NCBI GenBank assembly: GCA_947488345.1
Contig: CANKZQ010000003.1
Span: forward strand, 124,001-188,000
Direction of reading: 5' to 3'
Length of the DNA stretch: 64,000 nt
Source of the DNA: an uncultured Flavobacteriaceae bacterium
Lineage (GTDB): Bacteria; Bacteroidota; Bacteroidia; Flavobacteriales; Flavobacteriaceae
Shown here: positions 1-64,000 of the stretch, in pieces
Layout of the letters: each line of letters begins with the position of its first letter
Position numbering within the stretch: position 1 is the stretch's first letter
Made by a program: the position numbers and the translations under genes
The notes under the pieces: generated by a model
Databases searched by the model: none
What the model was told of the DNA's origin: nothing
The model's input: the letters and a program-made list of their open reading frames with translations, nothing else

Positions 1-1223
1 ATAATAGTAACAATGCACTTGATTTTGAAATTACAACTGTTAATATTAATGAAACTTTAATTGAGGACGCGACCAGCGAACAAACGCTGCTTTTATTTCC
101 TACTTCTTCATATCAAGACTTTTCTATTGTAGGAAGTACTGGTAGAACTTGGACAAAAAGTGCAACTCAGAATTTCGCACAAGATAGCACGGTTTTCAAT
201 AAAACGTATAATCTTGCTCGATTTGATAACTCGGGAACGCTCATAAATGTTATTGAATTATTAAATTATAAATGGGCTAGAAATACGACTGGTGGTACCG
301 ATCTTGTCACATTTCCTGCAAAAATAGTTGGTGACGCAAACAAACTTTACTTTACAGTTACTTCTAGAGACGAAGGCCTCTTTACAGAAAAAGCCACCAT
401 AAATTTAAATGACGGTCAATCTCACAAAAATGGAGAATGGTTGATTTCCTATGATACTAGAGATAATTCTTATACTCAAGCAAAATTGATAGGTCAAAAT
501 GGTTCGGTCATCCCAACTGAACTCATATATAATCAGTCAACATTATTCAAGAAACGTAAAAACGATATCTATAAATTAGATGCTAACTTGAATGAAACGG
601 ATAGTTTGTCTTTCACTAAATTAGAAATATTTGAGACAAACCCTGATGATGGTTCAATGCTTGTGAGAGGTGGTAACAATCGAACTATTAAGAAGATTGA
701 CATCAACCTAAATGAGGTTTGGTCTAAGACCTTAGGCAAGAAATTCATCATTGAACATGCTTCAGAAGCCGCAAACGGTTCGGTTTATATTAGCGGATCT
801 TATATTGAAGATGCTCAATTTGATAATCCAGAAACTATAAACTTAGCTCATAATACAGGCACCGATGTTTTCATTGCGCTACTTGACGGATTACCACTTG
901 ACGTGCCTGAAATGAAAGTCGCTACGTATAGTGAAGAAGCCGATGCCATTCAAGGAATTTCAGAATCGACAAATGTTGAGAAAGAATATATCGCTTATCC
1001 GAATCCTTTCGAAAATAATCTATCCATTACTCCAAATTTAAAATCGAGTTTTATGGTTCAAGTTTTTGACCAAAATGGGAGGTTAGTTTATAAAAAAGAT
1101 TTAAAGAAAGAAAGTAATGAGAATCATTCAATAAATACATCAAGATTTACATCAGGCATGTATTACGTGAAGATTACAGATGAAAATTCTAAAATCATCT
1201 ACAAAAACATTTTAAAGCTATAA
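1..1223 (+). CDS. Secreted T9SS cargo protein, 5'-truncated by the window
   Basis: The frame is open from the first bases (codons begin at base 3) to the TAA at 1221-1223, so the gene starts before the window; the TTG at 441 is not its start. The last 75 or so residues form a typical type IX secretion (Por) type A sorting domain: YPNPFENNLSI, a central VFDQNGRLVY strand, then TSGMYYVKI and a basic end (IIYKNILKL). The protein is therefore expected to cross the outer membrane and be anchored or released outside the cell. The remaining visible part has repeated short beta strands (for example VYISGSYIEDAQF), suggesting a propeller-like fold, but I do not recognise a catalytic domain. It is convergent with the next gene and separated from it by a terminator hairpin. 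Confidence 0.85.
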   Translation, partial: NSNNALDFEITTVNINETLIEDATSEQTLLLFPTSSYQDFSIVGSTGRTWTKSATQNFAQDSTVFNKTYNLARFDNSGTLINVIELLNYKWARNTTGGTDLVTFPAKIVGDANKLYFTVTSRDEGLFTEKATINLNDGQSHKNGEWLISYDTRDNSYTQAKLIGQNGSVIPTELIYNQSTLFKKRKNDIYKLDANLNETDSLSFTKLEIFETNPDDGSMLVRGGNNRTIKKIDINLNEVWSKTLGKKFIIEHASEAANGSVYISGSYIEDAQFDNPETINLAHNTGTDVFIALLDGLPLDVPEMKVATYSEEADAIQGISESTNVEKEYIAYPNPFENNLSITPNLKSSFMVQVFDQNGRLVYKKDLKKESNENHSINTSRFTSGMYYVKITDENSKIIYKNILKL

Positions 1224-1241
1224 CTACGATTTTATTTTGAC

Positions 1242-1272
1242 TAAAAAGAGGCCATTATAGGCCTCTTTTTAG
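1242..1272. terminator. Bidirectional intrinsic terminator
   Basis: An inverted repeat (AAAAAGAGGCC, loop ATTATA, GGCCTCTTTTT) with an A-run on one side and a T-run on the other lies between two convergent genes, so it can stop transcription from both. Confidence 0.85.
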
Positions 1273-1290
1273 TTTATTTATACGTTTGAA

Positions 1291-4200
1291 TTAACTTAAT
1301 TCTTCATCATAATAGTGCGTAGCATCCTGCAGTAGAATTGACAGCATCTCTTTTTCTTCAGCAATACGTGAATCATCCCAGTCGAGATATTCAACCATAT
1401 CACTAATAACTAAGTCTTTAAATTTCGTTACACTAGCAATATTAAAATAAAGACGACCTGTACGACGTACAAAGAAATCTGCTAAACTATTTGTCATTTC
1501 GTGATGTACACAATACCATAACTCAGCGCGTATTAATCTTTCTTCCATTGTTTCATTGGCGAAAAAATCAGCCTTATTCAACACTATATCGGCTTGCTTT
1601 CCATAGGTAGTCGTTAAATACCAAGCATCATATGTATCAGTAACACCTGCAACCTTTAGCCTATTTTCAAGCTCTTTTTGATAGGCACTAACTTCTTTTA
1701 CTGTTTGCATCGGTTGCGAAGTCAATGCTATTTTTTCGGTATCTGTCTTCTTAAATTTTGATCTACGTTTAGCGCTCATTGATTTTAGCACTACCTCAAT
1801 TACTCGATGCGCCATTTTCCGGTATCCTGTCAATTTTCCTCCAGCAATGGAAATCAGTCCACTTTCAGAAACAAAAGTCTCATCCTTTCGGGACAATTCT
1901 GAGGGATCCTTTTTATCTTCATGAATTAGGGGCCTTAAACCTGCCCAATTAGATTCCACATCATTTATAGTCGCCTTTACCGTCGGAAAAGTTTTGTTGA
2001 CCGCGTCTAATAAATAATTCACATCATCTTTTGTGGCTACTACTCTATCTAGATTACCTTTATAATTCGTATCTGTTGTACCTACATAAGTGACTCGTCC
2101 TCTGGGAATAGCGAATATCATACGGCCATCGTCAACATCAAAATAAACAGATTGTTTTATGGGTAATTTTTCAGCAGGAAATACGATATGAACACCCTTC
2201 GTTAAATGCAATCTTTTATGATTCATAGACGCATCTTTCGTGCGCAATAAGTCTACCCAAGGCCCAGCGGCAGATACAAAGTTTCTCGCTGTTATATTTA
2301 CTTTTATTCCAGTATTATGATCAACACAATTCACACTCTGAATCTTTCGTTCAGTATTATATACGAACTCCTCCATCTCACAATAGTTGATGACCGTTGC
2401 GCCAAATTCTGTAGCTTTTTTCAAAAGTTCAATTGTTAAACGGGCGTCATCTGTGCGATACTCAGCATAATAACCTCCACCAAGCAACGAAGTCTCATCT
2501 AACAAGGGCTCTTTGAGGATTGTCTCTTTTGTATCTAACATTTTTCTGCGGTCATCACCTTCAACATTAGCCAAAATATCATATACTTTTAGACCAATTG
2601 AAGTTAACATTTTACCATAGTTACCTCCCTCAATTAATGGCAACAGCATTTTCTCCGGAACCACTAAATGCGGTGCTAATTTGTGTACGATGGCTCTTTC
2701 AGTTCCCGATTCTTTTACCAAACCAATCTCCATCTGCTTTAAGTAACGCAAGCCTCCGTGAATTAATTTTGTAGATTTATTGCTAGTACCAGAGGCAAAG
2801 TCATTCTTTTCTACCAAACACGTTTTTAAGCCTCTCGAGGCTGCATCTAATGCAATACCAGCTCCTGTAACACCTCCACCAATAATTATTAAATCATATT
2901 TAGTTGAGGCTAACTTATTCAATTGTTTTTCTCTATCCAGAATCGAAAAACGCTGTGCCCGTTCTTTTTTCTTTGATGTCGACGTTTTTGTTCTATCGAT
3001 TGCCTTTAACCATCCTTTATACTTCTGCTTTCGCATTTTTCGATCCATTTTTGGTTCAAAAATGGTATCTACCTCTCTAACGGCATCAATATCTTCTTTG
3101 GTCCAAACTCCTGCTTTTATACCGGCCAGTAGAGCAGCCCCTAAGGCTGTTACTTCGAGCATTTTTGGTCTATCAACATCAACATTGAGGATGTCAGATT
3201 GAAATTGCATGAGGTAATTATTAGCAGAAGCACCTCCATCAACTTTTAAAGTAATCATTTGTTTGCCACTATCTTCAATCATAGCGTCTAATACATCTTT
3301 CGTTTGATATGCCAGTGCTTCTATGGTCGCTTTTATGATATGCTTCTTACCACTATCTAAGGTTAATCCATATATCGCACCCTTTGCATTTGCATCCCAG
3401 TAAGGTGCCCCCAATCCGGCAAAAGCTGGTACCACATACAGATCTTTCAAAGGCGGAATTTCATTACAAATAGCCTCGGTTTCGGATGCTTTGTTAATCA
3501 ATTGCATCTGATCACGTAACCATTGTATGGATGCTCCTCCTACAAAAACACTCCCCTCAAGTGCATATTTTATGTTTTCATTATCTAAACTACATGTCAA
3601 TGTGGTTAAGAGTCCGTTTTTAGAGACCACATGTTTTTTACCTGTGTTTAGTAATAAAAAACAACCCGTACCGTAGGTGTTTTTCGCCATTCCTGCTTTA
3701 TGGCCGCCTTGTCCAAATAGTGATGCTTGTTGATCACCAGCTACGCCATAAATTGGAATTTGTTTCTTTTGATACGTTACAAAACCAAAATCTGAAGAAG
3801 AGTTTTGTACTTTAGGCATCATAGATCTAGGAATACCCATGGTTTGTAGCATCTTATCATCCCAACAGAGATCTTTGATATTATACAACATCGTACGCGA
3901 TGCATTTGTATGATCGGTTACGTGCTTTTCTCCATTCGTAAATTTATAGATAAGCCAACTATCTATAGTACCAAATAATAATTGCCCTTTAGCCGCTTTC
4001 GCTCTTGCCCCATCTACATGATCTAACATCCATTTAAGTTTAGTTCCTGAGAAGTAAGAGTCGATAACTAAACCCGTATACTCTCGAACATAATCTTCTA
4101 ATCCTTGCGATTTTAGCTCATCACAGATAGCGGTAGTACGTTTATCCAACCATACAATCGCTTTATGGATGGGTTCACCCGTTTCTTTATCCCAGACAAC

Positions 4201-4458
4201 AGTGGTTTCTCTTTGATTGGTAATCCCAATGGCCGCCACATCATTTGCCGAAATTTTCGCATCCTTCATGACGTTTTCAAATGCTTCCTTTTGGTCATTG
4301 AAAATTTCATTAGCATCATGTTCAACCCAACCCGATTTTGGGTAATGCTGTGTCAGTTCCTTTTGAGAAACTGCTACAATTTCTCCTTTTAAATTGAATA
4401 CAATTGCACGTGTACTGGTAGTTCCTTGATCAAAGGCAATAACATATTTTCGACTCAT
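1291..4458 (-). CDS. glpK-glpD: Glycerol kinase - glycerol-3-phosphate dehydrogenase fusion
   Basis: One uninterrupted 1055-residue frame carries two enzymes that are normally separate. Residues 1 to about 495 are a full-length glycerol kinase: the phosphate loop DQGTTSTRAIVF at residues 10-21, GVAGDQQASLFGQGG and DGGASANNYLMQ. After a basic, Ser/Thr/Lys-rich linker (about 495-515, TKTSTSKKKERAQR) comes a full-length FAD-dependent glycerol-3-phosphate dehydrogenase with the dinucleotide motif IIIGGGVTGAGIALD near residue 520, followed by STKLIHGGLRYL. The protein would turn glycerol into dihydroxyacetone phosphate, passing glycerol 3-phosphate between its own domains and electrons to quinone at the inner membrane. 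It is last in a tight operon (15 bp after the symporter). No glpF facilitator is nearby, which fits glycerol produced inside the cell. Confidence 0.93.
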   Translation of the reverse strand: MSRKYVIAFDQGTTSTRAIVFNLKGEIVAVSQKELTQHYPKSGWVEHDANEIFNDQKEAFENVMKDAKISANDVAAIGITNQRETTVVWDKETGEPIHKAIVWLDKRTTAICDELKSQGLEDYVREYTGLVIDSYFSGTKLKWMLDHVDGARAKAAKGQLLFGTIDSWLIYKFTNGEKHVTDHTNASRTMLYNIKDLCWDDKMLQTMGIPRSMMPKVQNSSSDFGFVTYQKKQIPIYGVAGDQQASLFGQGGHKAGMAKNTYGTGCFLLLNTGKKHVVSKNGLLTTLTCSLDNENIKYALEGSVFVGGASIQWLRDQMQLINKASETEAICNEIPPLKDLYVVPAFAGLGAPYWDANAKGAIYGLTLDSGKKHIIKATIEALAYQTKDVLDAMIEDSGKQMITLKVDGGASANNYLMQFQSDILNVDVDRPKMLEVTALGAALLAGIKAGVWTKEDIDAVREVDTIFEPKMDRKMRKQKYKGWLKAIDRTKTSTSKKKERAQRFSILDREKQLNKLASTKYDLIIIGGGVTGAGIALDAASRGLKTCLVEKNDFASGTSNKSTKLIHGGLRYLKQMEIGLVKESGTERAIVHKLAPHLVVPEKMLLPLIEGGNYGKMLTSIGLKVYDILANVEGDDRRKMLDTKETILKEPLLDETSLLGGGYYAEYRTDDARLTIELLKKATEFGATVINYCEMEEFVYNTERKIQSVNCVDHNTGIKVNITARNFVSAAGPWVDLLRTKDASMNHKRLHLTKGVHIVFPAEKLPIKQSVYFDVDDGRMIFAIPRGRVTYVGTTDTNYKGNLDRVVATKDDVNYLLDAVNKTFPTVKATINDVESNWAGLRPLIHEDKKDPSELSRKDETFVSESGLISIAGGKLTGYRKMAHRVIEVVLKSMSAKRRSKFKKTDTEKIALTSQPMQTVKEVSAYQKELENRLKVAGVTDTYDAWYLTTTYGKQADIVLNKADFFANETMEERLIRAELWYCVHHEMTNSLADFFVRRTGRLYFNIASVTKFKDLVISDMVEYLDWDDSRIAEEKEMLSILLQDATHYYDEELS

Positions 4459-4473
4459 GAATGGTACAACGGT

Positions 4474-6201
4474 TTAAAAAATGAAATAAGTACTTAAAAC
4501 GAGTATGGTAATCACAATTCCAATTATCTTGGCATATTTCCAAGGTGTGGTATCTATCTCTTCGGTTACCACAGGAACATACACATCTTTCTTAGGATAT
4601 AGCTTTCCAATCACCAACATAATTATAATATTTACCACAAATAAAATTCCCATAATATGCAAGAAATGTGGATATGCTTCGGCCTCAATGAGACTAATTC
4701 TATCTAAATGCGCAGGAATATCCGTCACCCCTATTTCACTAAAATAGCTAGCTTTTTCTTCTTTATCGAGAGTTTTCAAAAATGAAGATCCTTTAATCCC
4801 CGCTTTTTCTAAGGCGCTTTCAACAAAGTAAGGGTTTAAGATTAGTAGGCTAATCAAGTACATGATTACACCTCCGATTAGCGCAATCTTTGCTCCTAAA
4901 GCTGGCACTCGTTTAGAAAGAATACCAATAACAACAACTGCCAATATTGGTACACTTAAGCTCCCTAATGCTTGTTGGATATATGAGAATAATCCATCTG
5001 GCGCATTGGCGATAAACGGCGCAATGCTCATAGAAATAATCGCAAGAAATAGACCGAAAATTTTCCCTGCTTTTACCGTTTGTTTTTCACCGGCATCCTT
5101 CTTGAAATATTCTTTGTATAAATCAAAACCAAACAGGGTTGCACTACTATTTAATAAACTATTAAAAGAACTCAATACAGCACCAAATAGCACCGCTGCA
5201 AAGAAACCTGTGAATTCTGGTCTCAACACTTTACGGACTAAAGCAGGATATGCTTGATCGGCATTTTCTAAGCTTCCGTCAAATATATGCCATGCAATGA
5301 TCCCTGGCAACACAACAATAACGGGTATTAAAAACTTCACAAAAGCAGCTAACATCATTCCTTTTTGCCCATCTCTTAAACTCTTAGCTCCAAAAACACG
5401 TTGTAAAATTGCTTGATTAGTACCCCAATAATACATTTGTGCGATCATCATTCCTGTAAATATCGTACCAAAAGGAATTGATGAGGTAACATCTCCTTTT
5501 ACATTGAATTTTTCTGAATTGTTATTCCAAAGTGTACTTAAGCCATCACTTATACTCCCATCACCAATCATCATTAAACCAAAAATTGGAATTAACAACC
5601 CGCCAATCAATAAACCTATGGCATTAATTAAATCGGAAACAGCAACAGCTTTTAACCCTCCAAAGATGGCATAGACAATACCAATCGCTCCTATACTCCA
5701 AACACATAACCAAATAACAGCCGATTCAGACATGCCCAAGAGTGTGGGCAAATCAAACATAGTACTAAAGGCTAGAGACCCTGAATATAGAATCGTAGGT
5801 AATAAGACAATACCAAATGCTATTAAAAACAGGATCGAAAGAATTGTTTTGGTTTGAACATCAAATCTACCTTGTATGAATTCTGGTATGGTGGTTATAC
5901 CCGAACGCATGTACTTAGGTAACAACAAAATCGCTGTTAATACCATGGCAATAGCCGCTAATGTTTCCCAAGCCATTACCAAAACACCTTCTGTAAAAGA
6001 TTGACCATTCAAGCCGACAATTTGTTCGGCTGAAAGATTCGTAAGTAAGAGAGAACCTGCAATAGTAATCGCTCCAAGGCTTCTTCCGCCAAGGTAATAA
6101 CCATCAGCTGTACTTTCATCGGTTCCTCTAGTTTTATACCACGCTACAAAACCTACTAATAAGGTGAAACCGACGAATGAAATGATAGATACTGAATCCA
6201 T
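4474..6201 (-). CDS. Sodium/solute symporter (SSS family, vSGLT-like)
   Basis: A 575-residue inner-membrane protein with about 14 hydrophobic segments. It resembles the Vibrio sodium/galactose transporter vSGLT at diagnostic places: NLSAEQIVGLNG, YYWGTNQAILQR and LNSSATLFGFDLYKEY. The family uses a sodium gradient to import sugars and related small solutes. Six base pairs separate it from the alpha-galactosidase gene and 15 from the glpK-glpD fusion, so all three are surely co-transcribed. Because that hydrolase has no export signal, the symporter probably brings the intact galactoside into the cytoplasm. The family is certain; galactoside as substrate is an inference from resemblance and context, and galactose itself or another sugar is possible. 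Confidence 0.88.
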   Translation of the reverse strand: MDSVSIISFVGFTLLVGFVAWYKTRGTDESTADGYYLGGRSLGAITIAGSLLLTNLSAEQIVGLNGQSFTEGVLVMAWETLAAIAMVLTAILLLPKYMRSGITTIPEFIQGRFDVQTKTILSILFLIAFGIVLLPTILYSGSLAFSTMFDLPTLLGMSESAVIWLCVWSIGAIGIVYAIFGGLKAVAVSDLINAIGLLIGGLLIPIFGLMMIGDGSISDGLSTLWNNNSEKFNVKGDVTSSIPFGTIFTGMMIAQMYYWGTNQAILQRVFGAKSLRDGQKGMMLAAFVKFLIPVIVVLPGIIAWHIFDGSLENADQAYPALVRKVLRPEFTGFFAAVLFGAVLSSFNSLLNSSATLFGFDLYKEYFKKDAGEKQTVKAGKIFGLFLAIISMSIAPFIANAPDGLFSYIQQALGSLSVPILAVVVIGILSKRVPALGAKIALIGGVIMYLISLLILNPYFVESALEKAGIKGSSFLKTLDKEEKASYFSEIGVTDIPAHLDRISLIEAEAYPHFLHIMGILFVVNIIIMLVIGKLYPKKDVYVPVVTEEIDTTPWKYAKIIGIVITILVLSTYFIF

Positions 6202-6207
6202 AAATTG

Positions 6208-7977
6208 TTAAATTTGAGTTAGTTGTACAATTCCACAAGCAGGCACTTCAATTTCAACTAACCCACTTAAGGTCAATTCATTTTGGCTCGTAAGATTGCC
6301 TTTACAATCATATATTTCACATTGATATAAGCCCATATTTTTAGCCACTTTTATAATCATACTAGTGGCTAATTGAGCATTTAAAATATCAATATTTTTA
6401 TGTGCTTGTTCCAAATGTACTATATATTCATCATACAATCCAATTATAAGGGTATCATTTTTAGAGACTTGCTGAATAGGATAATTTGCTAATGGTTTAC
6501 TTGGAATAAACTCACCATCAGTTAAAACGTCGTTGCGTTGGTTCCAATACGATGTATAGAAAGACACCATTTCTAGGTGATCTTTAGGCAGTTCTTTTAG
6601 TTTTACCGAAATTTGAGGTACTCCAAATAAGGTATTGACCATTTGCAATGCCGCAACTTCTAATTTCTCATTTTTATGCCAAGTGATCATATCAGAATGT
6701 ACAGCAGTATCACCTGCCAACATTGTAATATCTGCAATTCTAACTCTATTCATCGTGGCGTCGCCCGGACAATCGAAAGCACGAAACATATTCCCATATT
6801 TTCTCATTGCCGGACCCGTGTACTTTTGTCTAAATTCAATAAAAACTTCTGGATTTATTGCGCGTAGGGTATCAATAATATCGGTCATCAAACGATCTAC
6901 CGCTTCATTTATAGAAATATAATCTCTCCCATCAGTTCTAGAAACTATTGTATCTGGATACAGTTTAAAATCATCGATAAAGTCTAATTTAAAACCGTCT
7001 AATTTCCATTCTAATAAGGCTTTTTTATAAATTGTTATCAGATAGGCCCGTACCTCAGGAAATCTTGGATCAAAAACAGGTGCCCAGCGATGATTTTCTG
7101 TTAAGAATTTACCCTTAAATCTTCGAAAGGCTTTTGATTTTTTTCCGCAAAAAGGTACAGCATACCAAAAACCTACTTTCATACCTATATTATGAATTGA
7201 ACTCACAAATTCTCTTGGATTTGTTAGCCTTTCTGGCGTCCAATCACCGGTATAATCATACCCTCTATTCGAATCATTTGTTTGCCAACCATCATCAATA
7301 ATAATGGATTCATATCCGAGTTTTTTAGCTATTCTACATTCTTCGATAAGCTCATTCGCATCTAGCTCTTGATGAAACTGATACCAGGTAGAATACAAAG
7401 GTGTTTTCGCGATTTTGGGTACATAAGCGGGTTTTAAACTGGTAAAACCTGCCCACCATAGTGCCGTTTCTTTTAAAGCAGATGAGAAGTGTTTTTTTCC
7501 TGTATCTATTCTTAGTTGAACATTATATTCTTTTATTTTAGGTCTTTTCTCAGTAAAAAAAGTAATGTGGCAGTAATAACAATCATCTTCTTCTCTTATT
7601 CGAGCATTTAGTTCAAGTTTTTCGATTACGTCGGAGCAGGCAAAGCTCAACACGTTTTCGTCATTATTACCGAAAAGCGCAATCACAGGTGCATCTATTG
7701 AAATTCTAGACTCGATATGATCTAGCTCCCAATCGGCCTGAATTCGTTTAGAAAAATCACTTGTTGGTTTCCAAACACCTTTGACATTGTAAGCAGGAAT
7801 CTTCCATTGTAAAGTAATAGGTTCCACATCTATATATTCATTTGCAGTTAACTTAAAATTGTAAATTTTGATCTCATTTTCATCATGAATCTTTGTTAAA
7901 GAAGCATCCATTTTGGCAGGTACGCCTGTAATTAATATTTCATTCAACTGCTGTACTATTTTAGTATCTATCATCAT
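6208..7977 (-). CDS. GH36-type alpha-galactosidase, cytoplasmic
   Basis: 589 residues with a melibiase-type TIM barrel: the strand IIIDDGWQT, GMKVGFWYAVPF, and DGFKLDFIDDF, which carries the expected Asp nucleophile; acid/base candidates lie in the GDATMNRVRIAD region. The enzyme should release alpha-linked galactose. The N-terminus (MMIDTKIVQQLNEIL) has neither a signal peptide nor a lipobox, so it acts in the cytoplasm. It starts one base after the stop of the FG-GAP lipoprotein and is followed by the symporter. At under 600 residues it is shorter than the roughly 700-residue tetrameric GH36 enzymes and closer to compact members of clan GH-D. With galK-galT and glpK-glpD in the same cluster, a galactosyl-glycerol is the most economical substrate; melibiose- or raffinose-type sugars remain possible. 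Confidence 0.85.
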   Translation of the reverse strand: MMIDTKIVQQLNEILITGVPAKMDASLTKIHDENEIKIYNFKLTANEYIDVEPITLQWKIPAYNVKGVWKPTSDFSKRIQADWELDHIESRISIDAPVIALFGNNDENVLSFACSDVIEKLELNARIREEDDCYYCHITFFTEKRPKIKEYNVQLRIDTGKKHFSSALKETALWWAGFTSLKPAYVPKIAKTPLYSTWYQFHQELDANELIEECRIAKKLGYESIIIDDGWQTNDSNRGYDYTGDWTPERLTNPREFVSSIHNIGMKVGFWYAVPFCGKKSKAFRRFKGKFLTENHRWAPVFDPRFPEVRAYLITIYKKALLEWKLDGFKLDFIDDFKLYPDTIVSRTDGRDYISINEAVDRLMTDIIDTLRAINPEVFIEFRQKYTGPAMRKYGNMFRAFDCPGDATMNRVRIADITMLAGDTAVHSDMITWHKNEKLEVAALQMVNTLFGVPQISVKLKELPKDHLEMVSFYTSYWNQRNDVLTDGEFIPSKPLANYPIQQVSKNDTLIIGLYDEYIVHLEQAHKNIDILNAQLATSMIIKVAKNMGLYQCEIYDCKGNLTSQNELTLSGLVEIEVPACGIVQLTQI

Positions 7978-7978
7978 C

Positions 7979-10900
7979 TTAATTTTTATTGATGCTAAAC
8001 ATCATTACCTTATCATTATTTTGGCTTACAAGCACTTTATTATTGTTATTTCGGGTTCTTATTTCAATTATATGATGTGATTGACCAGGTACGTAAAATC
8101 CAGATTCTTTGCTCGTTATCGCCTTAAAACCTTGATCACTTCCCTTTAAATAAATACCCATAAGCGCATCATATTTTCCATAGTTTGTTTCTGCAGTAAA
8201 ATCATTACCAACTAACAATACATCCAGAAACCCATCATTATTAATATCTTTCACTAGCATATCATTAATTGGAGCAACTTGACATTCGTCGGGTAATGCA
8301 ACAACTTTAAAGGTACCATTTCCAATATTTTCTATGTAGCTGCTTGCAAATGTATCGGCCCTCAATGTACTCTTCTCTAAGTCTGTAATTTTTAATAAAT
8401 TTTTAAAATTTGCCTTGGAAAAAGACGCATATGTCACATAGGTATCTTTCAATTTTACCAATTGTTTCATAATATCATCACGTGTATGCACAGGCAATAG
8501 CTCATAACCGTTTTTAGTCTTAAAATATTGAGCAAGAACCGGGTCTATACTTCCGTTGTTATCAAAATCTTTGTTATAAATATATACTGGTTTCCCTTCT
8601 TTTGGTAAAACAAAACCATTCAATCCTTGATTACCTACAATAAAATCAATATCTCCATCATTGTCAAAATCTCCCGCCTCAATTGAATTCCACCAACCTG
8701 AAACTTTTATATCCTCGTTACTTTCATTCATCCAACGAGCATCCATTTTTTCTAATTTACCTCTATTGTTCTTAAAAATCGTGATAGGCATCCATTCACC
8801 AACTATGATGAGATCATCCCAATCATCACCATCAATATCTTTCCAAAGAGCATCAGTAATCATACCTGATCTTAGTAATTGGTCATTTTCAAGTGCTTCA
8901 AACCTACCAGAATTATTTCGTAATAATTGACTATTTGGAGCCGTTGGGTATTTGCCTTTTACTATTCTACTGCCAACGAAAAAATCAATGTCTCCATCTT
9001 TGTCAAAATCGTTAGGTTTGATACAAGCAGTCGTTTCGAAAACTTTTGGAAGAGCATCTGCGGCTATAGTGAATCTACCAGTACCATCGTTTAAATAGAG
9101 TTGATCTTGATAAATAGACGAAGCCAATTTGAATTCTGTGCCTCCGTTCGCTATATAAAGATCTAAATCATTATCATTATCGATATCGACAAAAACAGCG
9201 TCAGTATTTTCGGGAGCACTTTCTAACTTTTGCATGACCTTATACACCCCTTCTTCATCTTGACTTAAAATTAACGCAGGCGCATCTTTACTTCCTCCAA
9301 AAAATAGTTCATCACCAGGCTCTCCATCTACATTTGCCGCAGTAACACAGGGTCCAAATTTGTTGTACTGACGCATTAACAAATGCTGAAATACATAATC
9401 ATGACCACCATTCTCTTGGTGTGTTAATGCTATGGTTGTAGTATCTACATTGAATATTTTCGTAGGTAAAATAATGTCACTTCTTTCTAAACGCTCTATC
9501 AATTTACTATCAACAATTAGATGTTGATTTACCTCAACATTATAAAGCTTGGATACACTAGTGTTAGGCCAACTAACTTCCAAAGAATCTATTCGATCAG
9601 ATTCCAGTCCGAAATGCAAAATAGGTTCTACAGATGATAAATAACCCCTTACGACCGATTGATATTGCTGCTGCTGTCGACCACCTTCCCAAAGTGTGAC
9701 TTTAGCACCAATAGCCCTGCTGTTTTGTTGCCCTCCTTTTAGTTGAATTCTTACATAGTTCGCTCTTTTAACACGCTCTGTTTGATTTTCGATAATCGAT
9801 GCTTCATCGTTAATATTATTTACAACAATATCTAAATCACCATCATTATCTAAATCTGCGAAGACAGCTCCATTTGAAAATGATTTTTTTTCTGATATCC
9901 AACTATCCGATACATCTTCAAAATAGGAACGCTCGGTATTTTTGTAAAAGAAATTGCTCAACTTAACACCGCTTACTTTTTGAAGATTTTTCTTCACTGA
10001 TGCTTTACGTGTCTCATCGGTACCAAAAATGCTATTATTGTTTGAATAACTTACAAAATCTAAATCTGTGATATCTTTTACATATCCATTTGTTATATAA
10101 ATATCTTTGTTCCCATCATTATCAAAATCGGCTATCAAAGGAGCCCAACTCCAATCAGTACTAGCAATGCCAGACATATAACCTACTTCACTTGTCTTTA
10201 GAGGTTGCGAATCAATAAAACCATTATTCAATTGAAGTGTATTTCGGATATATTGTGAGGCATAGTTGTTTCTTTGTGATAACAAGTATTTATCATAATT
10301 TGTAGTTCCTAACATTGATTTTTGGCGTGTATAATCTTGAGGAAGCATATCTAACACCAGTACATCGGGTAGGGCATCGTTGTTTATATCGGCAACGTCG
10401 ACCCCCATCGCATTAAAAGATTGATGCGGCATCCATTGCTGACTCATTTCTTTAAACCCATTATGCGTCTTTAATATAGTGTCTATGCCTTGATTTATAT
10501 ACAAAAGATCATCCGTAATAAAATCATTAGAAATATATAAATCTGGCAAACCATCACGGTTAAAATCGTTTAACGCGATACCTAATCCAAACCCACGATG
10601 TGTAATGCCTAGATCTATAGACACGTCTGTAAATTTGGGGTGATTAACACCTTCAACAACATCATTTCTCAACAAAACGTCTTGAATATGATTCGGTTGA
10701 TATTTTTTTGGAATTAATGCATTCTTAGATCGTGTACTTTCTCCATTATGAACGATATATGCGTCTAGATCTCCGTCAAGATCATAGTCAAAAAAAAGTG
10801 TTTGCTGAGCGTATAAGCCATCATCTAAATTATAGGCAGCAGCACGTTCTTCAAACTGAGGAATACCTTTGCCATTCACTCCTTTATTTATAAAAAGTAA

Positions 10901-11326
10901 ATTGTTACAATTATTATTATTGCAGTTGAATCCACCAACACTTAAGTAAATATCTTCGAGTTGGTCATTATTTATATCTACTACCGAAACTCCCGTGACC
11001 CATACATTTGTTTCAAAGTTTGACTTTTCACTTATGTCTTCAAATGTTAAATCTCCTTTGTTTAGATAAATTTTTGACGAAACTTGATTACCGGTAAACA
11101 CCATGTCTTGTAATCCATCATTATTAAAATCACCAATTCCTACACCTCCACCATTATAAGAATATTGAAATTCTATTACATTAATAGAATCGTTTTCGAT
11201 AATAGTGTTAGAAAAGGTAATTCCCGAATCTTTTGAATCGACATATTTAAAAAGTGTATTTTGCTTCTTAGCACAAGAAGCAAACAAAAGAATACACAAA
11301 ATATATAGGGTACATAGTTTTGACAT
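7979..11326 (-). CDS. Large FG-GAP/VCBS-repeat lipoprotein with UnbV/ASPIC domain
   Basis: A long surface lipoprotein built from beta-propeller FG-GAP/VCBS repeats with calcium-binding DxDxDG loops, for example DFDNDGNKDIYITNGY, DLDNDGDLDIVVNN, DFDKDGDIDFFVG and DFDNDGDIDFIVG. A UnbV/ASPIC segment (VVRGYLSSVEPILHFGLE ... DSLEVSWPN) sits in the middle. I start it at the ATG at 11326 (MSKLCTLYILCILLFASC, a lipobox ending in Cys). An in-frame ATG at 11356 would place ten residues inside a terminator hairpin and its T-run, so it is not used. Proteins of this type often follow SusC/SusD in marine Bacteroidota and are thought to be outer-membrane ligand-binding or assembly partners; no enzymatic role is visible. 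Confidence 0.85.
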   Translation of the reverse strand: MSKLCTLYILCILLFASCAKKQNTLFKYVDSKDSGITFSNTIIENDSINVIEFQYSYNGGGVGIGDFNNDGLQDMVFTGNQVSSKIYLNKGDLTFEDISEKSNFETNVWVTGVSVVDINNDQLEDIYLSVGGFNCNNNNCNNLLFINKGVNGKGIPQFEERAAAYNLDDGLYAQQTLFFDYDLDGDLDAYIVHNGESTRSKNALIPKKYQPNHIQDVLLRNDVVEGVNHPKFTDVSIDLGITHRGFGLGIALNDFNRDGLPDLYISNDFITDDLLYINQGIDTILKTHNGFKEMSQQWMPHQSFNAMGVDVADINNDALPDVLVLDMLPQDYTRQKSMLGTTNYDKYLLSQRNNYASQYIRNTLQLNNGFIDSQPLKTSEVGYMSGIASTDWSWAPLIADFDNDGNKDIYITNGYVKDITDLDFVSYSNNNSIFGTDETRKASVKKNLQKVSGVKLSNFFYKNTERSYFEDVSDSWISEKKSFSNGAVFADLDNDGDLDIVVNNINDEASIIENQTERVKRANYVRIQLKGGQQNSRAIGAKVTLWEGGRQQQQYQSVVRGYLSSVEPILHFGLESDRIDSLEVSWPNTSVSKLYNVEVNQHLIVDSKLIERLERSDIILPTKIFNVDTTTIALTHQENGGHDYVFQHLLMRQYNKFGPCVTAANVDGEPGDELFFGGSKDAPALILSQDEEGVYKVMQKLESAPENTDAVFVDIDNDNDLDLYIANGGTEFKLASSIYQDQLYLNDGTGRFTIAADALPKVFETTACIKPNDFDKDGDIDFFVGSRIVKGKYPTAPNSQLLRNNSGRFEALENDQLLRSGMITDALWKDIDGDDWDDLIIVGEWMPITIFKNNRGKLEKMDARWMNESNEDIKVSGWWNSIEAGDFDNDGDIDFIVGNQGLNGFVLPKEGKPVYIYNKDFDNNGSIDPVLAQYFKTKNGYELLPVHTRDDIMKQLVKLKDTYVTYASFSKANFKNLLKITDLEKSTLRADTFASSYIENIGNGTFKVVALPDECQVAPINDMLVKDINNDGFLDVLLVGNDFTAETNYGKYDALMGIYLKGSDQGFKAITSKESGFYVPGQSHHIIEIRTRNNNNKVLVSQNNDKVMMFSINKN

Positions 11327-11346
11327 TATCTGATCGAAAGAAATTG

Positions 11347-11378
11347 AAAAAACCAAGTAGTCTTTTACGACTACTTGG
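11347..11378 (-). terminator. Intercistronic terminator/attenuator after susD
   Basis: Perfect 10-bp arms (CCAAGTAGTC at 11353-11362 and GACTACTTGG at 11369-11378) with a 6-nt loop are followed, on the minus strand, by six Ts (11347-11352). It lies between susD and the FG-GAP lipoprotein gene, inside one operon. It should cut part of the transcripts, giving more SusC/SusD than downstream enzymes. Confidence 0.75.
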
Positions 11379-11416
11379 CTCCTAATTTAAACATATGAAA
11401 ACAAAGTTAACTCAAA

Positions 11417-12982
11417 TTAATAACCAGGGTTTTGCTGCAAATTAGAATTTGCATCGATTTCTGGTTGTGGTATCCAAACGAGCTCATGTTTACCTGATAC
11501 AAAAACACCTCCATTACTTAATGACTTAGGATGTGTTCCATGCAACGATGTCGCACCTAAATAGTCATCTGCCAGTCCCCATCTTACGAGATCAAAAAAT
11601 CTATGTGATTCTCCTACTAATTCTAAGGTACGTTCTTCTATAATAGCGGTTCTCATTTGATCTTGAGACAAACCACTGTAGGTACTTATTCCGGCTCTTG
11701 TTCTTACTAAATTTATATTTCCTTCAGCTTCTCCCGTTTTGCCTTGCTCATTTTGCGCTTCTGCCAACATTAACAATACATCAGAATATCTAATTAATCT
11801 CCAATTATTGCCAGTATCAATACCACTAGCAGGGACATCTGCTCTTACACCATTATCCATTCCTGAATATTTCTTTGTAAAAATTGGCTCTACTCCTTCG
11901 GCGCCAGCAACACTAATCTCTCCTGCAAAATCTGTCAAAAAAGGAACACCACCATAACCTGTAGCTCCAGGGTAGTCATAAGCAATACTTTCGTTACGTC
12001 TTACCACATCTCCATTGGCTTCAAATAAGTCTTTTACCCATGGATTCATATAATGTCCTTGATCTAATGAATGTTCTGGTGGTGAATAATCGATCACATA
12101 ATTAGCTAAGGTCCCAGAACCCGAAACATCTACTCCCCATACCCAGTTTTCTGGATCGCCTTTGTATTGGATTTCGAATACTGATTCTACATTATTCTCA
12201 TTATTAATTCCAAAATTATCACCGTATTGCGCTGCGGGAAGCAATGAATATCCCATAGTTGTTACTGCTTTAAAATCTGTCTCTGCGTCGGCCCAATTTT
12301 TTAAGTACAAATGCGTTTTACCTCTAAAGGCTGTAGCAGAACCTTTTGTAGGTCTTCCTAAATCACCACTACTCCATGAAGAAGGTAACCTATTTGCGGC
12401 TTCTGTAAAATCGGCAATTGATTGTGCCCAAAGCTCGCTTTGCGTCGATGCAGCGGGAAATAAATCATCTGGAGCTGATTCTAAAACCAACGGAGTATTT
12501 CCGTAGAGCGCGGCTAAGTACCAATAAGCAAATCCTCTACAGAAATAAGCTTGTCCTAAAAACCCATCTCTTTCAGTCTGGTTAGAAACATTGGTTTCAT
12601 TTACATTTTCTAATATTAAATTAGCTCTCAGTATTACTTTATATAATTCTTGATATGGTTCTAAAGCCCATCTAGCTGTTCCCGGGCCACCTTGAAAAGT
12701 AGACATCGCGGTATTTGTATCGAATGGGCGAATATTGAATTCATCTGAACGTAAAATAGCTCCTGTATGTACAATTCGTCCCCAAAAGAATGTATTGGCA
12801 ATTGGATGAAACATACCATTCACAGCCAATTTAGCATCATCGGCATCTTGCCAAAATGATTCTGAACCAATCGAATTTGGATTTACTTGGTTCAGAAAAC
12901 CTTCACTGCAACTTACCGTAAAAAGCAATAAGACTGCAACTAAATAGTTTGTAATTTTTAAATTAGTTTTCATAATCTTCAT
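11417..12982 (-). CDS. susD: SusD/RagB-family surface glycan-binding lipoprotein
   Basis: 521 residues beginning with a lipoprotein signal (AVLLLFTVSCSEGFLNQ). The N-terminal SusD-like part (NSIGSESFWQDADDAKLAVNG) and the C-terminal family signature (ELVGESHRFFDLVRWG, ending WIPQPEIDANSNLQQNPGY) are both clear. SusD proteins sit on the cell surface as the lid of a SusC channel and capture the substrate. Its start lies 14 bp after the end of susC; either ATG at 12982 or the second one three codons later could be used. Its partner is SusC at 12997-16044, and the downstream alpha-galactosidase suggests a galactose-containing ligand. Confidence 0.95.
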   Translation of the reverse strand: MKIMKTNLKITNYLVAVLLLFTVSCSEGFLNQVNPNSIGSESFWQDADDAKLAVNGMFHPIANTFFWGRIVHTGAILRSDEFNIRPFDTNTAMSTFQGGPGTARWALEPYQELYKVILRANLILENVNETNVSNQTERDGFLGQAYFCRGFAYWYLAALYGNTPLVLESAPDDLFPAASTQSELWAQSIADFTEAANRLPSSWSSGDLGRPTKGSATAFRGKTHLYLKNWADAETDFKAVTTMGYSLLPAAQYGDNFGINNENNVESVFEIQYKGDPENWVWGVDVSGSGTLANYVIDYSPPEHSLDQGHYMNPWVKDLFEANGDVVRRNESIAYDYPGATGYGGVPFLTDFAGEISVAGAEGVEPIFTKKYSGMDNGVRADVPASGIDTGNNWRLIRYSDVLLMLAEAQNEQGKTGEAEGNINLVRTRAGISTYSGLSQDQMRTAIIEERTLELVGESHRFFDLVRWGLADDYLGATSLHGTHPKSLSNGGVFVSGKHELVWIPQPEIDANSNLQQNPGY

Positions 12983-12996
12983 TAAATTAATTTTTA

Positions 12997-15900
12997 TTAA
13001 AAGCCCAATTGTAATCCTACAGTAAATGTTCTGGCATTAGGATATGCCCTTGCATCTATACCACGACCCAATATTGGATTTAAGCCGCGAGGCGAACGTC
13101 CACCAGATGTAGAAGCTACATCAGGATCATAACCTGAATAATCTGTTATAACGAAGAGGTTCTGAGCATTTAAATATACTCGAGCTGAACCAATCCAATC
13201 AACAGCTAATTTTTCATTAAAAGTATAACCAATCTCAACAGTTTTTAATCTTAAATAAGAACCATCTTCTACGAAATAAGTCGATGCTGCTCTATTACCA
13301 CCTGCATCACTCGTAGTTGCTCTAGGCACATCAGTTATTGTATTTGTTGGAGTCCAAGCTCTTAGCACATCCACTAACTTATTGTCGTCAGACCAAAAAG
13401 TATTAAAAAACTTATTCTGATTCCAAATTTCATTCCCTTGAACCCCTTGGAAAAATAAGCTGAAATCTAAGTTCTTATAATTTCCGGCGAAGTTAATACC
13501 ATACGTAAAGTCTGGTGTTGGATCTCCAATAACCGACTGGTCATCTACCGTTACCATGCCATCTCCATTAATATCGGCTCTTTGAAAATCTCCTGGTTGT
13601 ACTAAAGATCTTCTTACAGGATCATTCACTGTATTTGGATCATTATCTATAGATGCCTGATCGGGATAGACTCCTAAGATAGTGTATCCGAAAAATACTC
13701 CGAGAGGCTGTCCTTCGATAAAGCGATTCACTGTTCTACCATCCTCATCTACTCCTGGGCCAATAATAGGATTTGGTAACGATGTTAATTCATTCTTAAC
13801 TGTTGCCAAATTCAACCCTATACTATAATTAAAGTTTTCGCTCGGAGAATCGGTATAATTCAAACCTAGCTCAAATCCTCTATTATTTATGTTACCTGCA
13901 TTTTGGATAACTGGTAAACTAGTACCGCTCGAAGAAGGAATACTTACCGCTACCAATACATCTTCTACATCTTTGTTAAAATAGTCGGCAGTCAATGATA
14001 ACTTATTGTTTAGCAAGGTAGCATCGATACCAACATTCAGCGTTTTAGAAACTTCCCATTTAATGTCTTCATCTACTAATTGTGTTAAGGCATATCCGAA
14101 GGCGAAATCTTGTTGTTCACCAAAGGCCGTATTAGAGGTTAGTCCGAATACTGATTGATATGCATAATCGGAAATATTCTGAGACCCTAGTTCACCATAT
14201 CCAGCTCTTATTTTAAGTGTATTCACTACCCCATCTTCATTCCAAAAATCTTCATTACTTACTCTCCAACCTACGGACAATGATGGGAAATATCCCACAC
14301 GATTTCCATCTCTAAATTTAGAAGATGCGTCACGACGCATAGACGCTGTTAGTAAATATTTATCATCATATTTATAATTAATATTTCCGAAATAAGATAA
14401 TAATCCACTTATCGTACGCTGTCCACCTGTAGCAACTACGTTTGAAGCATCAGCCGCTCCCACATTTCTTATATCATTCGAAGGCAATCCATTAACTGTC
14501 GTCGATAATGCATTACCATCAATATCTTGTCTTGAAACACCTATTAAAGCTTGAATGTTATTCTTACCAAAAGATTTTTTATACGTTAAGGTTCCATCCA
14601 TAATGGTTGAGATGGTTTCAGAACGTGTTTCTGTGAGATCGTTTAACTCGTTTAAATTATTTAGCGCATCAGAATTACTCATAAAATAAGTAGGTCGAAA
14701 TAATGAATAGTATTGATTCACATAATCAATTCCAACATTAACCTTCCCTGTCAGGCCTTCTATAATTTCATAACTCGCGCTCAAACTACCTAAAACATTT
14801 CGAGAAGTTAATAAGTTATCCTCTAATGTGGCCAAAGCATATTTATTGATACCTCCAAAATTATGAACACTAAATTCAGGGGCCTCAAAACCACCTTCAT
14901 TTTCGGGTACATTAAACCTTAATATGGGCGCTGTAGAACCTTCAAAACCAAACCAATCATTTGTTTGCAATTTAGTTTGTGCTAATGATAAAGATTCTTC
15001 TATTTTCACTTTACCAATATTAAATTTACTATTTAAGCGTATATTAAATTTCTCAAAGCCAGATCCGACTAATATTCCATCTTGTTTAAAGTAATTTGAT
15101 GAAAATAAATAAGAAGAACTTTCTCCACCGCCAGAAACTGAAAATCCATAATCTTCGATAGCCCCATTATTTAAAGAGAGGTCTTGCCAATCAGTACTCA
15201 CTCCTGTGTTAGGAAACACGAAGCCTGTACCATCGTTTTGTTCTAATTGATTTCTATACTGTTCGAACTGCGGTCCGTTCAAATAATCTAGGGTTTTACT
15301 CGGCGTATCTACACCAGCTCTAATATCTAAGGTCACTTTTGGTGACGTATCTGTTGTACCTCTATCGGTTGTAACAATTACTACACCATTTGCTGCTCTC
15401 GAACCATAGATCGCGGCAGAAGCGGCATCTTTTAATACTTGAATATTTTTAAAATCTTTCGAATTCAAATAATACAAATCATTTACAATCATTCCATCAA
15501 CGATATATAAAGGAAATGAATTCGTAAGTGAGCTAATCCCTCTAATAAATACGTTCGCTGGACCTCCAGGTTGCCCTCCAAAACTTTCTACTTGTACCCC
15601 CGTAATTTTTCCCTGTAATGCAATTGTGGGATTACTTGCAACAACTTGTTTTATTGCTGCTCCTTTTATGGACGATACTGCCCCGGTGATATCACGCTTA
15701 TTTTGTGAACCATACCCTACAACTACAACCTCATCTAACGCTTGCGAATCACTATCTAGGATAACGTTTAAAGTTGTCTGACCATTTAGGGGTACTTCCT
15801 TTGTAATATAGCCCACAAAACTGAACACTAACGTTGCATTAGCATCTACATTGTTCAGGGTATAATTACCATCAAAATCGGTACTTGTACCGTTATCAGT

Positions 15901-16044
15901 TCCTTTTACAACCACATTTACCCCCGGTAAAGGGCCACTCGCTTCTGATACCGTACCAGAAACGGTCACCGTTTGTGCAACAACACTGTGACTCGCCAGT
16001 ATTAATGCAAAAACGATTAGTTGTTTACATACTTTTTTTAACAT
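12997..16044 (-). CDS. susC: SusC/RagA-family TonB-dependent transporter
   Basis: 1015 residues: a signal peptide (KQLIVFALILASHSVVAQ), a carboxypeptidase-regulatory-like beta-sandwich (VSGTVSEASGPLPGVNVVVKG), the TonB-box region DEVVVVGYGSQNKRDITGAV, the plug (QVLKDAASAAIYGSRAANGVV) and a C-terminal 22-strand barrel ending in an aromatic residue (TFTVGLQLGF). It imports the ligand captured by SusD across the outer membrane using energy from TonB/ExbBD. It is the first gene of the operon running to 1291. A well-formed promoter and two palindromes lie upstream. Confidence 0.96.
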   Translation of the reverse strand: MLKKVCKQLIVFALILASHSVVAQTVTVSGTVSEASGPLPGVNVVVKGTDNGTSTDFDGNYTLNNVDANATLVFSFVGYITKEVPLNGQTTLNVILDSDSQALDEVVVVGYGSQNKRDITGAVSSIKGAAIKQVVASNPTIALQGKITGVQVESFGGQPGGPANVFIRGISSLTNSFPLYIVDGMIVNDLYYLNSKDFKNIQVLKDAASAAIYGSRAANGVVIVTTDRGTTDTSPKVTLDIRAGVDTPSKTLDYLNGPQFEQYRNQLEQNDGTGFVFPNTGVSTDWQDLSLNNGAIEDYGFSVSGGGESSSYLFSSNYFKQDGILVGSGFEKFNIRLNSKFNIGKVKIEESLSLAQTKLQTNDWFGFEGSTAPILRFNVPENEGGFEAPEFSVHNFGGINKYALATLEDNLLTSRNVLGSLSASYEIIEGLTGKVNVGIDYVNQYYSLFRPTYFMSNSDALNNLNELNDLTETRSETISTIMDGTLTYKKSFGKNNIQALIGVSRQDIDGNALSTTVNGLPSNDIRNVGAADASNVVATGGQRTISGLLSYFGNINYKYDDKYLLTASMRRDASSKFRDGNRVGYFPSLSVGWRVSNEDFWNEDGVVNTLKIRAGYGELGSQNISDYAYQSVFGLTSNTAFGEQQDFAFGYALTQLVDEDIKWEVSKTLNVGIDATLLNNKLSLTADYFNKDVEDVLVAVSIPSSSGTSLPVIQNAGNINNRGFELGLNYTDSPSENFNYSIGLNLATVKNELTSLPNPIIGPGVDEDGRTVNRFIEGQPLGVFFGYTILGVYPDQASIDNDPNTVNDPVRRSLVQPGDFQRADINGDGMVTVDDQSVIGDPTPDFTYGINFAGNYKNLDFSLFFQGVQGNEIWNQNKFFNTFWSDDNKLVDVLRAWTPTNTITDVPRATTSDAGGNRAASTYFVEDGSYLRLKTVEIGYTFNEKLAVDWIGSARVYLNAQNLFVITDYSGYDPDVASTSGGRSPRGLNPILGRGIDARAYPNARTFTVGLQLGF

Positions 16045-16104
16045 AAGATAAATAATTAAGTTGATTGTTTTAAATAGTTAGTGTTAGTTTAAAAAAGCCT
16101 AAAA

Positions 16105-16120
16105 TGTATGCTATGATACA
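16105..16120. promoter_or_regulatory. Candidate operator downstream of the susC start site
   Basis: Inverted repeat TGTAT-N6-ATACA located a few bases after the predicted transcription start of susC, where a bound repressor would block elongation. Its half-sites resemble those of the galK palindrome but the spacer is longer (6 versus 3). It could be the site of the adjacent GntR-type regulator. Confidence 0.35.
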
Positions 16121-16133
16121 CTATGCTACTAAA

Positions 16134-16164
16134 CAAAATTAAAACAAAAATTGAGATATCCAAA
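16134..16164 (-). promoter_or_regulatory. Promoter of the SusC to GlpK-GlpD operon
   Basis: On the minus strand a -33 TTTG (16161-16164) lies exactly 19 bp from a -7 TAATTTTG (16134-16141), matching the Bacteroidota consensus. Transcription would start near 16127, giving a leader of about 83 nt before the susC ATG. Confidence 0.7.
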
Positions 16165-16170
16165 AAATAA

Positions 16171-16185
16171 ATGTAAAAATTACAT
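16171..16185. promoter_or_regulatory. Candidate operator ATGTAAAAATTACAT
   Basis: Perfect palindrome ATGTAA-AAA-TTACAT just upstream of the susC -33 element. It matches the form ATGTAWAAAWTACAT, also present in the galK promoter at 18133-18149, which suggests one regulator for both units. Confidence 0.5.
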
Positions 16186-16296
16186 ATATTAAATAAAATT
16201 GTAGTCAAAAAAATACATTTCCTTCATTTTGTTGGGTTTGAAAACGTACAACGATTGACGTCGAGAACCATCAAATTCAAAACAGCAACTGAAGGA

Positions 16297-17307
16297 TTAA
16301 ATAGAATTTCGCTTAATCAAATTGGAAGGAACAATGAGTTGGATAGTACTCCCCTCTTTAATATGAAGTGCAGCAGTCATTGCCATTTCTTTAAAATCAA
16401 TGGAGATAGTTGTGATTCCTCCAAAAATAAATTCTTTAACGACATTGTCATTGTGAGACAATATCCCGACATCTTTACCCACTTTGTATTCGGCATTTCG
16501 ACAGTCTTTTAAAAACTCCCACAAGAAAGTATCGCTAATAAAAAAATAAGAATGCTTCTTTTTTAACATTCCTTTTTTATATTTTTTCTCAACAACGCCA
16601 TTAATATTATGATTATCAATAAATTTCTGAAAAGCATGGAGTATTCCGACTGGATAATCGGCGTCGTCTCTAAAGAACAAAATGAACTTTTTGTATCGAC
16701 TTATTTCTGGTAACAATTCGACTAATTTCTCGTAGGTTTTTTTTTCAAACTCTTGAGAGATAAAAGAATATGCTTGAGGCATTTTAATATACCTATCGAT
16801 AATTAGCAGTTTTTGAGGTGCAATTCTTTTTAACAAGGGTATTACTTTCTGATTTTGAACAGGTGCAATGACATACTTACCATACTTACCTCGAATATTA
16901 GTCACAATTGTCTCAAAAATTGCAACATTGTTATGATGAAAATAGACATCAATTTGAAATCGTTTACCCAATTCTTTTCTAAAGGTATTGTAAAACTCTT
17001 TCTGGAAACTTTGAAAAGCAAAAAGAAGTAAAGCAACCTTCATGGTCACTTTTGTTTCTTGACTTACAATATAATATCCTTTCAACTTTTTAGACTCCAC
17101 GAGTCCTCTTTCTTTTAATGCTTCATAAGCCCTAACTATCGTCTTGCGGGCGAACCCTAACTCTTCTACCATTACATTAATGGAGGGTAATTTATCTCCT
17201 GTTTTCAAAAAACCCTCATCTATGGATTCTAGAACTCCATTGACTAATTGCTCATGTTTAGAAAGCGAATTATATTGGGTAAGTTCTTTTATTTTTTCTA
17301 TTAGCAA
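16297..17307 (-). CDS. GntR-type regulator with LacI-like sugar-sensing domain
   Basis: 336 residues. The first 75 form a GntR winged helix: KTGDKLPSINVMVEELG, then ARKTIVRAYEALKERGLVES, then the wing KLKGYYIVS. The remainder looks like a periplasmic-binding-protein or LacI-type sensor (KYVIAPVQNQKVIPLLKRI, VGILSHNDNVVKEFIFGGIT, TTISIDFKEMAMTAALHI). The same domain combination occurs in AraR of Bacillus subtilis. It is the gene next upstream of the susC operon, 252 bp away on the same strand, and is probably its specific regulator, responding to the imported sugar or a breakdown product. Whether it represses or activates cannot be read from the sequence. Confidence 0.85.
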   Translation of the reverse strand: MLIEKIKELTQYNSLSKHEQLVNGVLESIDEGFLKTGDKLPSINVMVEELGFARKTIVRAYEALKERGLVESKKLKGYYIVSQETKVTMKVALLLFAFQSFQKEFYNTFRKELGKRFQIDVYFHHNNVAIFETIVTNIRGKYGKYVIAPVQNQKVIPLLKRIAPQKLLIIDRYIKMPQAYSFISQEFEKKTYEKLVELLPEISRYKKFILFFRDDADYPVGILHAFQKFIDNHNINGVVEKKYKKGMLKKKHSYFFISDTFLWEFLKDCRNAEYKVGKDVGILSHNDNVVKEFIFGGITTISIDFKEMAMTAALHIKEGSTIQLIVPSNLIKRNSI

Positions 17308-17380
17308 AACCTGGGAGTTGATCTATTTTGGTGAACGCAAATTAGTGAAAAATAGATAAAAACCTAGAAACTGGAGAATT

Positions 17381-18076
17381 TTAAATATTGAATTTAGTAT
17401 TAAAGTTCAACTTCTGTCTAGAATTAAAACTATACAAATATGCTCCTCGTTTACTTGTTGATTTATCCTTTTCATCTAACCTTGTTAGAATATCAAATGA
17501 CATTATTTTCTTTCTAAAATTACGAGGATCAATTTCTTTCTGATAAATGGCTTCATACAATTGTTGTAATTGCGGAATGGTAAACTTGTCAGGCAATAGT
17601 TCAAATCCTACTGGTTGATAACTTGCCTTTTCTCTAAGCCGCTTTAAAGCGTCATTCACCATATCATTGTGGTCTAGAACTAACGCTGGCAGCTGTCTAA
17701 TATCATGCCATTCTGCTCCATGTGACTCTACCAATTCTTTATCTTGAGCATCTATTGAAATTAGAGCATATTGTGCTACTGATATACAACGATAACCTGG
17801 GTCTCTTTCGGCAAGATTATACGTTCTTAGTTCCTCCATAAAGACATTTTCTAAACCGGTAATTTCAGTTAATACACGTTTGGCAGCTTCGGTAACACTT
17901 TCTTTAAGTTGCACAAAACTTCCTATTAAAGAATATGCACCCTTTTGAGGAGCAACCCTCCTTTTAAAAACTAATAGCTTTAGAATTCCTTTATCAAATC
18001 CAAAAATGATACAGTCGGTAGCGACATACATTTTATCATGCTCCTTATACCAATCTTTTTCCCAATCTGTAGTCAT
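17381..18076 (-). CDS. Nudix-type transcription regulator (NrtR/AraR-like)
   Basis: 231 residues: an N-terminal Nudix fold (about 15-150) and a C-terminal winged helix (about 155-225, PDKFTIPQLQQLYEAIYQ, RNFRKKIMSFDIL, then a basic end). The Nudix box is damaged: in RVLTEITGL (67-75) two of the glutamates needed in REUxEE are replaced by Val68 and Ile72, and the spacing from Gly52 is off by one. That argues for ligand sensing rather than hydrolysis, as in the NrtR family, whose Bacteroides member AraR governs arabinose use. Its position, divergent from galK-galT, points to control of galactose genes. The palindrome at 18133-18149 is the likely binding site. Confidence 0.85.
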   Translation of the reverse strand: MTTDWEKDWYKEHDKMYVATDCIIFGFDKGILKLLVFKRRVAPQKGAYSLIGSFVQLKESVTEAAKRVLTEITGLENVFMEELRTYNLAERDPGYRCISVAQYALISIDAQDKELVESHGAEWHDIRQLPALVLDHNDMVNDALKRLREKASYQPVGFELLPDKFTIPQLQQLYEAIYQKEIDPRNFRKKIMSFDILTRLDEKDKSTSKRGAYLYSFNSRQKLNFNTKFNI

Positions 18077-18132
18077 ATATTCGGTTTTAGTGTAGACATC
18101 TTACTATTCGTAATTTTATTTAAAATATAATT

Positions 18133-18149
18133 AATGTATAAAATACATT
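18133..18149. promoter_or_regulatory. Candidate operator AATGTATAAAATACATT
   Basis: A perfect 17-bp palindrome (7-bp arms, 3-bp spacer) between the divergent Nudix regulator and galK, covering the -33 region of the galK promoter. A bound protein would exclude polymerase. It shares the form ATGTAWAAAWTACAT with 16171-16185. Confidence 0.6.
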
Positions 18150-18152
18150 TAT

Positions 18153-18160
18153 TATATTTG
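18153..18160 (+). promoter_or_regulatory. galK-galT promoter, -7 element
   Basis: TATATTTG fits the TAnnTTTG -7 consensus of Bacteroidota and lies three bases after the palindrome. The expected start near 18166 leaves a leader of about 78 nt. The -33 region shows no clear TTTG. Confidence 0.55.
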
Positions 18161-18243
18161 GCAACAATTTCATCGAGAATAACGACGTCTTTCTACTTTT
18201 TCTTAATGGACCCTAAAGTTAACATTTTAATATAAAATAGCTA

Positions 18244-19419
18244 TTGGATTTCAAAACATCTATCATAAAATTATCCACTCGGAATGAACAACTTGTTGCA
18301 AATTTTAAACCTGAAATTAGTGTCACATCACCGGGAAGAGTAAATTTAATAGGTGAACATACCGATTACAACGCTGGATACGTTCTACCTACCGCTATTG
18401 ATAAAAATATATATTTTCACTTAAAGAAAAATGGAGAGGACAACGTTTGTAATATTTACAGTAAGACGTATGATTCTTTCTTACAAGTGTTCTTAACCTC
18501 TGTAAAAAAAAGCGATACAGAATGGGAGAATTATATTCTTGGAGTTGTGTATGAATTACAAAAGCATACTTCAAAAATTAAAGGCTTCGATTGTATTATT
18601 GAAAGTAAATTACCTATTGGAGCTGGTATCAGTTCGTCTGCAGCCTTAGAATGCGGTCTGGCCTTTGCACTAAACAAACTCTTCGATTTGCAATTATCTA
18701 AGCGCTGTCTTATTGAGTTGTCTAGAGATGCAGAGCATTCATTTGTTGGTACCAAATGTGGAATTATGGATCAGTTTGCCTCTGTCATGAGTGAGGCAAA
18801 TCATGCCCTTCTTTTAGATTGTAAAACGTTGAATTACCAACTCGTACCTTTACAAATAGACCCTTATGAACTCTTATTACTCAACACAAATGTATCTCAT
18901 AGTTTGTCTACTAGTGAATATAATACTAGAAGAAAAGAATGCGAAATTGGGGTACAAATCATACAGTCGAAATATTCAGAAATTGACTCTTTAAGAAGTG
19001 CCAACCTATCCATTTTAAATGAATTTAAGGACGAAATGAGTTCAATAGTTTATCAAAGATGTTCGTATGTTCTTCATGAAAACCAAAGAGTACTTGCAGC
19101 AGCTGATGCATTAAAGACGGGAAGACTATCGGCCTTTGGCGAATTAATGTATGCTTCGCATAAGGGTTTACGAAATGAATATAACGTTAGCTGTGATGAA
19201 CTAGACTTTTTGGTTGATTTTTCGAAGCGTTATGATACTGTTTTAGGATCTAGAATGATGGGCGGTGGCTTTGGAGGTTGTACAATAAATCTAATTCATA
19301 AGGATGTAATCACAACATATGTTCAAGATGTTTCAAGAGCGTATAAAGAAAATTTCAACATAGAATTAAGCCCTATACTGGTGAAACCTAGTAATGGAAC
19401 TTCTTTTCAAACATATTAA
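18244..19419 (+). CDS. galK: Galactokinase
   Basis: 391 residues that phosphorylate galactose at C1, the entry to the Leloir pathway. All GHMP-kinase signatures are present: SPGRVNLIGEHTDYNAGYVLP-type substrate motif at about 29-50, the ATP loop PIGAGISSSAALE, KCGIMDQFAS with the catalytic Asp, and GSRMMGGGFGGC near the end. The start must be a TTG at 18244: an in-frame TAG ends at 18240, and the next in-frame Met lies beyond the ATP loop. The TTG start gives about the usual number of residues before the first motif. galT begins with no gap after its stop codon. No galE or galM is in this window. Confidence 0.95.
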   Translation: MDFKTSIIKLSTRNEQLVANFKPEISVTSPGRVNLIGEHTDYNAGYVLPTAIDKNIYFHLKKNGEDNVCNIYSKTYDSFLQVFLTSVKKSDTEWENYILGVVYELQKHTSKIKGFDCIIESKLPIGAGISSSAALECGLAFALNKLFDLQLSKRCLIELSRDAEHSFVGTKCGIMDQFASVMSEANHALLLDCKTLNYQLVPLQIDPYELLLLNTNVSHSLSTSEYNTRRKECEIGVQIIQSKYSEIDSLRSANLSILNEFKDEMSSIVYQRCSYVLHENQRVLAAADALKTGRLSAFGELMYASHKGLRNEYNVSCDELDFLVDFSKRYDTVLGSRMMGGGFGGCTINLIHKDVITTYVQDVSRAYKENFNIELSPILVKPSNGTSFQTY

Positions 19420-20457
19420 ATGATGGAATATTTTAATGATAATCCCCATAGACGTTATAATATTTTAACGGGTGAATGGGTTTTAGTTTCACCGCATAGA
19501 ACTAAACGTCCGTGGCAAGGTAAAACAGAAAAAGTGACCAATGCTGTTCTACCATCTCATGATCCAAATTGCTACCTATGCCCTGGAAACACACGTGCTA
19601 ACCGCATACAAACCCCTGCCTATAAAAAGACCTATGCTTTCGAAAATGATTTTGCGGCTTTGATGCCTGATACTCTTTCTTCAAAAATCGATAATGGTTT
19701 GTTAAAAGCAACTTCTGAAATTGGTATTTGTAAAGTAATTTGTTTTTCACCTAATCATTCTTTAACGCTTCCATTAATGGAAGCTGAAGCCATTGTTGAT
19801 GTTATTTCATTATGGCAAAAAGAATACGTTGAACTCGGTAGCTTACCCACTATAAATCATGTTCAGATATTTGAGAATAAAGGTGACATTATGGGGTGCA
19901 GTAATCCACATCCTCACGGACAAATATGGGCGCAAAGTACGATCCCACAGGAAGTTCAAAAAAAGAGCACTAAACAACAAGAGTACTGGGCAAAAACGAA
20001 TAGAAGTCTTTTAGGCGATTATATTCGTCAAGAAATAATTATAAACGAGCGTATCATCATAGAAAATGACTATTTCGTTGCTCTGGTTCCATATTGGGCT
20101 GTTTGGCCGTATGAAGCAATGATTGCACCTAAAAGGCATATTAAAAACATAACTGGATTAAAAAGTGTTGAAAAAAGTGCTTTCGCGGAAATACTAAAAA
20201 AACTTACCGTTAAATACGACAATCTGTTCGAAACATCGTTCCCATATTCTTCTGGAATTCATCAGAGTCCTACCGATGAAACAGCACATCCTGCCTGGCA
20301 CTTTCATATGTCTTTTTACCCACCACTATTGCGATCAGCGACTGTAAAAAAATTCATGGTTGGTTATGAAATGTTTGCCAATCCGCAACGGGATATTACG
20401 GCAGAACAAGCCGCCGAAAAATTGAGGAAATTACCAGAAAAACACTACAGTAAATAA
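19420..20457 (+). CDS. galT: Galactose-1-phosphate uridylyltransferase
   Basis: 345 residues; swaps UMP between UDP-glucose and galactose 1-phosphate. CYLCPGNTRANR supplies a CxxC pair, GCSNPHPHGQIWAQ the active-site HPH with the His nucleophile, and HPAWHFHMSFYPPLLRS the C-terminal HxH motif. The ATG follows the galK stop codon immediately (TAA then ATG ATG), so the two are translationally coupled. The gene is convergent with the KDPG aldolase gene, only 5 bp away, without an obvious terminator between them. Confidence 0.96.
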   Translation: MMEYFNDNPHRRYNILTGEWVLVSPHRTKRPWQGKTEKVTNAVLPSHDPNCYLCPGNTRANRIQTPAYKKTYAFENDFAALMPDTLSSKIDNGLLKATSEIGICKVICFSPNHSLTLPLMEAEAIVDVISLWQKEYVELGSLPTINHVQIFENKGDIMGCSNPHPHGQIWAQSTIPQEVQKKSTKQQEYWAKTNRSLLGDYIRQEIIINERIIIENDYFVALVPYWAVWPYEAMIAPKRHIKNITGLKSVEKSAFAEILKKLTVKYDNLFETSFPYSSGIHQSPTDETAHPAWHFHMSFYPPLLRSATVKKFMVGYEMFANPQRDITAEQAAEKLRKLPEKHYSK

Positions 20458-20462
20458 ACCTG

Positions 20463-21131
20463 CTATTTTCTAATTTCTTTTATAACTGATAGCGTATTCT
20501 TTACAAGCTTTTCTAAACCTGCATAATCTTCATTTGCCAGAATTTCTTTACTTATTAATTTGGATCCCATACCTACACAGGTTACACCGGCATCGAACCA
20601 CCCTTTCAAGTTGGCTTCATCTGTACTTACGCCTCCGGTTGGCATTACACTTGTCCACGGTTGAGGACCTTTGATAGCCTTTACAAATCCGGGGCCATAG
20701 GTAGACCCTGGAAATAGTTTTACGATTTCACATCCAAGTTCTTCAGCCTTGTTAATTTCTGTCAATGAACCGCATCCTGGTGACCACAGCACTTTACGTC
20801 GATTACATACGATGGCAATATCTTCTCTAAGTGACGGTGTCACGATAAAATTAGCTCCCATCTGCATAAAAAAGGAAGCCGCCGCACCATCGGTGATAGA
20901 ACCAACACCCATGATCATTCCTGGCAATTCTTTAATAGCGTATTTGTTTAATTCTAAAAATACTTCATACGCAAAATCACCTCTGGCGGTGAATTCTAGG
21001 AGTCGTGCTCCACCATCATAACATGCTTTTAATATTTTTTTACCCAATTCAATATCAGGGTGATAAAATAACGGAACCATTCCTTGTTCCTTCATTACTG
21101 CTGCTACTTCTAATCGTGTATATTGTGCCAT
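20463..21131 (-). CDS. kdgA: 2-keto-3-deoxy-6-phosphogluconate aldolase
   Basis: 222 residues with the class I aldolase barrel: LLEFTARGD carries the catalytic Glu, VKLFPGSTYGPGFVKAI the Schiff-base Lys, and MPTGGVSTDEAN the phosphate site. It splits KDPG to pyruvate and glyceraldehyde 3-phosphate, the last step of alginate monomer breakdown. It is the 3'-most gene of the alginate cluster, 76 bp after kdgK; a nearly perfect inverted repeat lies in that gap. Confidence 0.95.
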   Translation of the reverse strand: MAQYTRLEVAAVMKEQGMVPLFYHPDIELGKKILKACYDGGARLLEFTARGDFAYEVFLELNKYAIKELPGMIMGVGSITDGAAASFFMQMGANFIVTPSLREDIAIVCNRRKVLWSPGCGSLTEINKAEELGCEIVKLFPGSTYGPGFVKAIKGPQPWTSVMPTGGVSTDEANLKGWFDAGVTCVGMGSKLISKEILANEDYAGLEKLVKNTLSVIKEIRK

Positions 21132-21207
21132 TCTATTATTGTTGATATGTAAACTGTTAAATCGCTAAACTTGCTAAACAAATTTAACGATTCAACAACT
21201 AAACTTT

Positions 21208-22248
21208 TTATCGTGCTACTCTTCCCGAGGCATCTCCTCCCATTAACTTTTCTACTTCTGCTACTGTCATTAAGTTCGCATCACCTTTAATGGTATGTTT
21301 CAAGCAAGAAGCAGCGACTGCAAAATCGAGTGCGTTCTGATCATCTTCTGGATATTTTAACAAGCCATAAATAAGACCTCCCATGAATGAATCTCCGCCA
21401 CCTACTCTATCTACGATATCGGTTATCTGATACTGACGCGTTTCATACATTTTCTCGCCGTCGAATAATACGCCAGCCCATGTATTGTGTGATGCTGAAA
21501 TAGATCCTCTTAAGGTTGTAATTACCTTTTTTGCGTTTGGAAACTTTTTCATCATTTGCTTACAAACCGATAAAAACGCTTCTGCCTTTACATCGTGACC
21601 ATGCTTATGCACATCTAAACCTTCTGGATGAATTCCGAAATGCTTTTCTGCATCTTCTTCGTTACCTAAAATAATATCACAATAAGAGGTTAATTCGGTC
21701 ATTATTTTTTCTCGGTCTCCACCATAGTTCCATAATTTAGCTCTATAGTTCAAATCGGTCGAAACGGTAATTCCTTTTGCTCTGGCTGCCTTTACAGCTT
21801 CTAAGCAAACATCGGCCGCTCCTTGTGAAATTGCCGGTGTAATGCCTGTCCAGTGAAACCATTCTACACCTTCAAAAACACTGTCCCAATCAATCATCCC
21901 AGATTCAATTTCTGCAATAGCTGAGTGTGCTCTATCATAGACTACTTTACTTCCTCTGCTCACCGCACCTGTTTCTAAGAAATAAATACCTAAACGATCT
22001 CCTCCATATACTATTTTATCAACGCCTACGCCTCTTTTACGCATTTCCATCATGGCGCAAGCACCAATATCATTTTTTGGTAAGCGTGTTACAAAATCTA
22101 CGGGTACACCATAATTTGCTAAAGAAACAGCAACATTCGATTCTCCACCACCATATATTACATCGAAGCTATTTGTTTGAGAAAATCTTAAAAACCCAGG
22201 AGGTGCTAATCGTAGCATGATCTCTCCAAAAGTTACCACTTTTTTCAT
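21208..22248 (-). CDS. kdgK: 2-keto-3-deoxygluconate kinase (PfkB family)
   Basis: 346 residues. It has the ribokinase-fold signatures GGGESNVAVSLANYG at the N-terminus and DRVGGGDSFMGGLIYGLL at the C-terminus, the latter with the catalytic Asp and anion hole. The KDG-kinase hallmarks STDLNYRAKLW and ILGNEEDAEKHFG are intact. It phosphorylates KDG to KDPG for the aldolase encoded next. A diverged paralogue lies at 40622-41623; this copy keeps the family-typical residues and is the more credible KDG kinase. Confidence 0.93.
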   Translation of the reverse strand: MKKVVTFGEIMLRLAPPGFLRFSQTNSFDVIYGGGESNVAVSLANYGVPVDFVTRLPKNDIGACAMMEMRKRGVGVDKIVYGGDRLGIYFLETGAVSRGSKVVYDRAHSAIAEIESGMIDWDSVFEGVEWFHWTGITPAISQGAADVCLEAVKAARAKGITVSTDLNYRAKLWNYGGDREKIMTELTSYCDIILGNEEDAEKHFGIHPEGLDVHKHGHDVKAEAFLSVCKQMMKKFPNAKKVITTLRGSISASHNTWAGVLFDGEKMYETRQYQITDIVDRVGGGDSFMGGLIYGLLKYPEDDQNALDFAVAASCLKHTIKGDANLMTVAEVEKLMGGDASGRVAR

Positions 22249-22300
22249 CTAAAAAATTTATTTTATTAATTCTATTTTAACTTAATCAGAATATTCAATT

Positions 22301-23065
22301 CTAGATACCCAGCGCTTGACCACCTCCAACTTGAATCGTTTCAGCTGTAATAAAGGCAGCGTCTTTACTTGCTAAGAAAGAAACAACTCCAGCTACATCT
22401 TCTGGTTGTCCTAATCTTCCTAACATGATATTATTTGCCCAAGAGGCAAACACTTCTGGTTTTGTTGATTTAATTTGTTTATGAAAATCGGTATCGATAG
22501 TACCAGGAGATACTGCATTTACTCTAATTCCGTATTCTGCCAAATCTTTTGCTAGAGCTCGGGTAATTGCATGTACTCCTGCTTTGGATGTTCCGTAGAT
22601 TCCTGCTCCCGGTCCACCAGCATTCCAACCAGCATTAGACGTATAATTGATAATTGAAGCATTATCGCTTTTCTTTAGGAAAGGAATGGCAGCTCTTGAA
22701 GCAAAAAATGTTGAATCAAGGTTTAGCGCCATTACGAAACGGTAAAATTCAGTGGTCATCTCTTCAAAGCGAGATCTACCTCCTAAACCACCTGCATTAT
22801 TCACAAGCACATCAATCTTGCCATACTTTTCTCCAATAGTATTGATACTTTTAGTTACCGCTTCTTCATCTGTAACATCAAAACCAACATATTCTGCCGT
22901 AATACCTTCTTTCGTGAGTTCTGCAACTCGTTGAGCGCCTTCTTCATCTTGGATTCCGTTTAAGATCACGGTATATCCATCTTTTCCCAATCTCTTTGCT
23001 ACCTGGAAACCGATACCTCCTGTCGCTCCAGTAACTATAGCTACTTTTCCATTTATTGTACTCAT
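22301..23065 (-). CDS. SDR oxidoreductase, probable DEH reductase
   Basis: 254 residues, classical short-chain dehydrogenase: TGATGGIGFQVAKRL for cofactor binding, VLVNNAGG, and the catalytic Ser-Tyr-Lys in INYTSNAGWNA...IYGTSKAG. Lying directly before kdgK and kdgA, it most likely reduces DEH, the ring-opened alginate monomer, to KDG. A second SDR in the locus (36324-37106) could do the same with another cofactor preference. KduD-like dehydrogenase activity is the alternative. Confidence 0.85.
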   Translation of the reverse strand: MSTINGKVAIVTGATGGIGFQVAKRLGKDGYTVILNGIQDEEGAQRVAELTKEGITAEYVGFDVTDEEAVTKSINTIGEKYGKIDVLVNNAGGLGGRSRFEEMTTEFYRFVMALNLDSTFFASRAAIPFLKKSDNASIINYTSNAGWNAGGPGAGIYGTSKAGVHAITRALAKDLAEYGIRVNAVSPGTIDTDFHKQIKSTKPEVFASWANNIMLGRLGQPEDVAGVVSFLASKDAAFITAETIQVGGGQALGI

Positions 23066-23131
23066 ATTTTTGCTTTTTAATTTTTGATCTTTATTCTATT
23101 ATATTTAAGAGATTATACATCTCTATACACT

Positions 23132-24436
23132 TTATTTTGTTTTTGGTTGTAAGGGTTCGATTTTCGGACATAATATCCAAACGGCCAGCAATGCTATAAT
23201 TGCCAATGCTCCACCGATTATAAATGCAGGCGTATAGTTTCCACCTTTCGTAAGTAAAGGAATCAAAGCTGTAAGTCCGAAAGCTCCTAATTTGGCTGCG
23301 GTTCCTGCAAATCCAGAAAGTGTGCCCACTATTTTCCCGCTAAACATATCACTTGGCATTGTTTGCACATTACCGATTGCTGTTTGAAAACCAAATAGTA
23401 GCACTGCCATTATCAATACTGCATTCATCGCAGATCCCGGTGCTTTTAGTAAGAAAAAACAAGGAATCATAATGAAACAACCCAGGGTAATGACCATTTT
23501 TCGTGTTTTATTCACTGACCATCCAGAACTCAATCTATTTTGAGCTAAAAGTCCACCAAACCACGCTCCTAACATCGCTCCTACATAGGGTACCCATGCT
23601 GAGAATGCAATTTCTTTTACATCCAACCCGAATACCTCATTTAGATATATAGGAATCCACACGATGAATAACCACCAAATAGGATCAATTGCCGCCGAGG
23701 CGATGATCACGCCCCAACTCTCTTTGTGTTTGAGTAATTTGCCAGTACTAGGATTATACCCTTCATCATAATTTCCATCTCCATCAATATCTTGATTTTG
23801 TTGTCCAGACAAAATGTATTTTTTTTCGTCTTCAGATAACCAAGGATGCTTTTCTGGTGGAGATTTCACGATGTACATCCATGGTAATAACCATAAAAAA
23901 CCAATTAAACCAACACAAACAAATATTGCCTGCCATGAAAGATATACAGAAAGAAGTCCGATTATGGGATAGGCTACGATTCCACCCACAGCTGCTCCAG
24001 AATTGAATATACCTTGCGCAAAAGCTCTTTCTTTGGTTGGAAACCACTCAGCATTGGCCTTCGCGGCCCCTGGCCAGTTACCAGCTTCAGCGATTCCTAG
24101 GATTGATCTAAAGATTGAGAAGCTCAACATACCTTTTGCAAATGCATGCAACATGGTAGCAATAGACCAAATTCCTATTGATAATGCAAATCCAATTCGA
24201 GTACCGATCCAGTCAAATATCTTTCCAAATATTGTTTGACCGGCAGCATACGAGAGGATAAATACGGCAGATATGGTTCCATATATTGCCTTGGTACCAT
24301 CAGAGTCCATATCAGGAAATAACTCCTTAGCGATATCTGGCCATAACGCACCAAAAGCCTGCCTATCTATGTAATTTATCACTGCAGCAAGTGCCACTAG
24401 TCCTACGACCCACCATCTTAATCCTTTAGTCTTCAT
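23132..24436 (-). CDS. MFS transporter of the hexuronate (ACS/ExuT) type
   Basis: 434 residues with 12 predicted membrane segments and family motifs NYIDRQAFGALWPDIAKE and FRSILGIAEAGNWPGAAKANAEWF. Such proteins import hexuronates; here unsaturated uronate or DEH from alginate is expected. Two acidic DxDxDG loops are unusual: D42-D44-D46-G47 in the first external loop and D216-D218-D220-G221 with D224/E225 in the long central loop. Both resemble calcium-binding loops. It heads the group MFS-SDR-kdgK-kdgA. Confidence 0.88.
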   Translation of the reverse strand: MKTKGLRWWVVGLVALAAVINYIDRQAFGALWPDIAKELFPDMDSDGTKAIYGTISAVFILSYAAGQTIFGKIFDWIGTRIGFALSIGIWSIATMLHAFAKGMLSFSIFRSILGIAEAGNWPGAAKANAEWFPTKERAFAQGIFNSGAAVGGIVAYPIIGLLSVYLSWQAIFVCVGLIGFLWLLPWMYIVKSPPEKHPWLSEDEKKYILSGQQNQDIDGDGNYDEGYNPSTGKLLKHKESWGVIIASAAIDPIWWLFIVWIPIYLNEVFGLDVKEIAFSAWVPYVGAMLGAWFGGLLAQNRLSSGWSVNKTRKMVITLGCFIMIPCFFLLKAPGSAMNAVLIMAVLLFGFQTAIGNVQTMPSDMFSGKIVGTLSGFAGTAAKLGAFGLTALIPLLTKGGNYTPAFIIGGALAIIALLAVWILCPKIEPLQPKTK

Positions 24437-24663
24437 GATTTGTAATTATTAAACTTAATTAATTTAAATTATCGTTCAAAATATGCAATACGTTTCTATC
24501 ACAATTATATAGTATAATCGCATTGCTTTGGTAACAATGAACTTGATCTGCTATGATAATTCTAACTATGTAGAATCACGTTGATTACTATTCTAGTTAT
24601 ATATTCCCTCCTTATTATGTATGAATATAGAAGCGTGCAATTCTATCTTCAAGTATCTTCTAA

Positions 24664-25365
24664 TTATATATTATAACAATACTGGTATAATATATTGAAA
24701 TGAATTTTCATTTTTGCTTTCGCCAATTTTGGGTCTTGCGCCTTAATTGCCTCATAAATATCTTTGTGCTCTTGTATCCCTAAGGTTGCCTGACCTTTAT
24801 CACAAACATGATATTTTTCAAAATTTGTAATAATTTCTGGAGTGATCGTTAGCATAAACGTATTCATGGTACTATTACCACTAGCTTTCGCAATGGCTAG
24901 GTGAAATAATAAATCTTCTTGCACAGCATCTTCTCCGTTTAATACTTTATTCTCATAGGCATCTAACGTTTGCTTTAGGTGCCTCAAATCATCCTCTGTT
25001 CGTCTAATGGCTGCCAATTTAACCGTTTTCAATTCTAATAAAATACGGGTTTCAACCAGCGATTTAAAATCAGGATCTTCAAGTCTTAGAATATCTTCAA
25101 TCATTCCATTCATGGCGATTACACCAATATTTGCTACAAAGGTCCCGCTCTGTGGGATTGACTTTAGCAAACCATAAAACTCTAATTTTTGAATCGCCTC
25201 TCTCACAGTACTTCGCGTCACTTCAAACTTCTCAGATAGCATCCTCTCCGAAGGTAACTTATCTCCTGGCTCCAGATTTTTATAATTTATCAAATCTCTG
25301 ATCTTTGATATGATAGAGTTTTGAACCGATAGGTTATCATTTTTCGTAAGTATTTCTAACTTCAT
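24664..25365 (-). CDS. FadR-type GntR regulator of alginate use (AusR-like)
   Basis: 233 residues. Winged helix at about 15-80 (LEPGDKLPSERMLSEKFEVTRSTVREAIQKLEF, wing SGTFVANIG) and an all-helical FCD effector domain at 90-225 with the metal-ligand pattern Asp (DLLFHLAIAKASGN), His (EHKDIYEAI) and His (KMKIHFNIL). In Zobellia galactanivorans a GntR-family repressor, AusR, controls alginate genes; the location inside this locus makes this gene a likely counterpart. The tandem TTGGTTTACCAA sites in front of three alginate units are the probable targets, since FadR-type proteins favour TGGT...ACCA half-sites. Confidence 0.85.
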   Translation of the reverse strand: MKLEILTKNDNLSVQNSIISKIRDLINYKNLEPGDKLPSERMLSEKFEVTRSTVREAIQKLEFYGLLKSIPQSGTFVANIGVIAMNGMIEDILRLEDPDFKSLVETRILLELKTVKLAAIRRTEDDLRHLKQTLDAYENKVLNGEDAVQEDLLFHLAIAKASGNSTMNTFMLTITPEIITNFEKYHVCDKGQATLGIQEHKDIYEAIKAQDPKLAKAKMKIHFNILYQYCYNI

Positions 25366-25382
25366 CTATTTGTGTAATAAGC

Positions 25383-25409
25383 ACCAATGATTGGTTAACT
25401 TGGTTTATA
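25383..25409. promoter_or_regulatory. Degenerate operator upstream of the GntR regulator
   Basis: ACCAAT-G-ATTGGT is a perfect inverted pair of the alginate-operator half-sites, followed by TTGGTTTATA. It lies 18 bp before the regulator ATG and may serve autoregulation. It does not have the 13-bp period of the other arrays. Confidence 0.35.
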
Positions 25410-25485
25410 TATTAAATTTAGTCAAAAACTTAAAGATAAAAAAACTACTCTTTAAAGTTTTACTTCATTTCTTGAATTACTGAGC

Positions 25486-25511
25486 TTTACTGGTGAAAAT
25501 CAACCAGTAAA
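25486..25511. other. Strong hairpin after the PL7 gene pair
   Basis: TTTACTGGT and ACCAGTAAA pair around an 8-nt loop, with a further TGAG/CTCA extension outside. No T-run follows on the minus strand, so a Rho-independent stop is doubtful; protection of the mRNA 3' end is as likely. Confidence 0.5.
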
Positions 25512-25564
25512 ACTCAATAAGAAACTAACTAATTCAAACTACTTTTATTTATAAACGTATTAGC

Positions 25565-26467
25565 CTAATGGCTAACCGTTAAATCATAATATTTTACGCT
25601 CGCGAAAGAACCTTCATCTTTCGTTTGCAAATAATTACCGGCCTTGAAATAATTTTCAAACACTCCCCACTTTTCCATATGAATACCGTCAAATACTTTT
25701 GACATATTTTCGTTCAGAATCACCTCTATTCTTCCTTCAGTAACTTTTACTTCTACCGTAAATTTTTCAAAACCGACGTTTTCAGAAAAGGTATGACTTT
25801 CTCCATCTTTCCACGCGCTGGTCTTCAACATCTCTGTATCAGAAACCGAAATATCCTTTAATGCTTTTGTTACGACTCTTACCTTTTCATCTTGCCAATA
25901 CACTTTCAAGACTGGCGGCGCATTATTATCATCTTCGCCAATTAAATCGCGTTGTTCATTTGTCAATCTGCCATGTATTTGCATAACCATCGTGCGGTGG
26001 TAGTCTCCATCATTATCTCTTGATATTTCATCCATTTCAAGTGTCCCTTTCATATTTCCGCCTTGAGCGAATGTCCAATTGGTAGTATTGCTTCCCGGTA
26101 CCATCTGTTCTCTCAATTCGGTTCTTGAATATGAAGAATTTGCTGTTGACGCCCCTGGATATGTATAAAAAACCAAGGCTCCATTTATTGAATCATTATA
26201 CATGAAGGGTTTTAAGGTTTCATTTGTAGCATAATTCAATATCTCTGGTGGTTTTACTTCTGTAGGACGACCAATTGGCAGCGTTACTTTCCAATTATTT
26301 AAATCTATATTCGGAAGTTTAAACGTTACTTCTGTTGGTTCTTCCTCAATAATTTCTTCCACTGATGGATCATCATTTTTATCTTGACAGCTCATTGCTA
26401 TCAGTAAAAATGCACCTATCAAAAGTGAATTAAAAAATCGTATTTTATATGTCGTTAAGGTTAACAT
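25565..26467 (-). CDS. PL7 alginate lyase, lipoprotein
   Basis: 300 residues with a lipoprotein signal (LLIAMSCQDKNDD) and one PL7 beta-jelly-roll. The three diagnostic PL7 blocks are visible: SRTELREQM, VMQIHGR and YFKAGNYLQ. They hold the catalytic Arg, Gln, His and Tyr. QIH rather than QVH is associated with preference for guluronate-containing stretches. It starts one base after the stop of its close paralogue at 26469-27392, evidence of tandem duplication. A membrane-anchored, probably outer-membrane endolyase. Confidence 0.93.
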   Translation of the reverse strand: MLTLTTYKIRFFNSLLIGAFLLIAMSCQDKNDDPSVEEIIEEEPTEVTFKLPNIDLNNWKVTLPIGRPTEVKPPEILNYATNETLKPFMYNDSINGALVFYTYPGASTANSSYSRTELREQMVPGSNTTNWTFAQGGNMKGTLEMDEISRDNDGDYHRTMVMQIHGRLTNEQRDLIGEDDNNAPPVLKVYWQDEKVRVVTKALKDISVSDTEMLKTSAWKDGESHTFSENVGFEKFTVEVKVTEGRIEVILNENMSKVFDGIHMEKWGVFENYFKAGNYLQTKDEGSFASVKYYDLTVSH

Positions 26468-26468
26468 T

Positions 26469-27392
26469 CTAATGTTTCACTGATAGTTCATAAAATTTGA
26501 CCTTCGCAAATGATCCTTCATCTCTCGACTGAAAATAATTTCCAGCTTTGAAATAATTCTCAAAAATTCCCCATTTTTCCATGTGGATATTCTTATATAC
26601 TTTGAATTCGTTATTATTCAATACTACCACCATTTTTCCTTTTGAAACTTTTACTTCTAAGGTAAATTTCCTGTGACCCACTTCTTGTTCAAAAGTAAAT
26701 CCTTTGTCATTACCCCATGCTGCTTCATGTAATAAAGTAGCACCCTCAAGTTGTGTCATTTTTAAAACTTTCGTCTTTACACGTATTTTACCGTCTTGCC
26801 AGTATATTTTTAACATAGGTGGTGCATTGTTGTCTTTAGCTCCTATTAAATCTCGTTGTTCATTCGTTAGTCGACCATGAATTTGCATCACAATAACCTT
26901 GTGATATTTACCATTTTTATCTTTCGAAACCTCTTCAACAGAAAGTTTACCTTTCATATTTCCGCCTTGAGCGAAAGTCCAATTGACATTATTATCACCT
27001 GGCTCCATTTGTTCTCTCAACTCCGATCTAGAATACTTTGTATTGGCCGTTGTGGAGTTTGTTGGATATGCATAAAAAACCAATCCACCCGCCTTTGTAG
27101 AATCATTATACATATAAGGTTTTAATGCTTCATTTGTGGCGTAGTTTGCAATTTCGGGAGGGCTCACCTCCAATGGTTTCCCATTTTCTTTATTCACAGG
27201 CACCGTAACTTTCCAATGACTTAGATCTATTTTAGGAATCTTATATTTCTTTTTTTTCTGCTTCTTTTTCTTCTTTTTTTCAATTTTCACATCCGATTCT
27301 GCAACGCCACTGTTCGTTTGTTGAGCAGTAGCGTTGACAGATAGAAATATTGTTAGTACCACTATTAATAAATCTTTACGGAAGTTATTCAT
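26469..27392 (-). CDS. PL7 alginate lyase, soluble form with poly-lysine segment
   Basis: 307 residues, clearly paralogous to the neighbour at 25565-26467, sharing blocks such as TNEQRDLIG and WTFAQGGNMKG. Catalytic blocks: SRSELREQM, VMQIHGR, YFKAGNYFQ. It differs at the N-terminus: a cleavable signal peptide (IFLSVNATAQ) rather than a lipobox, then ten lysines in eleven residues (K39-K49) before the lyase domain. The duplicated pair may thus work in different places, and the lysine tract could bind polyanionic alginate. It follows the PKD protein gene by 11 bp. Confidence 0.92.
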   Translation of the reverse strand: MNNFRKDLLIVVLTIFLSVNATAQQTNSGVAESDVKIEKKKKKKQKKKKYKIPKIDLSHWKVTVPVNKENGKPLEVSPPEIANYATNEALKPYMYNDSTKAGGLVFYAYPTNSTTANTKYSRSELREQMEPGDNNVNWTFAQGGNMKGKLSVEEVSKDKNGKYHKVIVMQIHGRLTNEQRDLIGAKDNNAPPMLKIYWQDGKIRVKTKVLKMTQLEGATLLHEAAWGNDKGFTFEQEVGHRKFTLEVKVSKGKMVVVLNNNEFKVYKNIHMEKWGIFENYFKAGNYFQSRDEGSFAKVKFYELSVKH

Positions 27393-27403
27393 TCTAAACT
27401 AGA

Positions 27404-28396
27404 TTAATTGATCGCTGTAATTATTACAGAATCGGCTCGTATTTCTTCGGCTCCACTATTGTACCCAAAGTCACCACCACCGCCACCGGTTGCAGGTCCT
27501 CCAATACCTCTAATAAATAAAGCAACACTTGTATTAGCGCCTGCATTAAATGTATAGGTATACGTGATATAACCGTCATCGTTTGGATTATTTTGAACCT
27601 CCACTAACAAATTATTAGCTGCGTCTTCCACTTGAGCAATCGATGAATATCCATACCCGTCTTGAGGAAAATCTGCTGTATTTGTGTAATATGTTGGAGA
27701 ATAACCACTATCATAACCTGTTCCTGCTAACACTCTTAGTTCAAGCATACTCGCAGGACCACCTGCTTCTAAACTTTTAAAAGAGGTAACTATTTCGATT
27801 GTATAATCGGCATTTGGAGATACTTCAAACTCTTGATAAGCGTGATCTGGCTCATTATTATCAAACTTAATAACGTTGTCTGAACCACCATTACCTGAAC
27901 TAGATTCTCCTTGGTCTCCAATACTCTTGTTAATCCATCCTGAACAAGCACAATCAGAGCCTGATGATTTAGGTAACTTTGTAAAATCACCGTTTATAAT
28001 AACAGGATCTGGAACATCAGCTTCCTCTGGTTCTACTACCTCAATTGTTTGTGAAATAGTACTCACCACTCCATTAGCATCAGATGCTGTTAAAGTAACT
28101 GTAAAAGTACCTTCACCTGGATAGGTATTTATTCCATCTAAATCTGAGGAAGTGTTTCCATCACCAAAATCCCATGCATATGTTGTTGCACTTTTAGATA
28201 AATTGGCGAACGTATATGTTTCCCAGGCATCTCCCGCTCCTTGCGTAGCAGCGAAATCAGCACTCGGCGGTGTTGCATCTGCAATAGAGCCTGCTTCTGG
28301 CAAGTCAAATTCATAGTCACAAGAGACTATTGAGATCGATACGATCATTGCACTAAAAAGCAATAAACTCGTTTTAATTCGTCTTTTATATTTCAT
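27404..28396 (-). CDS. PKD-domain surface lipoprotein, probable alginate-binding protein
   Basis: About 330 residues: a lipoprotein signal (MIVSISIVSCDYEFD), a PKD domain (TYAWDFGDGNTSS...YPGEGTFTVTLTASD, residues about 50-125) and a C-terminal beta-sandwich (about 135-330) that looks like a carbohydrate-binding module (INGDFTKLP, HAYQEFEVSPNADYTI). I use the ATG at 28396 (MKYKRRIKTSLLLF); an ATG four codons earlier is possible. As the third gene of a susC-susD-X set it takes the place of SusE/SusF-type surface glycan-binding proteins. No catalytic motif is seen. Confidence 0.8.
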   Translation of the reverse strand: MKYKRRIKTSLLLFSAMIVSISIVSCDYEFDLPEAGSIADATPPSADFAATQGAGDAWETYTFANLSKSATTYAWDFGDGNTSSDLDGINTYPGEGTFTVTLTASDANGVVSTISQTIEVVEPEEADVPDPVIINGDFTKLPKSSGSDCACSGWINKSIGDQGESSSGNGGSDNVIKFDNNEPDHAYQEFEVSPNADYTIEIVTSFKSLEAGGPASMLELRVLAGTGYDSGYSPTYYTNTADFPQDGYGYSSIAQVEDAANNLLVEVQNNPNDDGYITYTYTFNAGANTSVALFIRGIGGPATGGGGGDFGYNSGAEEIRADSVIITAIN

Positions 28397-28435
28397 ATAA
28401 TTATTCATAATTATTTCTTTTAATTAATGATATGT

Positions 28436-29866
28436 TTAGTAACCTGGATTTTGCGTTAAGGCACCATTACTCAAGTTTATTTCTCGTTGAGGAATAGGTA
28501 ATAAAAGATCCGTTGCGCTAAATCCAAGTCCATTGGCAGTTGAAAACGCTGATAAAACGTCTTGAGCAACTCCGAAGCGACCTAAATCGAACCAACGTTG
28601 GTTTTCGAAGGCCAATTCTACTCTTCTCTCATCCAACAATTCTTGCATCGTAATTTCACCGTCAGCATCATCTGCTAGACCGGCTCTATTTCTCACCAAA
28701 TTGAAAGATGTTAATGCATTCGAGCTAGACGTTGATGTTCCGCCTCCTAAGATTGCCTCTACATGCATTAGTAATACATCAGCATATCTCAATACAATCC
28801 AATCATTTCCTGCAGAAGTAGGATCCGAAGATGTTACTGGTATTCCTAAATCAGTATCTCCATCTGGCAAATATTTTACCACTTGAAATTGACCAGCCTG
28901 ACCCGAATCTTCTCTATATCCAATTCTATTTCCTCCAAAGGCATCCAGCGCTGCTCTCGCATCTGCAGTTACATAGTTTACTCCACTTGTTCTTCCTACT
29001 GCATTTAACCATTCTGCCGAGAAATTTTGGCTATTTTGATTATCACTTGCTATATAACCTACTGCGAAGATTACCTCATCGTTACCTTCGTTATAAAAAA
29101 CGTCTGTAAAATCGGCTTCTAATGCAAAACCTCTTGCCGGGCTCATAATAGATTCTAATAATACCTGTGCATCTGTATAATTACCCAACGTTAAATGTAC
29201 CTTGGCCAATAAACCTTCGGCTGCCGCTTTTGACGCTCTATTTTTAGAAGCATCATCTAAACCAGCTACCGCAGTCGTTAAATCACTTACAATTAGATTA
29301 TAAACCGTTGCTTGTGCTACTCTTGTATAAGAAATATCGGCATCAGATGGGCTTATCAAACCTTCTACTAAAGGAATGTCTCCAAAAAGACGTACTAAGT
29401 TAAAATAAGCATAAGCTCTTACGAATTTCGCTTCGGCTTCAAATTTAGCTGCTGCTGCAGGTGACGCCGTTCCTAGATTTGCCAGCACTAAGTTAGCCGA
29501 GTAAATGATATTATAGTAACTTCTATAATAATCATCGACAATACCGTTCGTTGACTCTATATTAAAGCTTTCAAACTGCGCAGCCTCTCCTTCACTACTC
29601 TTTGTTCGCGTATTATCGCTGCGCATTTCTGTTAGATAAAACTCAACCTGCACTGCATGATTTAAGTTATTATTTGTAATCTTTAAGGCATTTACACCTT
29701 GTATTTCATTATACATATTAACGGCCGCCGCTTCTAACTCTTCGTCTCCAGCAAAAAACGAATCTCCGTTTTCTGCAGACACCAACTCTGGCGATAAATA
29801 TGTGTCTTCACAAGAAGAAACAAACATTACCAATAATAGGAATGCTAAAAATTTTATTTGTTTCAT
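28436..29866 (-). CDS. susD: SusD-family alginate-binding lipoprotein
   Basis: 476 residues with lipobox (LLVMFVSSCEDTYLSPE), the helical SusD core (AKFVRAYAYFNLVRLFGDIPL) and the C-terminal signature (ELAFENQRWFDLGRFG, ending LPIPQREINLSNGALTQNPGY). It lies 31 bp after susC and before the PKD protein and two PL7 lyases. It should hold alginate oligosaccharides over the SusC channel. Confidence 0.95.
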   Translation of the reverse strand: MKQIKFLAFLLLVMFVSSCEDTYLSPELVSAENGDSFFAGDEELEAAAVNMYNEIQGVNALKITNNNLNHAVQVEFYLTEMRSDNTRTKSSEGEAAQFESFNIESTNGIVDDYYRSYYNIIYSANLVLANLGTASPAAAAKFEAEAKFVRAYAYFNLVRLFGDIPLVEGLISPSDADISYTRVAQATVYNLIVSDLTTAVAGLDDASKNRASKAAAEGLLAKVHLTLGNYTDAQVLLESIMSPARGFALEADFTDVFYNEGNDEVIFAVGYIASDNQNSQNFSAEWLNAVGRTSGVNYVTADARAALDAFGGNRIGYREDSGQAGQFQVVKYLPDGDTDLGIPVTSSDPTSAGNDWIVLRYADVLLMHVEAILGGGTSTSSSNALTSFNLVRNRAGLADDADGEITMQELLDERRVELAFENQRWFDLGRFGVAQDVLSAFSTANGLGFSATDLLLPIPQREINLSNGALTQNPGY

Positions 29867-29897
29867 AATATTTTCTCTTTATTGTTAATAGTATTTC

Positions 29898-32800
29898 TTA
29901 AAATCCAACATTAATTCCGACAGACACCGTGCTGAATACAGGCGAACCTGCTCTTTGATATCCATACGTAGTTGCACTCGTATTATTTATAGACTCCGGA
30001 TTAAATCCAGTGTACCCATCTGCAGTTAAATACAGTAAGTTCTGCGCCGCCAAATACACTCTCGCACTTGACATTTTCAATTTAGTTAATGTATTCTCAC
30101 CAAAATTATATCCTAAATTCACATTACGAAGCGCGATATAAGATGCATCTTGAATGATATCATTTGTAAAGATCTTTTGTCTGATAAATGCTTGATCTGG
30201 AGTTGTGCTCGTATTAAAATCTTGAGAACTATTAAATTGATTGAATAGATATTGATCACCCATATTTCTAATTTCGGCTCCATGACTTCCTTGTACCATA
30301 AAACTTAAATCGAAATTCTTGTATTTAAAATCATTTGACAAACTCCAAACTAAATCTGGATATGGATTTCCTAAAATAGTTTTGTCATCATCATCAATGA
30401 TACCATCACCATTTAAATCTTTTACATACACATCTTGCGCTTCACCTCCCACTGGATGATAAGGATCGTTGATAAACTCTAAAGGTATATCTCTGTCTAC
30501 AACCCAACCATAATAAGATGATATTGGGTTTCCTTCAAGATTGATCCATTCTGCAGCTCTTTTAGAATCAACATTTTGAATTTGACCATTAGAATCAGCA
30601 AAATCTACTAATTCGTTTTCATTTCTAGAAGCAATTAAGGTAGAAGACCATTTAAAGTTTTCGTTGGTAATATTTCTAGTACGCAATTCTACTTCGATAC
30701 CTGCATTCTCAACCTTTCCAATATTTACTAATGCATTTGTAAAACCAGTTGTCGAAGAAATAGGATTATCTAATAATAACTGATCACTTGTTCTCACATA
30801 ATAGTCAACAGAACCAGAAAGGAAATTATTAAATAAAGAAAAATCAACACCCGGGTTAAATTCTATAGAGCGCTCCCATTTCAAATCTGGATTTGCAATA
30901 TTCAATGCATCAACCGCTGCCGTTAAATTTCCATCAATTGCTGCGGAAGCTTGTTGGTTATCTAATAAAGATAAATATGGGAAATTATCAACTAAAGATC
31001 CTCCAGAAGTTCTAAAAGCATTGTTTCCAGTAACACCATAACTTACTCTAAACTTTAATCTATTAATTAGTTCACTATCTGATAAAAAGTCTTCGTTATG
31101 CACATTCCATCCTACAGAACCTGCGGCAAAATTACCGTATTTGTTGTTAGGACCGAAGACCGAACTACCATCTCGTCTATAACTGATCGACATTAAATAT
31201 TTGTCATCATATGCGTAGTTCAACCTACCAAAAAACGATAATAATGTGTTTTCAAATTCAAATCTTTGACGATTAGTGATTCGATCAGCAGCAAAAAGAT
31301 ATGGCTGAGAATCATCGTCAAATTCACTTCCCTGAATGGTACTGAATTCTAACCTATTCTTTTCAGCTGACATACCAACTACTGCATTTATCTCATGCTT
31401 ATTAATCTCTTTAGCATATGATAATACATTATCAGACACCCAGTGATATGAACGTTGTCTTGTACTATCTAGTCTTGAAGCACTTGCGCCATTTCTGTTT
31501 GAAAGCACACCTTGATATCTCGTTCCTCTTCGACTTTGCTGATCTCCAGAGAAAGCTGCTCTAAAACTTAAATTGTCAGTTATTTTATATTTAGCATAAA
31601 AACTACCAAATAGTTTAAATCTAAATTCTCTTCTATTTCTTTCAAGTACTTTAGCACCTGGATTCGTATTAGATGTATTACTAATATCTGTACCTCCAGA
31701 AGCAATTGGCTGCATCGTTGCTAAATCGAAATCATCAAACATACGTTGTATCGCATAATCTCCAACTTGAGCATTTGCATATCTACCACCATCTCTTTGT
31801 CTATTTACAAATTGAATAGTATTTTCATCTAAGTAAAGAGGTAACCATGGTGTTTGTCTTAAAATGTCATGCGTCGAACCATCGAACCTTCTTCTGTTGG
31901 TATACGAAGGTGTTAACGACAACCCAACAGAAAGTCTCTTCGAAAGTTTCACATCGAATTTTGCTTTGAAGCTATACTTTTTAAAATCATCTGTTAACAA
32001 CACCCCTTCATCATGTAAGTAATTTAGATTTGTACTAAATTTAAATTTATCGCTTCCTCCTCTCGCTGCAAATGAGTGGTTTGTAATAACTCCACCATCG
32101 AAAATAATATCTTGCCAATCTTGATCTACACCAATTAACTGCTTCACTCTTGTTCTATCAGAAATAGTTCCTGTTGCCGCTTGCTCAGCAGCTGCAGTTT
32201 CGGCAACACTAAAATAGTAATCATCACTTTGTCTGGCTGTCTTGTAACCTGTTAACATATTATACGAGAATTTTACGCCTCCAGCTTTTCCATCTTTCGT
32301 AGTAATCATGATTACACCATTACCACCTCTAGAACCGAAAATGGCACCAGAAGCCGCATCTTTTAGTACTTCAAATGACGCAACATCATTCATATCTAAG
32401 GCACTTAAAAAGTCTGCATCCACCACGACACCGTCAACAACGATTAGCGGACTTGCATCACCAGTAATAGAACCTACCCCTCTTATACGAATTGTAGGTG
32501 CCGAACCAGCTTCACCTTCTGTAGCAGCAATATTCACACCCGATACTTGACCCACTAAGGCATCATCTACCCTGGCTACTGAAATTTGGTCAAGCTTTTC
32601 GTTGACCACTTTAGAAATTGACCCTGTTAAATGTGATTTCTTTTGCGTACCATAACCAACAACAACAACCTCTTCAAGAGTGTTTGCATCTTCTGCTAGA
32701 CTTAGATTAATACTTGTTTGATTTGTAATGGTTACACTTTGAGTTGCATATCCAATAGAGGAAAATTGCAACACATCTCCACTTTTCACTTCAATAGAAA

Positions 32801-33005
32801 ACTTTCCATCAAAGTCAGTAGATGTTCCTTTAGAGGAACCCTTTATAAGTACAGTTACTCCAGGAATAGGAGATTGATCAGCGGCTGATGTTATCGTTCC
32901 CGTCACCGTGTAACTACCTTGGGCAAATAATAAACTATTAACGAGTAATAGCGTAATCATCGCCAGTTTAGTTTTTAAATTCATAATTGATTTTGTTATG
33001 TTCAT
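29898..33005 (-). CDS. susC: SusC-family TonB-dependent alginate transporter
   Basis: 1035 residues: signal peptide (TLLLVNSLLFAQ), carboxypeptidase-like domain (VTGTITSAADQSPIPGVTVLIKG), TonB region EEVVVVGYGTQKKSHLTGSI, plug (EVLKDAASGAIFGSRGGNGVI) and a beta-barrel ending in FSTVSVGINVGF. The ATG at 33005 (MNITKSIMNLKTKLAM) and the second Met at residue 8 are both possible starts. It imports alginate oligosaccharides into the periplasm. The 564-bp gap upstream carries the promoter, triple operator and long leader. Confidence 0.95.
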   Translation of the reverse strand: MNITKSIMNLKTKLAMITLLLVNSLLFAQGSYTVTGTITSAADQSPIPGVTVLIKGSSKGTSTDFDGKFSIEVKSGDVLQFSSIGYATQSVTITNQTSINLSLAEDANTLEEVVVVGYGTQKKSHLTGSISKVVNEKLDQISVARVDDALVGQVSGVNIAATEGEAGSAPTIRIRGVGSITGDASPLIVVDGVVVDADFLSALDMNDVASFEVLKDAASGAIFGSRGGNGVIMITTKDGKAGGVKFSYNMLTGYKTARQSDDYYFSVAETAAAEQAATGTISDRTRVKQLIGVDQDWQDIIFDGGVITNHSFAARGGSDKFKFSTNLNYLHDEGVLLTDDFKKYSFKAKFDVKLSKRLSVGLSLTPSYTNRRRFDGSTHDILRQTPWLPLYLDENTIQFVNRQRDGGRYANAQVGDYAIQRMFDDFDLATMQPIASGGTDISNTSNTNPGAKVLERNRREFRFKLFGSFYAKYKITDNLSFRAAFSGDQQSRRGTRYQGVLSNRNGASASRLDSTRQRSYHWVSDNVLSYAKEINKHEINAVVGMSAEKNRLEFSTIQGSEFDDDSQPYLFAADRITNRQRFEFENTLLSFFGRLNYAYDDKYLMSISYRRDGSSVFGPNNKYGNFAAGSVGWNVHNEDFLSDSELINRLKFRVSYGVTGNNAFRTSGGSLVDNFPYLSLLDNQQASAAIDGNLTAAVDALNIANPDLKWERSIEFNPGVDFSLFNNFLSGSVDYYVRTSDQLLLDNPISSTTGFTNALVNIGKVENAGIEVELRTRNITNENFKWSSTLIASRNENELVDFADSNGQIQNVDSKRAAEWINLEGNPISSYYGWVVDRDIPLEFINDPYHPVGGEAQDVYVKDLNGDGIIDDDDKTILGNPYPDLVWSLSNDFKYKNFDLSFMVQGSHGAEIRNMGDQYLFNQFNSSQDFNTSTTPDQAFIRQKIFTNDIIQDASYIALRNVNLGYNFGENTLTKLKMSSARVYLAAQNLLYLTADGYTGFNPESINNTSATTYGYQRAGSPVFSTVSVGINVGF

Positions 33006-33127
33006 ATGCTTAGTTTGAAAATACTCTGGTTAAGTATTTAAAATGAGTAATTGGACTCATTTAATTTTCGAATTACTAACGCTCTAAATTCTACTTAAAT
33101 CAACAGATTTTTGTATTTTTGTAGAAA

Positions 33128-33226
33128 TCATGTTTTAGTAATTGATTACATGTATTTAGATGTTACTTCCCTCCAACAAGAAGTAATTTTGTGAAAGGAT
33201 AGGCGTGCACCTATCCTTTTTTTTCG
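33128..33226 (+). ncRNA. Candidate small RNA antisense to the susC leader
   Basis: A plus-strand TATTTTTG (33114-33121) fits a -7 element. About 95 nt further on is a textbook terminator: AAAGGATAGG/CCTATCCTTT arms (33194-33219) and a run of eight Ts (33217-33224). Between them TTACTTC (33163-33169) and GAAGTAA (33180-33186) form a second stem whose loop shows CCTCC. No -33 TTTG is visible and no open frame fits. The alternative is that these hairpins only structure the susC leader on the other strand. Confidence 0.4.
33194..33224 (+). terminator. Intrinsic terminator on the plus strand
   Basis: Ten-bp perfect stem (33194-33203 with 33210-33219), loop CGTGCA, eight Ts at 33217-33224. No plus-strand gene precedes it, which is why a small RNA is suspected. 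Confidence 0.65.
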
Positions 33227-33299
33227 TTTTAAGGGCTATTTATTGTCATAAAATATCGTGCAGTTTTCATGTTAAGTATTTGATTTAGTTTAGTTTAAA

Positions 33300-33342
33300 T
33301 TGGTTTTCCAAATTGGTAAACCAAATTGGTTTTCCAAATATA
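33300..33342 (-). promoter_or_regulatory. Alginate susC promoter with three tandem operators
   Basis: Three palindromic 12-mers lie exactly 13 bp apart: TTGGTTTTCCAA (33300-33311), TTGGTAAACCAA (33313-33324) and TTGGTTTTCCAA (33326-33337). The minus-strand -7 box TATATTTG (33335-33342) overlaps the last copy, so the array covers the start site. The leader would be about 320 nt. Confidence 0.7.
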
Positions 33343-33569
33343 TGTTATTATTTTGTTAAATAAAAAATAAAATGTAAGTTTTTCATGTTAAAACGAACAT
33401 CTGCTAGTGTTTGAGTCTTATTTTCTGTAATGGGCTATATACTATCTGATTAAGCTCGCTATATCTAAGATCAAATACATTTAGTAGTACTCGTTATTCT
33501 ATACAAATGCCCCTATGAAATCCGCGATGCATGAATACAGTACATTCGCACAATAAGCAGATGTTTTCT

Positions 33570-33944
33570 CTATGACTTATCTCCGAAATAAGACACCTCT
33601 CCTCCACTTAAGAAATCTTCTCTTACTGGGCTAAAAGTGTCAATTAGCATCCCCTCTTCTAGGCAAATTGCACTATGCATTAAATTAGGTTCAATATATA
33701 CGCCATCGCCCGCTTCTACGATTTTCTTTTCCCCATTAATTTCAAATTCAAATTTCCCTGAAACACAATAGGTAGCTTGGGTATGAAAATGTTGATGTGG
33801 GGCACCCAACGCTCCTTTTTCAAATTTCACTTTCACCATCATAATTTGATTATCATAACCTAAGAACTTTCTTGACACTCCTCCGCCAAGTACTTCCCAT
33901 TCTATATCTTTTGCGACAATGTACTTTTCACTAAATCGATTCAT
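33570..33944 (-). CDS. kdgF: KdgF-type cupin (unsaturated uronate linearisation)
   Basis: 124 residues forming a single cupin. The metal-binding set is visible in PHQHFHTQATYCVSGKFEF (two His and a Gln) with the later His in EPNLMHSAICLEEG. KdgF proteins speed the conversion of 4,5-unsaturated uronate monomers into the linear keto form DEH, supplying the SDR reductases. No signal peptide, hence cytoplasmic. It lies 24 bp after the PL17 lyase gene whose product it would process. Confidence 0.92.
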   Translation of the reverse strand: MNRFSEKYIVAKDIEWEVLGGGVSRKFLGYDNQIMMVKVKFEKGALGAPHQHFHTQATYCVSGKFEFEINGEKKIVEAGDGVYIEPNLMHSAICLEEGMLIDTFSPVREDFLSGGEVSYFGDKS

Positions 33945-33968
33945 TTTTTTCGTTTATTTATGATTAAT

Positions 33969-36239
33969 TTATTTAAAATAATAAGAACCTGACCACTCAT
34001 AATTCTTACCATTAATTTCTACTCTATGCTTCGCTTCCGCGGAAGCGTTCTTATTTGCAGTTATAAATAGTTTGGTTTTACCCTTTACATTTTCAACCGA
34101 AATTGCTGTATAATCTTTTGTATCGTAGACTATATTCAATACTTTGATACTACTTTTTGAATTTGTAGCAGATTCTGTAACAGGGCTATAACTGCCATGC
34201 GCTTCGATTATCGAAACGAACGTGGTGTTTTTTGCATTTCGCCTTAATAACAATGACGGGTCACGACGAAGATTAAATTCTGGATCATTTGCACCAATTC
34301 TGGTAAAGAATATCTTGTCATTATTACTCGTAATCGTAGTTAGGGTATAGAACTTTCTATTATTGAGCCAAGAAAATTTACTATTGGCATTTGAGATATT
34401 AGCAGATGCCTCCACAAATAAGTGCTGATACCCATTTTTCTTTCCTAGTGGTTTTAAGAGTTGAGGAGTTTTGTATTCAAAATTTGTTTGTATTATTTGA
34501 CCAAAATAGTAATACGGAAAATCGTATTGATTTACCGCCGTAGAAGTCACCCTCATAATATCTAGCAGATATGGATTTTCAAAATCCTCATCTTTTACTA
34601 AGGCCATTGTTCGCAGCATATTTGTTCCTGGGTAGGCGTTTTCTTCTTTTCCACTTACAACTTGAATATTTTTATTTTCTGAAGAAAAATAATGTAGGTC
34701 TGAATGGTACTTACTTCCTATTTCATAATTGCCATTAAAATGAGAGTTTTCATTTTGAGTTACTGTATTATGAGCAATTGTTTGTTTTGCCCATGTTTTA
34801 TTTTCCTTTAAATAATTGCCACCACCTTTTTGTTCGATATTTACAAAACGTGCCAATCCGTAATCTTGAATGATTTCTTCACCTCTTTCGTATAATGAAT
34901 ATGACAGCTTATCATAATGGCCGTGGCTTGAACCTTGCGCAGCGTATTTGAAAACAAGCTCCAAGTCATTATTTCGCATAATACCAATACCACCTTGTTT
35001 TCCGTTTGGTCCATCAGATAAATTGATGGATTTTTTATCATAGGCAATTGATTTTCCATTTTTTATACCAAGCGCTACGGCTAAACCAGTATCGTCTAAC
35101 AATACACTGTTTTGTTTTTCTGCAATACTCAAGAGGCCTGGATTTTCACCTCCAAACTTATAAGAGATATCTACAGCTGTGACCAACGCACTTGTATAGT
35201 AAGACATTCCTTTTTGACCATCGTTAAGCGGAAAAAAATCGCCATCAGCATCTGATAGGTTTAAGAGTGCATTTATCGATTTTAGCAGTACCCCATTCTT
35301 ATATTCAAAAATTTTCAGGTCAGGTTTTACGTTATGTAATCCCTCTGCAAAAATTAAAAAAGGATAGCCCGCATAACGCTGATAATAAGGCCCTTCATTA
35401 TAATAACCATCAGGCGAAAACGGTTCTTCAATATTAGCTAAGAAACCTGCTTTCCCATCTTTATTTAAGAACCCTCCATCATCATCTTTTTTGTTTTTAT
35501 CTAAGTTTAGACCTTTAATTCCGTAGAGCGCTCTATCAATTAATTCTTGGTCATCCATAACTAAACCAATCATACCAACTGCTGCATTCCCCCAGGTACT
35601 ATGGTTGTGAACGCGTTGGTAGAATTGCGGACTATCTATTGAAATATGATCTGCAAATGGTCTAAACAAATTGGTTTCTAATTTGTCGCGCTCTTCTTCG
35701 GATAAATAATTATAAATACAATCGTATGCCTGACTCACATATACCAACCAATTAGCATCGTTTAAACATTGCCAAAACAATTTACCTCTCGCATAGGACC
35801 GCGTCTTTGGATGCAATGGTAACGTTTTATAAAGTGCCTCATACTGCATTAGCATGTCTTTGACGTACTCGGCATACTTTTCATCATCTAAAATTTGATA
35901 CAATACACCTGCCTTTTGTAGTATAAACCAATTTTGTTTATGCCTCGCATGTGTATAACCACCCGAATAATCTTTTGGAATTGGGACTTCAATACCATTG
36001 GCTATTTCTGCATCAACTTCGGCTTTAACTTTTTCTAACGTTTGATCGAAAATCGGAATGCTTCCTAATTGGGCTCTAATATCTTTCACCCCTTTTGTCG
36101 TCAAAATTAGTTTAGGATGCGATTGAGATATAGAAGCATCAGAAGACTCTTTTGGTGACGTATTGTGTTCGTTTTTACAAGACATCGGCAACAGCAACAA
36201 CGCTATAAGTAGAATAGAAAAACTTGTTCGATTTTTCAT
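33969..36239 (-). CDS. PL17 oligoalginate lyase, lipoprotein
   Basis: 756 residues: lipoprotein signal (LIALLLLPMSCKNEHN), an alpha/alpha barrel (about 60-380) with RVHNHSTWGNAAVGMIG (Asn-His) and EGPYYQRYAGYPF (Tyr), then a heparinase II/III-like beta-sandwich with QGSSHGHYDKLSYSLYERG (His). These are the places of the catalytic Asn, His, Tyr and His in PL17 enzymes. It removes unsaturated monomers from oligoalginate exolytically, often favouring mannuronate, complementing the QIH-type PL7 enzymes. The gene has its own tandem operator nine bases before the ATG. A GC-rich 16-bp palindrome lies inside it at 34032-34047. Confidence 0.94.
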   Translation of the reverse strand: MKNRTSFSILLIALLLLPMSCKNEHNTSPKESSDASISQSHPKLILTTKGVKDIRAQLGSIPIFDQTLEKVKAEVDAEIANGIEVPIPKDYSGGYTHARHKQNWFILQKAGVLYQILDDEKYAEYVKDMLMQYEALYKTLPLHPKTRSYARGKLFWQCLNDANWLVYVSQAYDCIYNYLSEEERDKLETNLFRPFADHISIDSPQFYQRVHNHSTWGNAAVGMIGLVMDDQELIDRALYGIKGLNLDKNKKDDDGGFLNKDGKAGFLANIEEPFSPDGYYNEGPYYQRYAGYPFLIFAEGLHNVKPDLKIFEYKNGVLLKSINALLNLSDADGDFFPLNDGQKGMSYYTSALVTAVDISYKFGGENPGLLSIAEKQNSVLLDDTGLAVALGIKNGKSIAYDKKSINLSDGPNGKQGGIGIMRNNDLELVFKYAAQGSSHGHYDKLSYSLYERGEEIIQDYGLARFVNIEQKGGGNYLKENKTWAKQTIAHNTVTQNENSHFNGNYEIGSKYHSDLHYFSSENKNIQVVSGKEENAYPGTNMLRTMALVKDEDFENPYLLDIMRVTSTAVNQYDFPYYYFGQIIQTNFEYKTPQLLKPLGKKNGYQHLFVEASANISNANSKFSWLNNRKFYTLTTITSNNDKIFFTRIGANDPEFNLRRDPSLLLRRNAKNTTFVSIIEAHGSYSPVTESATNSKSSIKVLNIVYDTKDYTAISVENVKGKTKLFITANKNASAEAKHRVEINGKNYEWSGSYYFK

Positions 36240-36247
36240 GTATTAAA

Positions 36248-36277
36248 TTGGTTTACCAAATTGGTTTACCAATATAC
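36248..36277 (-). promoter_or_regulatory. PL17 promoter with two tandem operators
   Basis: TTGGTTTACCAA occurs at 36248-36259 and 36261-36272, 13 bp apart. The minus-strand TATATTGG (36270-36277) is one base off the -7 consensus and overlaps the second copy. No -33 TTTG is seen. It separates PL17-kdgF from the upstream SDR gene. Confidence 0.6.
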
Positions 36278-36323
36278 AATTTATTTTAATATAATTGACA
36301 CTGCCATGTATTTTCGTTACAAT

Positions 36324-37106
36324 TTACATATTGTAAACGCCTCCATTGATATCTAATGTGGCACCTGTAATAAAACCATCATATTCTGATGCGAGATAGA
36401 GCACTGCACGCGCAACGTCATCAGCGTTACCTGCGCGCTGAATAGGAATACTAGCTACTGTTGCATCAGCAGATGCTTTCGTTGTGTGGGTGTTATGAAA
36501 CAAAGTGCCGAGAATAAGACCTGGTGCTACTGCATTCACACGAGTTCCTTGAGCCCCTAATTCTGTGGATAGGGCTCTCGTATAGGTTAAGATCGCACCT
36601 TTACTGGTAGCGTAAGCGAGAGATCCGGGATGACCTCCTTTTCTTCCTGCAAGTGAAGCCAAATTAACGATACCGCTATGCTCATTTTTCGCAAGATATG
36701 GAGCCGCTGCTCTGGTGACGAACATCATCGAGGTCAAATTTATGTCCATTACTTTGTGCCAGAATTCTGTATCCATTTCCTCTAGCATTTTTCTTGCCAC
36801 AAGTGAACCTGCATTGTTAATTAGAATATCTAATCCTCCAAACGCTTCTATGGTTCTTTCAACCAATACATTTGCTTCCGCTTCATTTGTTAAATCCGCT
36901 TTTATCGTTACCGATTTTTGCCCTTTTTCTATTGCGTATTCCATCAATTTCTTTGCAGTATCTACGCTAGAAAAATAATGGATAGCTACATGTGCTCCAA
37001 CATCAATAAAATGCTTCGTAATTGCTTCTCCAATACCTTGAGCACCTGCAGTGATCAATACTCTCTTACCCGATAATTTATGTTGGTTATTCATATTGCT
37101 CTTCAA
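36324..37106 (-). CDS. Second SDR oxidoreductase, probable DEH reductase
   Basis: 260 residues with TAGAQGIGEAITKHF for the cofactor, LINNAGSLVARKML, and the catalytic Ser and YATSK (VNLASLAGRKGGHPGSLAYATSKG), ending in a typical SDR tail (GATLDINGGVYNM). Only 9 bp separate it from the PL7 gene upstream. It is the last gene of the transcript that begins with PL6. It is not closely similar to the SDR at 22301-23065, so the two may differ in cofactor use or in substrate. Confidence 0.85.
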   Translation of the reverse strand: MKSNMNNQHKLSGKRVLITAGAQGIGEAITKHFIDVGAHVAIHYFSSVDTAKKLMEYAIEKGQKSVTIKADLTNEAEANVLVERTIEAFGGLDILINNAGSLVARKMLEEMDTEFWHKVMDINLTSMMFVTRAAAPYLAKNEHSGIVNLASLAGRKGGHPGSLAYATSKGAILTYTRALSTELGAQGTRVNAVAPGLILGTLFHNTHTTKASADATVASIPIQRAGNADDVARAVLYLASEYDGFITGATLDINGGVYNM

Positions 37107-37115
37107 TTAATTGAT

Positions 37116-38198
37116 TTAATCATTTTTAGTAAAATAGCCTTCATTAGAGACTGCGGCATCACTTACAGATATACTTGCTGCTTTAAACCAAACCTCAGCA
37201 TAGTTTCCATCGGCGTATTGCTTTTTAATATCACCCCCATGTGTTTCGGCACGAGAACACCAATTTTTATTTATGGTAGGAGATTTTCCATTGGTTTGAT
37301 TATACGAACCTAGCTTAAAAAAAAGACCTTCATTGGCATATGCATTTTTGCGTTCTATTCCGTCTTGCCCAATAGGCACAAACAATTCTTGCGTTTGTTG
37401 AGGAATATCCTCTTTGGTTGCATACTCAGATTTGATTAAGTTTTTCGTAAATGATTTCGTCTCATGTCCTTCACTTATGAATTTCAAGTTCATCATACCT
37501 TCTTTAACTTCAATTTCGTACCTCAATTCTTCTCCTAAAGCAATACCATCTTTAGGCTCTTCTGGATAGGTGTTTTCTCCTGTACCAACTGTCGAAAAAT
37601 CATAACCCCAAACCGCCGTTGAGTAATCCCACCTCCCTGAATTGTCGGCACCTGCCGTGTTGATTTCATAATGCCAAAAAATGGAACCTTTTGTATGACC
37701 AGGAAACTTCTTGTAAAATATTTTAAGTGGTTCGTTTTCATGCCCATCGGCACTATGAATTTGACCAATGACTACTGAGTATGAAGCGGCAACTCGAGCA
37801 TCTCCCGTTGACGATACGTTCATTATTTTAAGCGTAGCTCCTAATTTATCATTAGCCGTTGTTGGATACCATTTTTTGACTTGAGCTAATTCGGTTCTAC
37901 AATTATTTGAAGTACCATGAGTATCTCCTGCATTTGGCGCCTTATAAACTACCCAATCTTCTTTACCATCATTTACAGTGTAAAAGAAATCTTTATGTTC
38001 AAAATTAGTTGCAATACCAGCATTCGAACCATCTCCTAAAATTAAATTCCAATTATCGAAAAATGGCATAACATCGCTTGCGTATAGAGTTTTTTGCTCT
38101 CCTTTTTTAACTGATTTTTTATCAACATTTGAACAGCTACATACTACAAAGAAAGTTCCAAGAACTACAAACAGAGATGTGTTGAATTTTTTATTCAT
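37116..38198 (-). CDS. PL7 alginate lyase (long form), lipoprotein
   Basis: About 360 residues. The signal MNKKFNTSLFVVLGTFFVVCSCSN ends in a lipobox; the Met at 38198 gives a better start than the one three codons earlier. PL7 blocks: NNCRTELAQ, VVIGQIHSADG and FFKLGSYNQTNG, again with QIH. It belongs to a different PL7 branch from the pair at 25565-27392 and is a paralogue of 39517-40554, sharing GHENEPLKI and KKFPGHTKGS. The two long-form genes flank the Nramp-like transporter gene. Confidence 0.9.
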   Translation of the reverse strand: MNKKFNTSLFVVLGTFFVVCSCSNVDKKSVKKGEQKTLYASDVMPFFDNWNLILGDGSNAGIATNFEHKDFFYTVNDGKEDWVVYKAPNAGDTHGTSNNCRTELAQVKKWYPTTANDKLGATLKIMNVSSTGDARVAASYSVVIGQIHSADGHENEPLKIFYKKFPGHTKGSIFWHYEINTAGADNSGRWDYSTAVWGYDFSTVGTGENTYPEEPKDGIALGEELRYEIEVKEGMMNLKFISEGHETKSFTKNLIKSEYATKEDIPQQTQELFVPIGQDGIERKNAYANEGLFFKLGSYNQTNGKSPTINKNWCSRAETHGGDIKKQYADGNYAEVWFKAASISVSDAAVSNEGYFTKND

Positions 38199-38217
38199 TT
38201 CTAACAATTCATTATTA

Positions 38218-39492
38218 TTAAAAGTAATCTAACAAGGCTATAATTCCGTTATAGGAAATCACCAAAGAAAAGAACAAGGCCGCAAACATGCCAATGTATA
38301 CACTAACATTTGTTTTGTAATCTTTCATCACCTTTTTATTGCTTAGCATAAGTATGATTCCCAAAATTACAATGGGCAATACGAACACATTAAATACCTG
38401 GGACAGAATTTGAATCTCGATAGGATTCGCTCCAAACGCTGGCCCAATTAATGCCACCAAACATGCAACGGCTGTTATAATTCTAAACTGACGCGAATTC
38501 GTATCTATTGTTCCTGATTGATAATCTGCCACCAACAGTGGTGCAATCAATAAACAGGGAAAGATAGAAGACAAACCAGCACTTAATGCTCCAAAAAAGA
38601 AAATAGTAACTGCCCATTTGCCTGCAACTGGTTCTAAGGTATTCGCCATGTCTAATACGTGCGTAACTTCTTTATCTTGATAAAATAATGCACCAGAAGC
38701 GACTGCCATAATCGTAGCACTTATTATGAATATTAAAATAGCCGCAGTAATTGCATCTTTTTTTTGTTGATCTAAGTTCTTTATGGTCCATCCTTTTCCT
38801 TTGACAAATAATGGACGGGACAAAAACGTTGCAGCGGCCATGGTAGTTCCAACAAATGCGGCAACTAGCATTTTACCTCCTGGCACTTCTGGTATTGAAG
38901 GTATTAATCCTTTTACCACATCTATGGGAAGTGGCTGAACAAAAAACAAAGAGAGCAGAAACGAAAAACCCATTAATGTAACGAATATGATAAGGATCTT
39001 TTCGAAAAAAGTATACTTTCCTACCAACATTAATAAATAAAAAGTAACAATGATGGTAATCGCAATTATCAAAACAGATAGGTATTCATATGAATGAAGT
39101 CCTTCAAAATTTAATGCGAGTATTTCAAAAATAATATTCGATGAAATTCCTAAAATTCCCATAAGAGAATTCCATTGTCCAAATGTAATTCCTATAATCA
39201 CTAATATGGCCAATGCTTTACCAAACTTTAGATGCTTTTTAAATCCGTAAAGCGCTGTTTCACCAGAAATAAGTGCATAATTTCCATAAGCAAACATTAA
39301 AATTCCCGAAAAAAGACAGCTTAACAATAGTACCCAAAGCAATTCCATATTGAATTTGCTTCCTGCGACAATCATCGAGGTTACACTGCCCGTGCCAATG
39401 GTATATCCAATAGCGAAAATACCGGGTCCAAAACTTACTATTAAAGCAACAACTTTCTTAAGTAAGGATGTATTGGTTGGCGTTGCTTTCAT
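38218..39492 (-). CDS. Nramp-fold transporter without the metal-binding motif
   Basis: 424 residues with about 11 membrane segments in Nramp order. The first segment keeps GPGIFAIGY, but the hallmark DPGN metal motif is replaced by TIGTGS (residues 31-36), so both the Asp and the Asn ligands are missing. The segment-6 MPH motif reads GTTMAAATFLSRP (about 215-227), keeping only the Met (M218). Canonical Nramp proteins take up Mn and Fe with protons; this one probably carries something else. It is embedded in the PL6-PL7 operon (gaps of 24 and 10 bp), which suggests an alginate-derived solute or a cation freed from alginate. Confidence 0.82.
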   Translation of the reverse strand: MKATPTNTSLLKKVVALIVSFGPGIFAIGYTIGTGSVTSMIVAGSKFNMELLWVLLLSCLFSGILMFAYGNYALISGETALYGFKKHLKFGKALAILVIIGITFGQWNSLMGILGISSNIIFEILALNFEGLHSYEYLSVLIIAITIIVTFYLLMLVGKYTFFEKILIIFVTLMGFSFLLSLFFVQPLPIDVVKGLIPSIPEVPGGKMLVAAFVGTTMAAATFLSRPLFVKGKGWTIKNLDQQKKDAITAAILIFIISATIMAVASGALFYQDKEVTHVLDMANTLEPVAGKWAVTIFFFGALSAGLSSIFPCLLIAPLLVADYQSGTIDTNSRQFRIITAVACLVALIGPAFGANPIEIQILSQVFNVFVLPIVILGIILMLSNKKVMKDYKTNVSVYIGMFAALFFSLVISYNGIIALLDYF

Positions 39493-39516
39493 GTTATTAG
39501 GGTATAAGGTTAACTC

Positions 39517-40554
39517 TTAATGGATAGGTTTTGTACTTTCTTCTAGGGATGCTTTTCTAAACCAAACCTCCGCATAACTGCCATTCGCATATTGCTTTGC
39601 TATATCTCCATTATACGTTTCTGACTTCGTTGATTTTCCATTAGCCTGATTATAACATCCTTGTTTGAAGTAATTCTTTTCACCAGCATATGCAGATTCG
39701 CGCTCAACACCTCCTCCTTTTTCTCTATTGGCATATACTTTTATTACTTGTTCTGGAATATCTTCTTTTGTTGCAAATTCAGATGTTACTAAGCTCTTTG
39801 TGAACTGAACTGTTTTATGATTTTCGCTAGTAAAAGTCAAATACATTATCCCTTTATCCACATGCACTTCGTAACTAAACTCTTCTCCCAATGCTATACC
39901 GTTTGGCGGTTCATCAGGATATGTAGTTGGACTTGTTCCTACCATCGAAAAATCATACCCCCAAACTGCTGTCGAATAATCAAATCTTCCAATATTGTCT
40001 CCTTTTGTATTAATTTCATAATTCCAAAATACAGAACCTTTGGTATGACCTGGGAATTTTTTATAGTAAATTTTTAGCGGTTCATTTTCATGACCTTCGT
40101 CGCTATGAATTTGTCCAATAACTACAGAAAAGGAAGAGGCTGCAGTTGCATCTCCAGTAGTTGAGACATGCTGAACTTTTAATGTACCGGTTAACTTGCC
40201 ACCGGTTTCGGGAATCCAATGTGTTTTTTGTCCTAATTCTGTTCTTGTATTGCTCGAAGTGCGCGAAGTAATCCCAGAATTTGGAGTTTTGTATACTACC
40301 CAATTCGTAGTTCCATCATTTTTTACGTAAAAGAAATTATCTTTTTCATAATCTATTAAATCGTCTTTGTGCGTTCCATCTCCCAACAAAATTTTCCATT
40401 TATCCATAAAAGGTAATACATCGCTTGGATACACTGTTACTTTCGAATCTTCTTTATTAGACTTTTTAGTTTTATCTGTACAACTGAATATCGCCAATAC
40501 AATACCAATCATAAAAAAAATTGAGAACCCCGAATTAATAGTTCTAGTATTCAT
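39517..40554 (-). CDS. PL7 alginate lyase (long form), lipoprotein
   Basis: 345 residues with lipobox (FMIGIVLAIFSCTDKTKK) and PL7 blocks NTRTELGQK, VVIGQIHSDEG and YFKQGCYNQANG. It is a paralogue of 37116-38198 with long shared stretches, so the two arose by duplication either before or with the insertion of the transporter gene between them. The QIH motif again suggests guluronate or mixed blocks. It lies 67 bp after the second PfkB kinase gene. Confidence 0.9.
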   Translation of the reverse strand: MNTRTINSGFSIFFMIGIVLAIFSCTDKTKKSNKEDSKVTVYPSDVLPFMDKWKILLGDGTHKDDLIDYEKDNFFYVKNDGTTNWVVYKTPNSGITSRTSSNTRTELGQKTHWIPETGGKLTGTLKVQHVSTTGDATAASSFSVVIGQIHSDEGHENEPLKIYYKKFPGHTKGSVFWNYEINTKGDNIGRFDYSTAVWGYDFSMVGTSPTTYPDEPPNGIALGEEFSYEVHVDKGIMYLTFTSENHKTVQFTKSLVTSEFATKEDIPEQVIKVYANREKGGGVERESAYAGEKNYFKQGCYNQANGKSTKSETYNGDIAKQYANGSYAEVWFRKASLEESTKPIH

Positions 40555-40621
40555 ATTAGTTCATTTTTTATTCTATTGAATTTAAAGCTTTAACTCCTTA
40601 TATCGAATAGCCCTTTTCAAA

Positions 40622-41623
40622 CTACCTTTTTATTGCGCCAGAAGTATTTCCTTCTAATAAGCTTCGTACATTTTCCAAAGACACTATATTTACATCACCA
40701 GGAACTGTATGTTTCAAGGCACAGGCAGCCGAGGCGAAATCCAAAGCCTGTTCATCATCATAATGCAATAACCCATAAATTAGGCCCGCAGCAAAGGCAT
40801 CACCTGTACCAACTCGGTCTATAATGTGCGTAATATTCAACATATCGGTTTTAATATATTTTTGCCCGTTCCACAATTTTCCTTGAATTTGGTGATGAGA
40901 AGCACTCATAATTCTTCGGGTTTTCTTAATTACTTTTTTTACCTTAGGATATACGTTGATCAACTGTTTAGCTAAATCCTGAAATTTGTCATCAGAATTC
41001 CCCAAATTAAACATCTCACGGATACCGCGACTGCTCGTTATCACAACATTGGTATTTTGTACTAAATCAGGAATAATTTCCTGCATGGTTTTGCCATATT
41101 TCCACATGTTACTCCGCGAATTAATATCTCCCGAAACCGTTATTCCTAATTCGTTTGCTGTTTTTATCGCATCCAAACAACAACTAGCTGCCCCTTGCGA
41201 AATGGCAGGGGTAATACCTGTCCAGTGAAACCAATCGGCGTCTTTAAGTACGTCTTTCCAATCAACCATTGAAGGTTTAATCAATGAGAAAGAAGATCCC
41301 TCTCTTTCATAAATGACCTCACTCGACCGGTGTACTGCACCTTTTTCAAGAAAATACTTCCCCATCATATTATCACCATAAATAATATGTTCTGTACTTA
41401 GCCAATGTTTACGCAAAAATTGGGTTGCCGCTTTACCTAAGGCATTATCAGGAAAACGAGTGACATGCGCTGCTTTCATACCTAAATAGGCACATGAAAT
41501 AGCAACGTTAGCTTCGCCGCCACCGTAAACAAGCTCAAATGAAGAAGCCTGTGAAAATTTCTCATAACCAGGTGGTGATAATCTCATCATTACTTCACCA
41601 AATGTTATTACTTTTTTAGCCAT
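40622..41623 (-). CDS. Diverged PfkB-family sugar kinase, KdgK paralogue
   Basis: 333 residues aligning along its length with KdgK at 21208-22248: GGGEANVAISCAYLG at the start, DWFHWTGITPAISQGAA in the middle, DRVGTGDAFAAGLIYGLL with the catalytic Asp at the end. Two family hallmarks have changed: STDLNYRAKLW is SGDINSRSNMW here, and LGNEED is TSSRGI. It is therefore a kinase by all catalytic signs but possibly with altered sugar-acid specificity. It follows PL6 by 5 bp. Confidence 0.85.
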   Translation of the reverse strand: MAKKVITFGEVMMRLSPPGYEKFSQASSFELVYGGGEANVAISCAYLGMKAAHVTRFPDNALGKAATQFLRKHWLSTEHIIYGDNMMGKYFLEKGAVHRSSEVIYEREGSSFSLIKPSMVDWKDVLKDADWFHWTGITPAISQGAASCCLDAIKTANELGITVSGDINSRSNMWKYGKTMQEIIPDLVQNTNVVITSSRGIREMFNLGNSDDKFQDLAKQLINVYPKVKKVIKKTRRIMSASHHQIQGKLWNGQKYIKTDMLNITHIIDRVGTGDAFAAGLIYGLLHYDDEQALDFASAACALKHTVPGDVNIVSLENVRSLLEGNTSGAIKR

Positions 41624-41628
41624 AATTT

Positions 41629-43959
41629 CTAATACATCAATTTAAGCTTCAAATTTTCTTCGGTTTTTATCTTTCCAGAATTCATTATGTCATTTTCAGA
41701 GGCTACATTATTCTTTGCACCCCATAAAATTGAAACAAATTGAACAGGATTATCTTTAAATATATTCTTTGAAATATGTACGTTTATAATTCCTCTATGA
41801 TTTAATAACGTTTTGTTTTTTTCTTTTGCTCCACAATTGGTAAATGTACTGTTGGTAACCAACAGGTTCCCACCAATGGTAGACTCATCATAACCTCCTC
41901 TATAATAATCGATCACATTTTCTTTTACGTTATTGAAGCTACAATTTCTTACGGTTAGATATTCTGTATTATAATCACCCTTATCATTGGTTTCTTCAGA
42001 TAATTCTATCCCGTTTTCACAATTCGAAATTGATGTATTTTCAAAGGTGATACGTTCAGCAAATGATTCTTTGTATGCCTTCAAAACATAATTGAAGTTA
42101 CTTATTTCTGTATTTAATACAATCAACCCAAAATGATTCGACATGTTTTCTTTTAAACTAGCAAAAGCATAGTTTGTGGTGTTACCCTTTAAAATGACTT
42201 TTTCAATTTTTAATTTTCCATAGGGCTCTAAAGAAAATAATGCCGTGTTTTCATCTCCTTCATAAACAATCTCCGCCTTACCATCATAAGATGATGTGAT
42301 CGTTAACTCTTTATTTATAATTAGAGATGTATTCAACTTGAACAAAGGCCCATCTAATGCAATAATGTCGCCATTATTCGCTCCATTAATTTTATCTTGA
42401 AACTCTCCAACATTGCTAACTTTATGTGTTATCGGCTCTTTAGGTTCTACTTCATTCGAGTACCAGGTTGTTCCATACTTTGATTTATCTAATATATCTG
42501 GAATGGAGGTATCAGCCTCAATAACAGCACCAATACTTTTGCTGTCTTTTCTGGATGTTCCAAATAGATCATTCTCAATCGTATTAAAATCAAATCCTTC
42601 ATAAGCTTCTATTTCGGAAGGAATTCCAACAGGAAGTAAGATAATGTCAGACACTTTTTTCAATTCTAACGGCGCTTCCATAATACCCTTATTAAAATTG
42701 TTAAAAGCTACACTCTGATTATTGATCACATTATTTTTAAACATAACACCGTCGGCCTTATCATTTTCAACCACAATAGTTTCTAATCCTTTTTCATTGT
42801 AAATTAAATTATTCGCAACTGTCGTTCTAATCGCCCTTGCTGAACGTATTTCAGACTTTGGCAATACATCAGCTTGCGCAATATTTGTTCCTACTCCGAA
42901 TTGCCAGGGCGCACTGCAATTTACATAGGTATTATACGCAACAACAACATCTGTTACCTGATTGTAGCGGTTTAGTGGTGACTTGGGTATGCCATTCATT
43001 ACCGCTAAGGGACTTCTAAAGCTCTTTCCTTTTAGACCGTAGAAATAGTTATTGACAACCCAATGCCCCGTGTTAATAATCCGAATTCCACCATAATTTT
43101 CATTCACACCGTCACCAATAAAATAATTTCCATCTATGGTCACATAATTTCCATGTCGAGTAACTAAAGATCCCTCGCTCTTATAAAACACGTTATTTTT
43201 AAACACGTTAAAATTCGTTTTACTAGAAATGACTTCAACCTCACCATTACATTCTTCAAATAAATTATTGGCGACCATCGTATGGCTTGGAGACATCGAT
43301 GTATAGCTATCTCCTAATTGAATCGTTTCTCCACTAGGTCCGCCCTTAACGGGCCTTGGTCCGAAATGATTATTTACAATTTGATGGTAATTATTGATAC
43401 TTTCTATCCCGGCAATACTGACTCTAACAGTTGGCCCTCTATTGGTTTTTCCGGAGATATAAGAATTGCTCAATTCATTATTTCTACCCCAGAACTGAAC
43501 CCACAAATCACTCTTATCGCGTTTTGGTTTATTAAAATCCTCGATCACACAATTAGTAACCTTACAATTATTTGATATTTCGTCTGGGGCATCCTTATGA
43601 TTTATTTTAAAATCTATGACTGCATTTGATGGGGAATATCCATTTTTGAAGTATAAGCCTTCTACCACTAAATACGATCCTCCAAATTTTAAGTAGGATT
43701 GACCTTCAATAGATACTTTGCCAGCAGTTTCAGCTCTTAAAACAATCGGATTTTCTTTTGAGCCTTCACCGCGAAACTTAATTTCGACATCTTTCCAAAC
43801 ACCATTTTTCAGCACAATTTCGTCGCCCGCTTTTGCATTTTTTATGGCTTCATTGAGTTCTTCTATGTTTTGGACTAGATTAGTGCGCTCTTGCACGTCC
43901 TTACAAGAATAAAGACAACAGCAGAGTAACATGTAGAGTAAAAAAGGGCGATAATTCAT
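41629..43959 (-). CDS. PL6 alginate lyase, lipoprotein
   Basis: 776 residues with a lipobox (MLLCCCLYSCKDVQE) and a right-handed beta-helix of the chondroitinase B type. The N-terminal half (about 30-430) is the PL6 catalytic part: NGVWKDVEIKFRGEG, EECNGEVEVISSKTNFNVFKNN (Ca site and catalytic Lys) and SEGSLVTRHGNYVTIDGN (catalytic Arg). The C-terminal half is a second beta-helix stretch (KLKIEKVILKGN, YLTVRNCSFNNVKEN), as in two-domain PL6 enzymes. It opens the operon PL6-kinase-PL7-Nramp-PL7-SDR and has the best promoter in the locus. Confidence 0.93.
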   Translation of the reverse strand: MNYRPFLLYMLLCCCLYSCKDVQERTNLVQNIEELNEAIKNAKAGDEIVLKNGVWKDVEIKFRGEGSKENPIVLRAETAGKVSIEGQSYLKFGGSYLVVEGLYFKNGYSPSNAVIDFKINHKDAPDEISNNCKVTNCVIEDFNKPKRDKSDLWVQFWGRNNELSNSYISGKTNRGPTVRVSIAGIESINNYHQIVNNHFGPRPVKGGPSGETIQLGDSYTSMSPSHTMVANNLFEECNGEVEVISSKTNFNVFKNNVFYKSEGSLVTRHGNYVTIDGNYFIGDGVNENYGGIRIINTGHWVVNNYFYGLKGKSFRSPLAVMNGIPKSPLNRYNQVTDVVVAYNTYVNCSAPWQFGVGTNIAQADVLPKSEIRSARAIRTTVANNLIYNEKGLETIVVENDKADGVMFKNNVINNQSVAFNNFNKGIMEAPLELKKVSDIILLPVGIPSEIEAYEGFDFNTIENDLFGTSRKDSKSIGAVIEADTSIPDILDKSKYGTTWYSNEVEPKEPITHKVSNVGEFQDKINGANNGDIIALDGPLFKLNTSLIINKELTITSSYDGKAEIVYEGDENTALFSLEPYGKLKIEKVILKGNTTNYAFASLKENMSNHFGLIVLNTEISNFNYVLKAYKESFAERITFENTSISNCENGIELSEETNDKGDYNTEYLTVRNCSFNNVKENVIDYYRGGYDESTIGGNLLVTNSTFTNCGAKEKNKTLLNHRGIINVHISKNIFKDNPVQFVSILWGAKNNVASENDIMNSGKIKTEENLKLKLMY

Positions 43960-43971
43960 AAATAATTAAAA

Positions 43972-44024
43972 TTGGTTTACCAGTTTGGTTTACCAAATAT
44001 ATACATATTTATTAACTATCCAAA
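43972..44024 (-). promoter_or_regulatory. PL6 operon promoter with two tandem operators
   Basis: A minus-strand -33 TTTG (44021-44024), a 19-bp spacer and a -7 TATATTTG (43994-44001) match the Bacteroidota consensus exactly. Operators TTGGTTTACCAG (43972-43983) and TTGGTTTACCAA (43985-43996), 13 bp apart, overlap the -7 box and the start site, as expected for repression. The leader is only about 28 nt. Confidence 0.8.
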
Positions 44025-44062
44025 TAGTTCTGACAGTATACGCTGTATTTGCTATAGAAATT

Positions 44063-45583
44063 TTAAAGGTGAAACCACTCTTTTACATTCGCAATGACAC
44101 TTTCATCGCCTTCTTTCGTTTCGAACTCATTACTTTGTGAATTGTAAGTGTATGGCTGCTTCCATTCATCAATGTTATCAACGATCTGTCTAATGGCATC
44201 ACATATGAATAACACCTCCGCATTCGTGGTAATTGGATGTAAAGATAGACGCACCCAACCTGGTTTGCTCGTTAAATCTTTTGTTATAATTCCGGTGGTA
44301 ATTTTTTTAGAGGTATCTTCACATAGATCAAATAAATGATGACTATAGGTACTTGCGCAGGACCATCCACCGCGAGATTGAATTCCAAAGCGGTCATTCA
44401 ACAATCGCACAATTAAGTTATAATGAATGCCTTCTACGCCAAAGGAAACGCATCCGATACGCGGCTCATCGTTATACCCAAGGATAAATAAACCGGGCAC
44501 CTCCTTTAACTTCTCAAAACAGAGCGCCAGTAATTCTTCTTCTCTTTTAGCAATATTCTCGACACCCATTTTATCTTTTAGTTGCATCGCCAACGCCGCT
44601 CGCATCACTTGTAAAAACCCAGGTGTACCGCCATCTTCTTTTGTTTCAATATCATCATAATAACCAAATTCACCCCATGGATTTGTCCATTTCACATTGC
44701 CCCCACCAGGAACATCAGGACAGCTGGTGTTGTATAATTTTTCATTAAACACCAATACTCCACATGTACCCGGACCACCTAAAAATTTATGAGGAGAGAA
44801 TAATACGGCATCCAATCGGGCTTCGGGATCTTCAGGATGCATATCTATTTTTACATAGGGTGCCGATGCGGCGAAATCCATAATACAAATACCCCCATTT
44901 TGATGCATAACCTTTGCTAATTTCTGATACGGTGTAATGATTCCCGTTACATTAGAGCATGCTGTAAATGAGCCAATTTTAAGTGCTCTATCTTTATACC
45001 TATCTAAGGCCTTTTGCAATTCTTTCGGACATACCAATTTATGCTCATCGCATTCCAAAATAACAACGTCTGCTATCGTTTCCATCCACGGAACATGATT
45101 TGAATGGTGTTCCATATGTGAAATAAACACCACGGGTCTTTCTTTTGCAGGAATGTCAATCTTATCCTTCACAGCATCTGGATATCGTAAACCCATGACA
45201 CGTTGTAATCTGGATAAAACACCGGTAAACCCTGTGCCAGAAGTTACCAAAACATCATTTTCATTTGCATTTACATGCTGCTTTATGAGCTCACGAGCAT
45301 GCTTGTATGCATACGTTGACGCTTTACCTGTTTCGCTAGAAAAAGAGTGTGTATTAGCCACCATCGGGCCAATTTTCGTAGTTAAAATTTCCTCAATGGG
45401 TCGATATAAACGACCACTAGCTATCCAATCAGCATAGGTTAAATTTTGAACACCGTTCAACGAATCAAACTGATGATCATCACCAATAATATGCTGTCTG
45501 AATTGTTGGAAATATGCTTCTAAATTCGTTGAAGCTTCTTCATTTGAATACTTTTTGAGGTTATTTTTCACTATCAAGTTCAT
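44063..45583 (-). CDS. Class V aminotransferase-fold PLP enzyme
   Basis: 506 residues of the cysteine desulfurase/class V aminotransferase fold: VLVTSGTGFTGVLSRLQ, HMEHHSNHVPW, the cofactor Asp in CIMDFAASAPY, and the PLP Lys near 266 in FSPHKFLGGPGTCG. The late RGGWSCASTYSH resembles the Cys-containing loop of desulfurases but is not the usual SufS or IscS signature. Substrate unknown: desulfurase, selenocysteine lyase and kynureninase-like roles are all open. It is a single-gene unit with a remarkable 29-bp palindrome in its promoter. Confidence 0.85.
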   Translation of the reverse strand: MNLIVKNNLKKYSNEEASTNLEAYFQQFRQHIIGDDHQFDSLNGVQNLTYADWIASGRLYRPIEEILTTKIGPMVANTHSFSSETGKASTYAYKHARELIKQHVNANENDVLVTSGTGFTGVLSRLQRVMGLRYPDAVKDKIDIPAKERPVVFISHMEHHSNHVPWMETIADVVILECDEHKLVCPKELQKALDRYKDRALKIGSFTACSNVTGIITPYQKLAKVMHQNGGICIMDFAASAPYVKIDMHPEDPEARLDAVLFSPHKFLGGPGTCGVLVFNEKLYNTSCPDVPGGGNVKWTNPWGEFGYYDDIETKEDGGTPGFLQVMRAALAMQLKDKMGVENIAKREEELLALCFEKLKEVPGLFILGYNDEPRIGCVSFGVEGIHYNLIVRLLNDRFGIQSRGGWSCASTYSHHLFDLCEDTSKKITTGIITKDLTSKPGWVRLSLHPITTNAEVLFICDAIRQIVDNIDEWKQPYTYNSQSNEFETKEGDESVIANVKEWFHL

Positions 45584-45606
45584 TATAAATAAGTTAACTT
45601 CTACAG

Positions 45607-45635
45607 AAAATTAGTTAACAAAGTTAACTAATTTT
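45607..45635. promoter_or_regulatory. 29-bp perfect palindrome over the aminotransferase promoter
   Basis: Arms AAAATTAGTTAAC (45607-45619) and GTTAACTAATTTT (45623-45635) around AAA. The minus-strand -7 box TAACTTTG (45619-45626) lies in its middle. A third AGTTAACT copy occurs at 45592-45599, beside the ATG, and another inverted repeat (AATTACTTT/AAAGTAATT, 45650-45680) lies just upstream. Confidence 0.65.
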
Positions 45636-45716
45636 AATTTTATTAAAAAAATTACTTTAGTAAAATTAACCAAAGTAATTCTTTTAGTAGATATTATGTA
45701 AACTATTTTATATTAT

Positions 45717-47699
45717 TTATTCGCTTTTAAAATTACCTATACCTTCCTTTAACCAAGCAAAATAACTATCAATATCAGGATCATATGCCGAGTATTCGTT
45801 TAAATTATCACCATTGTGATCAAGTAGCACATAATAGGGTTGGGCATTCGCCTTATATTTCTTAATTTGAAAATCACTCCATTTATTACCAATACTCTTG
45901 ATTTTCTTTCCTGTCGTTTCTGATACATATTGTTCGCTTTCTGGCAACGACCTTTTATCGTCTACATATAATGAAATTAACACAATATCATTCTTTAACA
46001 CCTCTAATACCTTCGGATCTGACCAAACTCTTTCCTCCATTTTACGGCAATTTACACACGCATGTCCTGTAAAATCCAAAAGTACTGGCTTGTTTGCTGT
46101 TTTGGCATATGCCATACCTTTTTCATAATCTAAAAACGCTACAATATCATGCGGTCCGTTCTTCGCTCCATCTGGAAGTTTCTCTTTAATTCCGCCACTC
46201 CCTATTTTGGTATAACCTACACCATAAGGCGATTCACTATATTGCATTGGTGGTGGAAAACCGCTTATTAATTTTAGTGGCGCGCCCCAAAGGCCCGGTA
46301 TCAGATAAACGGTAAATGACAACACCAATAACCCAAAAATTAATCTACTAACTGAAATATGTTTTAACGGTGAGTCATGCGGCAATTGGATTTTTCCAAA
46401 TAAATACAAGGCTAAAGTTCCAAAAATTGCGATCCAAATCGCAAGAAAAACTTCCCTTTCTAACCAATGCAATTGCAAAACTAAATCGGCATTAGATAAG
46501 AATTTGAACGCCAAAGCCAGCTCTAAAAATCCTAAAACAACTTTAACCGTATTTAACCATCCGCCAGATTTAGGCAATGAATTTAACCATCCCGGAAAGG
46601 CAGCAAACAATGCAAAGGGCAACGCAATTGCTAATGAAAAGCCCAGCATTCCTATAATGGGGCCAATATTTCCTCCACCAACAGCTGCTTCTACCAATAA
46701 GGTTCCTACAATAGGCCCAGTGCAAGAAAAAGATACTATTGCCAAGGCCAAGGCCATAAAAAATATCCCTATCACACCTCCTCTATCTGCTTGTGCATCC
46801 ACCTTTGTGCCCCATGAACTCGGCAAAACTATTTCAAAAGCACCTAAGAATGATATTGCAAAAACAACTAATAAAAGGAAGAAAATTATATTAAACCAAA
46901 CATTTGTAGATAAAGCATTTAAAGCATCCGCGCCAAAAATTGAGCTTATTATCCATCCTAAAAAAACATAAATAATTACAATAGATAAACCATAAATTAA
47001 AGCATTTCTAATTCCGGCTGCCTTGTTTTTACTTTGCTTTGTAAAAAAGCTTACGGTCATTGGAATCATAGGAAAAACACAAGGCGTTAGTAGTGCAGCA
47101 AATCCAGAGAAAAAAGCAATAATAAAAATTGTTAAAAGGCTCTTATTATTCTTTTTATTTGACTCAGGTTTAGATCCTTCAATTTTGGAGCTATCATCTT
47201 TTTTTGGATTTTCTACACTTGTATCTGCATCCTTTTCACCTGCCTTTCCTTCGACATTAAAACTAATATCCTCTTCTGTTGGTGGCAAACAAGTAGTATC
47301 GTCGCAAACCATATACTCTATCACACCACTAATCGTCGCTTTACCAGATTTCAATAATTTGATTCTCTGCTTAAATACAGCTTCCTTTTCAAAATATTTA
47401 ATATCCATTTCGAACACCTTGTCAAAACCTTCATGTCCTTCTCCTTCGGTCACCTTACCTATTAATTGGTAAGCATCATCTACTTTTTCAAAATTAAAGG
47501 AAGTCGGAATCGGCCCCCCATCATCGATAAACTGACCATATAAATGCCATCCTTCATCTAATATTGCTGTTGTTATTAGATCGAATTCAGAATCTGATAT
47601 TTTCTCAATAGACGTAGCCCACTTTATTGGCTCAAAAATTTGTGAAGAGCTAACAAGACTAACAACTAAAAAAAGTAATGTAACTAGTATTTTCTTCAT
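45717..47699 (-). CDS. dsbD: Thiol:disulfide interchange protein DsbD
   Basis: 660 residues with all three DsbD parts: a signal peptide and periplasmic alpha domain with the Cys pair in MVCDDTTCLPP (about 140-150), a membrane beta domain with TPCVFPMIPM and FSCTGPIVGTLL, and a C-terminal thioredoxin-like gamma domain with HACVNCRKMEE. It passes electrons from cytoplasmic thioredoxin to periplasmic thiol proteins, including cytochrome c maturation factors. Stand-alone gene. Confidence 0.94.
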   Translation of the reverse strand: MKKILVTLLFLVVSLVSSSQIFEPIKWATSIEKISDSEFDLITTAILDEGWHLYGQFIDDGGPIPTSFNFEKVDDAYQLIGKVTEGEGHEGFDKVFEMDIKYFEKEAVFKQRIKLLKSGKATISGVIEYMVCDDTTCLPPTEEDISFNVEGKAGEKDADTSVENPKKDDSSKIEGSKPESNKKNNKSLLTIFIIAFFSGFAALLTPCVFPMIPMTVSFFTKQSKNKAAGIRNALIYGLSIVIIYVFLGWIISSIFGADALNALSTNVWFNIIFFLLLVVFAISFLGAFEIVLPSSWGTKVDAQADRGGVIGIFFMALALAIVSFSCTGPIVGTLLVEAAVGGGNIGPIIGMLGFSLAIALPFALFAAFPGWLNSLPKSGGWLNTVKVVLGFLELALAFKFLSNADLVLQLHWLEREVFLAIWIAIFGTLALYLFGKIQLPHDSPLKHISVSRLIFGLLVLSFTVYLIPGLWGAPLKLISGFPPPMQYSESPYGVGYTKIGSGGIKEKLPDGAKNGPHDIVAFLDYEKGMAYAKTANKPVLLDFTGHACVNCRKMEERVWSDPKVLEVLKNDIVLISLYVDDKRSLPESEQYVSETTGKKIKSIGNKWSDFQIKKYKANAQPYYVLLDHNGDNLNEYSAYDPDIDSYFAWLKEGIGNFKSE

Positions 47700-47834
47700 C
47701 TATTCTATATGCTTTAAATATGTAACCTTTAGGCGATATTTATACCTATTCATTACAAAGATGATACGAATATCTTAAATATATTTATTATGTCAGGGTA
47801 CAATTCATTTTTTTAAGAAAACTATAGCTATTAA

Positions 47835-47863
47835 AAAAGCTTTAGCGAATCACTAAAGCTTTT
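47835..47863 (-). terminator. Intrinsic terminator after the OmpA-like gene
   Basis: AAAAGCTTTAG (47835-47845) pairs with CTAAAGCTTTT (47853-47863); on the minus strand six Ts follow directly. Confidence 0.8.
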
Positions 47864-47883
47864 ATATAGTATGTTACCGAGTA

Positions 47884-49491
47884 TTATGGCTTACTTGTTT
47901 CTCGTATTCTTATTTGTTCAACAACTTTAAAGTTTGTTCTTCTATTTAGCTGATGCTGTTCTTCTGTACACACTTTATCATCATTACAATCATTTACCAG
48001 TTGCGATTCTCCAAATCCTTGACTTGTAATTCTCGTCGCATCAATGCCTTTAGACACAATATAATCTAACGAAGCTTTCGCTCTTTTCTCAGATAACTTC
48101 ATGTTGTAACCTTCCTCGGCTCTCGAATCAGTATGCGAACTCGCCATGATTTTTAATTCAGGATATTTTGTCATGACCTCTACTACTCTATCGAGTTCTG
48201 CCGCCGCATCCGGACGAATATTATATTTATCAAGGTCAAAGTAAATAACGTTGATATTCACTAACAATTCGTCTCCTACCATGATGAAATCCTGAGCCAT
48301 TTCAAGATCTTGAACTAAGTCAGGAGCCTCTAAATCATTAACTGTTTTTACTGGAGTTTCTAGTTTAAGATAACCATCGCTCATTGCTACTAACTGATAG
48401 TCGGTATTACAGGGTAGTTTAAAACTGAATGACGCGTCTTCTTCCGAAGCTGCAGTAATCTGTAGTTGATTTCCGTCCATATCTAAAACTTGTACAATCG
48501 TGCCCGGCATCAAGGCTTGTGTTTCCTTATCCTTTACAACGCCTGAAACCGTTTGTAGACATTCTATAAATAACTCATCATCTTCACTAAAATAATAAAT
48601 ATCGTCGTCGCCTTTTCCGTCTGCTCTGTTCGAAGAAAAATATCCTTTTTGTAATTCTTCTTTTAAAATATAAGCAAAATCATCCTTTGGGCTATTAATT
48701 GGAGCCTCTAAATTCAATGGGGTCGACACCGTATTGTCGAATATCTTACTTGCGAAAACGTCTAAATTTCCATAACCAGCATGGCCTGTCGATGAAAAAT
48801 ATAATATATTATCATCACTCATAAAAGGAAACATTTCTCTTTCTTCAGTATTGATCTTTGGACCTAAATTTACCGGATCACCGTAGGTTCCATCATTTCG
48901 TATATCGACTACATAAATATCGGTCTTACCAAACCCTCCTTCTCTATCAGAGACAAAATACAATTTTGTCTCATCAACATTTAATGACGGTAATCCAGAT
49001 TGGAAATCGTCACTATTGAAGGGTAATTTCGTAATATTTGACCATAAACCTTCTTTGTTTACCGATGCTTTGTACAATTGAATATTATCAAATCCCTTTT
49101 TTCCTCGTATCGACTTTTCCTTTTCGTTATAATTATTGGCACTGAAATAAACTGTTTTTAAATCTTTGGTAAACACCAAGGAGGCTTCATGTAATTTTCT
49201 ATTCGCTTCTCCCTCTAATTTTCTTTTATTTATGATCCCGCCTAAACTATCAACGTCTCCCATATATAAATCGAGATATGCTTGGCCATTTTCACGCCAA
49301 ACACGCTTGATAATAGTTACTTTGTCACTAGGAGAAGCAAATACAATTTTATCTTTCCCTAAAAAGGCAACTCCAAAATCAGCCTCTTTCGTATTCACAT
49401 CTAACAGTTTCACACTATGTTTACCGGGTGTAGTTTGAGCGGTAAGAAATGTTGCACAACATAACAACATCATCGCTAAATATTTTCTCAT
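47884..49491 (-). CDS. OmpA-family protein with PD40 repeats
   Basis: About 535 residues: signal peptide (MRKYLAMMLLCCATFLTAQ), PD40/WD40-like beta-propeller repeats (KLYFVSDREGGFGKTDIYV, ILYFSSTGHAGYGNLDVF, GYFSSNRADGKGDDDIYYF), a carboxypeptidase-regulatory-like domain (SGVVKDKETQALMPGTIVQVLD) and a C-terminal OmpA peptidoglycan-binding domain (INVIYFDLDKYNIRPDAA...SHTDSRAEEGYNMKLSEKRA). The ATG at 49491 fits the signal peptide; one 14 codons earlier gives an unlikely extension. Such proteins tie the outer membrane to the wall; some act with type IX secretion as PorE-like parts. Confidence 0.9.
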   Translation of the reverse strand: MRKYLAMMLLCCATFLTAQTTPGKHSVKLLDVNTKEADFGVAFLGKDKIVFASPSDKVTIIKRVWRENGQAYLDLYMGDVDSLGGIINKRKLEGEANRKLHEASLVFTKDLKTVYFSANNYNEKEKSIRGKKGFDNIQLYKASVNKEGLWSNITKLPFNSDDFQSGLPSLNVDETKLYFVSDREGGFGKTDIYVVDIRNDGTYGDPVNLGPKINTEEREMFPFMSDDNILYFSSTGHAGYGNLDVFASKIFDNTVSTPLNLEAPINSPKDDFAYILKEELQKGYFSSNRADGKGDDDIYYFSEDDELFIECLQTVSGVVKDKETQALMPGTIVQVLDMDGNQLQITAASEEDASFSFKLPCNTDYQLVAMSDGYLKLETPVKTVNDLEAPDLVQDLEMAQDFIMVGDELLVNINVIYFDLDKYNIRPDAAAELDRVVEVMTKYPELKIMASSHTDSRAEEGYNMKLSEKRAKASLDYIVSKGIDATRITSQGFGESQLVNDCNDDKVCTEEQHQLNRRTNFKVVEQIRIRETSKP

Positions 49492-49747
49492 AACATACAT
49501 TTTTATAGAAGCATAACAATATACAAGGTACAAGGTACTTCTAAAGAATTCCTAACAATTAATTTGATAAACCTTGCGATTCGTTTTTTTACAATATGGT
49601 TCGTAAAAAAGGGGAGGCGAAGATTTTACTGAGGTCAAATTTACAAATAAAAATGAAATTAAAGGAGCATCTAATTATTATATGCCAAGATTGTGATTTA
49701 AAAAAATACCTTAAAACTAGACCCTAAATGAATTATTTTGATAAAAG

Positions 49748-50263
49748 CTAGGTGAAAAGTCTCCTTTTGAGAATCGTCTCAAATATGAGCATACTACTCA
49801 AACAGAAAAGACTGATGGCTAAAATCGGTGAAAGCTCAGGAGCGCTGAAGCCTCCTTTTGGACTATAGGAAACGTCCAATCTATTTTTCGCTTCCTCCAA
49901 ATAAGGTAGAAGTTTAGTCAACACTGCTGACGGTTCTTGTGGAGCATCTTTAAAAAACACAAATACCAACATTCCAACGAAAAAACCACCTATCAAGAGC
50001 CATCCCTTTTTACTAATTAATGGTTTATATTCGAGGTTGCGTTGCATCTCTATATCTTTCATAACATTTGAAACGAACATAGTCGACGGTATTTCTAAAT
50101 TAGGCTCTTTTAGTAAAGTAGCTAATTTCTCATCTTTCAAGCCTTCTTCACTTGTCGAAACAAAAATATCTTGCATTACCTGTTGTGTAAAATCTACCGG
50201 TGCTTTTTCTACACCAACCTGATTTAACATCTTTTTTATATGTTCTTTCTTTCCCTTGTTCAT
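49748..50263 (-). CDS. Small membrane protein, possible anti-sigma partner
   Basis: 171 residues, with a charged cytoplasmic N-terminal half (1-80), one membrane segment (about 88-105, GWLLIGGFFVGMLVFVFF), a periplasmic loop and a second segment (about 147-165) with a basic tail. It starts one base after the stop of the ECF sigma gene. Position and topology suggest a membrane partner that holds the sigma factor, but I do not recognise a zinc anti-sigma motif (no HxxxCxxC). Confidence 0.65.
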   Translation of the reverse strand: MNKGKKEHIKKMLNQVGVEKAPVDFTQQVMQDIFVSTSEEGLKDEKLATLLKEPNLEIPSTMFVSNVMKDIEMQRNLEYKPLISKKGWLLIGGFFVGMLVFVFFKDAPQEPSAVLTKLLPYLEEAKNRLDVSYSPKGGFSAPELSPILAISLFCLSSMLIFETILKRRLFT

Positions 50264-50264
50264 A

Positions 50265-50840
50265 CTACAAAATAGTTTTCAATTCTTTATCTAGAAAAAG
50301 TTCTAATGACTTGTATAATTTTTTTCGCGCTCTAAACAGTCTTACCTTCACATTTGTTTTAGAATAACCTGTAATTTTTTCTATTTCATCTAAGCTATTA
50401 TCATTTACATAAAACAGGGTTACTAATAGGGCATCTAACTCTGGCAATTTATCAATGGCGGCCTTAATGTATTTCTGTTGTTCTTCTTTTTTTAGTTCTT
50501 CTATTTGTGAAAATGAACCACCCGTTGAGTAATTGTCTATGACAAACTCGTCAATATTGGTCGTTTCAACTTTCTTCTTCCTGGTTTTCGATATCGCCGT
50601 TCTATATACAATTGTATACAACCAAGTAGAAAATTTAGATTTCCCCTGAAAGGTTTTTAACTGCTGAAAGGCCTTCACGAAACTATCTTGTGCAACTTCC
50701 TCTGCATCTTCGGCATTTCTTACAATTTTTATTGCCACCGTATATGCCATATCCTTGTATTGTTCTACAAGATAGCTAAACGATGCCGCATCACCTTGTA
50801 ATACTTTATCAATATAAATTTGGTCTTTTGGTTGTCTCAT
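50265..50840 (-). CDS. ECF-type RNA polymerase sigma factor
   Basis: 191 residues: region 2 (FSYLVEQYKDMAYTVAIKIV, DAEEVAQDSFVKAFQQL, FSTWLYTIVYRTAI) and region 4 (ALLVTLFYVNDNSLDEIEKITG, NVKVRLFRARKKLYKSL). Region 3 is absent, as in other ECF factors. It is transcribed with a membrane protein gene immediately downstream. The regulon is not apparent from the window. Confidence 0.93.
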   Translation of the reverse strand: MRQPKDQIYIDKVLQGDAASFSYLVEQYKDMAYTVAIKIVRNAEDAEEVAQDSFVKAFQQLKTFQGKSKFSTWLYTIVYRTAISKTRKKKVETTNIDEFVIDNYSTGGSFSQIEELKKEEQQKYIKAAIDKLPELDALLVTLFYVNDNSLDEIEKITGYSKTNVKVRLFRARKKLYKSLELFLDKELKTIL

Positions 50841-50942
50841 TTATACATATGACTACAGCAACTTCAAATCGGTTACAATAACAATACTAATTATTTCAAA
50901 GAATTCGTAAAAATAAATTCTAAATGCAACTGCTCTGATGCT

Positions 50943-51617
50943 TTATAAATTAGATATTTTCGTCGCGCGTAGCATTTCCCTTTTACCTGGTGGGCCAGGT
51001 AATCTTTCTACTCTAAACCCGACTTCTTGCATGGCACGTCGTACACTCCCTTTTGCAGCATAGGTCACCAAAATACCTTTTTCTTGCAATGCATTATACA
51101 TTTTTTGAAATATACTTACCGTCCATAACTCTGGTTGCACTCTCGCACCAAAAGCATCAAAATAAATCAAATGGAAACTATTTGTATCTTCAATTTGATC
51201 AAAACACTGTTCACGTTTTAATAACGAAAATTGTGGGCTCAAATGAAATTTCTTATTCCATTTAGTTCTATGCATCTTGTTAAAATCATCTAAAAGTTCA
51301 TCCGCATCTAGCTCCTGTACATAGTTCAATTTATGGATTTCTTCCTCTTTCACTGGATATGCCTCTACCCCTGTATAATTCACCGTCAATTCTATTTTTT
51401 TGGCCTCCAAAAATGTAATCAAACAATTGAGTCCAGTACCAAAACCGATCTCAAGGATGTTGAGACTCTTGAGCTCTTTAGACGGATACAATCCGTTTTT
51501 TATAAAGACATGATAAGCCTCTTGTATAGCCCCGTGTTTAGAATGGTATTGTTCATTCCAATCAGGTAGATGAATTGTAGTAGATCCATCTGAAGTTATA
51601 ATAATTTCACGTTTCAA
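50943..51617 (-). CDS. mnmD: tRNA 5-methylaminomethyl-2-thiouridine methyltransferase MnmD
   Basis: 224 residues from a TTG start at 51617 (read as MKREIIITSDGS). A longer in-frame version from an ATG at 51683 would overlap the preceding gene by 65 bases and add 22 residues atypical of the family. The Rossmann methyltransferase core is clear: ILEIGFGTGLNCL and LIYFDAFGARVQPELW, ending in VRRAMQEVGFRVERLPGPPGKREM. MnmD makes the last methylation of mnm5s2U at the wobble position of tRNAs; this is the stand-alone form, without the MnmC oxidase domain. It starts one base after the stop codon of the cytochrome-like gene. Confidence 0.88.
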   Translation of the reverse strand: MKREIIITSDGSTTIHLPDWNEQYHSKHGAIQEAYHVFIKNGLYPSKELKSLNILEIGFGTGLNCLITFLEAKKIELTVNYTGVEAYPVKEEEIHKLNYVQELDADELLDDFNKMHRTKWNKKFHLSPQFSLLKREQCFDQIEDTNSFHLIYFDAFGARVQPELWTVSIFQKMYNALQEKGILVTYAAKGSVRRAMQEVGFRVERLPGPPGKREMLRATKISNL

Positions 51618-51618
51618 A

Positions 51619-52044
51619 CTATTGGATAAGTAGTTTCTTAATTTTTGGTATTGGACCAGTGCATCTGGTCTCATGACAGGCAATACATAAATTAATGGAT
51701 GTATTAAAATGATACTTTACAGAATCTTTATCGGATAATAATGTGGCTTTTTGAGCACTCAAAAATTCTGTAGACAAACTATCAAATTCTTTGTCACGAT
51801 CATTCGGATCTGTTAAAATCGCCGTATGAATTTTTATAAAATTTTCTGGAAACCATAACAAACTATCCTTCTTCAAAATTCGAACTTTGTTCGCCTTATT
51901 AAATTCATACATGCTACGCATTAATAAAGCCATTTCTGAAGATTCGTACATAATGGGCTCTTTCGTAATTTTACTTTCCTTTTTACTTTCACCACAAGAA
52001 AACGCCAAAAGAGCAACGACCAATATATAGCTTATCCTTTTCAT
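51619..52044 (-). CDS. Small lipoprotein with a single c-type heme site
   Basis: 141 residues: lipobox (LVVALLAFSCGESKK), a helical middle, and one CxxCH heme site (LCIACHETRCTGPIP) near the C-terminus. It looks like a periplasmic monoheme cytochrome of the CXXCH, four-helix-bundle kind. It overlaps the stop of the DUF4920 gene by 4 bases, so the two are translationally coupled. Redox partner unknown. Confidence 0.75.
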   Translation of the reverse strand: MKRISYILVVALLAFSCGESKKESKITKEPIMYESSEMALLMRSMYEFNKANKVRILKKDSLLWFPENFIKIHTAILTDPNDRDKEFDSLSTEFLSAQKATLLSDKDSVKYHFNTSINLCIACHETRCTGPIPKIKKLLIQ

Positions 52045-52541
52045 TCATTTTTCATTAACACTCCATCTGCTTCAAAAGCGAAGGTGAACTCAGGTTCAGT
52101 AATAGCCGCAATTTCTTCTTCCGATTTACCACTATCCTTAGCATAATGCTGTAGTTCTTTTACGGGTATTTTTGTCACAAAAGCTCTACCGTTTACAATC
52201 ACTTCTTTAGAATCCGCATCAAGCGGAACAAAAAAACCATAGTCTTTAAACCGTACCATAGATTCTTGTTGATCTCCCAAATCTAATTTCATCCAGCAGC
52301 CTTTTTTCTTACATACTTCATTTATGGTAGATGCAAATTTCATATTTATGGTATCACCTTCTTTCAAATTATTAAACTCTTTTGCAGCCATCTCTTTTGA
52401 AACTACATTTTCATCAGATATTTTTTCACCAAAGGAAGCGTATGCGATTGATTCTTTCTTAATATCTATAGTATTTTCCTTTTCTTTTTTGCACGCAAAT
52501 ACCGTTACCAGACAGATTAATATAAAGCCTATTTTTTTCAT
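52041..52541 (-). CDS. DUF4920 lipoprotein
   Basis: 166 residues, lipobox (LICLVTVFACKKEKE), then a compact beta domain with VCKKKGCWMKLDLG and MVRFKDYGFFVPLDA, the features of DUF4920 proteins of Bacteroidota. A CKKKGCW pair of Cys might bind metal. Function not known. It is first in the operon with the heme lipoprotein and mnmD. Confidence 0.8.
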   Translation of the reverse strand: MKKIGFILICLVTVFACKKEKENTIDIKKESIAYASFGEKISDENVVSKEMAAKEFNNLKEGDTINMKFASTINEVCKKKGCWMKLDLGDQQESMVRFKDYGFFVPLDADSKEVIVNGRAFVTKIPVKELQHYAKDSGKSEEEIAAITEPEFTFAFEADGVLMKNE

Positions 52542-52567
52542 CTCATTATTTTTATTTTATACACTCA

Positions 52568-52575
52568 CAAAGTTA
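52568..52575 (-). promoter_or_regulatory. Promoter -7 element of the DUF4920 operon
   Basis: The minus-strand TAACTTTG fits TAnnTTTG and gives a leader of about 20 nt. No clear -33 TTTG. Confidence 0.45.
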
Positions 52576-52732
52576 TAACTTTATTTAAATTCTACTAGTT
52601 AAATAAAATAACATATTGTTGGTTCAAGGAGCATATTCCTTAAAGATTATTATGAAATTTAACAGAATTAATAAATATAGTTTAAAATCATAATTAAAAA
52701 CTTTCAAGTTATTATATAAGCTTTAAAATATG

Positions 52733-52740
52733 TACTTTTG
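52733..52740 (+). promoter_or_regulatory. ilvE promoter -7 element
   Basis: TACTTTTG matches the -7 consensus; transcription would begin near 52746, which excludes the TTG at 52738 as the ilvE start. Confidence 0.6.
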
Positions 52741-52761
52741 CACTTTCAAATATGTATAATT

Positions 52762-53832
52762 ATGAGTGTGGATATATCAACAAAAATAACTGTCAAAAAA
52801 GCTTCAACATCTAAGATTTCTGAGGTGGACTTTGATAATTTACCTTTTGGTCAGGTAACTACCGATCACATGTTTGTTTGTGATTACAAAGATGGAAAAT
52901 GGCAACAACCACAGGTTGTTCCTTATCAAAACATCAGTTTAGATCCTTCAGCGAAAATCTTCCATTATGGACAGTCGATATTTGAAGGTATGAAAGCATA
53001 TAAGGATAATGAAGATCAGATATGGTTGTTTAGACCGTTAGATAATCAAAAACGAATCAACATTTCTGCTAAAAGGTTGTCAATGCCTGAGTTTCCTGAA
53101 GACTATTTTATGGAAGGCTTGAAAACACTGTTAAAAGTAGAGAGTAACTGGATTCCCAAGACACCAGGAAGCTCTATGTATATTCGCCCGTTTGTACTGG
53201 CAACTGGAAACGGTTTCCATGCCTCTCCTGCTGATGAATATAAGTTCGTGATTGCGTGTTCACCTTCAGGAGCGTATTTTGGTGGAGAGGTGAAAGTTCT
53301 AATAGAGCAAAATTACTCACGTTCGGCAAATGGCGGAGTTGGTTTTGCAAAGGCTGGTGGAAATTATGCCGGTCAGTTTTATCCTACACAGTTGGCAAAG
53401 GCCAAAGGTTATCAACAAGTAATTTGGACCGATGATAATACTCATGAGTATATTGAAGAAGCTGGAGCAATGAATGTATTTGTAAGAATTGGTGATACCT
53501 TACTCACATGTCCAACAAGTGACAGAATATTAGATGGTATTACGCGTAAAAGTATCATCGCTATTGCAGAAGAAGAAGGTATTCCTGTTGAAATACGTAA
53601 GATTTCGGTGAAAGAGCTTGTCGAAGCCTCTAATAATGGTACGCTTAAAGAAATGTTTGGTGCCGGTACAGCAGCTGTTGTATCACCCATAGCGGGGTTT
53701 GGCTTCCAAGACAAAGATTATGATTTACCCACGATTGAAAACAGTTATGCCGTTCGTTTTAAAAAGCGCATAACCGATATTCAATATAACCGCGCCGAAG
53801 ATCCTTTTGGATGGCGATATCAAGTTAAATAA
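52762..53832 (+). CDS. ilvE: Branched-chain amino acid aminotransferase
   Basis: 356 residues, fold-type IV PLP enzyme of the long BCAT form: IFHYGQSIFEGMKAY, the RPFVLATGNGF block, NYAGQFYPTQLAKAKGYQQVIW with the PLP Lys, and EYIEEAGAMNVFV. It carries out the last step of Val, Leu and Ile synthesis or the first of their breakdown. I start it at the ATG at 52762 (MSVDISTKI); the upstream in-frame TTG is part of the promoter. A strong terminator follows. Confidence 0.95.
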   Translation: MSVDISTKITVKKASTSKISEVDFDNLPFGQVTTDHMFVCDYKDGKWQQPQVVPYQNISLDPSAKIFHYGQSIFEGMKAYKDNEDQIWLFRPLDNQKRINISAKRLSMPEFPEDYFMEGLKTLLKVESNWIPKTPGSSMYIRPFVLATGNGFHASPADEYKFVIACSPSGAYFGGEVKVLIEQNYSRSANGGVGFAKAGGNYAGQFYPTQLAKAKGYQQVIWTDDNTHEYIEEAGAMNVFVRIGDTLLTCPTSDRILDGITRKSIIAIAEEEGIPVEIRKISVKELVEASNNGTLKEMFGAGTAAVVSPIAGFGFQDKDYDLPTIENSYAVRFKKRITDIQYNRAEDPFGWRYQVK

Positions 53833-53833
53833 T

Positions 53834-53863
53834 AAAAAAGGCGCTCATCTGAGCGCCTTTTTT
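53834..53863. terminator. Bidirectional intrinsic terminator
   Basis: GGCGCTC (53840-53846) and GAGCGCC (53851-53857), flanked by six As and six Ts, lie between convergent ilvE and the ATP-grasp gene. Confidence 0.9.
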
Positions 53864-53870
53864 ATTTGTA

Positions 53871-54998
53871 CTAGTTTATTTCTTTATTCCAGAAACCTGT
53901 CTCGTCAATTGTATTTATATCAGCAGTATAAATGATTCTGCATTCTAATGATTTAGAAATTTGAATCTCCTCACTTGAGTCATGTGTTTCATAGATCGGA
54001 AAATCCTTGTCTGGCAAAAAGCTTTTTATTATAATTCCAAGATCATCTTGTCCCATTTGTAATCTCGGGAAGGTATTTCCGTTCATCCTTAAGTTTATTT
54101 CTTGTGCTTTATAGGCGCCATTCTTATCTTGTCTAAATTGCACACCAAATGGTCCACAACCACCCTCTCGGATGTAAGCTTTAGCGAATTTCAATCCTAT
54201 TTTCTCTAATTCAAGGTTCTTAACTCTCTGAATCGATACGGTAGCACCATTTTGATGGTTATTTTTGGTAATGAAAATTTCGTTAATTCTTCCATCGGGT
54301 TCAATAAGGGTATGACAGGTGTGATGATAGACATCTGGGGCATGGGCAAATAAAGGTGTTGGACCATCCATTTGTTTAAAATAGTCATCCATAGCATTTG
54401 GATCACCCAAATATTCTTGAATCATATAGTCGTCATAGTTCGCCACATCCAGCACTTGTTCTAAATTCCTGAGAAAAAAAACACCTTGGGAAGCAAACCC
54501 TTCAATTGGCTTTGCAATTAATGGAAACCCATGCTCTTCAACGAATGCTTCCAGTTCCTTCACACCGCCCGATTTATGCATTACAAAAGTACTGGCAAAA
54601 GGTAAATTATGTTTCTCTGAAAATTCCCATGTTTTCCATTTGTCTAATCCGAAACTCAATGAACGAAGATTACCGTAAGGAATCACACATTTTAAATTAG
54701 GATTATTCCCGACTATTTCTGAGACTATTTTCGTGTCTATATCGCGGCCGCTTAATATTAAGTCTGGCTCTTCTTTTTTAATGATATCTATCATTTTAGT
54801 CTCGAATGCCTCGCTAGAAGTATTCGGAACTTCATAGAATTTATCACATCTGAAATTATTCGCACTAGCATTCAAGCTATTTACACCAATTAAATAGATC
54901 AAATGTCTTCTATTAAAGGTCTCGTAATCGAGTACATCCAATAAGTTTTTACCTACTAATGATCCGACACTTGTTATTAAAATTTTTATTTTGGTCAT
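53871..54998 (-). CDS. ATP-grasp enzyme, substrate unknown
   Basis: 375 residues: an N-terminal Rossmann-like part (KILITSVGSLVGKNLLDVL, with LILSGRDIDTKI), then an ATP-grasp core with FPLIAKPIEGFASQGVFFL, DYMIQEYLGD and the metal-binding end FGVQFRQD...AQEINLRMNG. Such enzymes join a carboxylate to an amine or thiol through an acyl phosphate. It resembles carbamoyl-phosphate-synthase-like stand-alone ligases. The MazG-like pyrophosphatase gene ends 3 bp before it starts, so they are co-transcribed. Confidence 0.82.
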   Translation of the reverse strand: MTKIKILITSVGSLVGKNLLDVLDYETFNRRHLIYLIGVNSLNASANNFRCDKFYEVPNTSSEAFETKMIDIIKKEEPDLILSGRDIDTKIVSEIVGNNPNLKCVIPYGNLRSLSFGLDKWKTWEFSEKHNLPFASTFVMHKSGGVKELEAFVEEHGFPLIAKPIEGFASQGVFFLRNLEQVLDVANYDDYMIQEYLGDPNAMDDYFKQMDGPTPLFAHAPDVYHHTCHTLIEPDGRINEIFITKNNHQNGATVSIQRVKNLELEKIGLKFAKAYIREGGCGPFGVQFRQDKNGAYKAQEINLRMNGNTFPRLQMGQDDLGIIIKSFLPDKDFPIYETHDSSEEIQISKSLECRIIYTADINTIDETGFWNKEIN

Positions 54999-55001
54999 TT
55001 G

Positions 55002-55388
55002 CTATTTATTCAAGATTTCGGCTATTTTCGGTTTAAAGTAATTTGGGCCTTTCATTACTTTACCATCTTCTCTATAAATGGGTTTGCCGTCTTCTCCGAG
55101 TTTACTCATATTACTGCGTTGAATTTCATTAAATACTGTTGAAATTTTATCCTGCATACCATGCTCAATAATAGTACCGCATAAAATATAGAGCATATCG
55201 CCTAAGGCATCTGCAACCTCTACTAAGTCGTCATTTTTAGCGGCTTCTAAATACTCTTCGTTTTCTTCTTGCATCAAGTCGAAACGCAATTTTAATTTGT
55301 TGTCATCTAATTTGGCTACAGGTTCTTTTTGATAGCCTATCCCGAAAGCTTTGTGAAATTTCTTTACTGCTTTAATCTTTTTTTTCAT
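55002..55388 (-). CDS. MazG/HisE-like NTP pyrophosphohydrolase
   Basis: 128 residues of the all-alpha NTP-PPase fold, with the metal site LMQEENEEYLEAAKNDDLVEVADALGDMLY (EExxE and ExxD spaced as in the family). A C-terminal tail GPNYFKPKIAEIL is typical of the phosphoribosyl-ATP-PPase-like subgroup found with unknown substrates in Bacteroidota. It precedes the ATP-grasp gene by 3 bp. Confidence 0.82.
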   Translation of the reverse strand: MKKKIKAVKKFHKAFGIGYQKEPVAKLDDNKLKLRFDLMQEENEEYLEAAKNDDLVEVADALGDMLYILCGTIIEHGMQDKISTVFNEIQRSNMSKLGEDGKPIYREDGKVMKGPNYFKPKIAEILNK

Positions 55389-55405
55389 TCGTTAACTACG
55401 TTTTA

Positions 55406-56128
55406 TTACATCAATTTCATATACATTTTTGGAGAGACCGCTTTTAATACAGCTCCAACCACACGCCAACGTTTGGTGATATATGCTCTTCTTTTTTTAC
55501 GTTTGATTGCGGTATACATCTGTTGCGTCGCCTTTTCTACAGAAGCCATCCAGAATGTTTTTCCCATGATAATGTCGGTATCTACGAAACCGGGAACAAT
55601 CTCAGTAACATTAATGTTGGCTTTTTTGGTCCGCAAAGACTTCATATACAAGGACTCTAAGTAACTTGCTTGGTAAGCTTTCGATGCGTGATATTCTGGC
55701 ACTTGTCTATTTCCTCTTAATGAAGCAACAGACGTCACTCCTACTAAATGACCATGACCTTGCGCCACAAAATAATTATAGGCCAAATGATAAACCCGTG
55801 TGGCTCCAACTACATTTGTATACACAGTTGGCCCTCCATTTTCCCAATCTAATTTATAATTCGGTGTTGCAATACCGGCATTATGCACCATCAGGTCTAT
55901 ACTATCGAAAATTGTTGGTAATTTTTGAAACAGTTCTTCGGTTGCTTGGAGATCAGTAATGTCGTGTTGTTGTACTACATATCCTTCGGCATTCTCTTTT
56001 TTAATTTCTTCTAAACGTTCTACACGTCTGCCAGTGATCATCACTTTATAGCCATCATTTACTAATAACTTAGCGAGTTCCTTTCCCATACCGGAAGTAG
56101 CTCCGAAAACTATTGCATTCTTACTCAT
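55406..56128 (-). CDS. SDR family oxidoreductase
   Basis: 240 residues from the ATG at 56128 (MSKNAIVFGATSGMGKEL); the ATG seven codons upstream is less likely. Cofactor loop GATSGMG, LMVHNAG, catalytic Ser in VGVTSVAS and YHASKAY. The C-terminal basic segment (KRKKRRAYITKRWRVVGAVLKAV) suggests membrane association. Substrate not evident. Confidence 0.85.
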   Translation of the reverse strand: MSKNAIVFGATSGMGKELAKLLVNDGYKVMITGRRVERLEEIKKENAEGYVVQQHDITDLQATEELFQKLPTIFDSIDLMVHNAGIATPNYKLDWENGGPTVYTNVVGATRVYHLAYNYFVAQGHGHLVGVTSVASLRGNRQVPEYHASKAYQASYLESLYMKSLRTKKANINVTEIVPGFVDTDIIMGKTFWMASVEKATQQMYTAIKRKKRRAYITKRWRVVGAVLKAVSPKMYMKLM

Positions 56129-56156
56129 ATATTGAATTTTAATCCACAAAAATGAC

Positions 56157-56164
56157 TATTTTTG
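56157..56164 (+). promoter_or_regulatory. Promoter -7 element of the small membrane protein
   Basis: TATTTTTG, 23 bp before the ATG at 56187, in the divergent gap after the SDR start. Confidence 0.5.
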
Positions 56165-56186
56165 CCGTGATAAATATAACCAATAT

Positions 56187-56372
56187 ATGTTTAGTAGCGG
56201 TCAGAAATTATTTGCTTTATTCTTTATCATCGTCTTTGCCGCGATTATGGTTTGGAGTTATAGAAAAGATATTTATCTCCATAAAATTTACTACAAGAAA
56301 GTATGGGTTGTGGCTTTGGGAATTATTATCGTCATTGCTTCCTTTGCCATCATTGCCTTTGCCTTACATTAG
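56187..56372 (+). CDS. Small two-helix membrane protein
   Basis: 61 residues with two membrane helices (FALFFIIVFAAIMVWSY and VWVVALGIIIVIASFAIIAFAL) joined by a basic/aromatic loop (RKDIYLHKIYYKK). It has its own -7 promoter box and fits exactly between the SDR and trhO genes. Function unknown. Confidence 0.75.
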   Translation: MFSSGQKLFALFFIIVFAAIMVWSYRKDIYLHKIYYKKVWVVALGIIIVIASFAIIAFALH

Positions 56373-56373
56373 G

Positions 56374-57405
56374 TTATTTCTTATACTTTAAAACGGCCGA
56401 ACGCCCTTTTTTAAAAATTTTATTGCTGTTATGAGTTCCTTTACGGAGCGCTTTTTGTTCTTCAAATGGTAAATTGTAAACCTCCTGGCAGTCGGTAGAG
56501 CAACAACCCTGCATTTTATCACGACAAGATTCACATTGAATAAATAAGAGATGACAGGCTTCATTTTCGCAATTTACATGGGTATCGCAGGCTTCTCCAC
56601 ATTGATGACATTGGGCAATGACATCATCAGAAATACGCTCACCTCTTCTATGATCGAACACGAAATTCTTTCCGATAAATTTATTCTCTAAACTCTCACT
56701 TTTTACTTGACGAACATATTCAATAATACCTCCTTCTAACTGAAAAACATTTTTAAAGCCCTTATGCTTATAATAAGCGCTGGCTTTTTCGCAACGAATT
56801 CCTCCAGTACAATACATCAATAAATTCTTATCATCTTTATAATCCTTTAGATCTTCTTCAATAATATCTAATGAATCTCTAAAGGTATCAACATCTGGCG
56901 TAACAGCCCCTTCGAAATGTCCAATCTCACTTTCGTAATGATTTCGCATATCAACACAAATCGTGTTAGGATCTTCCAACATCCTATTGAACTCCTCTGC
57001 TTTTAAATGAACACCTTTATTCGTAACGTCAAAAGTTTCGTCAACCAATCCGTCAGCAACAATCTTTTTACGCACCTTTACTTTAAGCTTCAGAAATGAC
57101 ATATTATCTTGTTCAACCGCAATATTTAGTCGCACATTTTCAAGAAATGATATACTATCAATATGTGCTTTCAATTCGTCAAAATTCTCAGCAGGCACAG
57201 ATAATTGTCCGTTGATGCCTTCGTGCGCGACGTATATTCTACCTAAGATGTCGAGTTCGTTCCAAGCAAGAAATAAAAAGTTTCTAAATAATTGTGGATT
57301 CCCGATATGGGCATATTGATAGAAAGATAAGGTCAATCGTTGCTTTCCAGCTTCTTCGATTAACAAGGCTCTTTCTTTTGCGCTTAATGTATTGTACAGT
57401 TGCAT
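56374..57405 (-). CDS. trhO: tRNA uridine hydroxylase TrhO (rhodanese-like)
   Basis: 343 residues: N-terminal acylphosphatase-like region (IYVAHEGINGQLSVP), a rhodanese domain with MYCTGGIRCEKASAYYKHKGF carrying the active Cys, and a Cys-rich C-terminus (CHQCGEACDTHVNCENEACH, CESCRDKMQGCC) likely to bind zinc. TrhO makes 5-hydroxyuridine at tRNA position 34. It ends 2 bp from the end of the convergent small protein gene. Confidence 0.92.
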   Translation of the reverse strand: MQLYNTLSAKERALLIEEAGKQRLTLSFYQYAHIGNPQLFRNFLFLAWNELDILGRIYVAHEGINGQLSVPAENFDELKAHIDSISFLENVRLNIAVEQDNMSFLKLKVKVRKKIVADGLVDETFDVTNKGVHLKAEEFNRMLEDPNTICVDMRNHYESEIGHFEGAVTPDVDTFRDSLDIIEEDLKDYKDDKNLLMYCTGGIRCEKASAYYKHKGFKNVFQLEGGIIEYVRQVKSESLENKFIGKNFVFDHRRGERISDDVIAQCHQCGEACDTHVNCENEACHLLFIQCESCRDKMQGCCSTDCQEVYNLPFEEQKALRKGTHNSNKIFKKGRSAVLKYKK

Positions 57406-57446
57406 GCTATACCAATTTTAAGTTAAAAGAATATTTTTTAATGCCA

Positions 57447-57454
57447 CAAAAATA
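57447..57454 (-). promoter_or_regulatory. trhO promoter -7 element
   Basis: The minus-strand TATTTTTG, about 40 bp before the trhO start. Confidence 0.45.
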
Positions 57455-57601
57455 AAGCTTTTACCTAATGATTTATCAAAAATTACAACATTTTACTAGA
57501 ATTTGATAAAAATTCAACTTTCTGCACATTTTACAGCGATTGACGTTTTTATCTAGCAGATTTTTTTTAACCTTTGTAGACACAATATTAAAATCAAATT
57601 C

Positions 57602-58609
57602 ATGAGAGTTGCTGTTGTTGGCGCCACCGGAATGGTTGGTCAGGTAATGTTAGAAACCTTAGAGCGTAGAAATTTTCCTATTACAGAATTAATTCCTGTA
57701 GCTTCTGAAAGATCCATTGGTAAAAAAGTGGTGTATAAAGGAGATGAATATACCGTTGTAGGATTACAAACGGCTGTAGACATGCACCTGGATGTGGCGC
57801 TGTTTTCGGCTGGTGGTGGCACTTCTTTAGAATGGGCTCCTAAATTTGCTGAAGTCGGTACGATCGTGATCGACAATTCTTCTGCTTGGCGGATGGATGC
57901 CACAAAAAAACTGATCGTTCCAGAAATAAATGCTGCCTCATTAACAGAGCGTGACCGTATTATTGCTAATCCGAATTGTTCGACCATACAAATGGTCATG
58001 GCCTTAGCACCATTACATAAAAAATATGGTATTAAACGATTGGTAATCTCTACCTATCAATCGATTACTGGTACGGGTGTAAAAGCGGTACAGCAGTTAG
58101 AAAATGAATATGATAATAAAAAAGGAGAAATGGCATATCACTATCCTATCCATAGAAATGCGATTCCACATTGCGATGTTTTTGAAAGCAATGGTTACAC
58201 AAAAGAAGAATTAAAATTGGTTCGTGAAACACAAAAAATTTTAGATGATCGTGCTATTGCTATCACTGCGACTGCTGTTAGAATTCCTGTGGTTGGAGGA
58301 CATAGCGAAAGTGTGAATATTGAGTTTGAAAATGAATTCGATGTATCGGAAGTGCGTAAATTATTAAGTGAAACAGATGGTGTTACTGTCCAAGATAATA
58401 CCGATACCAATACCTATCCAATGCCTATATATGCAGAAGGTAAAGATGATGTTTTCGTGGGTAGGATACGTCGAGATTTATCGCAACCTAATACCTTAAA
58501 CATGTGGATCGTTTCTGACAATCTACGAAAAGGAGCTGCTACAAATGCGGTTCAAATTGCCGAATATTTAGTAGCTAACAAGCTAATTTCAAATAAGGTA
58601 GTGTCTTAA
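57602..58609 (+). CDS. asd: Aspartate-semialdehyde dehydrogenase
   Basis: 335 residues: NADP-binding VAVVGATGMVGQVMLETL, the catalytic Cys in IANPNCSTIQMVMAL, STYQSITGTGVKAVQQL and the His in RIPVVGGHSESVNIEFE. It makes aspartate semialdehyde for Lys, Thr, Met and diaminopimelate. A near-consensus AACCTTTG (57569-57576) may be its -7 element. Confidence 0.96.
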   Translation: MRVAVVGATGMVGQVMLETLERRNFPITELIPVASERSIGKKVVYKGDEYTVVGLQTAVDMHLDVALFSAGGGTSLEWAPKFAEVGTIVIDNSSAWRMDATKKLIVPEINAASLTERDRIIANPNCSTIQMVMALAPLHKKYGIKRLVISTYQSITGTGVKAVQQLENEYDNKKGEMAYHYPIHRNAIPHCDVFESNGYTKEELKLVRETQKILDDRAIAITATAVRIPVVGGHSESVNIEFENEFDVSEVRKLLSETDGVTVQDNTDTNTYPMPIYAEGKDDVFVGRIRRDLSQPNTLNMWIVSDNLRKGAATNAVQIAEYLVANKLISNKVVS

Positions 58610-58634
58610 TTTGAAGGTTACAAATGATAAAAAA

Positions 58635-58659
58635 GTCTGAATTATGATTCAGACTTTTT
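58635..58659. terminator. Bidirectional terminator overlapping the thioredoxin 3' end
   Basis: GTCTGAAT (58635-58642) pairs with ATTCAGAC (58647-58654), with A- and T-runs outside. It ends both asd and the convergent thioredoxin gene, whose stop codon lies in the loop. Confidence 0.8.
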
Positions 58660-59013
58660 CACTTTTAACACATCTTCAATAATTTGTTCAAGTTGATGCT
58701 TTGGCAAAGCTCCATTTGCCATTTGAGGTTGCTCATTATTAGGAGGACAAAACAGCATCGATGGGATGCTTCTGATAGCAAAAGCAGCAGATAATTCTTG
58801 TTCGGCTTCAGTATCTACTTTATAAATATGGATTTTTCCATCATATTCCTCACTTAACTGTTCTAAAACCGGAGCTAACGCCTTACACGGACCACACCAA
58901 TCGGCATAAAAATCAATGATGCAAGGAATATCTCCTTCATATTTCCATTCCTTATTCTCTTCATAATTAAAAACTTTTTCTAGAAAAGTTTCTTTGGTTA
59001 ACAATGTTGTCAT
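58642..59013 (-). CDS. Thioredoxin-family protein
   Basis: 123 residues, one thioredoxin domain with DFYADWCGPCKALAPVL and the cis-Pro region in RSIPSMLFCPPN. No signal peptide, so a cytoplasmic disulfide reductase. It differs from the housekeeping form by an N-terminal extension of about 20 residues (FLEKVFNYEENKEWKYEGD). Confidence 0.92.
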   Translation of the reverse strand: MTTLLTKETFLEKVFNYEENKEWKYEGDIPCIIDFYADWCGPCKALAPVLEQLSEEYDGKIHIYKVDTEAEQELSAAFAIRSIPSMLFCPPNNEQPQMANGALPKHQLEQIIEDVLKVKKSES

Positions 59014-59174
59014 AAATATTCTTTTATCTGTTTAATGTCAATAATTATTCCACATTTTCTCATGTCATATTGACGCTAATTTAGTCGCTATAATTGACAT
59101 AACTAACTCATTTTGTAAGAATTTGGTAAATTGTGCATCAAATCAATTAATTACTAACTTAATATTTATCATTT

Positions 59175-59543
59175 ATGAGCAGAAAAGTATCGATGATCTT
59201 ACGGATCATTTTGGCCATAGTCCTGATTGTTTTCGGACTAAACAAGTTTGCACATTTCTTGCCAGACCCTGAAGTTACTGGAGAAGCAGCCGAATTTTTA
59301 GGAGCTTTAGGTAAAGCGGGATATTTTCCAATATTGGGTGTTCTGGAGATTCTAGCAGGATTCTTATTATTAACCAATAAATGGGTTGGATTTGCTTTGG
59401 TCTTGACCTCAGCATTGGCGGCAAACTTTTTAATTTTTCATGTCAAGTATGACCTTGCCGGATCTGGTCCAGCTGCATTAGTAACCCTATTAACGATTGC
59501 CTTGATCTACGGAAACTGGGGTCGATTTCGCTCGCTCCTATAG
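59175..59543 (+). CDS. DoxX-like membrane protein
   Basis: 122 residues with four membrane helices and DoxX-type features (VFGLNKFAHFLPDP, LGVLEILAGFLLL, IFHVKYDL). The family has been linked to thiol and oxidative stress functions, but the role here is unknown. Followed by a strong terminator. Confidence 0.8.
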   Translation: MSRKVSMILRIILAIVLIVFGLNKFAHFLPDPEVTGEAAEFLGALGKAGYFPILGVLEILAGFLLLTNKWVGFALVLTSALAANFLIFHVKYDLAGSGPAALVTLLTIALIYGNWGRFRSLL

Positions 59544-59594
59544 CGCATGCCCTATGAGTTCAAAAGAACTTTTCTTTAAGATTACAGAACGTAC

Positions 59595-59625
59595 AAAGCC
59601 GCTGAGCAATCAGCGGCTTTTTCGT
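59595..59625 (+). terminator. Intrinsic terminator after the DoxX gene
   Basis: AAAGCCGCTGA (59595-59605), loop GCAA, TCAGCGGCTTT (59610-59620), then a T-run. Confidence 0.88.
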
Positions 59626-59681
59626 TGTCCTAATTTTGAGTAGCTTTACCCATAGAAAACACTAACCCCAATCTTGTTAAA

Positions 59682-61613
59682 ATGAAATCAATTATTAGAA
59701 TCACTCTATTTTTACTTGTAAGTATCAGTTTTGTTCAATGTAAAAAAACAACTACGAAATTACTTGGCGAGGAAAAACCCGACACCTATGTAAAAGACAA
59801 CTACGACAAACAAGAGGTTGCTATTGAAATGCGAGATGGTATCAAATTACACACCACCATTTATTCGCCTAAAGATAAAAGCAAAGAATACCCAATTCTG
59901 ATGATGCGTACTCCCTATAGCTCTCGACCTTATGGGGAAGGAAAATTTCGTGAAAGAATTGGACCAAATGTACATTTAATGAAAGAAGGGAATATCATCG
60001 TATATCAAGATGTTCGTGGGCGTTGGATGAGTGAAGGAACCTATGATAACATGCGAGCCTACATCCCAAACAAAAAGTCGAATACTGATATAGATGAAAG
60101 CTCCGACACTTATGACACGATCGATTGGCTGGTAAAAAACGTTGAAAATAATAATGGCAACGTTGGTACCTGGGGAATTTCATATCCAGGGTTTTATGCC
60201 ACCTATTCAACACTCGACGCCCATCCTGCCTTAAAAGCGGCTTCTCCGCAAGCTTGTATTGGAGATTTTTACTTTGATGATTTTCATCATAATGGCGCTT
60301 ACCTATTGAGCTATTTTAGAGCAACTGCTTTGTTCGGCACACAAAAAGATGCTCCAACTGATACCGCTTGGTACAAATTACCTGATATCAAAACGAAAGA
60401 TCAATATCAATTCTTTTTAGATGCTGGCCCATTGAGCAATTTGAACAAATACTTTGAGTACGAAACATTAGATAACCCTGGACTCAAAAAAGATGATATG
60501 ACGGATGACTTTTTTTGGAATGAACTAAAAGAGCATCCAAATTATGACAGTGTTTGGCAGAGCAAAGGAATTATCCAACACCTTAAAGATATCAAACCAT
60601 CGGTGGCTACCATGATTGTAGGTGGATGGTTCGATGCCGAAGATTTATATGGTCCTCTCGAAACTTATAAGAACATAGAAAAATACAACCCCAGCAATTA
60701 CAATACAGTAGTTTTTGGTCCTTGGGATCATGGTGCTTGGGCTCGCAGTAGAGGCAAAAACATTGTAGGTAACTACTATTTTGGGGATTCAATTTCAGAA
60801 TTCTTTCAACAAGACATTGAAACCAAATTCTTTAACCATTTCTTAAAAGGGACAGGAGATAAAAATTCTGGTCTTCCGGAAGCTTATGTCTATGATTCTG
60901 GTAAGAAAGATTGGAAAACCTATGATAGCTGGCCTCCAGAGAATGTCACTAGACAGGCTATGTACTTATCTAGTGATCAAAATTTAACCGCGAAAGCACA
61001 AAATACCACTGGCTTAAAGTTTATTAGTGATTTGAAACGTCCAGTGCCCTACTCTGAAGATATTAAAACAGTTTTTACCCCGAGAAAATATATGACAGAT
61101 GATCAACGGTTTGCCGCCCGTAGACCTGACGTATTGGTTTTTGAGACCGATGTATTGGACGAAGACTTAACCTTAGCCGGAGATATCATGGCAAAGCTTA
61201 AAGTAGCGACTACCGGTACAGATGCCGACTGGATTGTAAAAATCATAGATGTGCACCCTGCAGATGCAGAAGAACAAAAAGAAGGCATGCAAGACCATCT
61301 AAAAATGAGTAATTATCATTTAATGGTGCGCAGTGAAGTGATGCGTGGTAAATTTAGAAACAGTTTTTCAAATCCCGAACCTTTCGTTCCGAATAAACAA
61401 ACAGATGTCAATATAAAATTACAAGATGTATATCACACCATTAAAAAAGGACATAAACTACAAGTACAAGTTCAAAGTACTTGGTTCCCACTTATTGATT
61501 TGAATCCTCAAACGTATGTAGACAATATTTTTAAGGCTACTGAAGACGATTTCAAAACACAAACACATACGGTGTTTACGTCATCATCTATTGAATTTTC
61601 GGTTTTGAAGTAG
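59682..61613 (+). CDS. CocE/NonD-family (S15) serine hydrolase, lipoprotein
   Basis: 643 residues: lipobox (LLVSISFVQCKKTT), an alpha/beta hydrolase core with MRTPYSSRPYGEG, the nucleophile Ser near 167 in GTWGISYPGFYATYS, Asp region GGWFDAEDLYGP and His in FGPWDHGAW, then the C-terminal jelly-roll of Xaa-Pro peptidase/CocE enzymes. It may cleave acyl groups or dipeptides outside the cytoplasm. A near-consensus -7 box (TAGCTTTA, 59641-59648) lies upstream. Confidence 0.9.
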   Translation: MKSIIRITLFLLVSISFVQCKKTTTKLLGEEKPDTYVKDNYDKQEVAIEMRDGIKLHTTIYSPKDKSKEYPILMMRTPYSSRPYGEGKFRERIGPNVHLMKEGNIIVYQDVRGRWMSEGTYDNMRAYIPNKKSNTDIDESSDTYDTIDWLVKNVENNNGNVGTWGISYPGFYATYSTLDAHPALKAASPQACIGDFYFDDFHHNGAYLLSYFRATALFGTQKDAPTDTAWYKLPDIKTKDQYQFFLDAGPLSNLNKYFEYETLDNPGLKKDDMTDDFFWNELKEHPNYDSVWQSKGIIQHLKDIKPSVATMIVGGWFDAEDLYGPLETYKNIEKYNPSNYNTVVFGPWDHGAWARSRGKNIVGNYYFGDSISEFFQQDIETKFFNHFLKGTGDKNSGLPEAYVYDSGKKDWKTYDSWPPENVTRQAMYLSSDQNLTAKAQNTTGLKFISDLKRPVPYSEDIKTVFTPRKYMTDDQRFAARRPDVLVFETDVLDEDLTLAGDIMAKLKVATTGTDADWIVKIIDVHPADAEEQKEGMQDHLKMSNYHLMVRSEVMRGKFRNSFSNPEPFVPNKQTDVNIKLQDVYHTIKKGHKLQVQVQSTWFPLIDLNPQTYVDNIFKATEDDFKTQTHTVFTSSSIEFSVLK

Positions 61614-61647
61614 AGACTCACAATGATTAATACATGAAATTATCTAG

Positions 61648-63024
61648 ATGTTAAAAAAATGCATTTACATATTTCTTCTTTGTTACGGTCAGTCAATTTT
61701 ATGCCAAGAAACTACTTTTCATAGAGGAAAAATTATAGATTCAATACAAATAAGTAAAGAATCTGATGAATCATATGCATTATATTTACCAAGTGATTTC
61801 GTCAATACAGAATTATCGCCCATTGTATTTATTTTCGATCCGGTAGCTAGAGGTAAGATTGGCATTCACCCTTTCATTAAAGCTGCGGAAAAGTATGGTT
61901 ATATTTTAGTTTGCTCAAATAGTTCTAAAAATGGATCATTTGAAAAAAACATTGAAATTGCCAATCGTTTGTTTGAAAAAGTATTTTCTCAATTTAGCAT
62001 CAATCCTAAAAGAATATATACTGCAGGATTTTCTGGTGGCGCTCGATTAGCTTCGACAATAGCCGTTTTGACCAAACAAATTCAAGGTGTTATCGCTTGT
62101 GGTGCTGGGTTTTCATCATATCAAATTGGTTTTCCTGATGCCATGGATTTTTCATATGCAGCCATTGTAGGAGATGAAGATATGAATTTACTTGAAATGC
62201 ATAAGGCTAGAAACTATATATCTAAGTTTAAAGTTTCTAATGAATTATTCGTCTATGAAATGAATCATAAATGGCCTACCCAAGAGCAAGTTTTAATAGC
62301 GTTCGATTGGTTAGAATTAGAAGCTTATCGAAAAGGGCTAGTTCCGACAGATAAAACTAAAATTGAAACCACTTATATCGACTACCACACAAGAGCGAAA
62401 AAGCTAGAGGAAAATGAGAAGCTGTTATATGCTATTGACGACTATCAAAGAATTATTAAAAACTTTGATCCTTATTTTGAGTTAGATAGTATAACCACCA
62501 CCATAGATCGACTACATAAAAATAAGTCTGTAAGAAAAGAGAAAAAAGAATTAAAGTCCATTTTTGACAGAGAAGACAATCTCAGAAACATGTTCGTAAT
62601 GAGATTTAGAAAAGATCTTATTACTAAGAACATAAATTTTAAATGGTGGAAATCGGAAATTAAAAAACTCAAAAAAGAAGAAACATCAGCGACATTTAAT
62701 AAGAAAAAAATGTTGAAACGACTACTTTACAGTGTCTTTGCAATAGCTATTGAAACTGTAAATGTTGGTCCTAAAGTTTCCACCATAGAACAGAAAATTT
62801 TTTGTTATGATATTTGCATTCTTGTGTACCCCAAATATCCATTACCCTATTTTAAGCAAATAGAAAATTTTCTTGGTATCAATGAGAAATCCAAAGCTTT
62901 AGATTATTTAGAAAGGCTAATTGACAATGGATACACAAATATGAATGCTTTGAAAACTAACGTGATCTTTCAAAGTCTAAAAAACGACGAGCGGTTTATT
63001 GAATTGACCAAAGACAAATTTTAA
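61648..63024 (+). CDS. Secreted alpha/beta hydrolase with helical C-terminal domain
   Basis: 458 residues: signal peptide (CIYIFLLCYGQSILCQ), an alpha/beta hydrolase domain (about 25-230) with the nucleophile Ser129 in TAGFSGGARLAS, an acidic residue in VGDEDMNLLEM and the His in YEMNHKWP, then a charged helical region (about 235-458) with a TPR-like end (KSKALDYLERLIDNGYTNMNAL). Esterase or peptidase activity is likely; substrate unknown. Its stop codon overlaps that of the convergent MFS gene by a few bases. Confidence 0.75.
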   Translation: MLKKCIYIFLLCYGQSILCQETTFHRGKIIDSIQISKESDESYALYLPSDFVNTELSPIVFIFDPVARGKIGIHPFIKAAEKYGYILVCSNSSKNGSFEKNIEIANRLFEKVFSQFSINPKRIYTAGFSGGARLASTIAVLTKQIQGVIACGAGFSSYQIGFPDAMDFSYAAIVGDEDMNLLEMHKARNYISKFKVSNELFVYEMNHKWPTQEQVLIAFDWLELEAYRKGLVPTDKTKIETTYIDYHTRAKKLEENEKLLYAIDDYQRIIKNFDPYFELDSITTTIDRLHKNKSVRKEKKELKSIFDREDNLRNMFVMRFRKDLITKNINFKWWKSEIKKLKKEETSATFNKKKMLKRLLYSVFAIAIETVNVGPKVSTIEQKIFCYDICILVYPKYPLPYFKQIENFLGINEKSKALDYLERLIDNGYTNMNALKTNVIFQSLKNDERFIELTKDKF

Positions 63025-64000
63025 TTAGCAACCTTCTTTTTTAATATATAAGCCAATATCACCGCAATTACACTCAATACAACCATGACATACCAATTCG
63101 TCTCAAAACCGAATCTATCAATGACTTCGAGACTTATTTTTCCACTAAACGTTGTGGCAATGGCGAATGCTGTTGTATAAGCAGCCATGTATGCCCCCTC
63201 TTTTCCTTTGATGGCTCTCGTCATTGCGAACCTATTCGTGTAAGGAAAGGCCAACATTTCGGCTACCGTAATCAAAATCATCCCAATAACAAGTATACCT
63301 ATCCAATTCGTTAAATTTAACACCAAGAAACTGAGTCCAAACAATCCTAACGAAAAAGCAATAATTTGAATTTTATTCCTTGATGATTCTTCTAGCTTAT
63401 GTATCAATGGCATTTCTGTTAAAAAGATGATACCTCCATTTAGTGATATCAACAACCCTATTTGAAGTTCACTTAATGCATATATATTTTTATAAAACAA
63501 GGGTAATGTCACAATAAATTGCCAAAATACAAATGCCATTAAAAAAACAATTCCTAAGAAAAGTATATAGGGCCTATCTTTAAAAATGGATGTTCTTTTG
63601 TCTTCCGTTTCTACAAGTTCCTTCCTCTCAAAAGGCTTATTTTTCAACAAAAATCGAAACAGAGCAATCGCAACTATACAAGTAACACCATCTATCCAAA
63701 ACAACCCATTAAAACCAATAGTAGCAATAATCAATCCGCCAATAGCTGGCCCAAAGGAAACACCCAAATTAATAGCCAATCGTAAAAGCGTAAGTGATCT
63801 CGTTTGGTTTTCGGGTTTACTGTAGGCATTCAGTGACACAAAAAGTGCAGGTCTAAAGGCATCAGCAACAATCATTGTAATAAAAATACCAACTATAAAA
63901 CCTTCAAAAGTAGTGATATACTGCAAACCAATAAATAAGAAACCTGTATATAACAGACTCCAAAACATCACCATATAATAACCAACTCTATCGGTTAATT
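63021..64000 (-). CDS. MFS transporter, 5'-truncated by the window end
   Basis: The frame runs off the right edge (read LTDRVGYYMVMFW), so the Met at 63974 is internal: LTDRVG is part of MFS motif A between segments 2 and 3. About ten membrane segments remain. The region NQTRSLTLLRLAINLGVSFGPAIGG suits drug/proton antiporter-like (MdtG/YfcJ-type) carriers. Substrate unknown. Confidence 0.85.
   Translation of the reverse strand, partial: LTDRVGYYMVMFWSLLYTGFLFIGLQYITTFEGFIVGIFITMIVADAFRPALFVSLNAYSKPENQTRSLTLLRLAINLGVSFGPAIGGLIIATIGFNGLFWIDGVTCIVAIALFRFLLKNKPFERKELVETEDKRTSIFKDRPYILFLGIVFLMAFVFWQFIVTLPLFYKNIYALSELQIGLLISLNGGIIFLTEMPLIHKLEESSRNKIQIIAFSLGLFGLSFLVLNLTNWIGILVIGMILITVAEMLAFPYTNRFAMTRAIKGKEGAYMAAYTTAFAIATTFSGKISLEVIDRFGFETNWYVMVVLSVIAVILAYILKKKVAN

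Follow-up and report, generated by a model that had tools for sequence, protein, structure and literature searches.

The SusCD PULs of Bacteroidota are the closest described systems to the operon presented here, with which they have in common a SusC/SusD pair, a glycoside hydrolase, a linked regulator and a tight row of genes. The operon differs from them in having one hydrolase only, predicted to be cytosolic, in lacking a secreted depolymerase and in including an inner-membrane Na+ symporter and glycerol genes. Among glycosyl-glycerols, glucosylglycerol is the target of a known phosphorylase (PMC10873239), and floridoside ranks among the main storage carbohydrates of red algae (PMC8703398). 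Titles and abstract openings of the open-access literature contain, among the matches listed, no bacterial locus for floridoside use.

The operon lies in a stretch of 64,000 nucleotides (the window; positions 124,001 to 188,000 of contig CANKZQ010000003.1) from an uncultured Flavobacteriaceae bacterium. Our best-supported reading, to which we give a probability of about 0.62, is that it serves the utilisation of an alpha-galactosyl-glycerol of the floridoside/isofloridoside class, imported intact and split inside the cell, both halves being used. Isofloridosides and other alpha-galactosyl-glycerols would fit equally well as floridoside itself. In the proposed pathway, SusCD would carry the heteroside across the outer membrane, the Na+ symporter would move the intact molecule into the cytosol and the GH36 hydrolase would split it there. 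GalK-GalT, with galE located elsewhere in the genome, would feed galactose to the Leloir pathway, while GlpK-GlpD would phosphorylate glycerol and oxidise it to dihydroxyacetone phosphate. GntR, bound to a single operator close behind the promoter -7 box, would repress the operon as a whole.

The preliminary description had placed SusC/SusD, a vSGLT-like symporter, a leaderless alpha-galactosidase and a GlpK-GlpD fusion in one tight operon next to galK-galT and two sugar regulators. All these genes were found again (Table 1), the operon genes being separated by 14, 60, 1, 6 and 15 bp from SusC onwards, with galK-galT divergent and the GntR and Nudix/NrtR-like genes adjoining. The SusC and SusD homologues are adjacent (TIGR04056, PF07980) and accompanied by a GH36-type gene, an upstream GntR gene and a conserved putative site in the SusC promoter; no surface or periplasmic polysaccharide depolymerase is encoded in the operon, whose sole hydrolase is leaderless. 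An additional member, absent from the earlier account, is an FG-GAP/UnbV_ASPIC lipoprotein of 1125 aa between SusD and GH36, with a likely ATG start near 11326 and a lipobox (..LLFASC) read by eye; its relatives adjoin GH36 in many loci.

Table 1. Features of the operon and its surroundings (positions in the window).
Feature	Position	Strand	Evidence or remark
GlpK-GlpD fusion, 1055 aa	1291..4458	-	GlpK 1-496 + FAD glycerol-3-phosphate dehydrogenase about 510-1055
SSS sodium/solute symporter, vSGLT type, 575 aa	4474..6201	-	PF00474; NF007790 714 bits; 2xq2 E 1.3e-61
Predicted cytosolic GH36-type alpha-galactosidase, 589 aa, without signal peptide	6208..7977	-	fold, motifs, hydropathy
FG-GAP/UnbV_ASPIC surface lipoprotein, 1125 aa	7979..11356	-	PF13517, PF07593
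SusD-like lipoprotein, 521 aa	11417..12982	-	PF07980, PF14322
SusC/RagA TonB-dependent outer-membrane transporter, 1015 aa	12997..16044	-	TIGR04056 835 bits
Putative operator TAGCATAGTGTATCATA, 17 bp	16112..16128	-	5 bp downstream of TAnnTTTG -7-like box
GntR regulator with LacI-like effector domain, 336 aa	16297..17307	-	PF00392; weak PF13377 below cut-off
Nudix/NrtR-AraR-like regulator, 231 aa	17381..18076	-	PF21906, PF19368
galK, galactokinase, 391 aa	18244..19419	+	TIGR00131 314 bits, above cut-off
galT, galactose-1-phosphate uridylyltransferase, 345 aa	19420..20457	+	TIGR00209 489 bits, above cut-off

Judged by its sequence, the hydrolase is a divergent member of the GH36 family: scoring 26.9 bits, it stays 0.1 bit below the Pfam Melibiase cut-off (27.0). 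The GH36 fold consists of an N-terminal beta-sandwich and a TIM barrel. The AlphaFold2 model (pLDDT 90.6) displays this fold, and its Foldseek matches in the PDB at ranks 1-24 are all alpha-galactosidases or galactosaminidase of GH36 type, a family label that we partly assume, GH31 appearing from rank 25. Residues DD228-229, K330xD332 and R399xxD402, to which we ascribe presumed catalytic or galactose-contact roles by analogy, are invariant in 26 aligned GH36 sequences (L030, with an internal stop, excluded), the profile alignments ending before the acid/base. That the enzyme carries no export signal, as proposed earlier, is borne out by its N-terminus, where the maximal 12-residue hydropathy is 1.03 versus 2.3-3.3 in six leader-bearing relatives (L017, L018, L143, L144, L146, L147). 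It is this leaderless clade that associates with the symporter, GlpKD and GalKT. None of these partners occurs at the loci of seven relatives of 42-46% identity (L017, L018, L143-L147), four of which stand beside sulfatase and/or GH97 genes; L016 (43%, leaderless) is not counted among the seven. On plasmids, GH36 matches reach at most 42% identity.

Across 397 genomes of the family, 25 encode a GH36 orthologue (at least 56% identity). GlpK-GlpD lies beside it in ten of these, from nine genera (P about 1e-19 by position alone, ignoring shared descent), and in another six GalK or GalKT is in line with GH36 on the same strand. This grouping of genes is not due to chance. The neighbourhood search advocated in the preliminary description finds the set of GH36, symporter and GlpK-GlpD recurring in several forms in Flavobacteriaceae, with variable gene orders among the loci that hold GH36 and GlpK-GlpD (the L020 map was not used). 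In a GlpK tree, from which near-copies (L007, L010) and rows below 50% identity or 400 aa were left out, the label ‘beside GH36’ needs six changes, at least five of them forced by supported branches. The operon GlpK of G334 (58%) falls outside the clade holding the other operon GlpKs, its exact place being unsure because this row is flagged long. The tree suggests that the GH36 operon acquired GlpK repeatedly.

Such repeated recruitment does not fit easily with a general alpha-galactoside operon for melibiose, raffinose-type sugars or galactomannan side chains, near which GlpK-GlpD would be merely parked. We consider this alternative unlikely, even if GlpK is not adjacent to GH36 in 15 of the 25 genomes, six having GalK/GalKT instead, and if a ManA gene is located 9-10 kb from GH36 in L009 and L010, the former also bearing upstream a fragment which we take to be mannanase-like. 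It is further disfavoured by the fact that relatives of three test proteins, a GH32, a fructokinase and a GH13, are absent from all 35 loci with GH36 of at least 50% identity, a set that includes some incomplete loci and to which the window's own does not belong.

Utilisation of an alpha-galactosyl-glycerol as a regulated unit is in line with the putative 17-bp operator, whose exact sequence is present once in the 3.8-Mb genome and whose pattern recurs in the majority of GH36 loci. Allowing one mismatch gives 11 matches versus 12 for the reversed control, and no further sites beyond chance were found across the genome. To define the pattern, 22 promoter regions (the window and 21 loci) were inspected by eye, the other 14 GH36-clade loci constituting an independent test. 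It was retrieved in nine of these; two of the remaining loci are on truncated contigs (L007, L015) and three are true misses (L014, L131, L138). In the 21 promoter-read loci, a gene for a GntR relative (47-100%) immediately precedes SusC or GH36, and from this context we propose GntR as the candidate repressor binding the operator. L016 encodes a GntR homologue (52%) and lacks an operator site; conversely, L008, L010, L011, L021, L127, L128, L130 and L137 have sites and no such GntR gene within the stretch examined. The Nudix/NrtR-AraR-like protein is likely the regulator of galKT, its gene being found in the corresponding position next to galK in L100 and L126.

None of 20 GlpK/GlpD loci without GH36 contains the operator, which argues against a mainly glycerol operon that would also take up hexoses and in which the hydrolase would be accessory. 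That explanation, which we judge very improbable, can appeal to the pairing of the symporter with GlpK/GlpD without GH36 in six genomes and to GlpKD being the sole GlpK and the sole GlpD detected in the genome, an observation that also counts in favour of our main reading. The genome is 95% complete, and each of its 16 candidates was scored, against two per genome in the family-wide census. On the other hand, SusCD is not known to be required for glycerol, and an aquaglyceroporin-like gene exists elsewhere in the genome. The latter, adjoining galE, encodes one of two MIP channels and carries an NPARD motif, which we take as the sign of an aquaglyceroporin. The operon indeed lacks glpF, but because of these two channels the earlier argument that this lack supports internal glycerol release fails at the genome level, and missing glpF was rejected as support for floridoside. 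As for the broader claim, that intact galactosyl-glycerol is imported, split internally and used for both its halves, GlpK-GlpD or GalK/GalKT next to GH36 and the single operator speak in its favour, without floridoside being singled out.

The kinase and dehydrogenase do form a true fusion, as first described. The GlpK half matches TIGR01311 (696 bits, above cut-off), the GlpD half begins at about 504-518 (DAO 183 bits, DAO_C 65 bits), and a sequencing error is dismissed since the same unbroken frame, at 68% identity or more, recurs in 15 of the 397 genomes, this one included and one being cut by a contig end. In G018 and G217, GlpK and GlpD are separate frames. The fusion was rejected as a mark of the GH36 pathway, because fused GlpKD is also found at loci (L102-L104, L106, L108, L109) where GH36 and the symporter orthologue are both missing from the surroundings.

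The symporter is an SSF family member whose best solved relative is vSGLT (2xq2). With Vibrio vSGLT and the NF007790 sodium-sugar symporters, which we take to be those of YidK type, it shares the family and eight of twelve compared positions, presumably binding or gate sites (N64, E68, Q69, E88, Y263, K294, F424, Q428); four differ (M73 to L, Y87 to W, S91 to A, N260 to Q). The contact residues do not help to tell which sugar is carried, being identical beside GH36, GlpKD and a GH13 gene (alpha-glucosidase). Among the matches listed, an orthologue is present in 22 of the 25 GH36 genomes versus 11 of the 372 others (P 6e-25, ignoring shared descent). It neighbours GH36 and/or GlpK in 26 of the 33 genomes carrying it, again among the matches listed, where partial copies may be missed; G197 and G062, with GlpK-like neighbours (52%, 43%), were assigned to GH13 and not to GlpK. 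The symporter also occurs with GH13 and convergent GlpK/GlpD in L151, and with a 3-keto-glycoside route in L105. Since they also lie beside other sugar-cleaving genes, symporter and GlpK-GlpD may, as a tentative idea, represent a portable glycosyl-glycerol module of marine Flavobacteriaceae, handling galactosyl-glycerol with GH36, glucosyl-glycerol with GH13 (L151) or a 3-keto-glycoside route (L105). If so, algal and cyanobacterial osmolytes would be a separately regulated part of their diet.

Concerning the algal source, alginate-lyase genes are next door to the operon. The porphyranase domain PF18206 has no match in this genome; it occurs in 6 of the 25 GH36-clade genomes versus 14 of 372 others, and in 5 of the 10 with GH36 and GlpK versus 15 of 387 others. 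An alginate-lyase control is likewise enriched (15/25 versus 87/372). Within the 102 alginate-lyase genomes (three below the family cut-off; PF18206 counted above cut-off only), the domain is found in 5 of 15 with GH36 versus 9 of 87 without (P 0.03, genome size not controlled). Given the enriched control and the uncontrolled genome size, this red-algal signal is suggestive only. The search for Agarase_CBM, without match in this genome, is uninformative because the controls gave nothing either. GH16 has four matches in the genome.

Plastid DGDG, to our knowledge present in all algae, would for this reason suit a bacterium with alginate-lyase genes: GH36 would remove the outer galactose of its head group (alpha-galactosyl-1,6-beta-galactosyl-glycerol), and a beta-galactosidase elsewhere would free glycerol. 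The mapped operons holding GH36 and GlpK-GlpD show no second glycosidase, even though their GlpK-GlpD would serve to use free glycerol, and we regard this substrate as quite improbable.

With an alpha-galactosyl-glycerol as the probable substrate, the GH36 clade, the operator and the GlpK-GlpD neighbour provide testable marker genes for the fate of the floridoside carbon pool. The hydrolase shares its fold and the DD, KxD and RxxD motifs with known GH36 enzymes (alpha-galactosidases of Lactobacillus, Geobacillus AgaA/B and SpAga, and the Flavonifractor galactosaminidase), from which it differs by an identity of 12-15% in Foldseek matches and by its length, 589 aa versus mostly 650-760. The carrageenan regulon of Zobellia galactanivorans (PMC5698469) is likewise a marine flavobacterial system for a red-algal carbohydrate, but its target is a polysaccharide, and the term ‘GH36’ is absent from the main text. 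Glucosylglycerol catabolism, by the hydrolase GghA or by glucosylglycerol phosphorylase, also uses a glycosyl-glycerol compatible solute, with another sugar and other enzymes and, in the accessible part of PMC10873239, no SusCD/SSS/GlpKD operon. Compared with classical PULs, the present operon would be directed to a small heteroside, which suggests that SusCD machinery can be aimed at such molecules and not at a polysaccharide.

The genes from SusC to GlpK-GlpD form a tight row that, at a probability of about 0.62, is best explained as an operon for the utilisation of alpha-galactosyl-glycerol; floridoside, isofloridosides and DGDG-derived digalactosylglycerol are not separable as its substrate by sequence. 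The gene list of the preliminary description is correct: SusC, SusD, a GH36-type hydrolase, a vSGLT-type sodium/solute symporter (SSS), a fused glycerol kinase and glycerol-3-phosphate dehydrogenase (GlpK-GlpD), two regulators and galK-galT are all present. From SusC to GlpK-GlpD the successive gaps are 14, 60, 1, 6 and 15 bp, and upstream of SusC lie two regulators, one GntR and one Nudix/NrtR-like, and the divergent galK-galT.

Features of the minus-strand row and its operator
Feature	Positions	Strand	Remark
Operator TAGCATAGTGTATCATA	16112-16128	-	SusC promoter
SusC	12997-16044	-	
SusD	11417-12982	-	
FG-GAP/UnbV_ASPIC lipoprotein		-	1125 aa
GH36-type protein		-	589 aa
SSS symporter		-	575 aa
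GlpK-GlpD fusion		-	1055 aa

GlpK-GlpD is a single open frame, found unbroken at 68% identity or more in 15 of the 397 family genomes, own genome included. With all 16 candidates of this 95%-complete genome scored, no good GlpK or GlpD was found apart from the fusion, the second-best candidate being a 28% partial match. The titles and abstract beginnings among the open-access matches listed hold no description of such a fusion. The lack of glpF had been put forward as support for internal glycerol release, an argument that falls since the genome encodes AqpZ as well as another MIP channel, which bears an NPARD motif. The gene of the NPARD-type channel (G000:C1:1185464-1186216; L150:9468-11259) ends 1 bp from a convergent galE.

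The GH36-type protein scores just below the Pfam Melibiase cut-off (26.9 versus 27.0 bits). Across an alignment of 26 relatives a DD pair (228-229), K330-x-D332 and R399-x-x-D402 are invariant, which, by analogy with GH36, we take to be the putative substrate-binding, nucleophile and acid/base positions; the profile alignments to solved GH36 enzymes, as far as listed, end upstream of the acid/base. The AlphaFold2 model is of good quality (pLDDT 90.6), and its PDB matches 1-24 are alpha-galactosidases or a galactosaminidase of GH36 type at 12-15% identity, GH31 enzymes following from rank 25 onward. As previously noticed, the protein lacks an export signal; its orthologues at 56% identity or more (the GH36 clade) are leaderless too. 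Among the 42-46% relatives examined, hydrophobic leaders are carried in L017, L018, L143, L144, L146 and L147, L016 is leaderless and the frame in L145 is overlong, so that its leader is not judgeable; sulfatase and/or GH97 genes adjoin four of these relatives (L143, L144, L145, L147). Two leader-bearing loci, L143 with a neighbouring sulfatase and L146 with a DUF7133/HEAT protein weakly matching cytochrome c, carry the operator of the SusC promoter together with a partial GntR relative. According to PMC8509150, isofloridoside is made from galactose and glycerol by a GH36 enzyme through reverse hydrolysis, suggesting that glycerol can be accommodated in GH36 active sites.

GH36 orthologues occur in 25/397 family genomes, and all 25 neighbourhoods were examined (23 fetched and mapped, G000 being the window and G326 the contig of L007). 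GlpK-GlpD lies within a few kb in ten genomes spanning nine genera (G000, G017, G019, G036, G072, G138, G177, G323, G326, G334). Six have a same-strand GalK or GalK-GalT next in line (G120, G341, G350, G086, G215, G211), six a LacA/Maa-type acetyltransferase (G236, G001, G388, G377, G396, G050), and none of these three partners was found at GH36 in G026, G102 and G018. Gene orders vary, including GH36-SSS-GlpKD, GH36-SSS-GlpK-GlpD-ASPIC and GH36-GlpKD-SSS-GalE (L127). In a GlpK tree built from 32 rows, the label 'beside GH36' requires six changes, at least five of them forced by supported branches, and the G334 GlpK (58% identical to that of the window) falls outside the 100/99 clade containing the other eleven, on a long row of unsure place; the GH36/GlpK partnership thus probably arose more than once. 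Against a raffinose or sucrose diet it counts that, in 35 fetched loci with a GH36 of 50% identity or more (some of them truncated), no relative turned up of the three proteins tested, a GH32, a fructokinase and a GH13. A LacA/Maa-like sugar O-acetyltransferase gene stands between the GH36 and SSS genes in L128, L129, L130, L131, L137, L138 and L011, the flanking symporter of L131 being a 32% paralogue.

SSS orthologues (at least 72% identity) were found in 33/397 genomes, that is in 22/25 GH36 genomes versus 11/372 others (P 6e-25, ignoring shared descent). Their neighbours are GH36 and GlpK in 10 genomes, GH36 without GlpK in 10, GlpK without GH36 in six and a GH13 gene (Pfam) in three (G197, G338, G062); G278, on a cut contig, shares its GH32 and fructokinase-like genes with G062, and none of these partners adjoins SSS in G086, G176 and G350. 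Context labels are interleaved in the symporter tree. The positions that correspond to the sugar contacts of vSGLT are identical in all orthologues listed regardless of the neighbour; they thus say nothing on which sugar is carried and were rejected as a pointer to it. SSS and fused GlpKD follow 3-keto-disaccharide hydrolase and Gfo/Idh oxidoreductase genes in L105 (G148), and SSS adjoins a GH13 gene and convergent GlpK/GlpD genes in L151 (G197); these arrangements prompt a bolder, modular reading, in which SSS and GlpK-GlpD would combine with other cleaving genes. In L152, SSS lies near a 3-keto-disaccharide hydrolase/oxidoreductase cluster with a GH13 gene in between.

The operator pattern TAGCAYASNNTANCAYA, derived by eye from 22 promoters, has one exact match in the window, and likewise a single one genome-wide; when one mismatch is tolerated, the genome yields 11 hits in total versus 12 in the reversed control. 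The operator recurs in 9/14 GH36-clade loci outside the derivation set (two of the five misses being truncated contigs), and was found neither in 20 GlpK/GlpD loci without GH36 nor in nine stretches (L151-L159). At 26 of 41 distinct sites a TAnnTTTG-like box, the -7 element of Bacteroidota, precedes its start by exactly 5 bp, a position consistent with binding of a repressor, predicted most simply to be the GntR protein encoded next to it. All 21 loci read for the pattern have a GntR relative directly upstream; sites in L008, L010, L011, L021, L127, L128, L130 and L137 have no such gene in the fetched stretch.

Compared with L005 in 500-bp bins, the window is 99-100% identical between about 18000 and about 8000 (the latter matching about 10000 in L005), and 75-92% (one bin 97%) below that through GH36, SSS and GlpKD; the drop is abrupt, resembles a recombination breakpoint and falls where the lipoprotein gene meets GH36.

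Directly adjoining galT is an alginate utilisation locus (20463-38207); its lyase genes, at 25565-38207, are three of the PF08787 alginate lyase family and one of heparinase/alginate-lyase-like type. KDG aldolase, KDG kinase, SDR and MFS genes (labelled by eye) and a GntR-FCD regulator accompany the lyases, and chondroitinase B-family (41629-43959) and Nramp metal transporter (38218-39492) genes lie in or beside this region. As a point against the galactosyl-glycerol reading, no PF18206 porphyranase domain was found in the own genome. This domain occurs in 6/25 GH36-clade genomes versus 14/372 others (P 7e-4), and in 5/10 where GlpK joins GH36. PF08787 is likewise enriched (15/25 versus 87/372, P 2e-4), and within PF08787 genomes the PF18206 excess persists but is weak (5/15 with GH36 versus 9/87, P 0.03). 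What the enrichment reflects is therefore chiefly macroalgal life in general.

Among the open-access matches listed on floridoside and on galactosyl- or glucosyl-glycerol, titles and abstract beginnings describe no such locus; the operon is a SusCD locus of new make-up.
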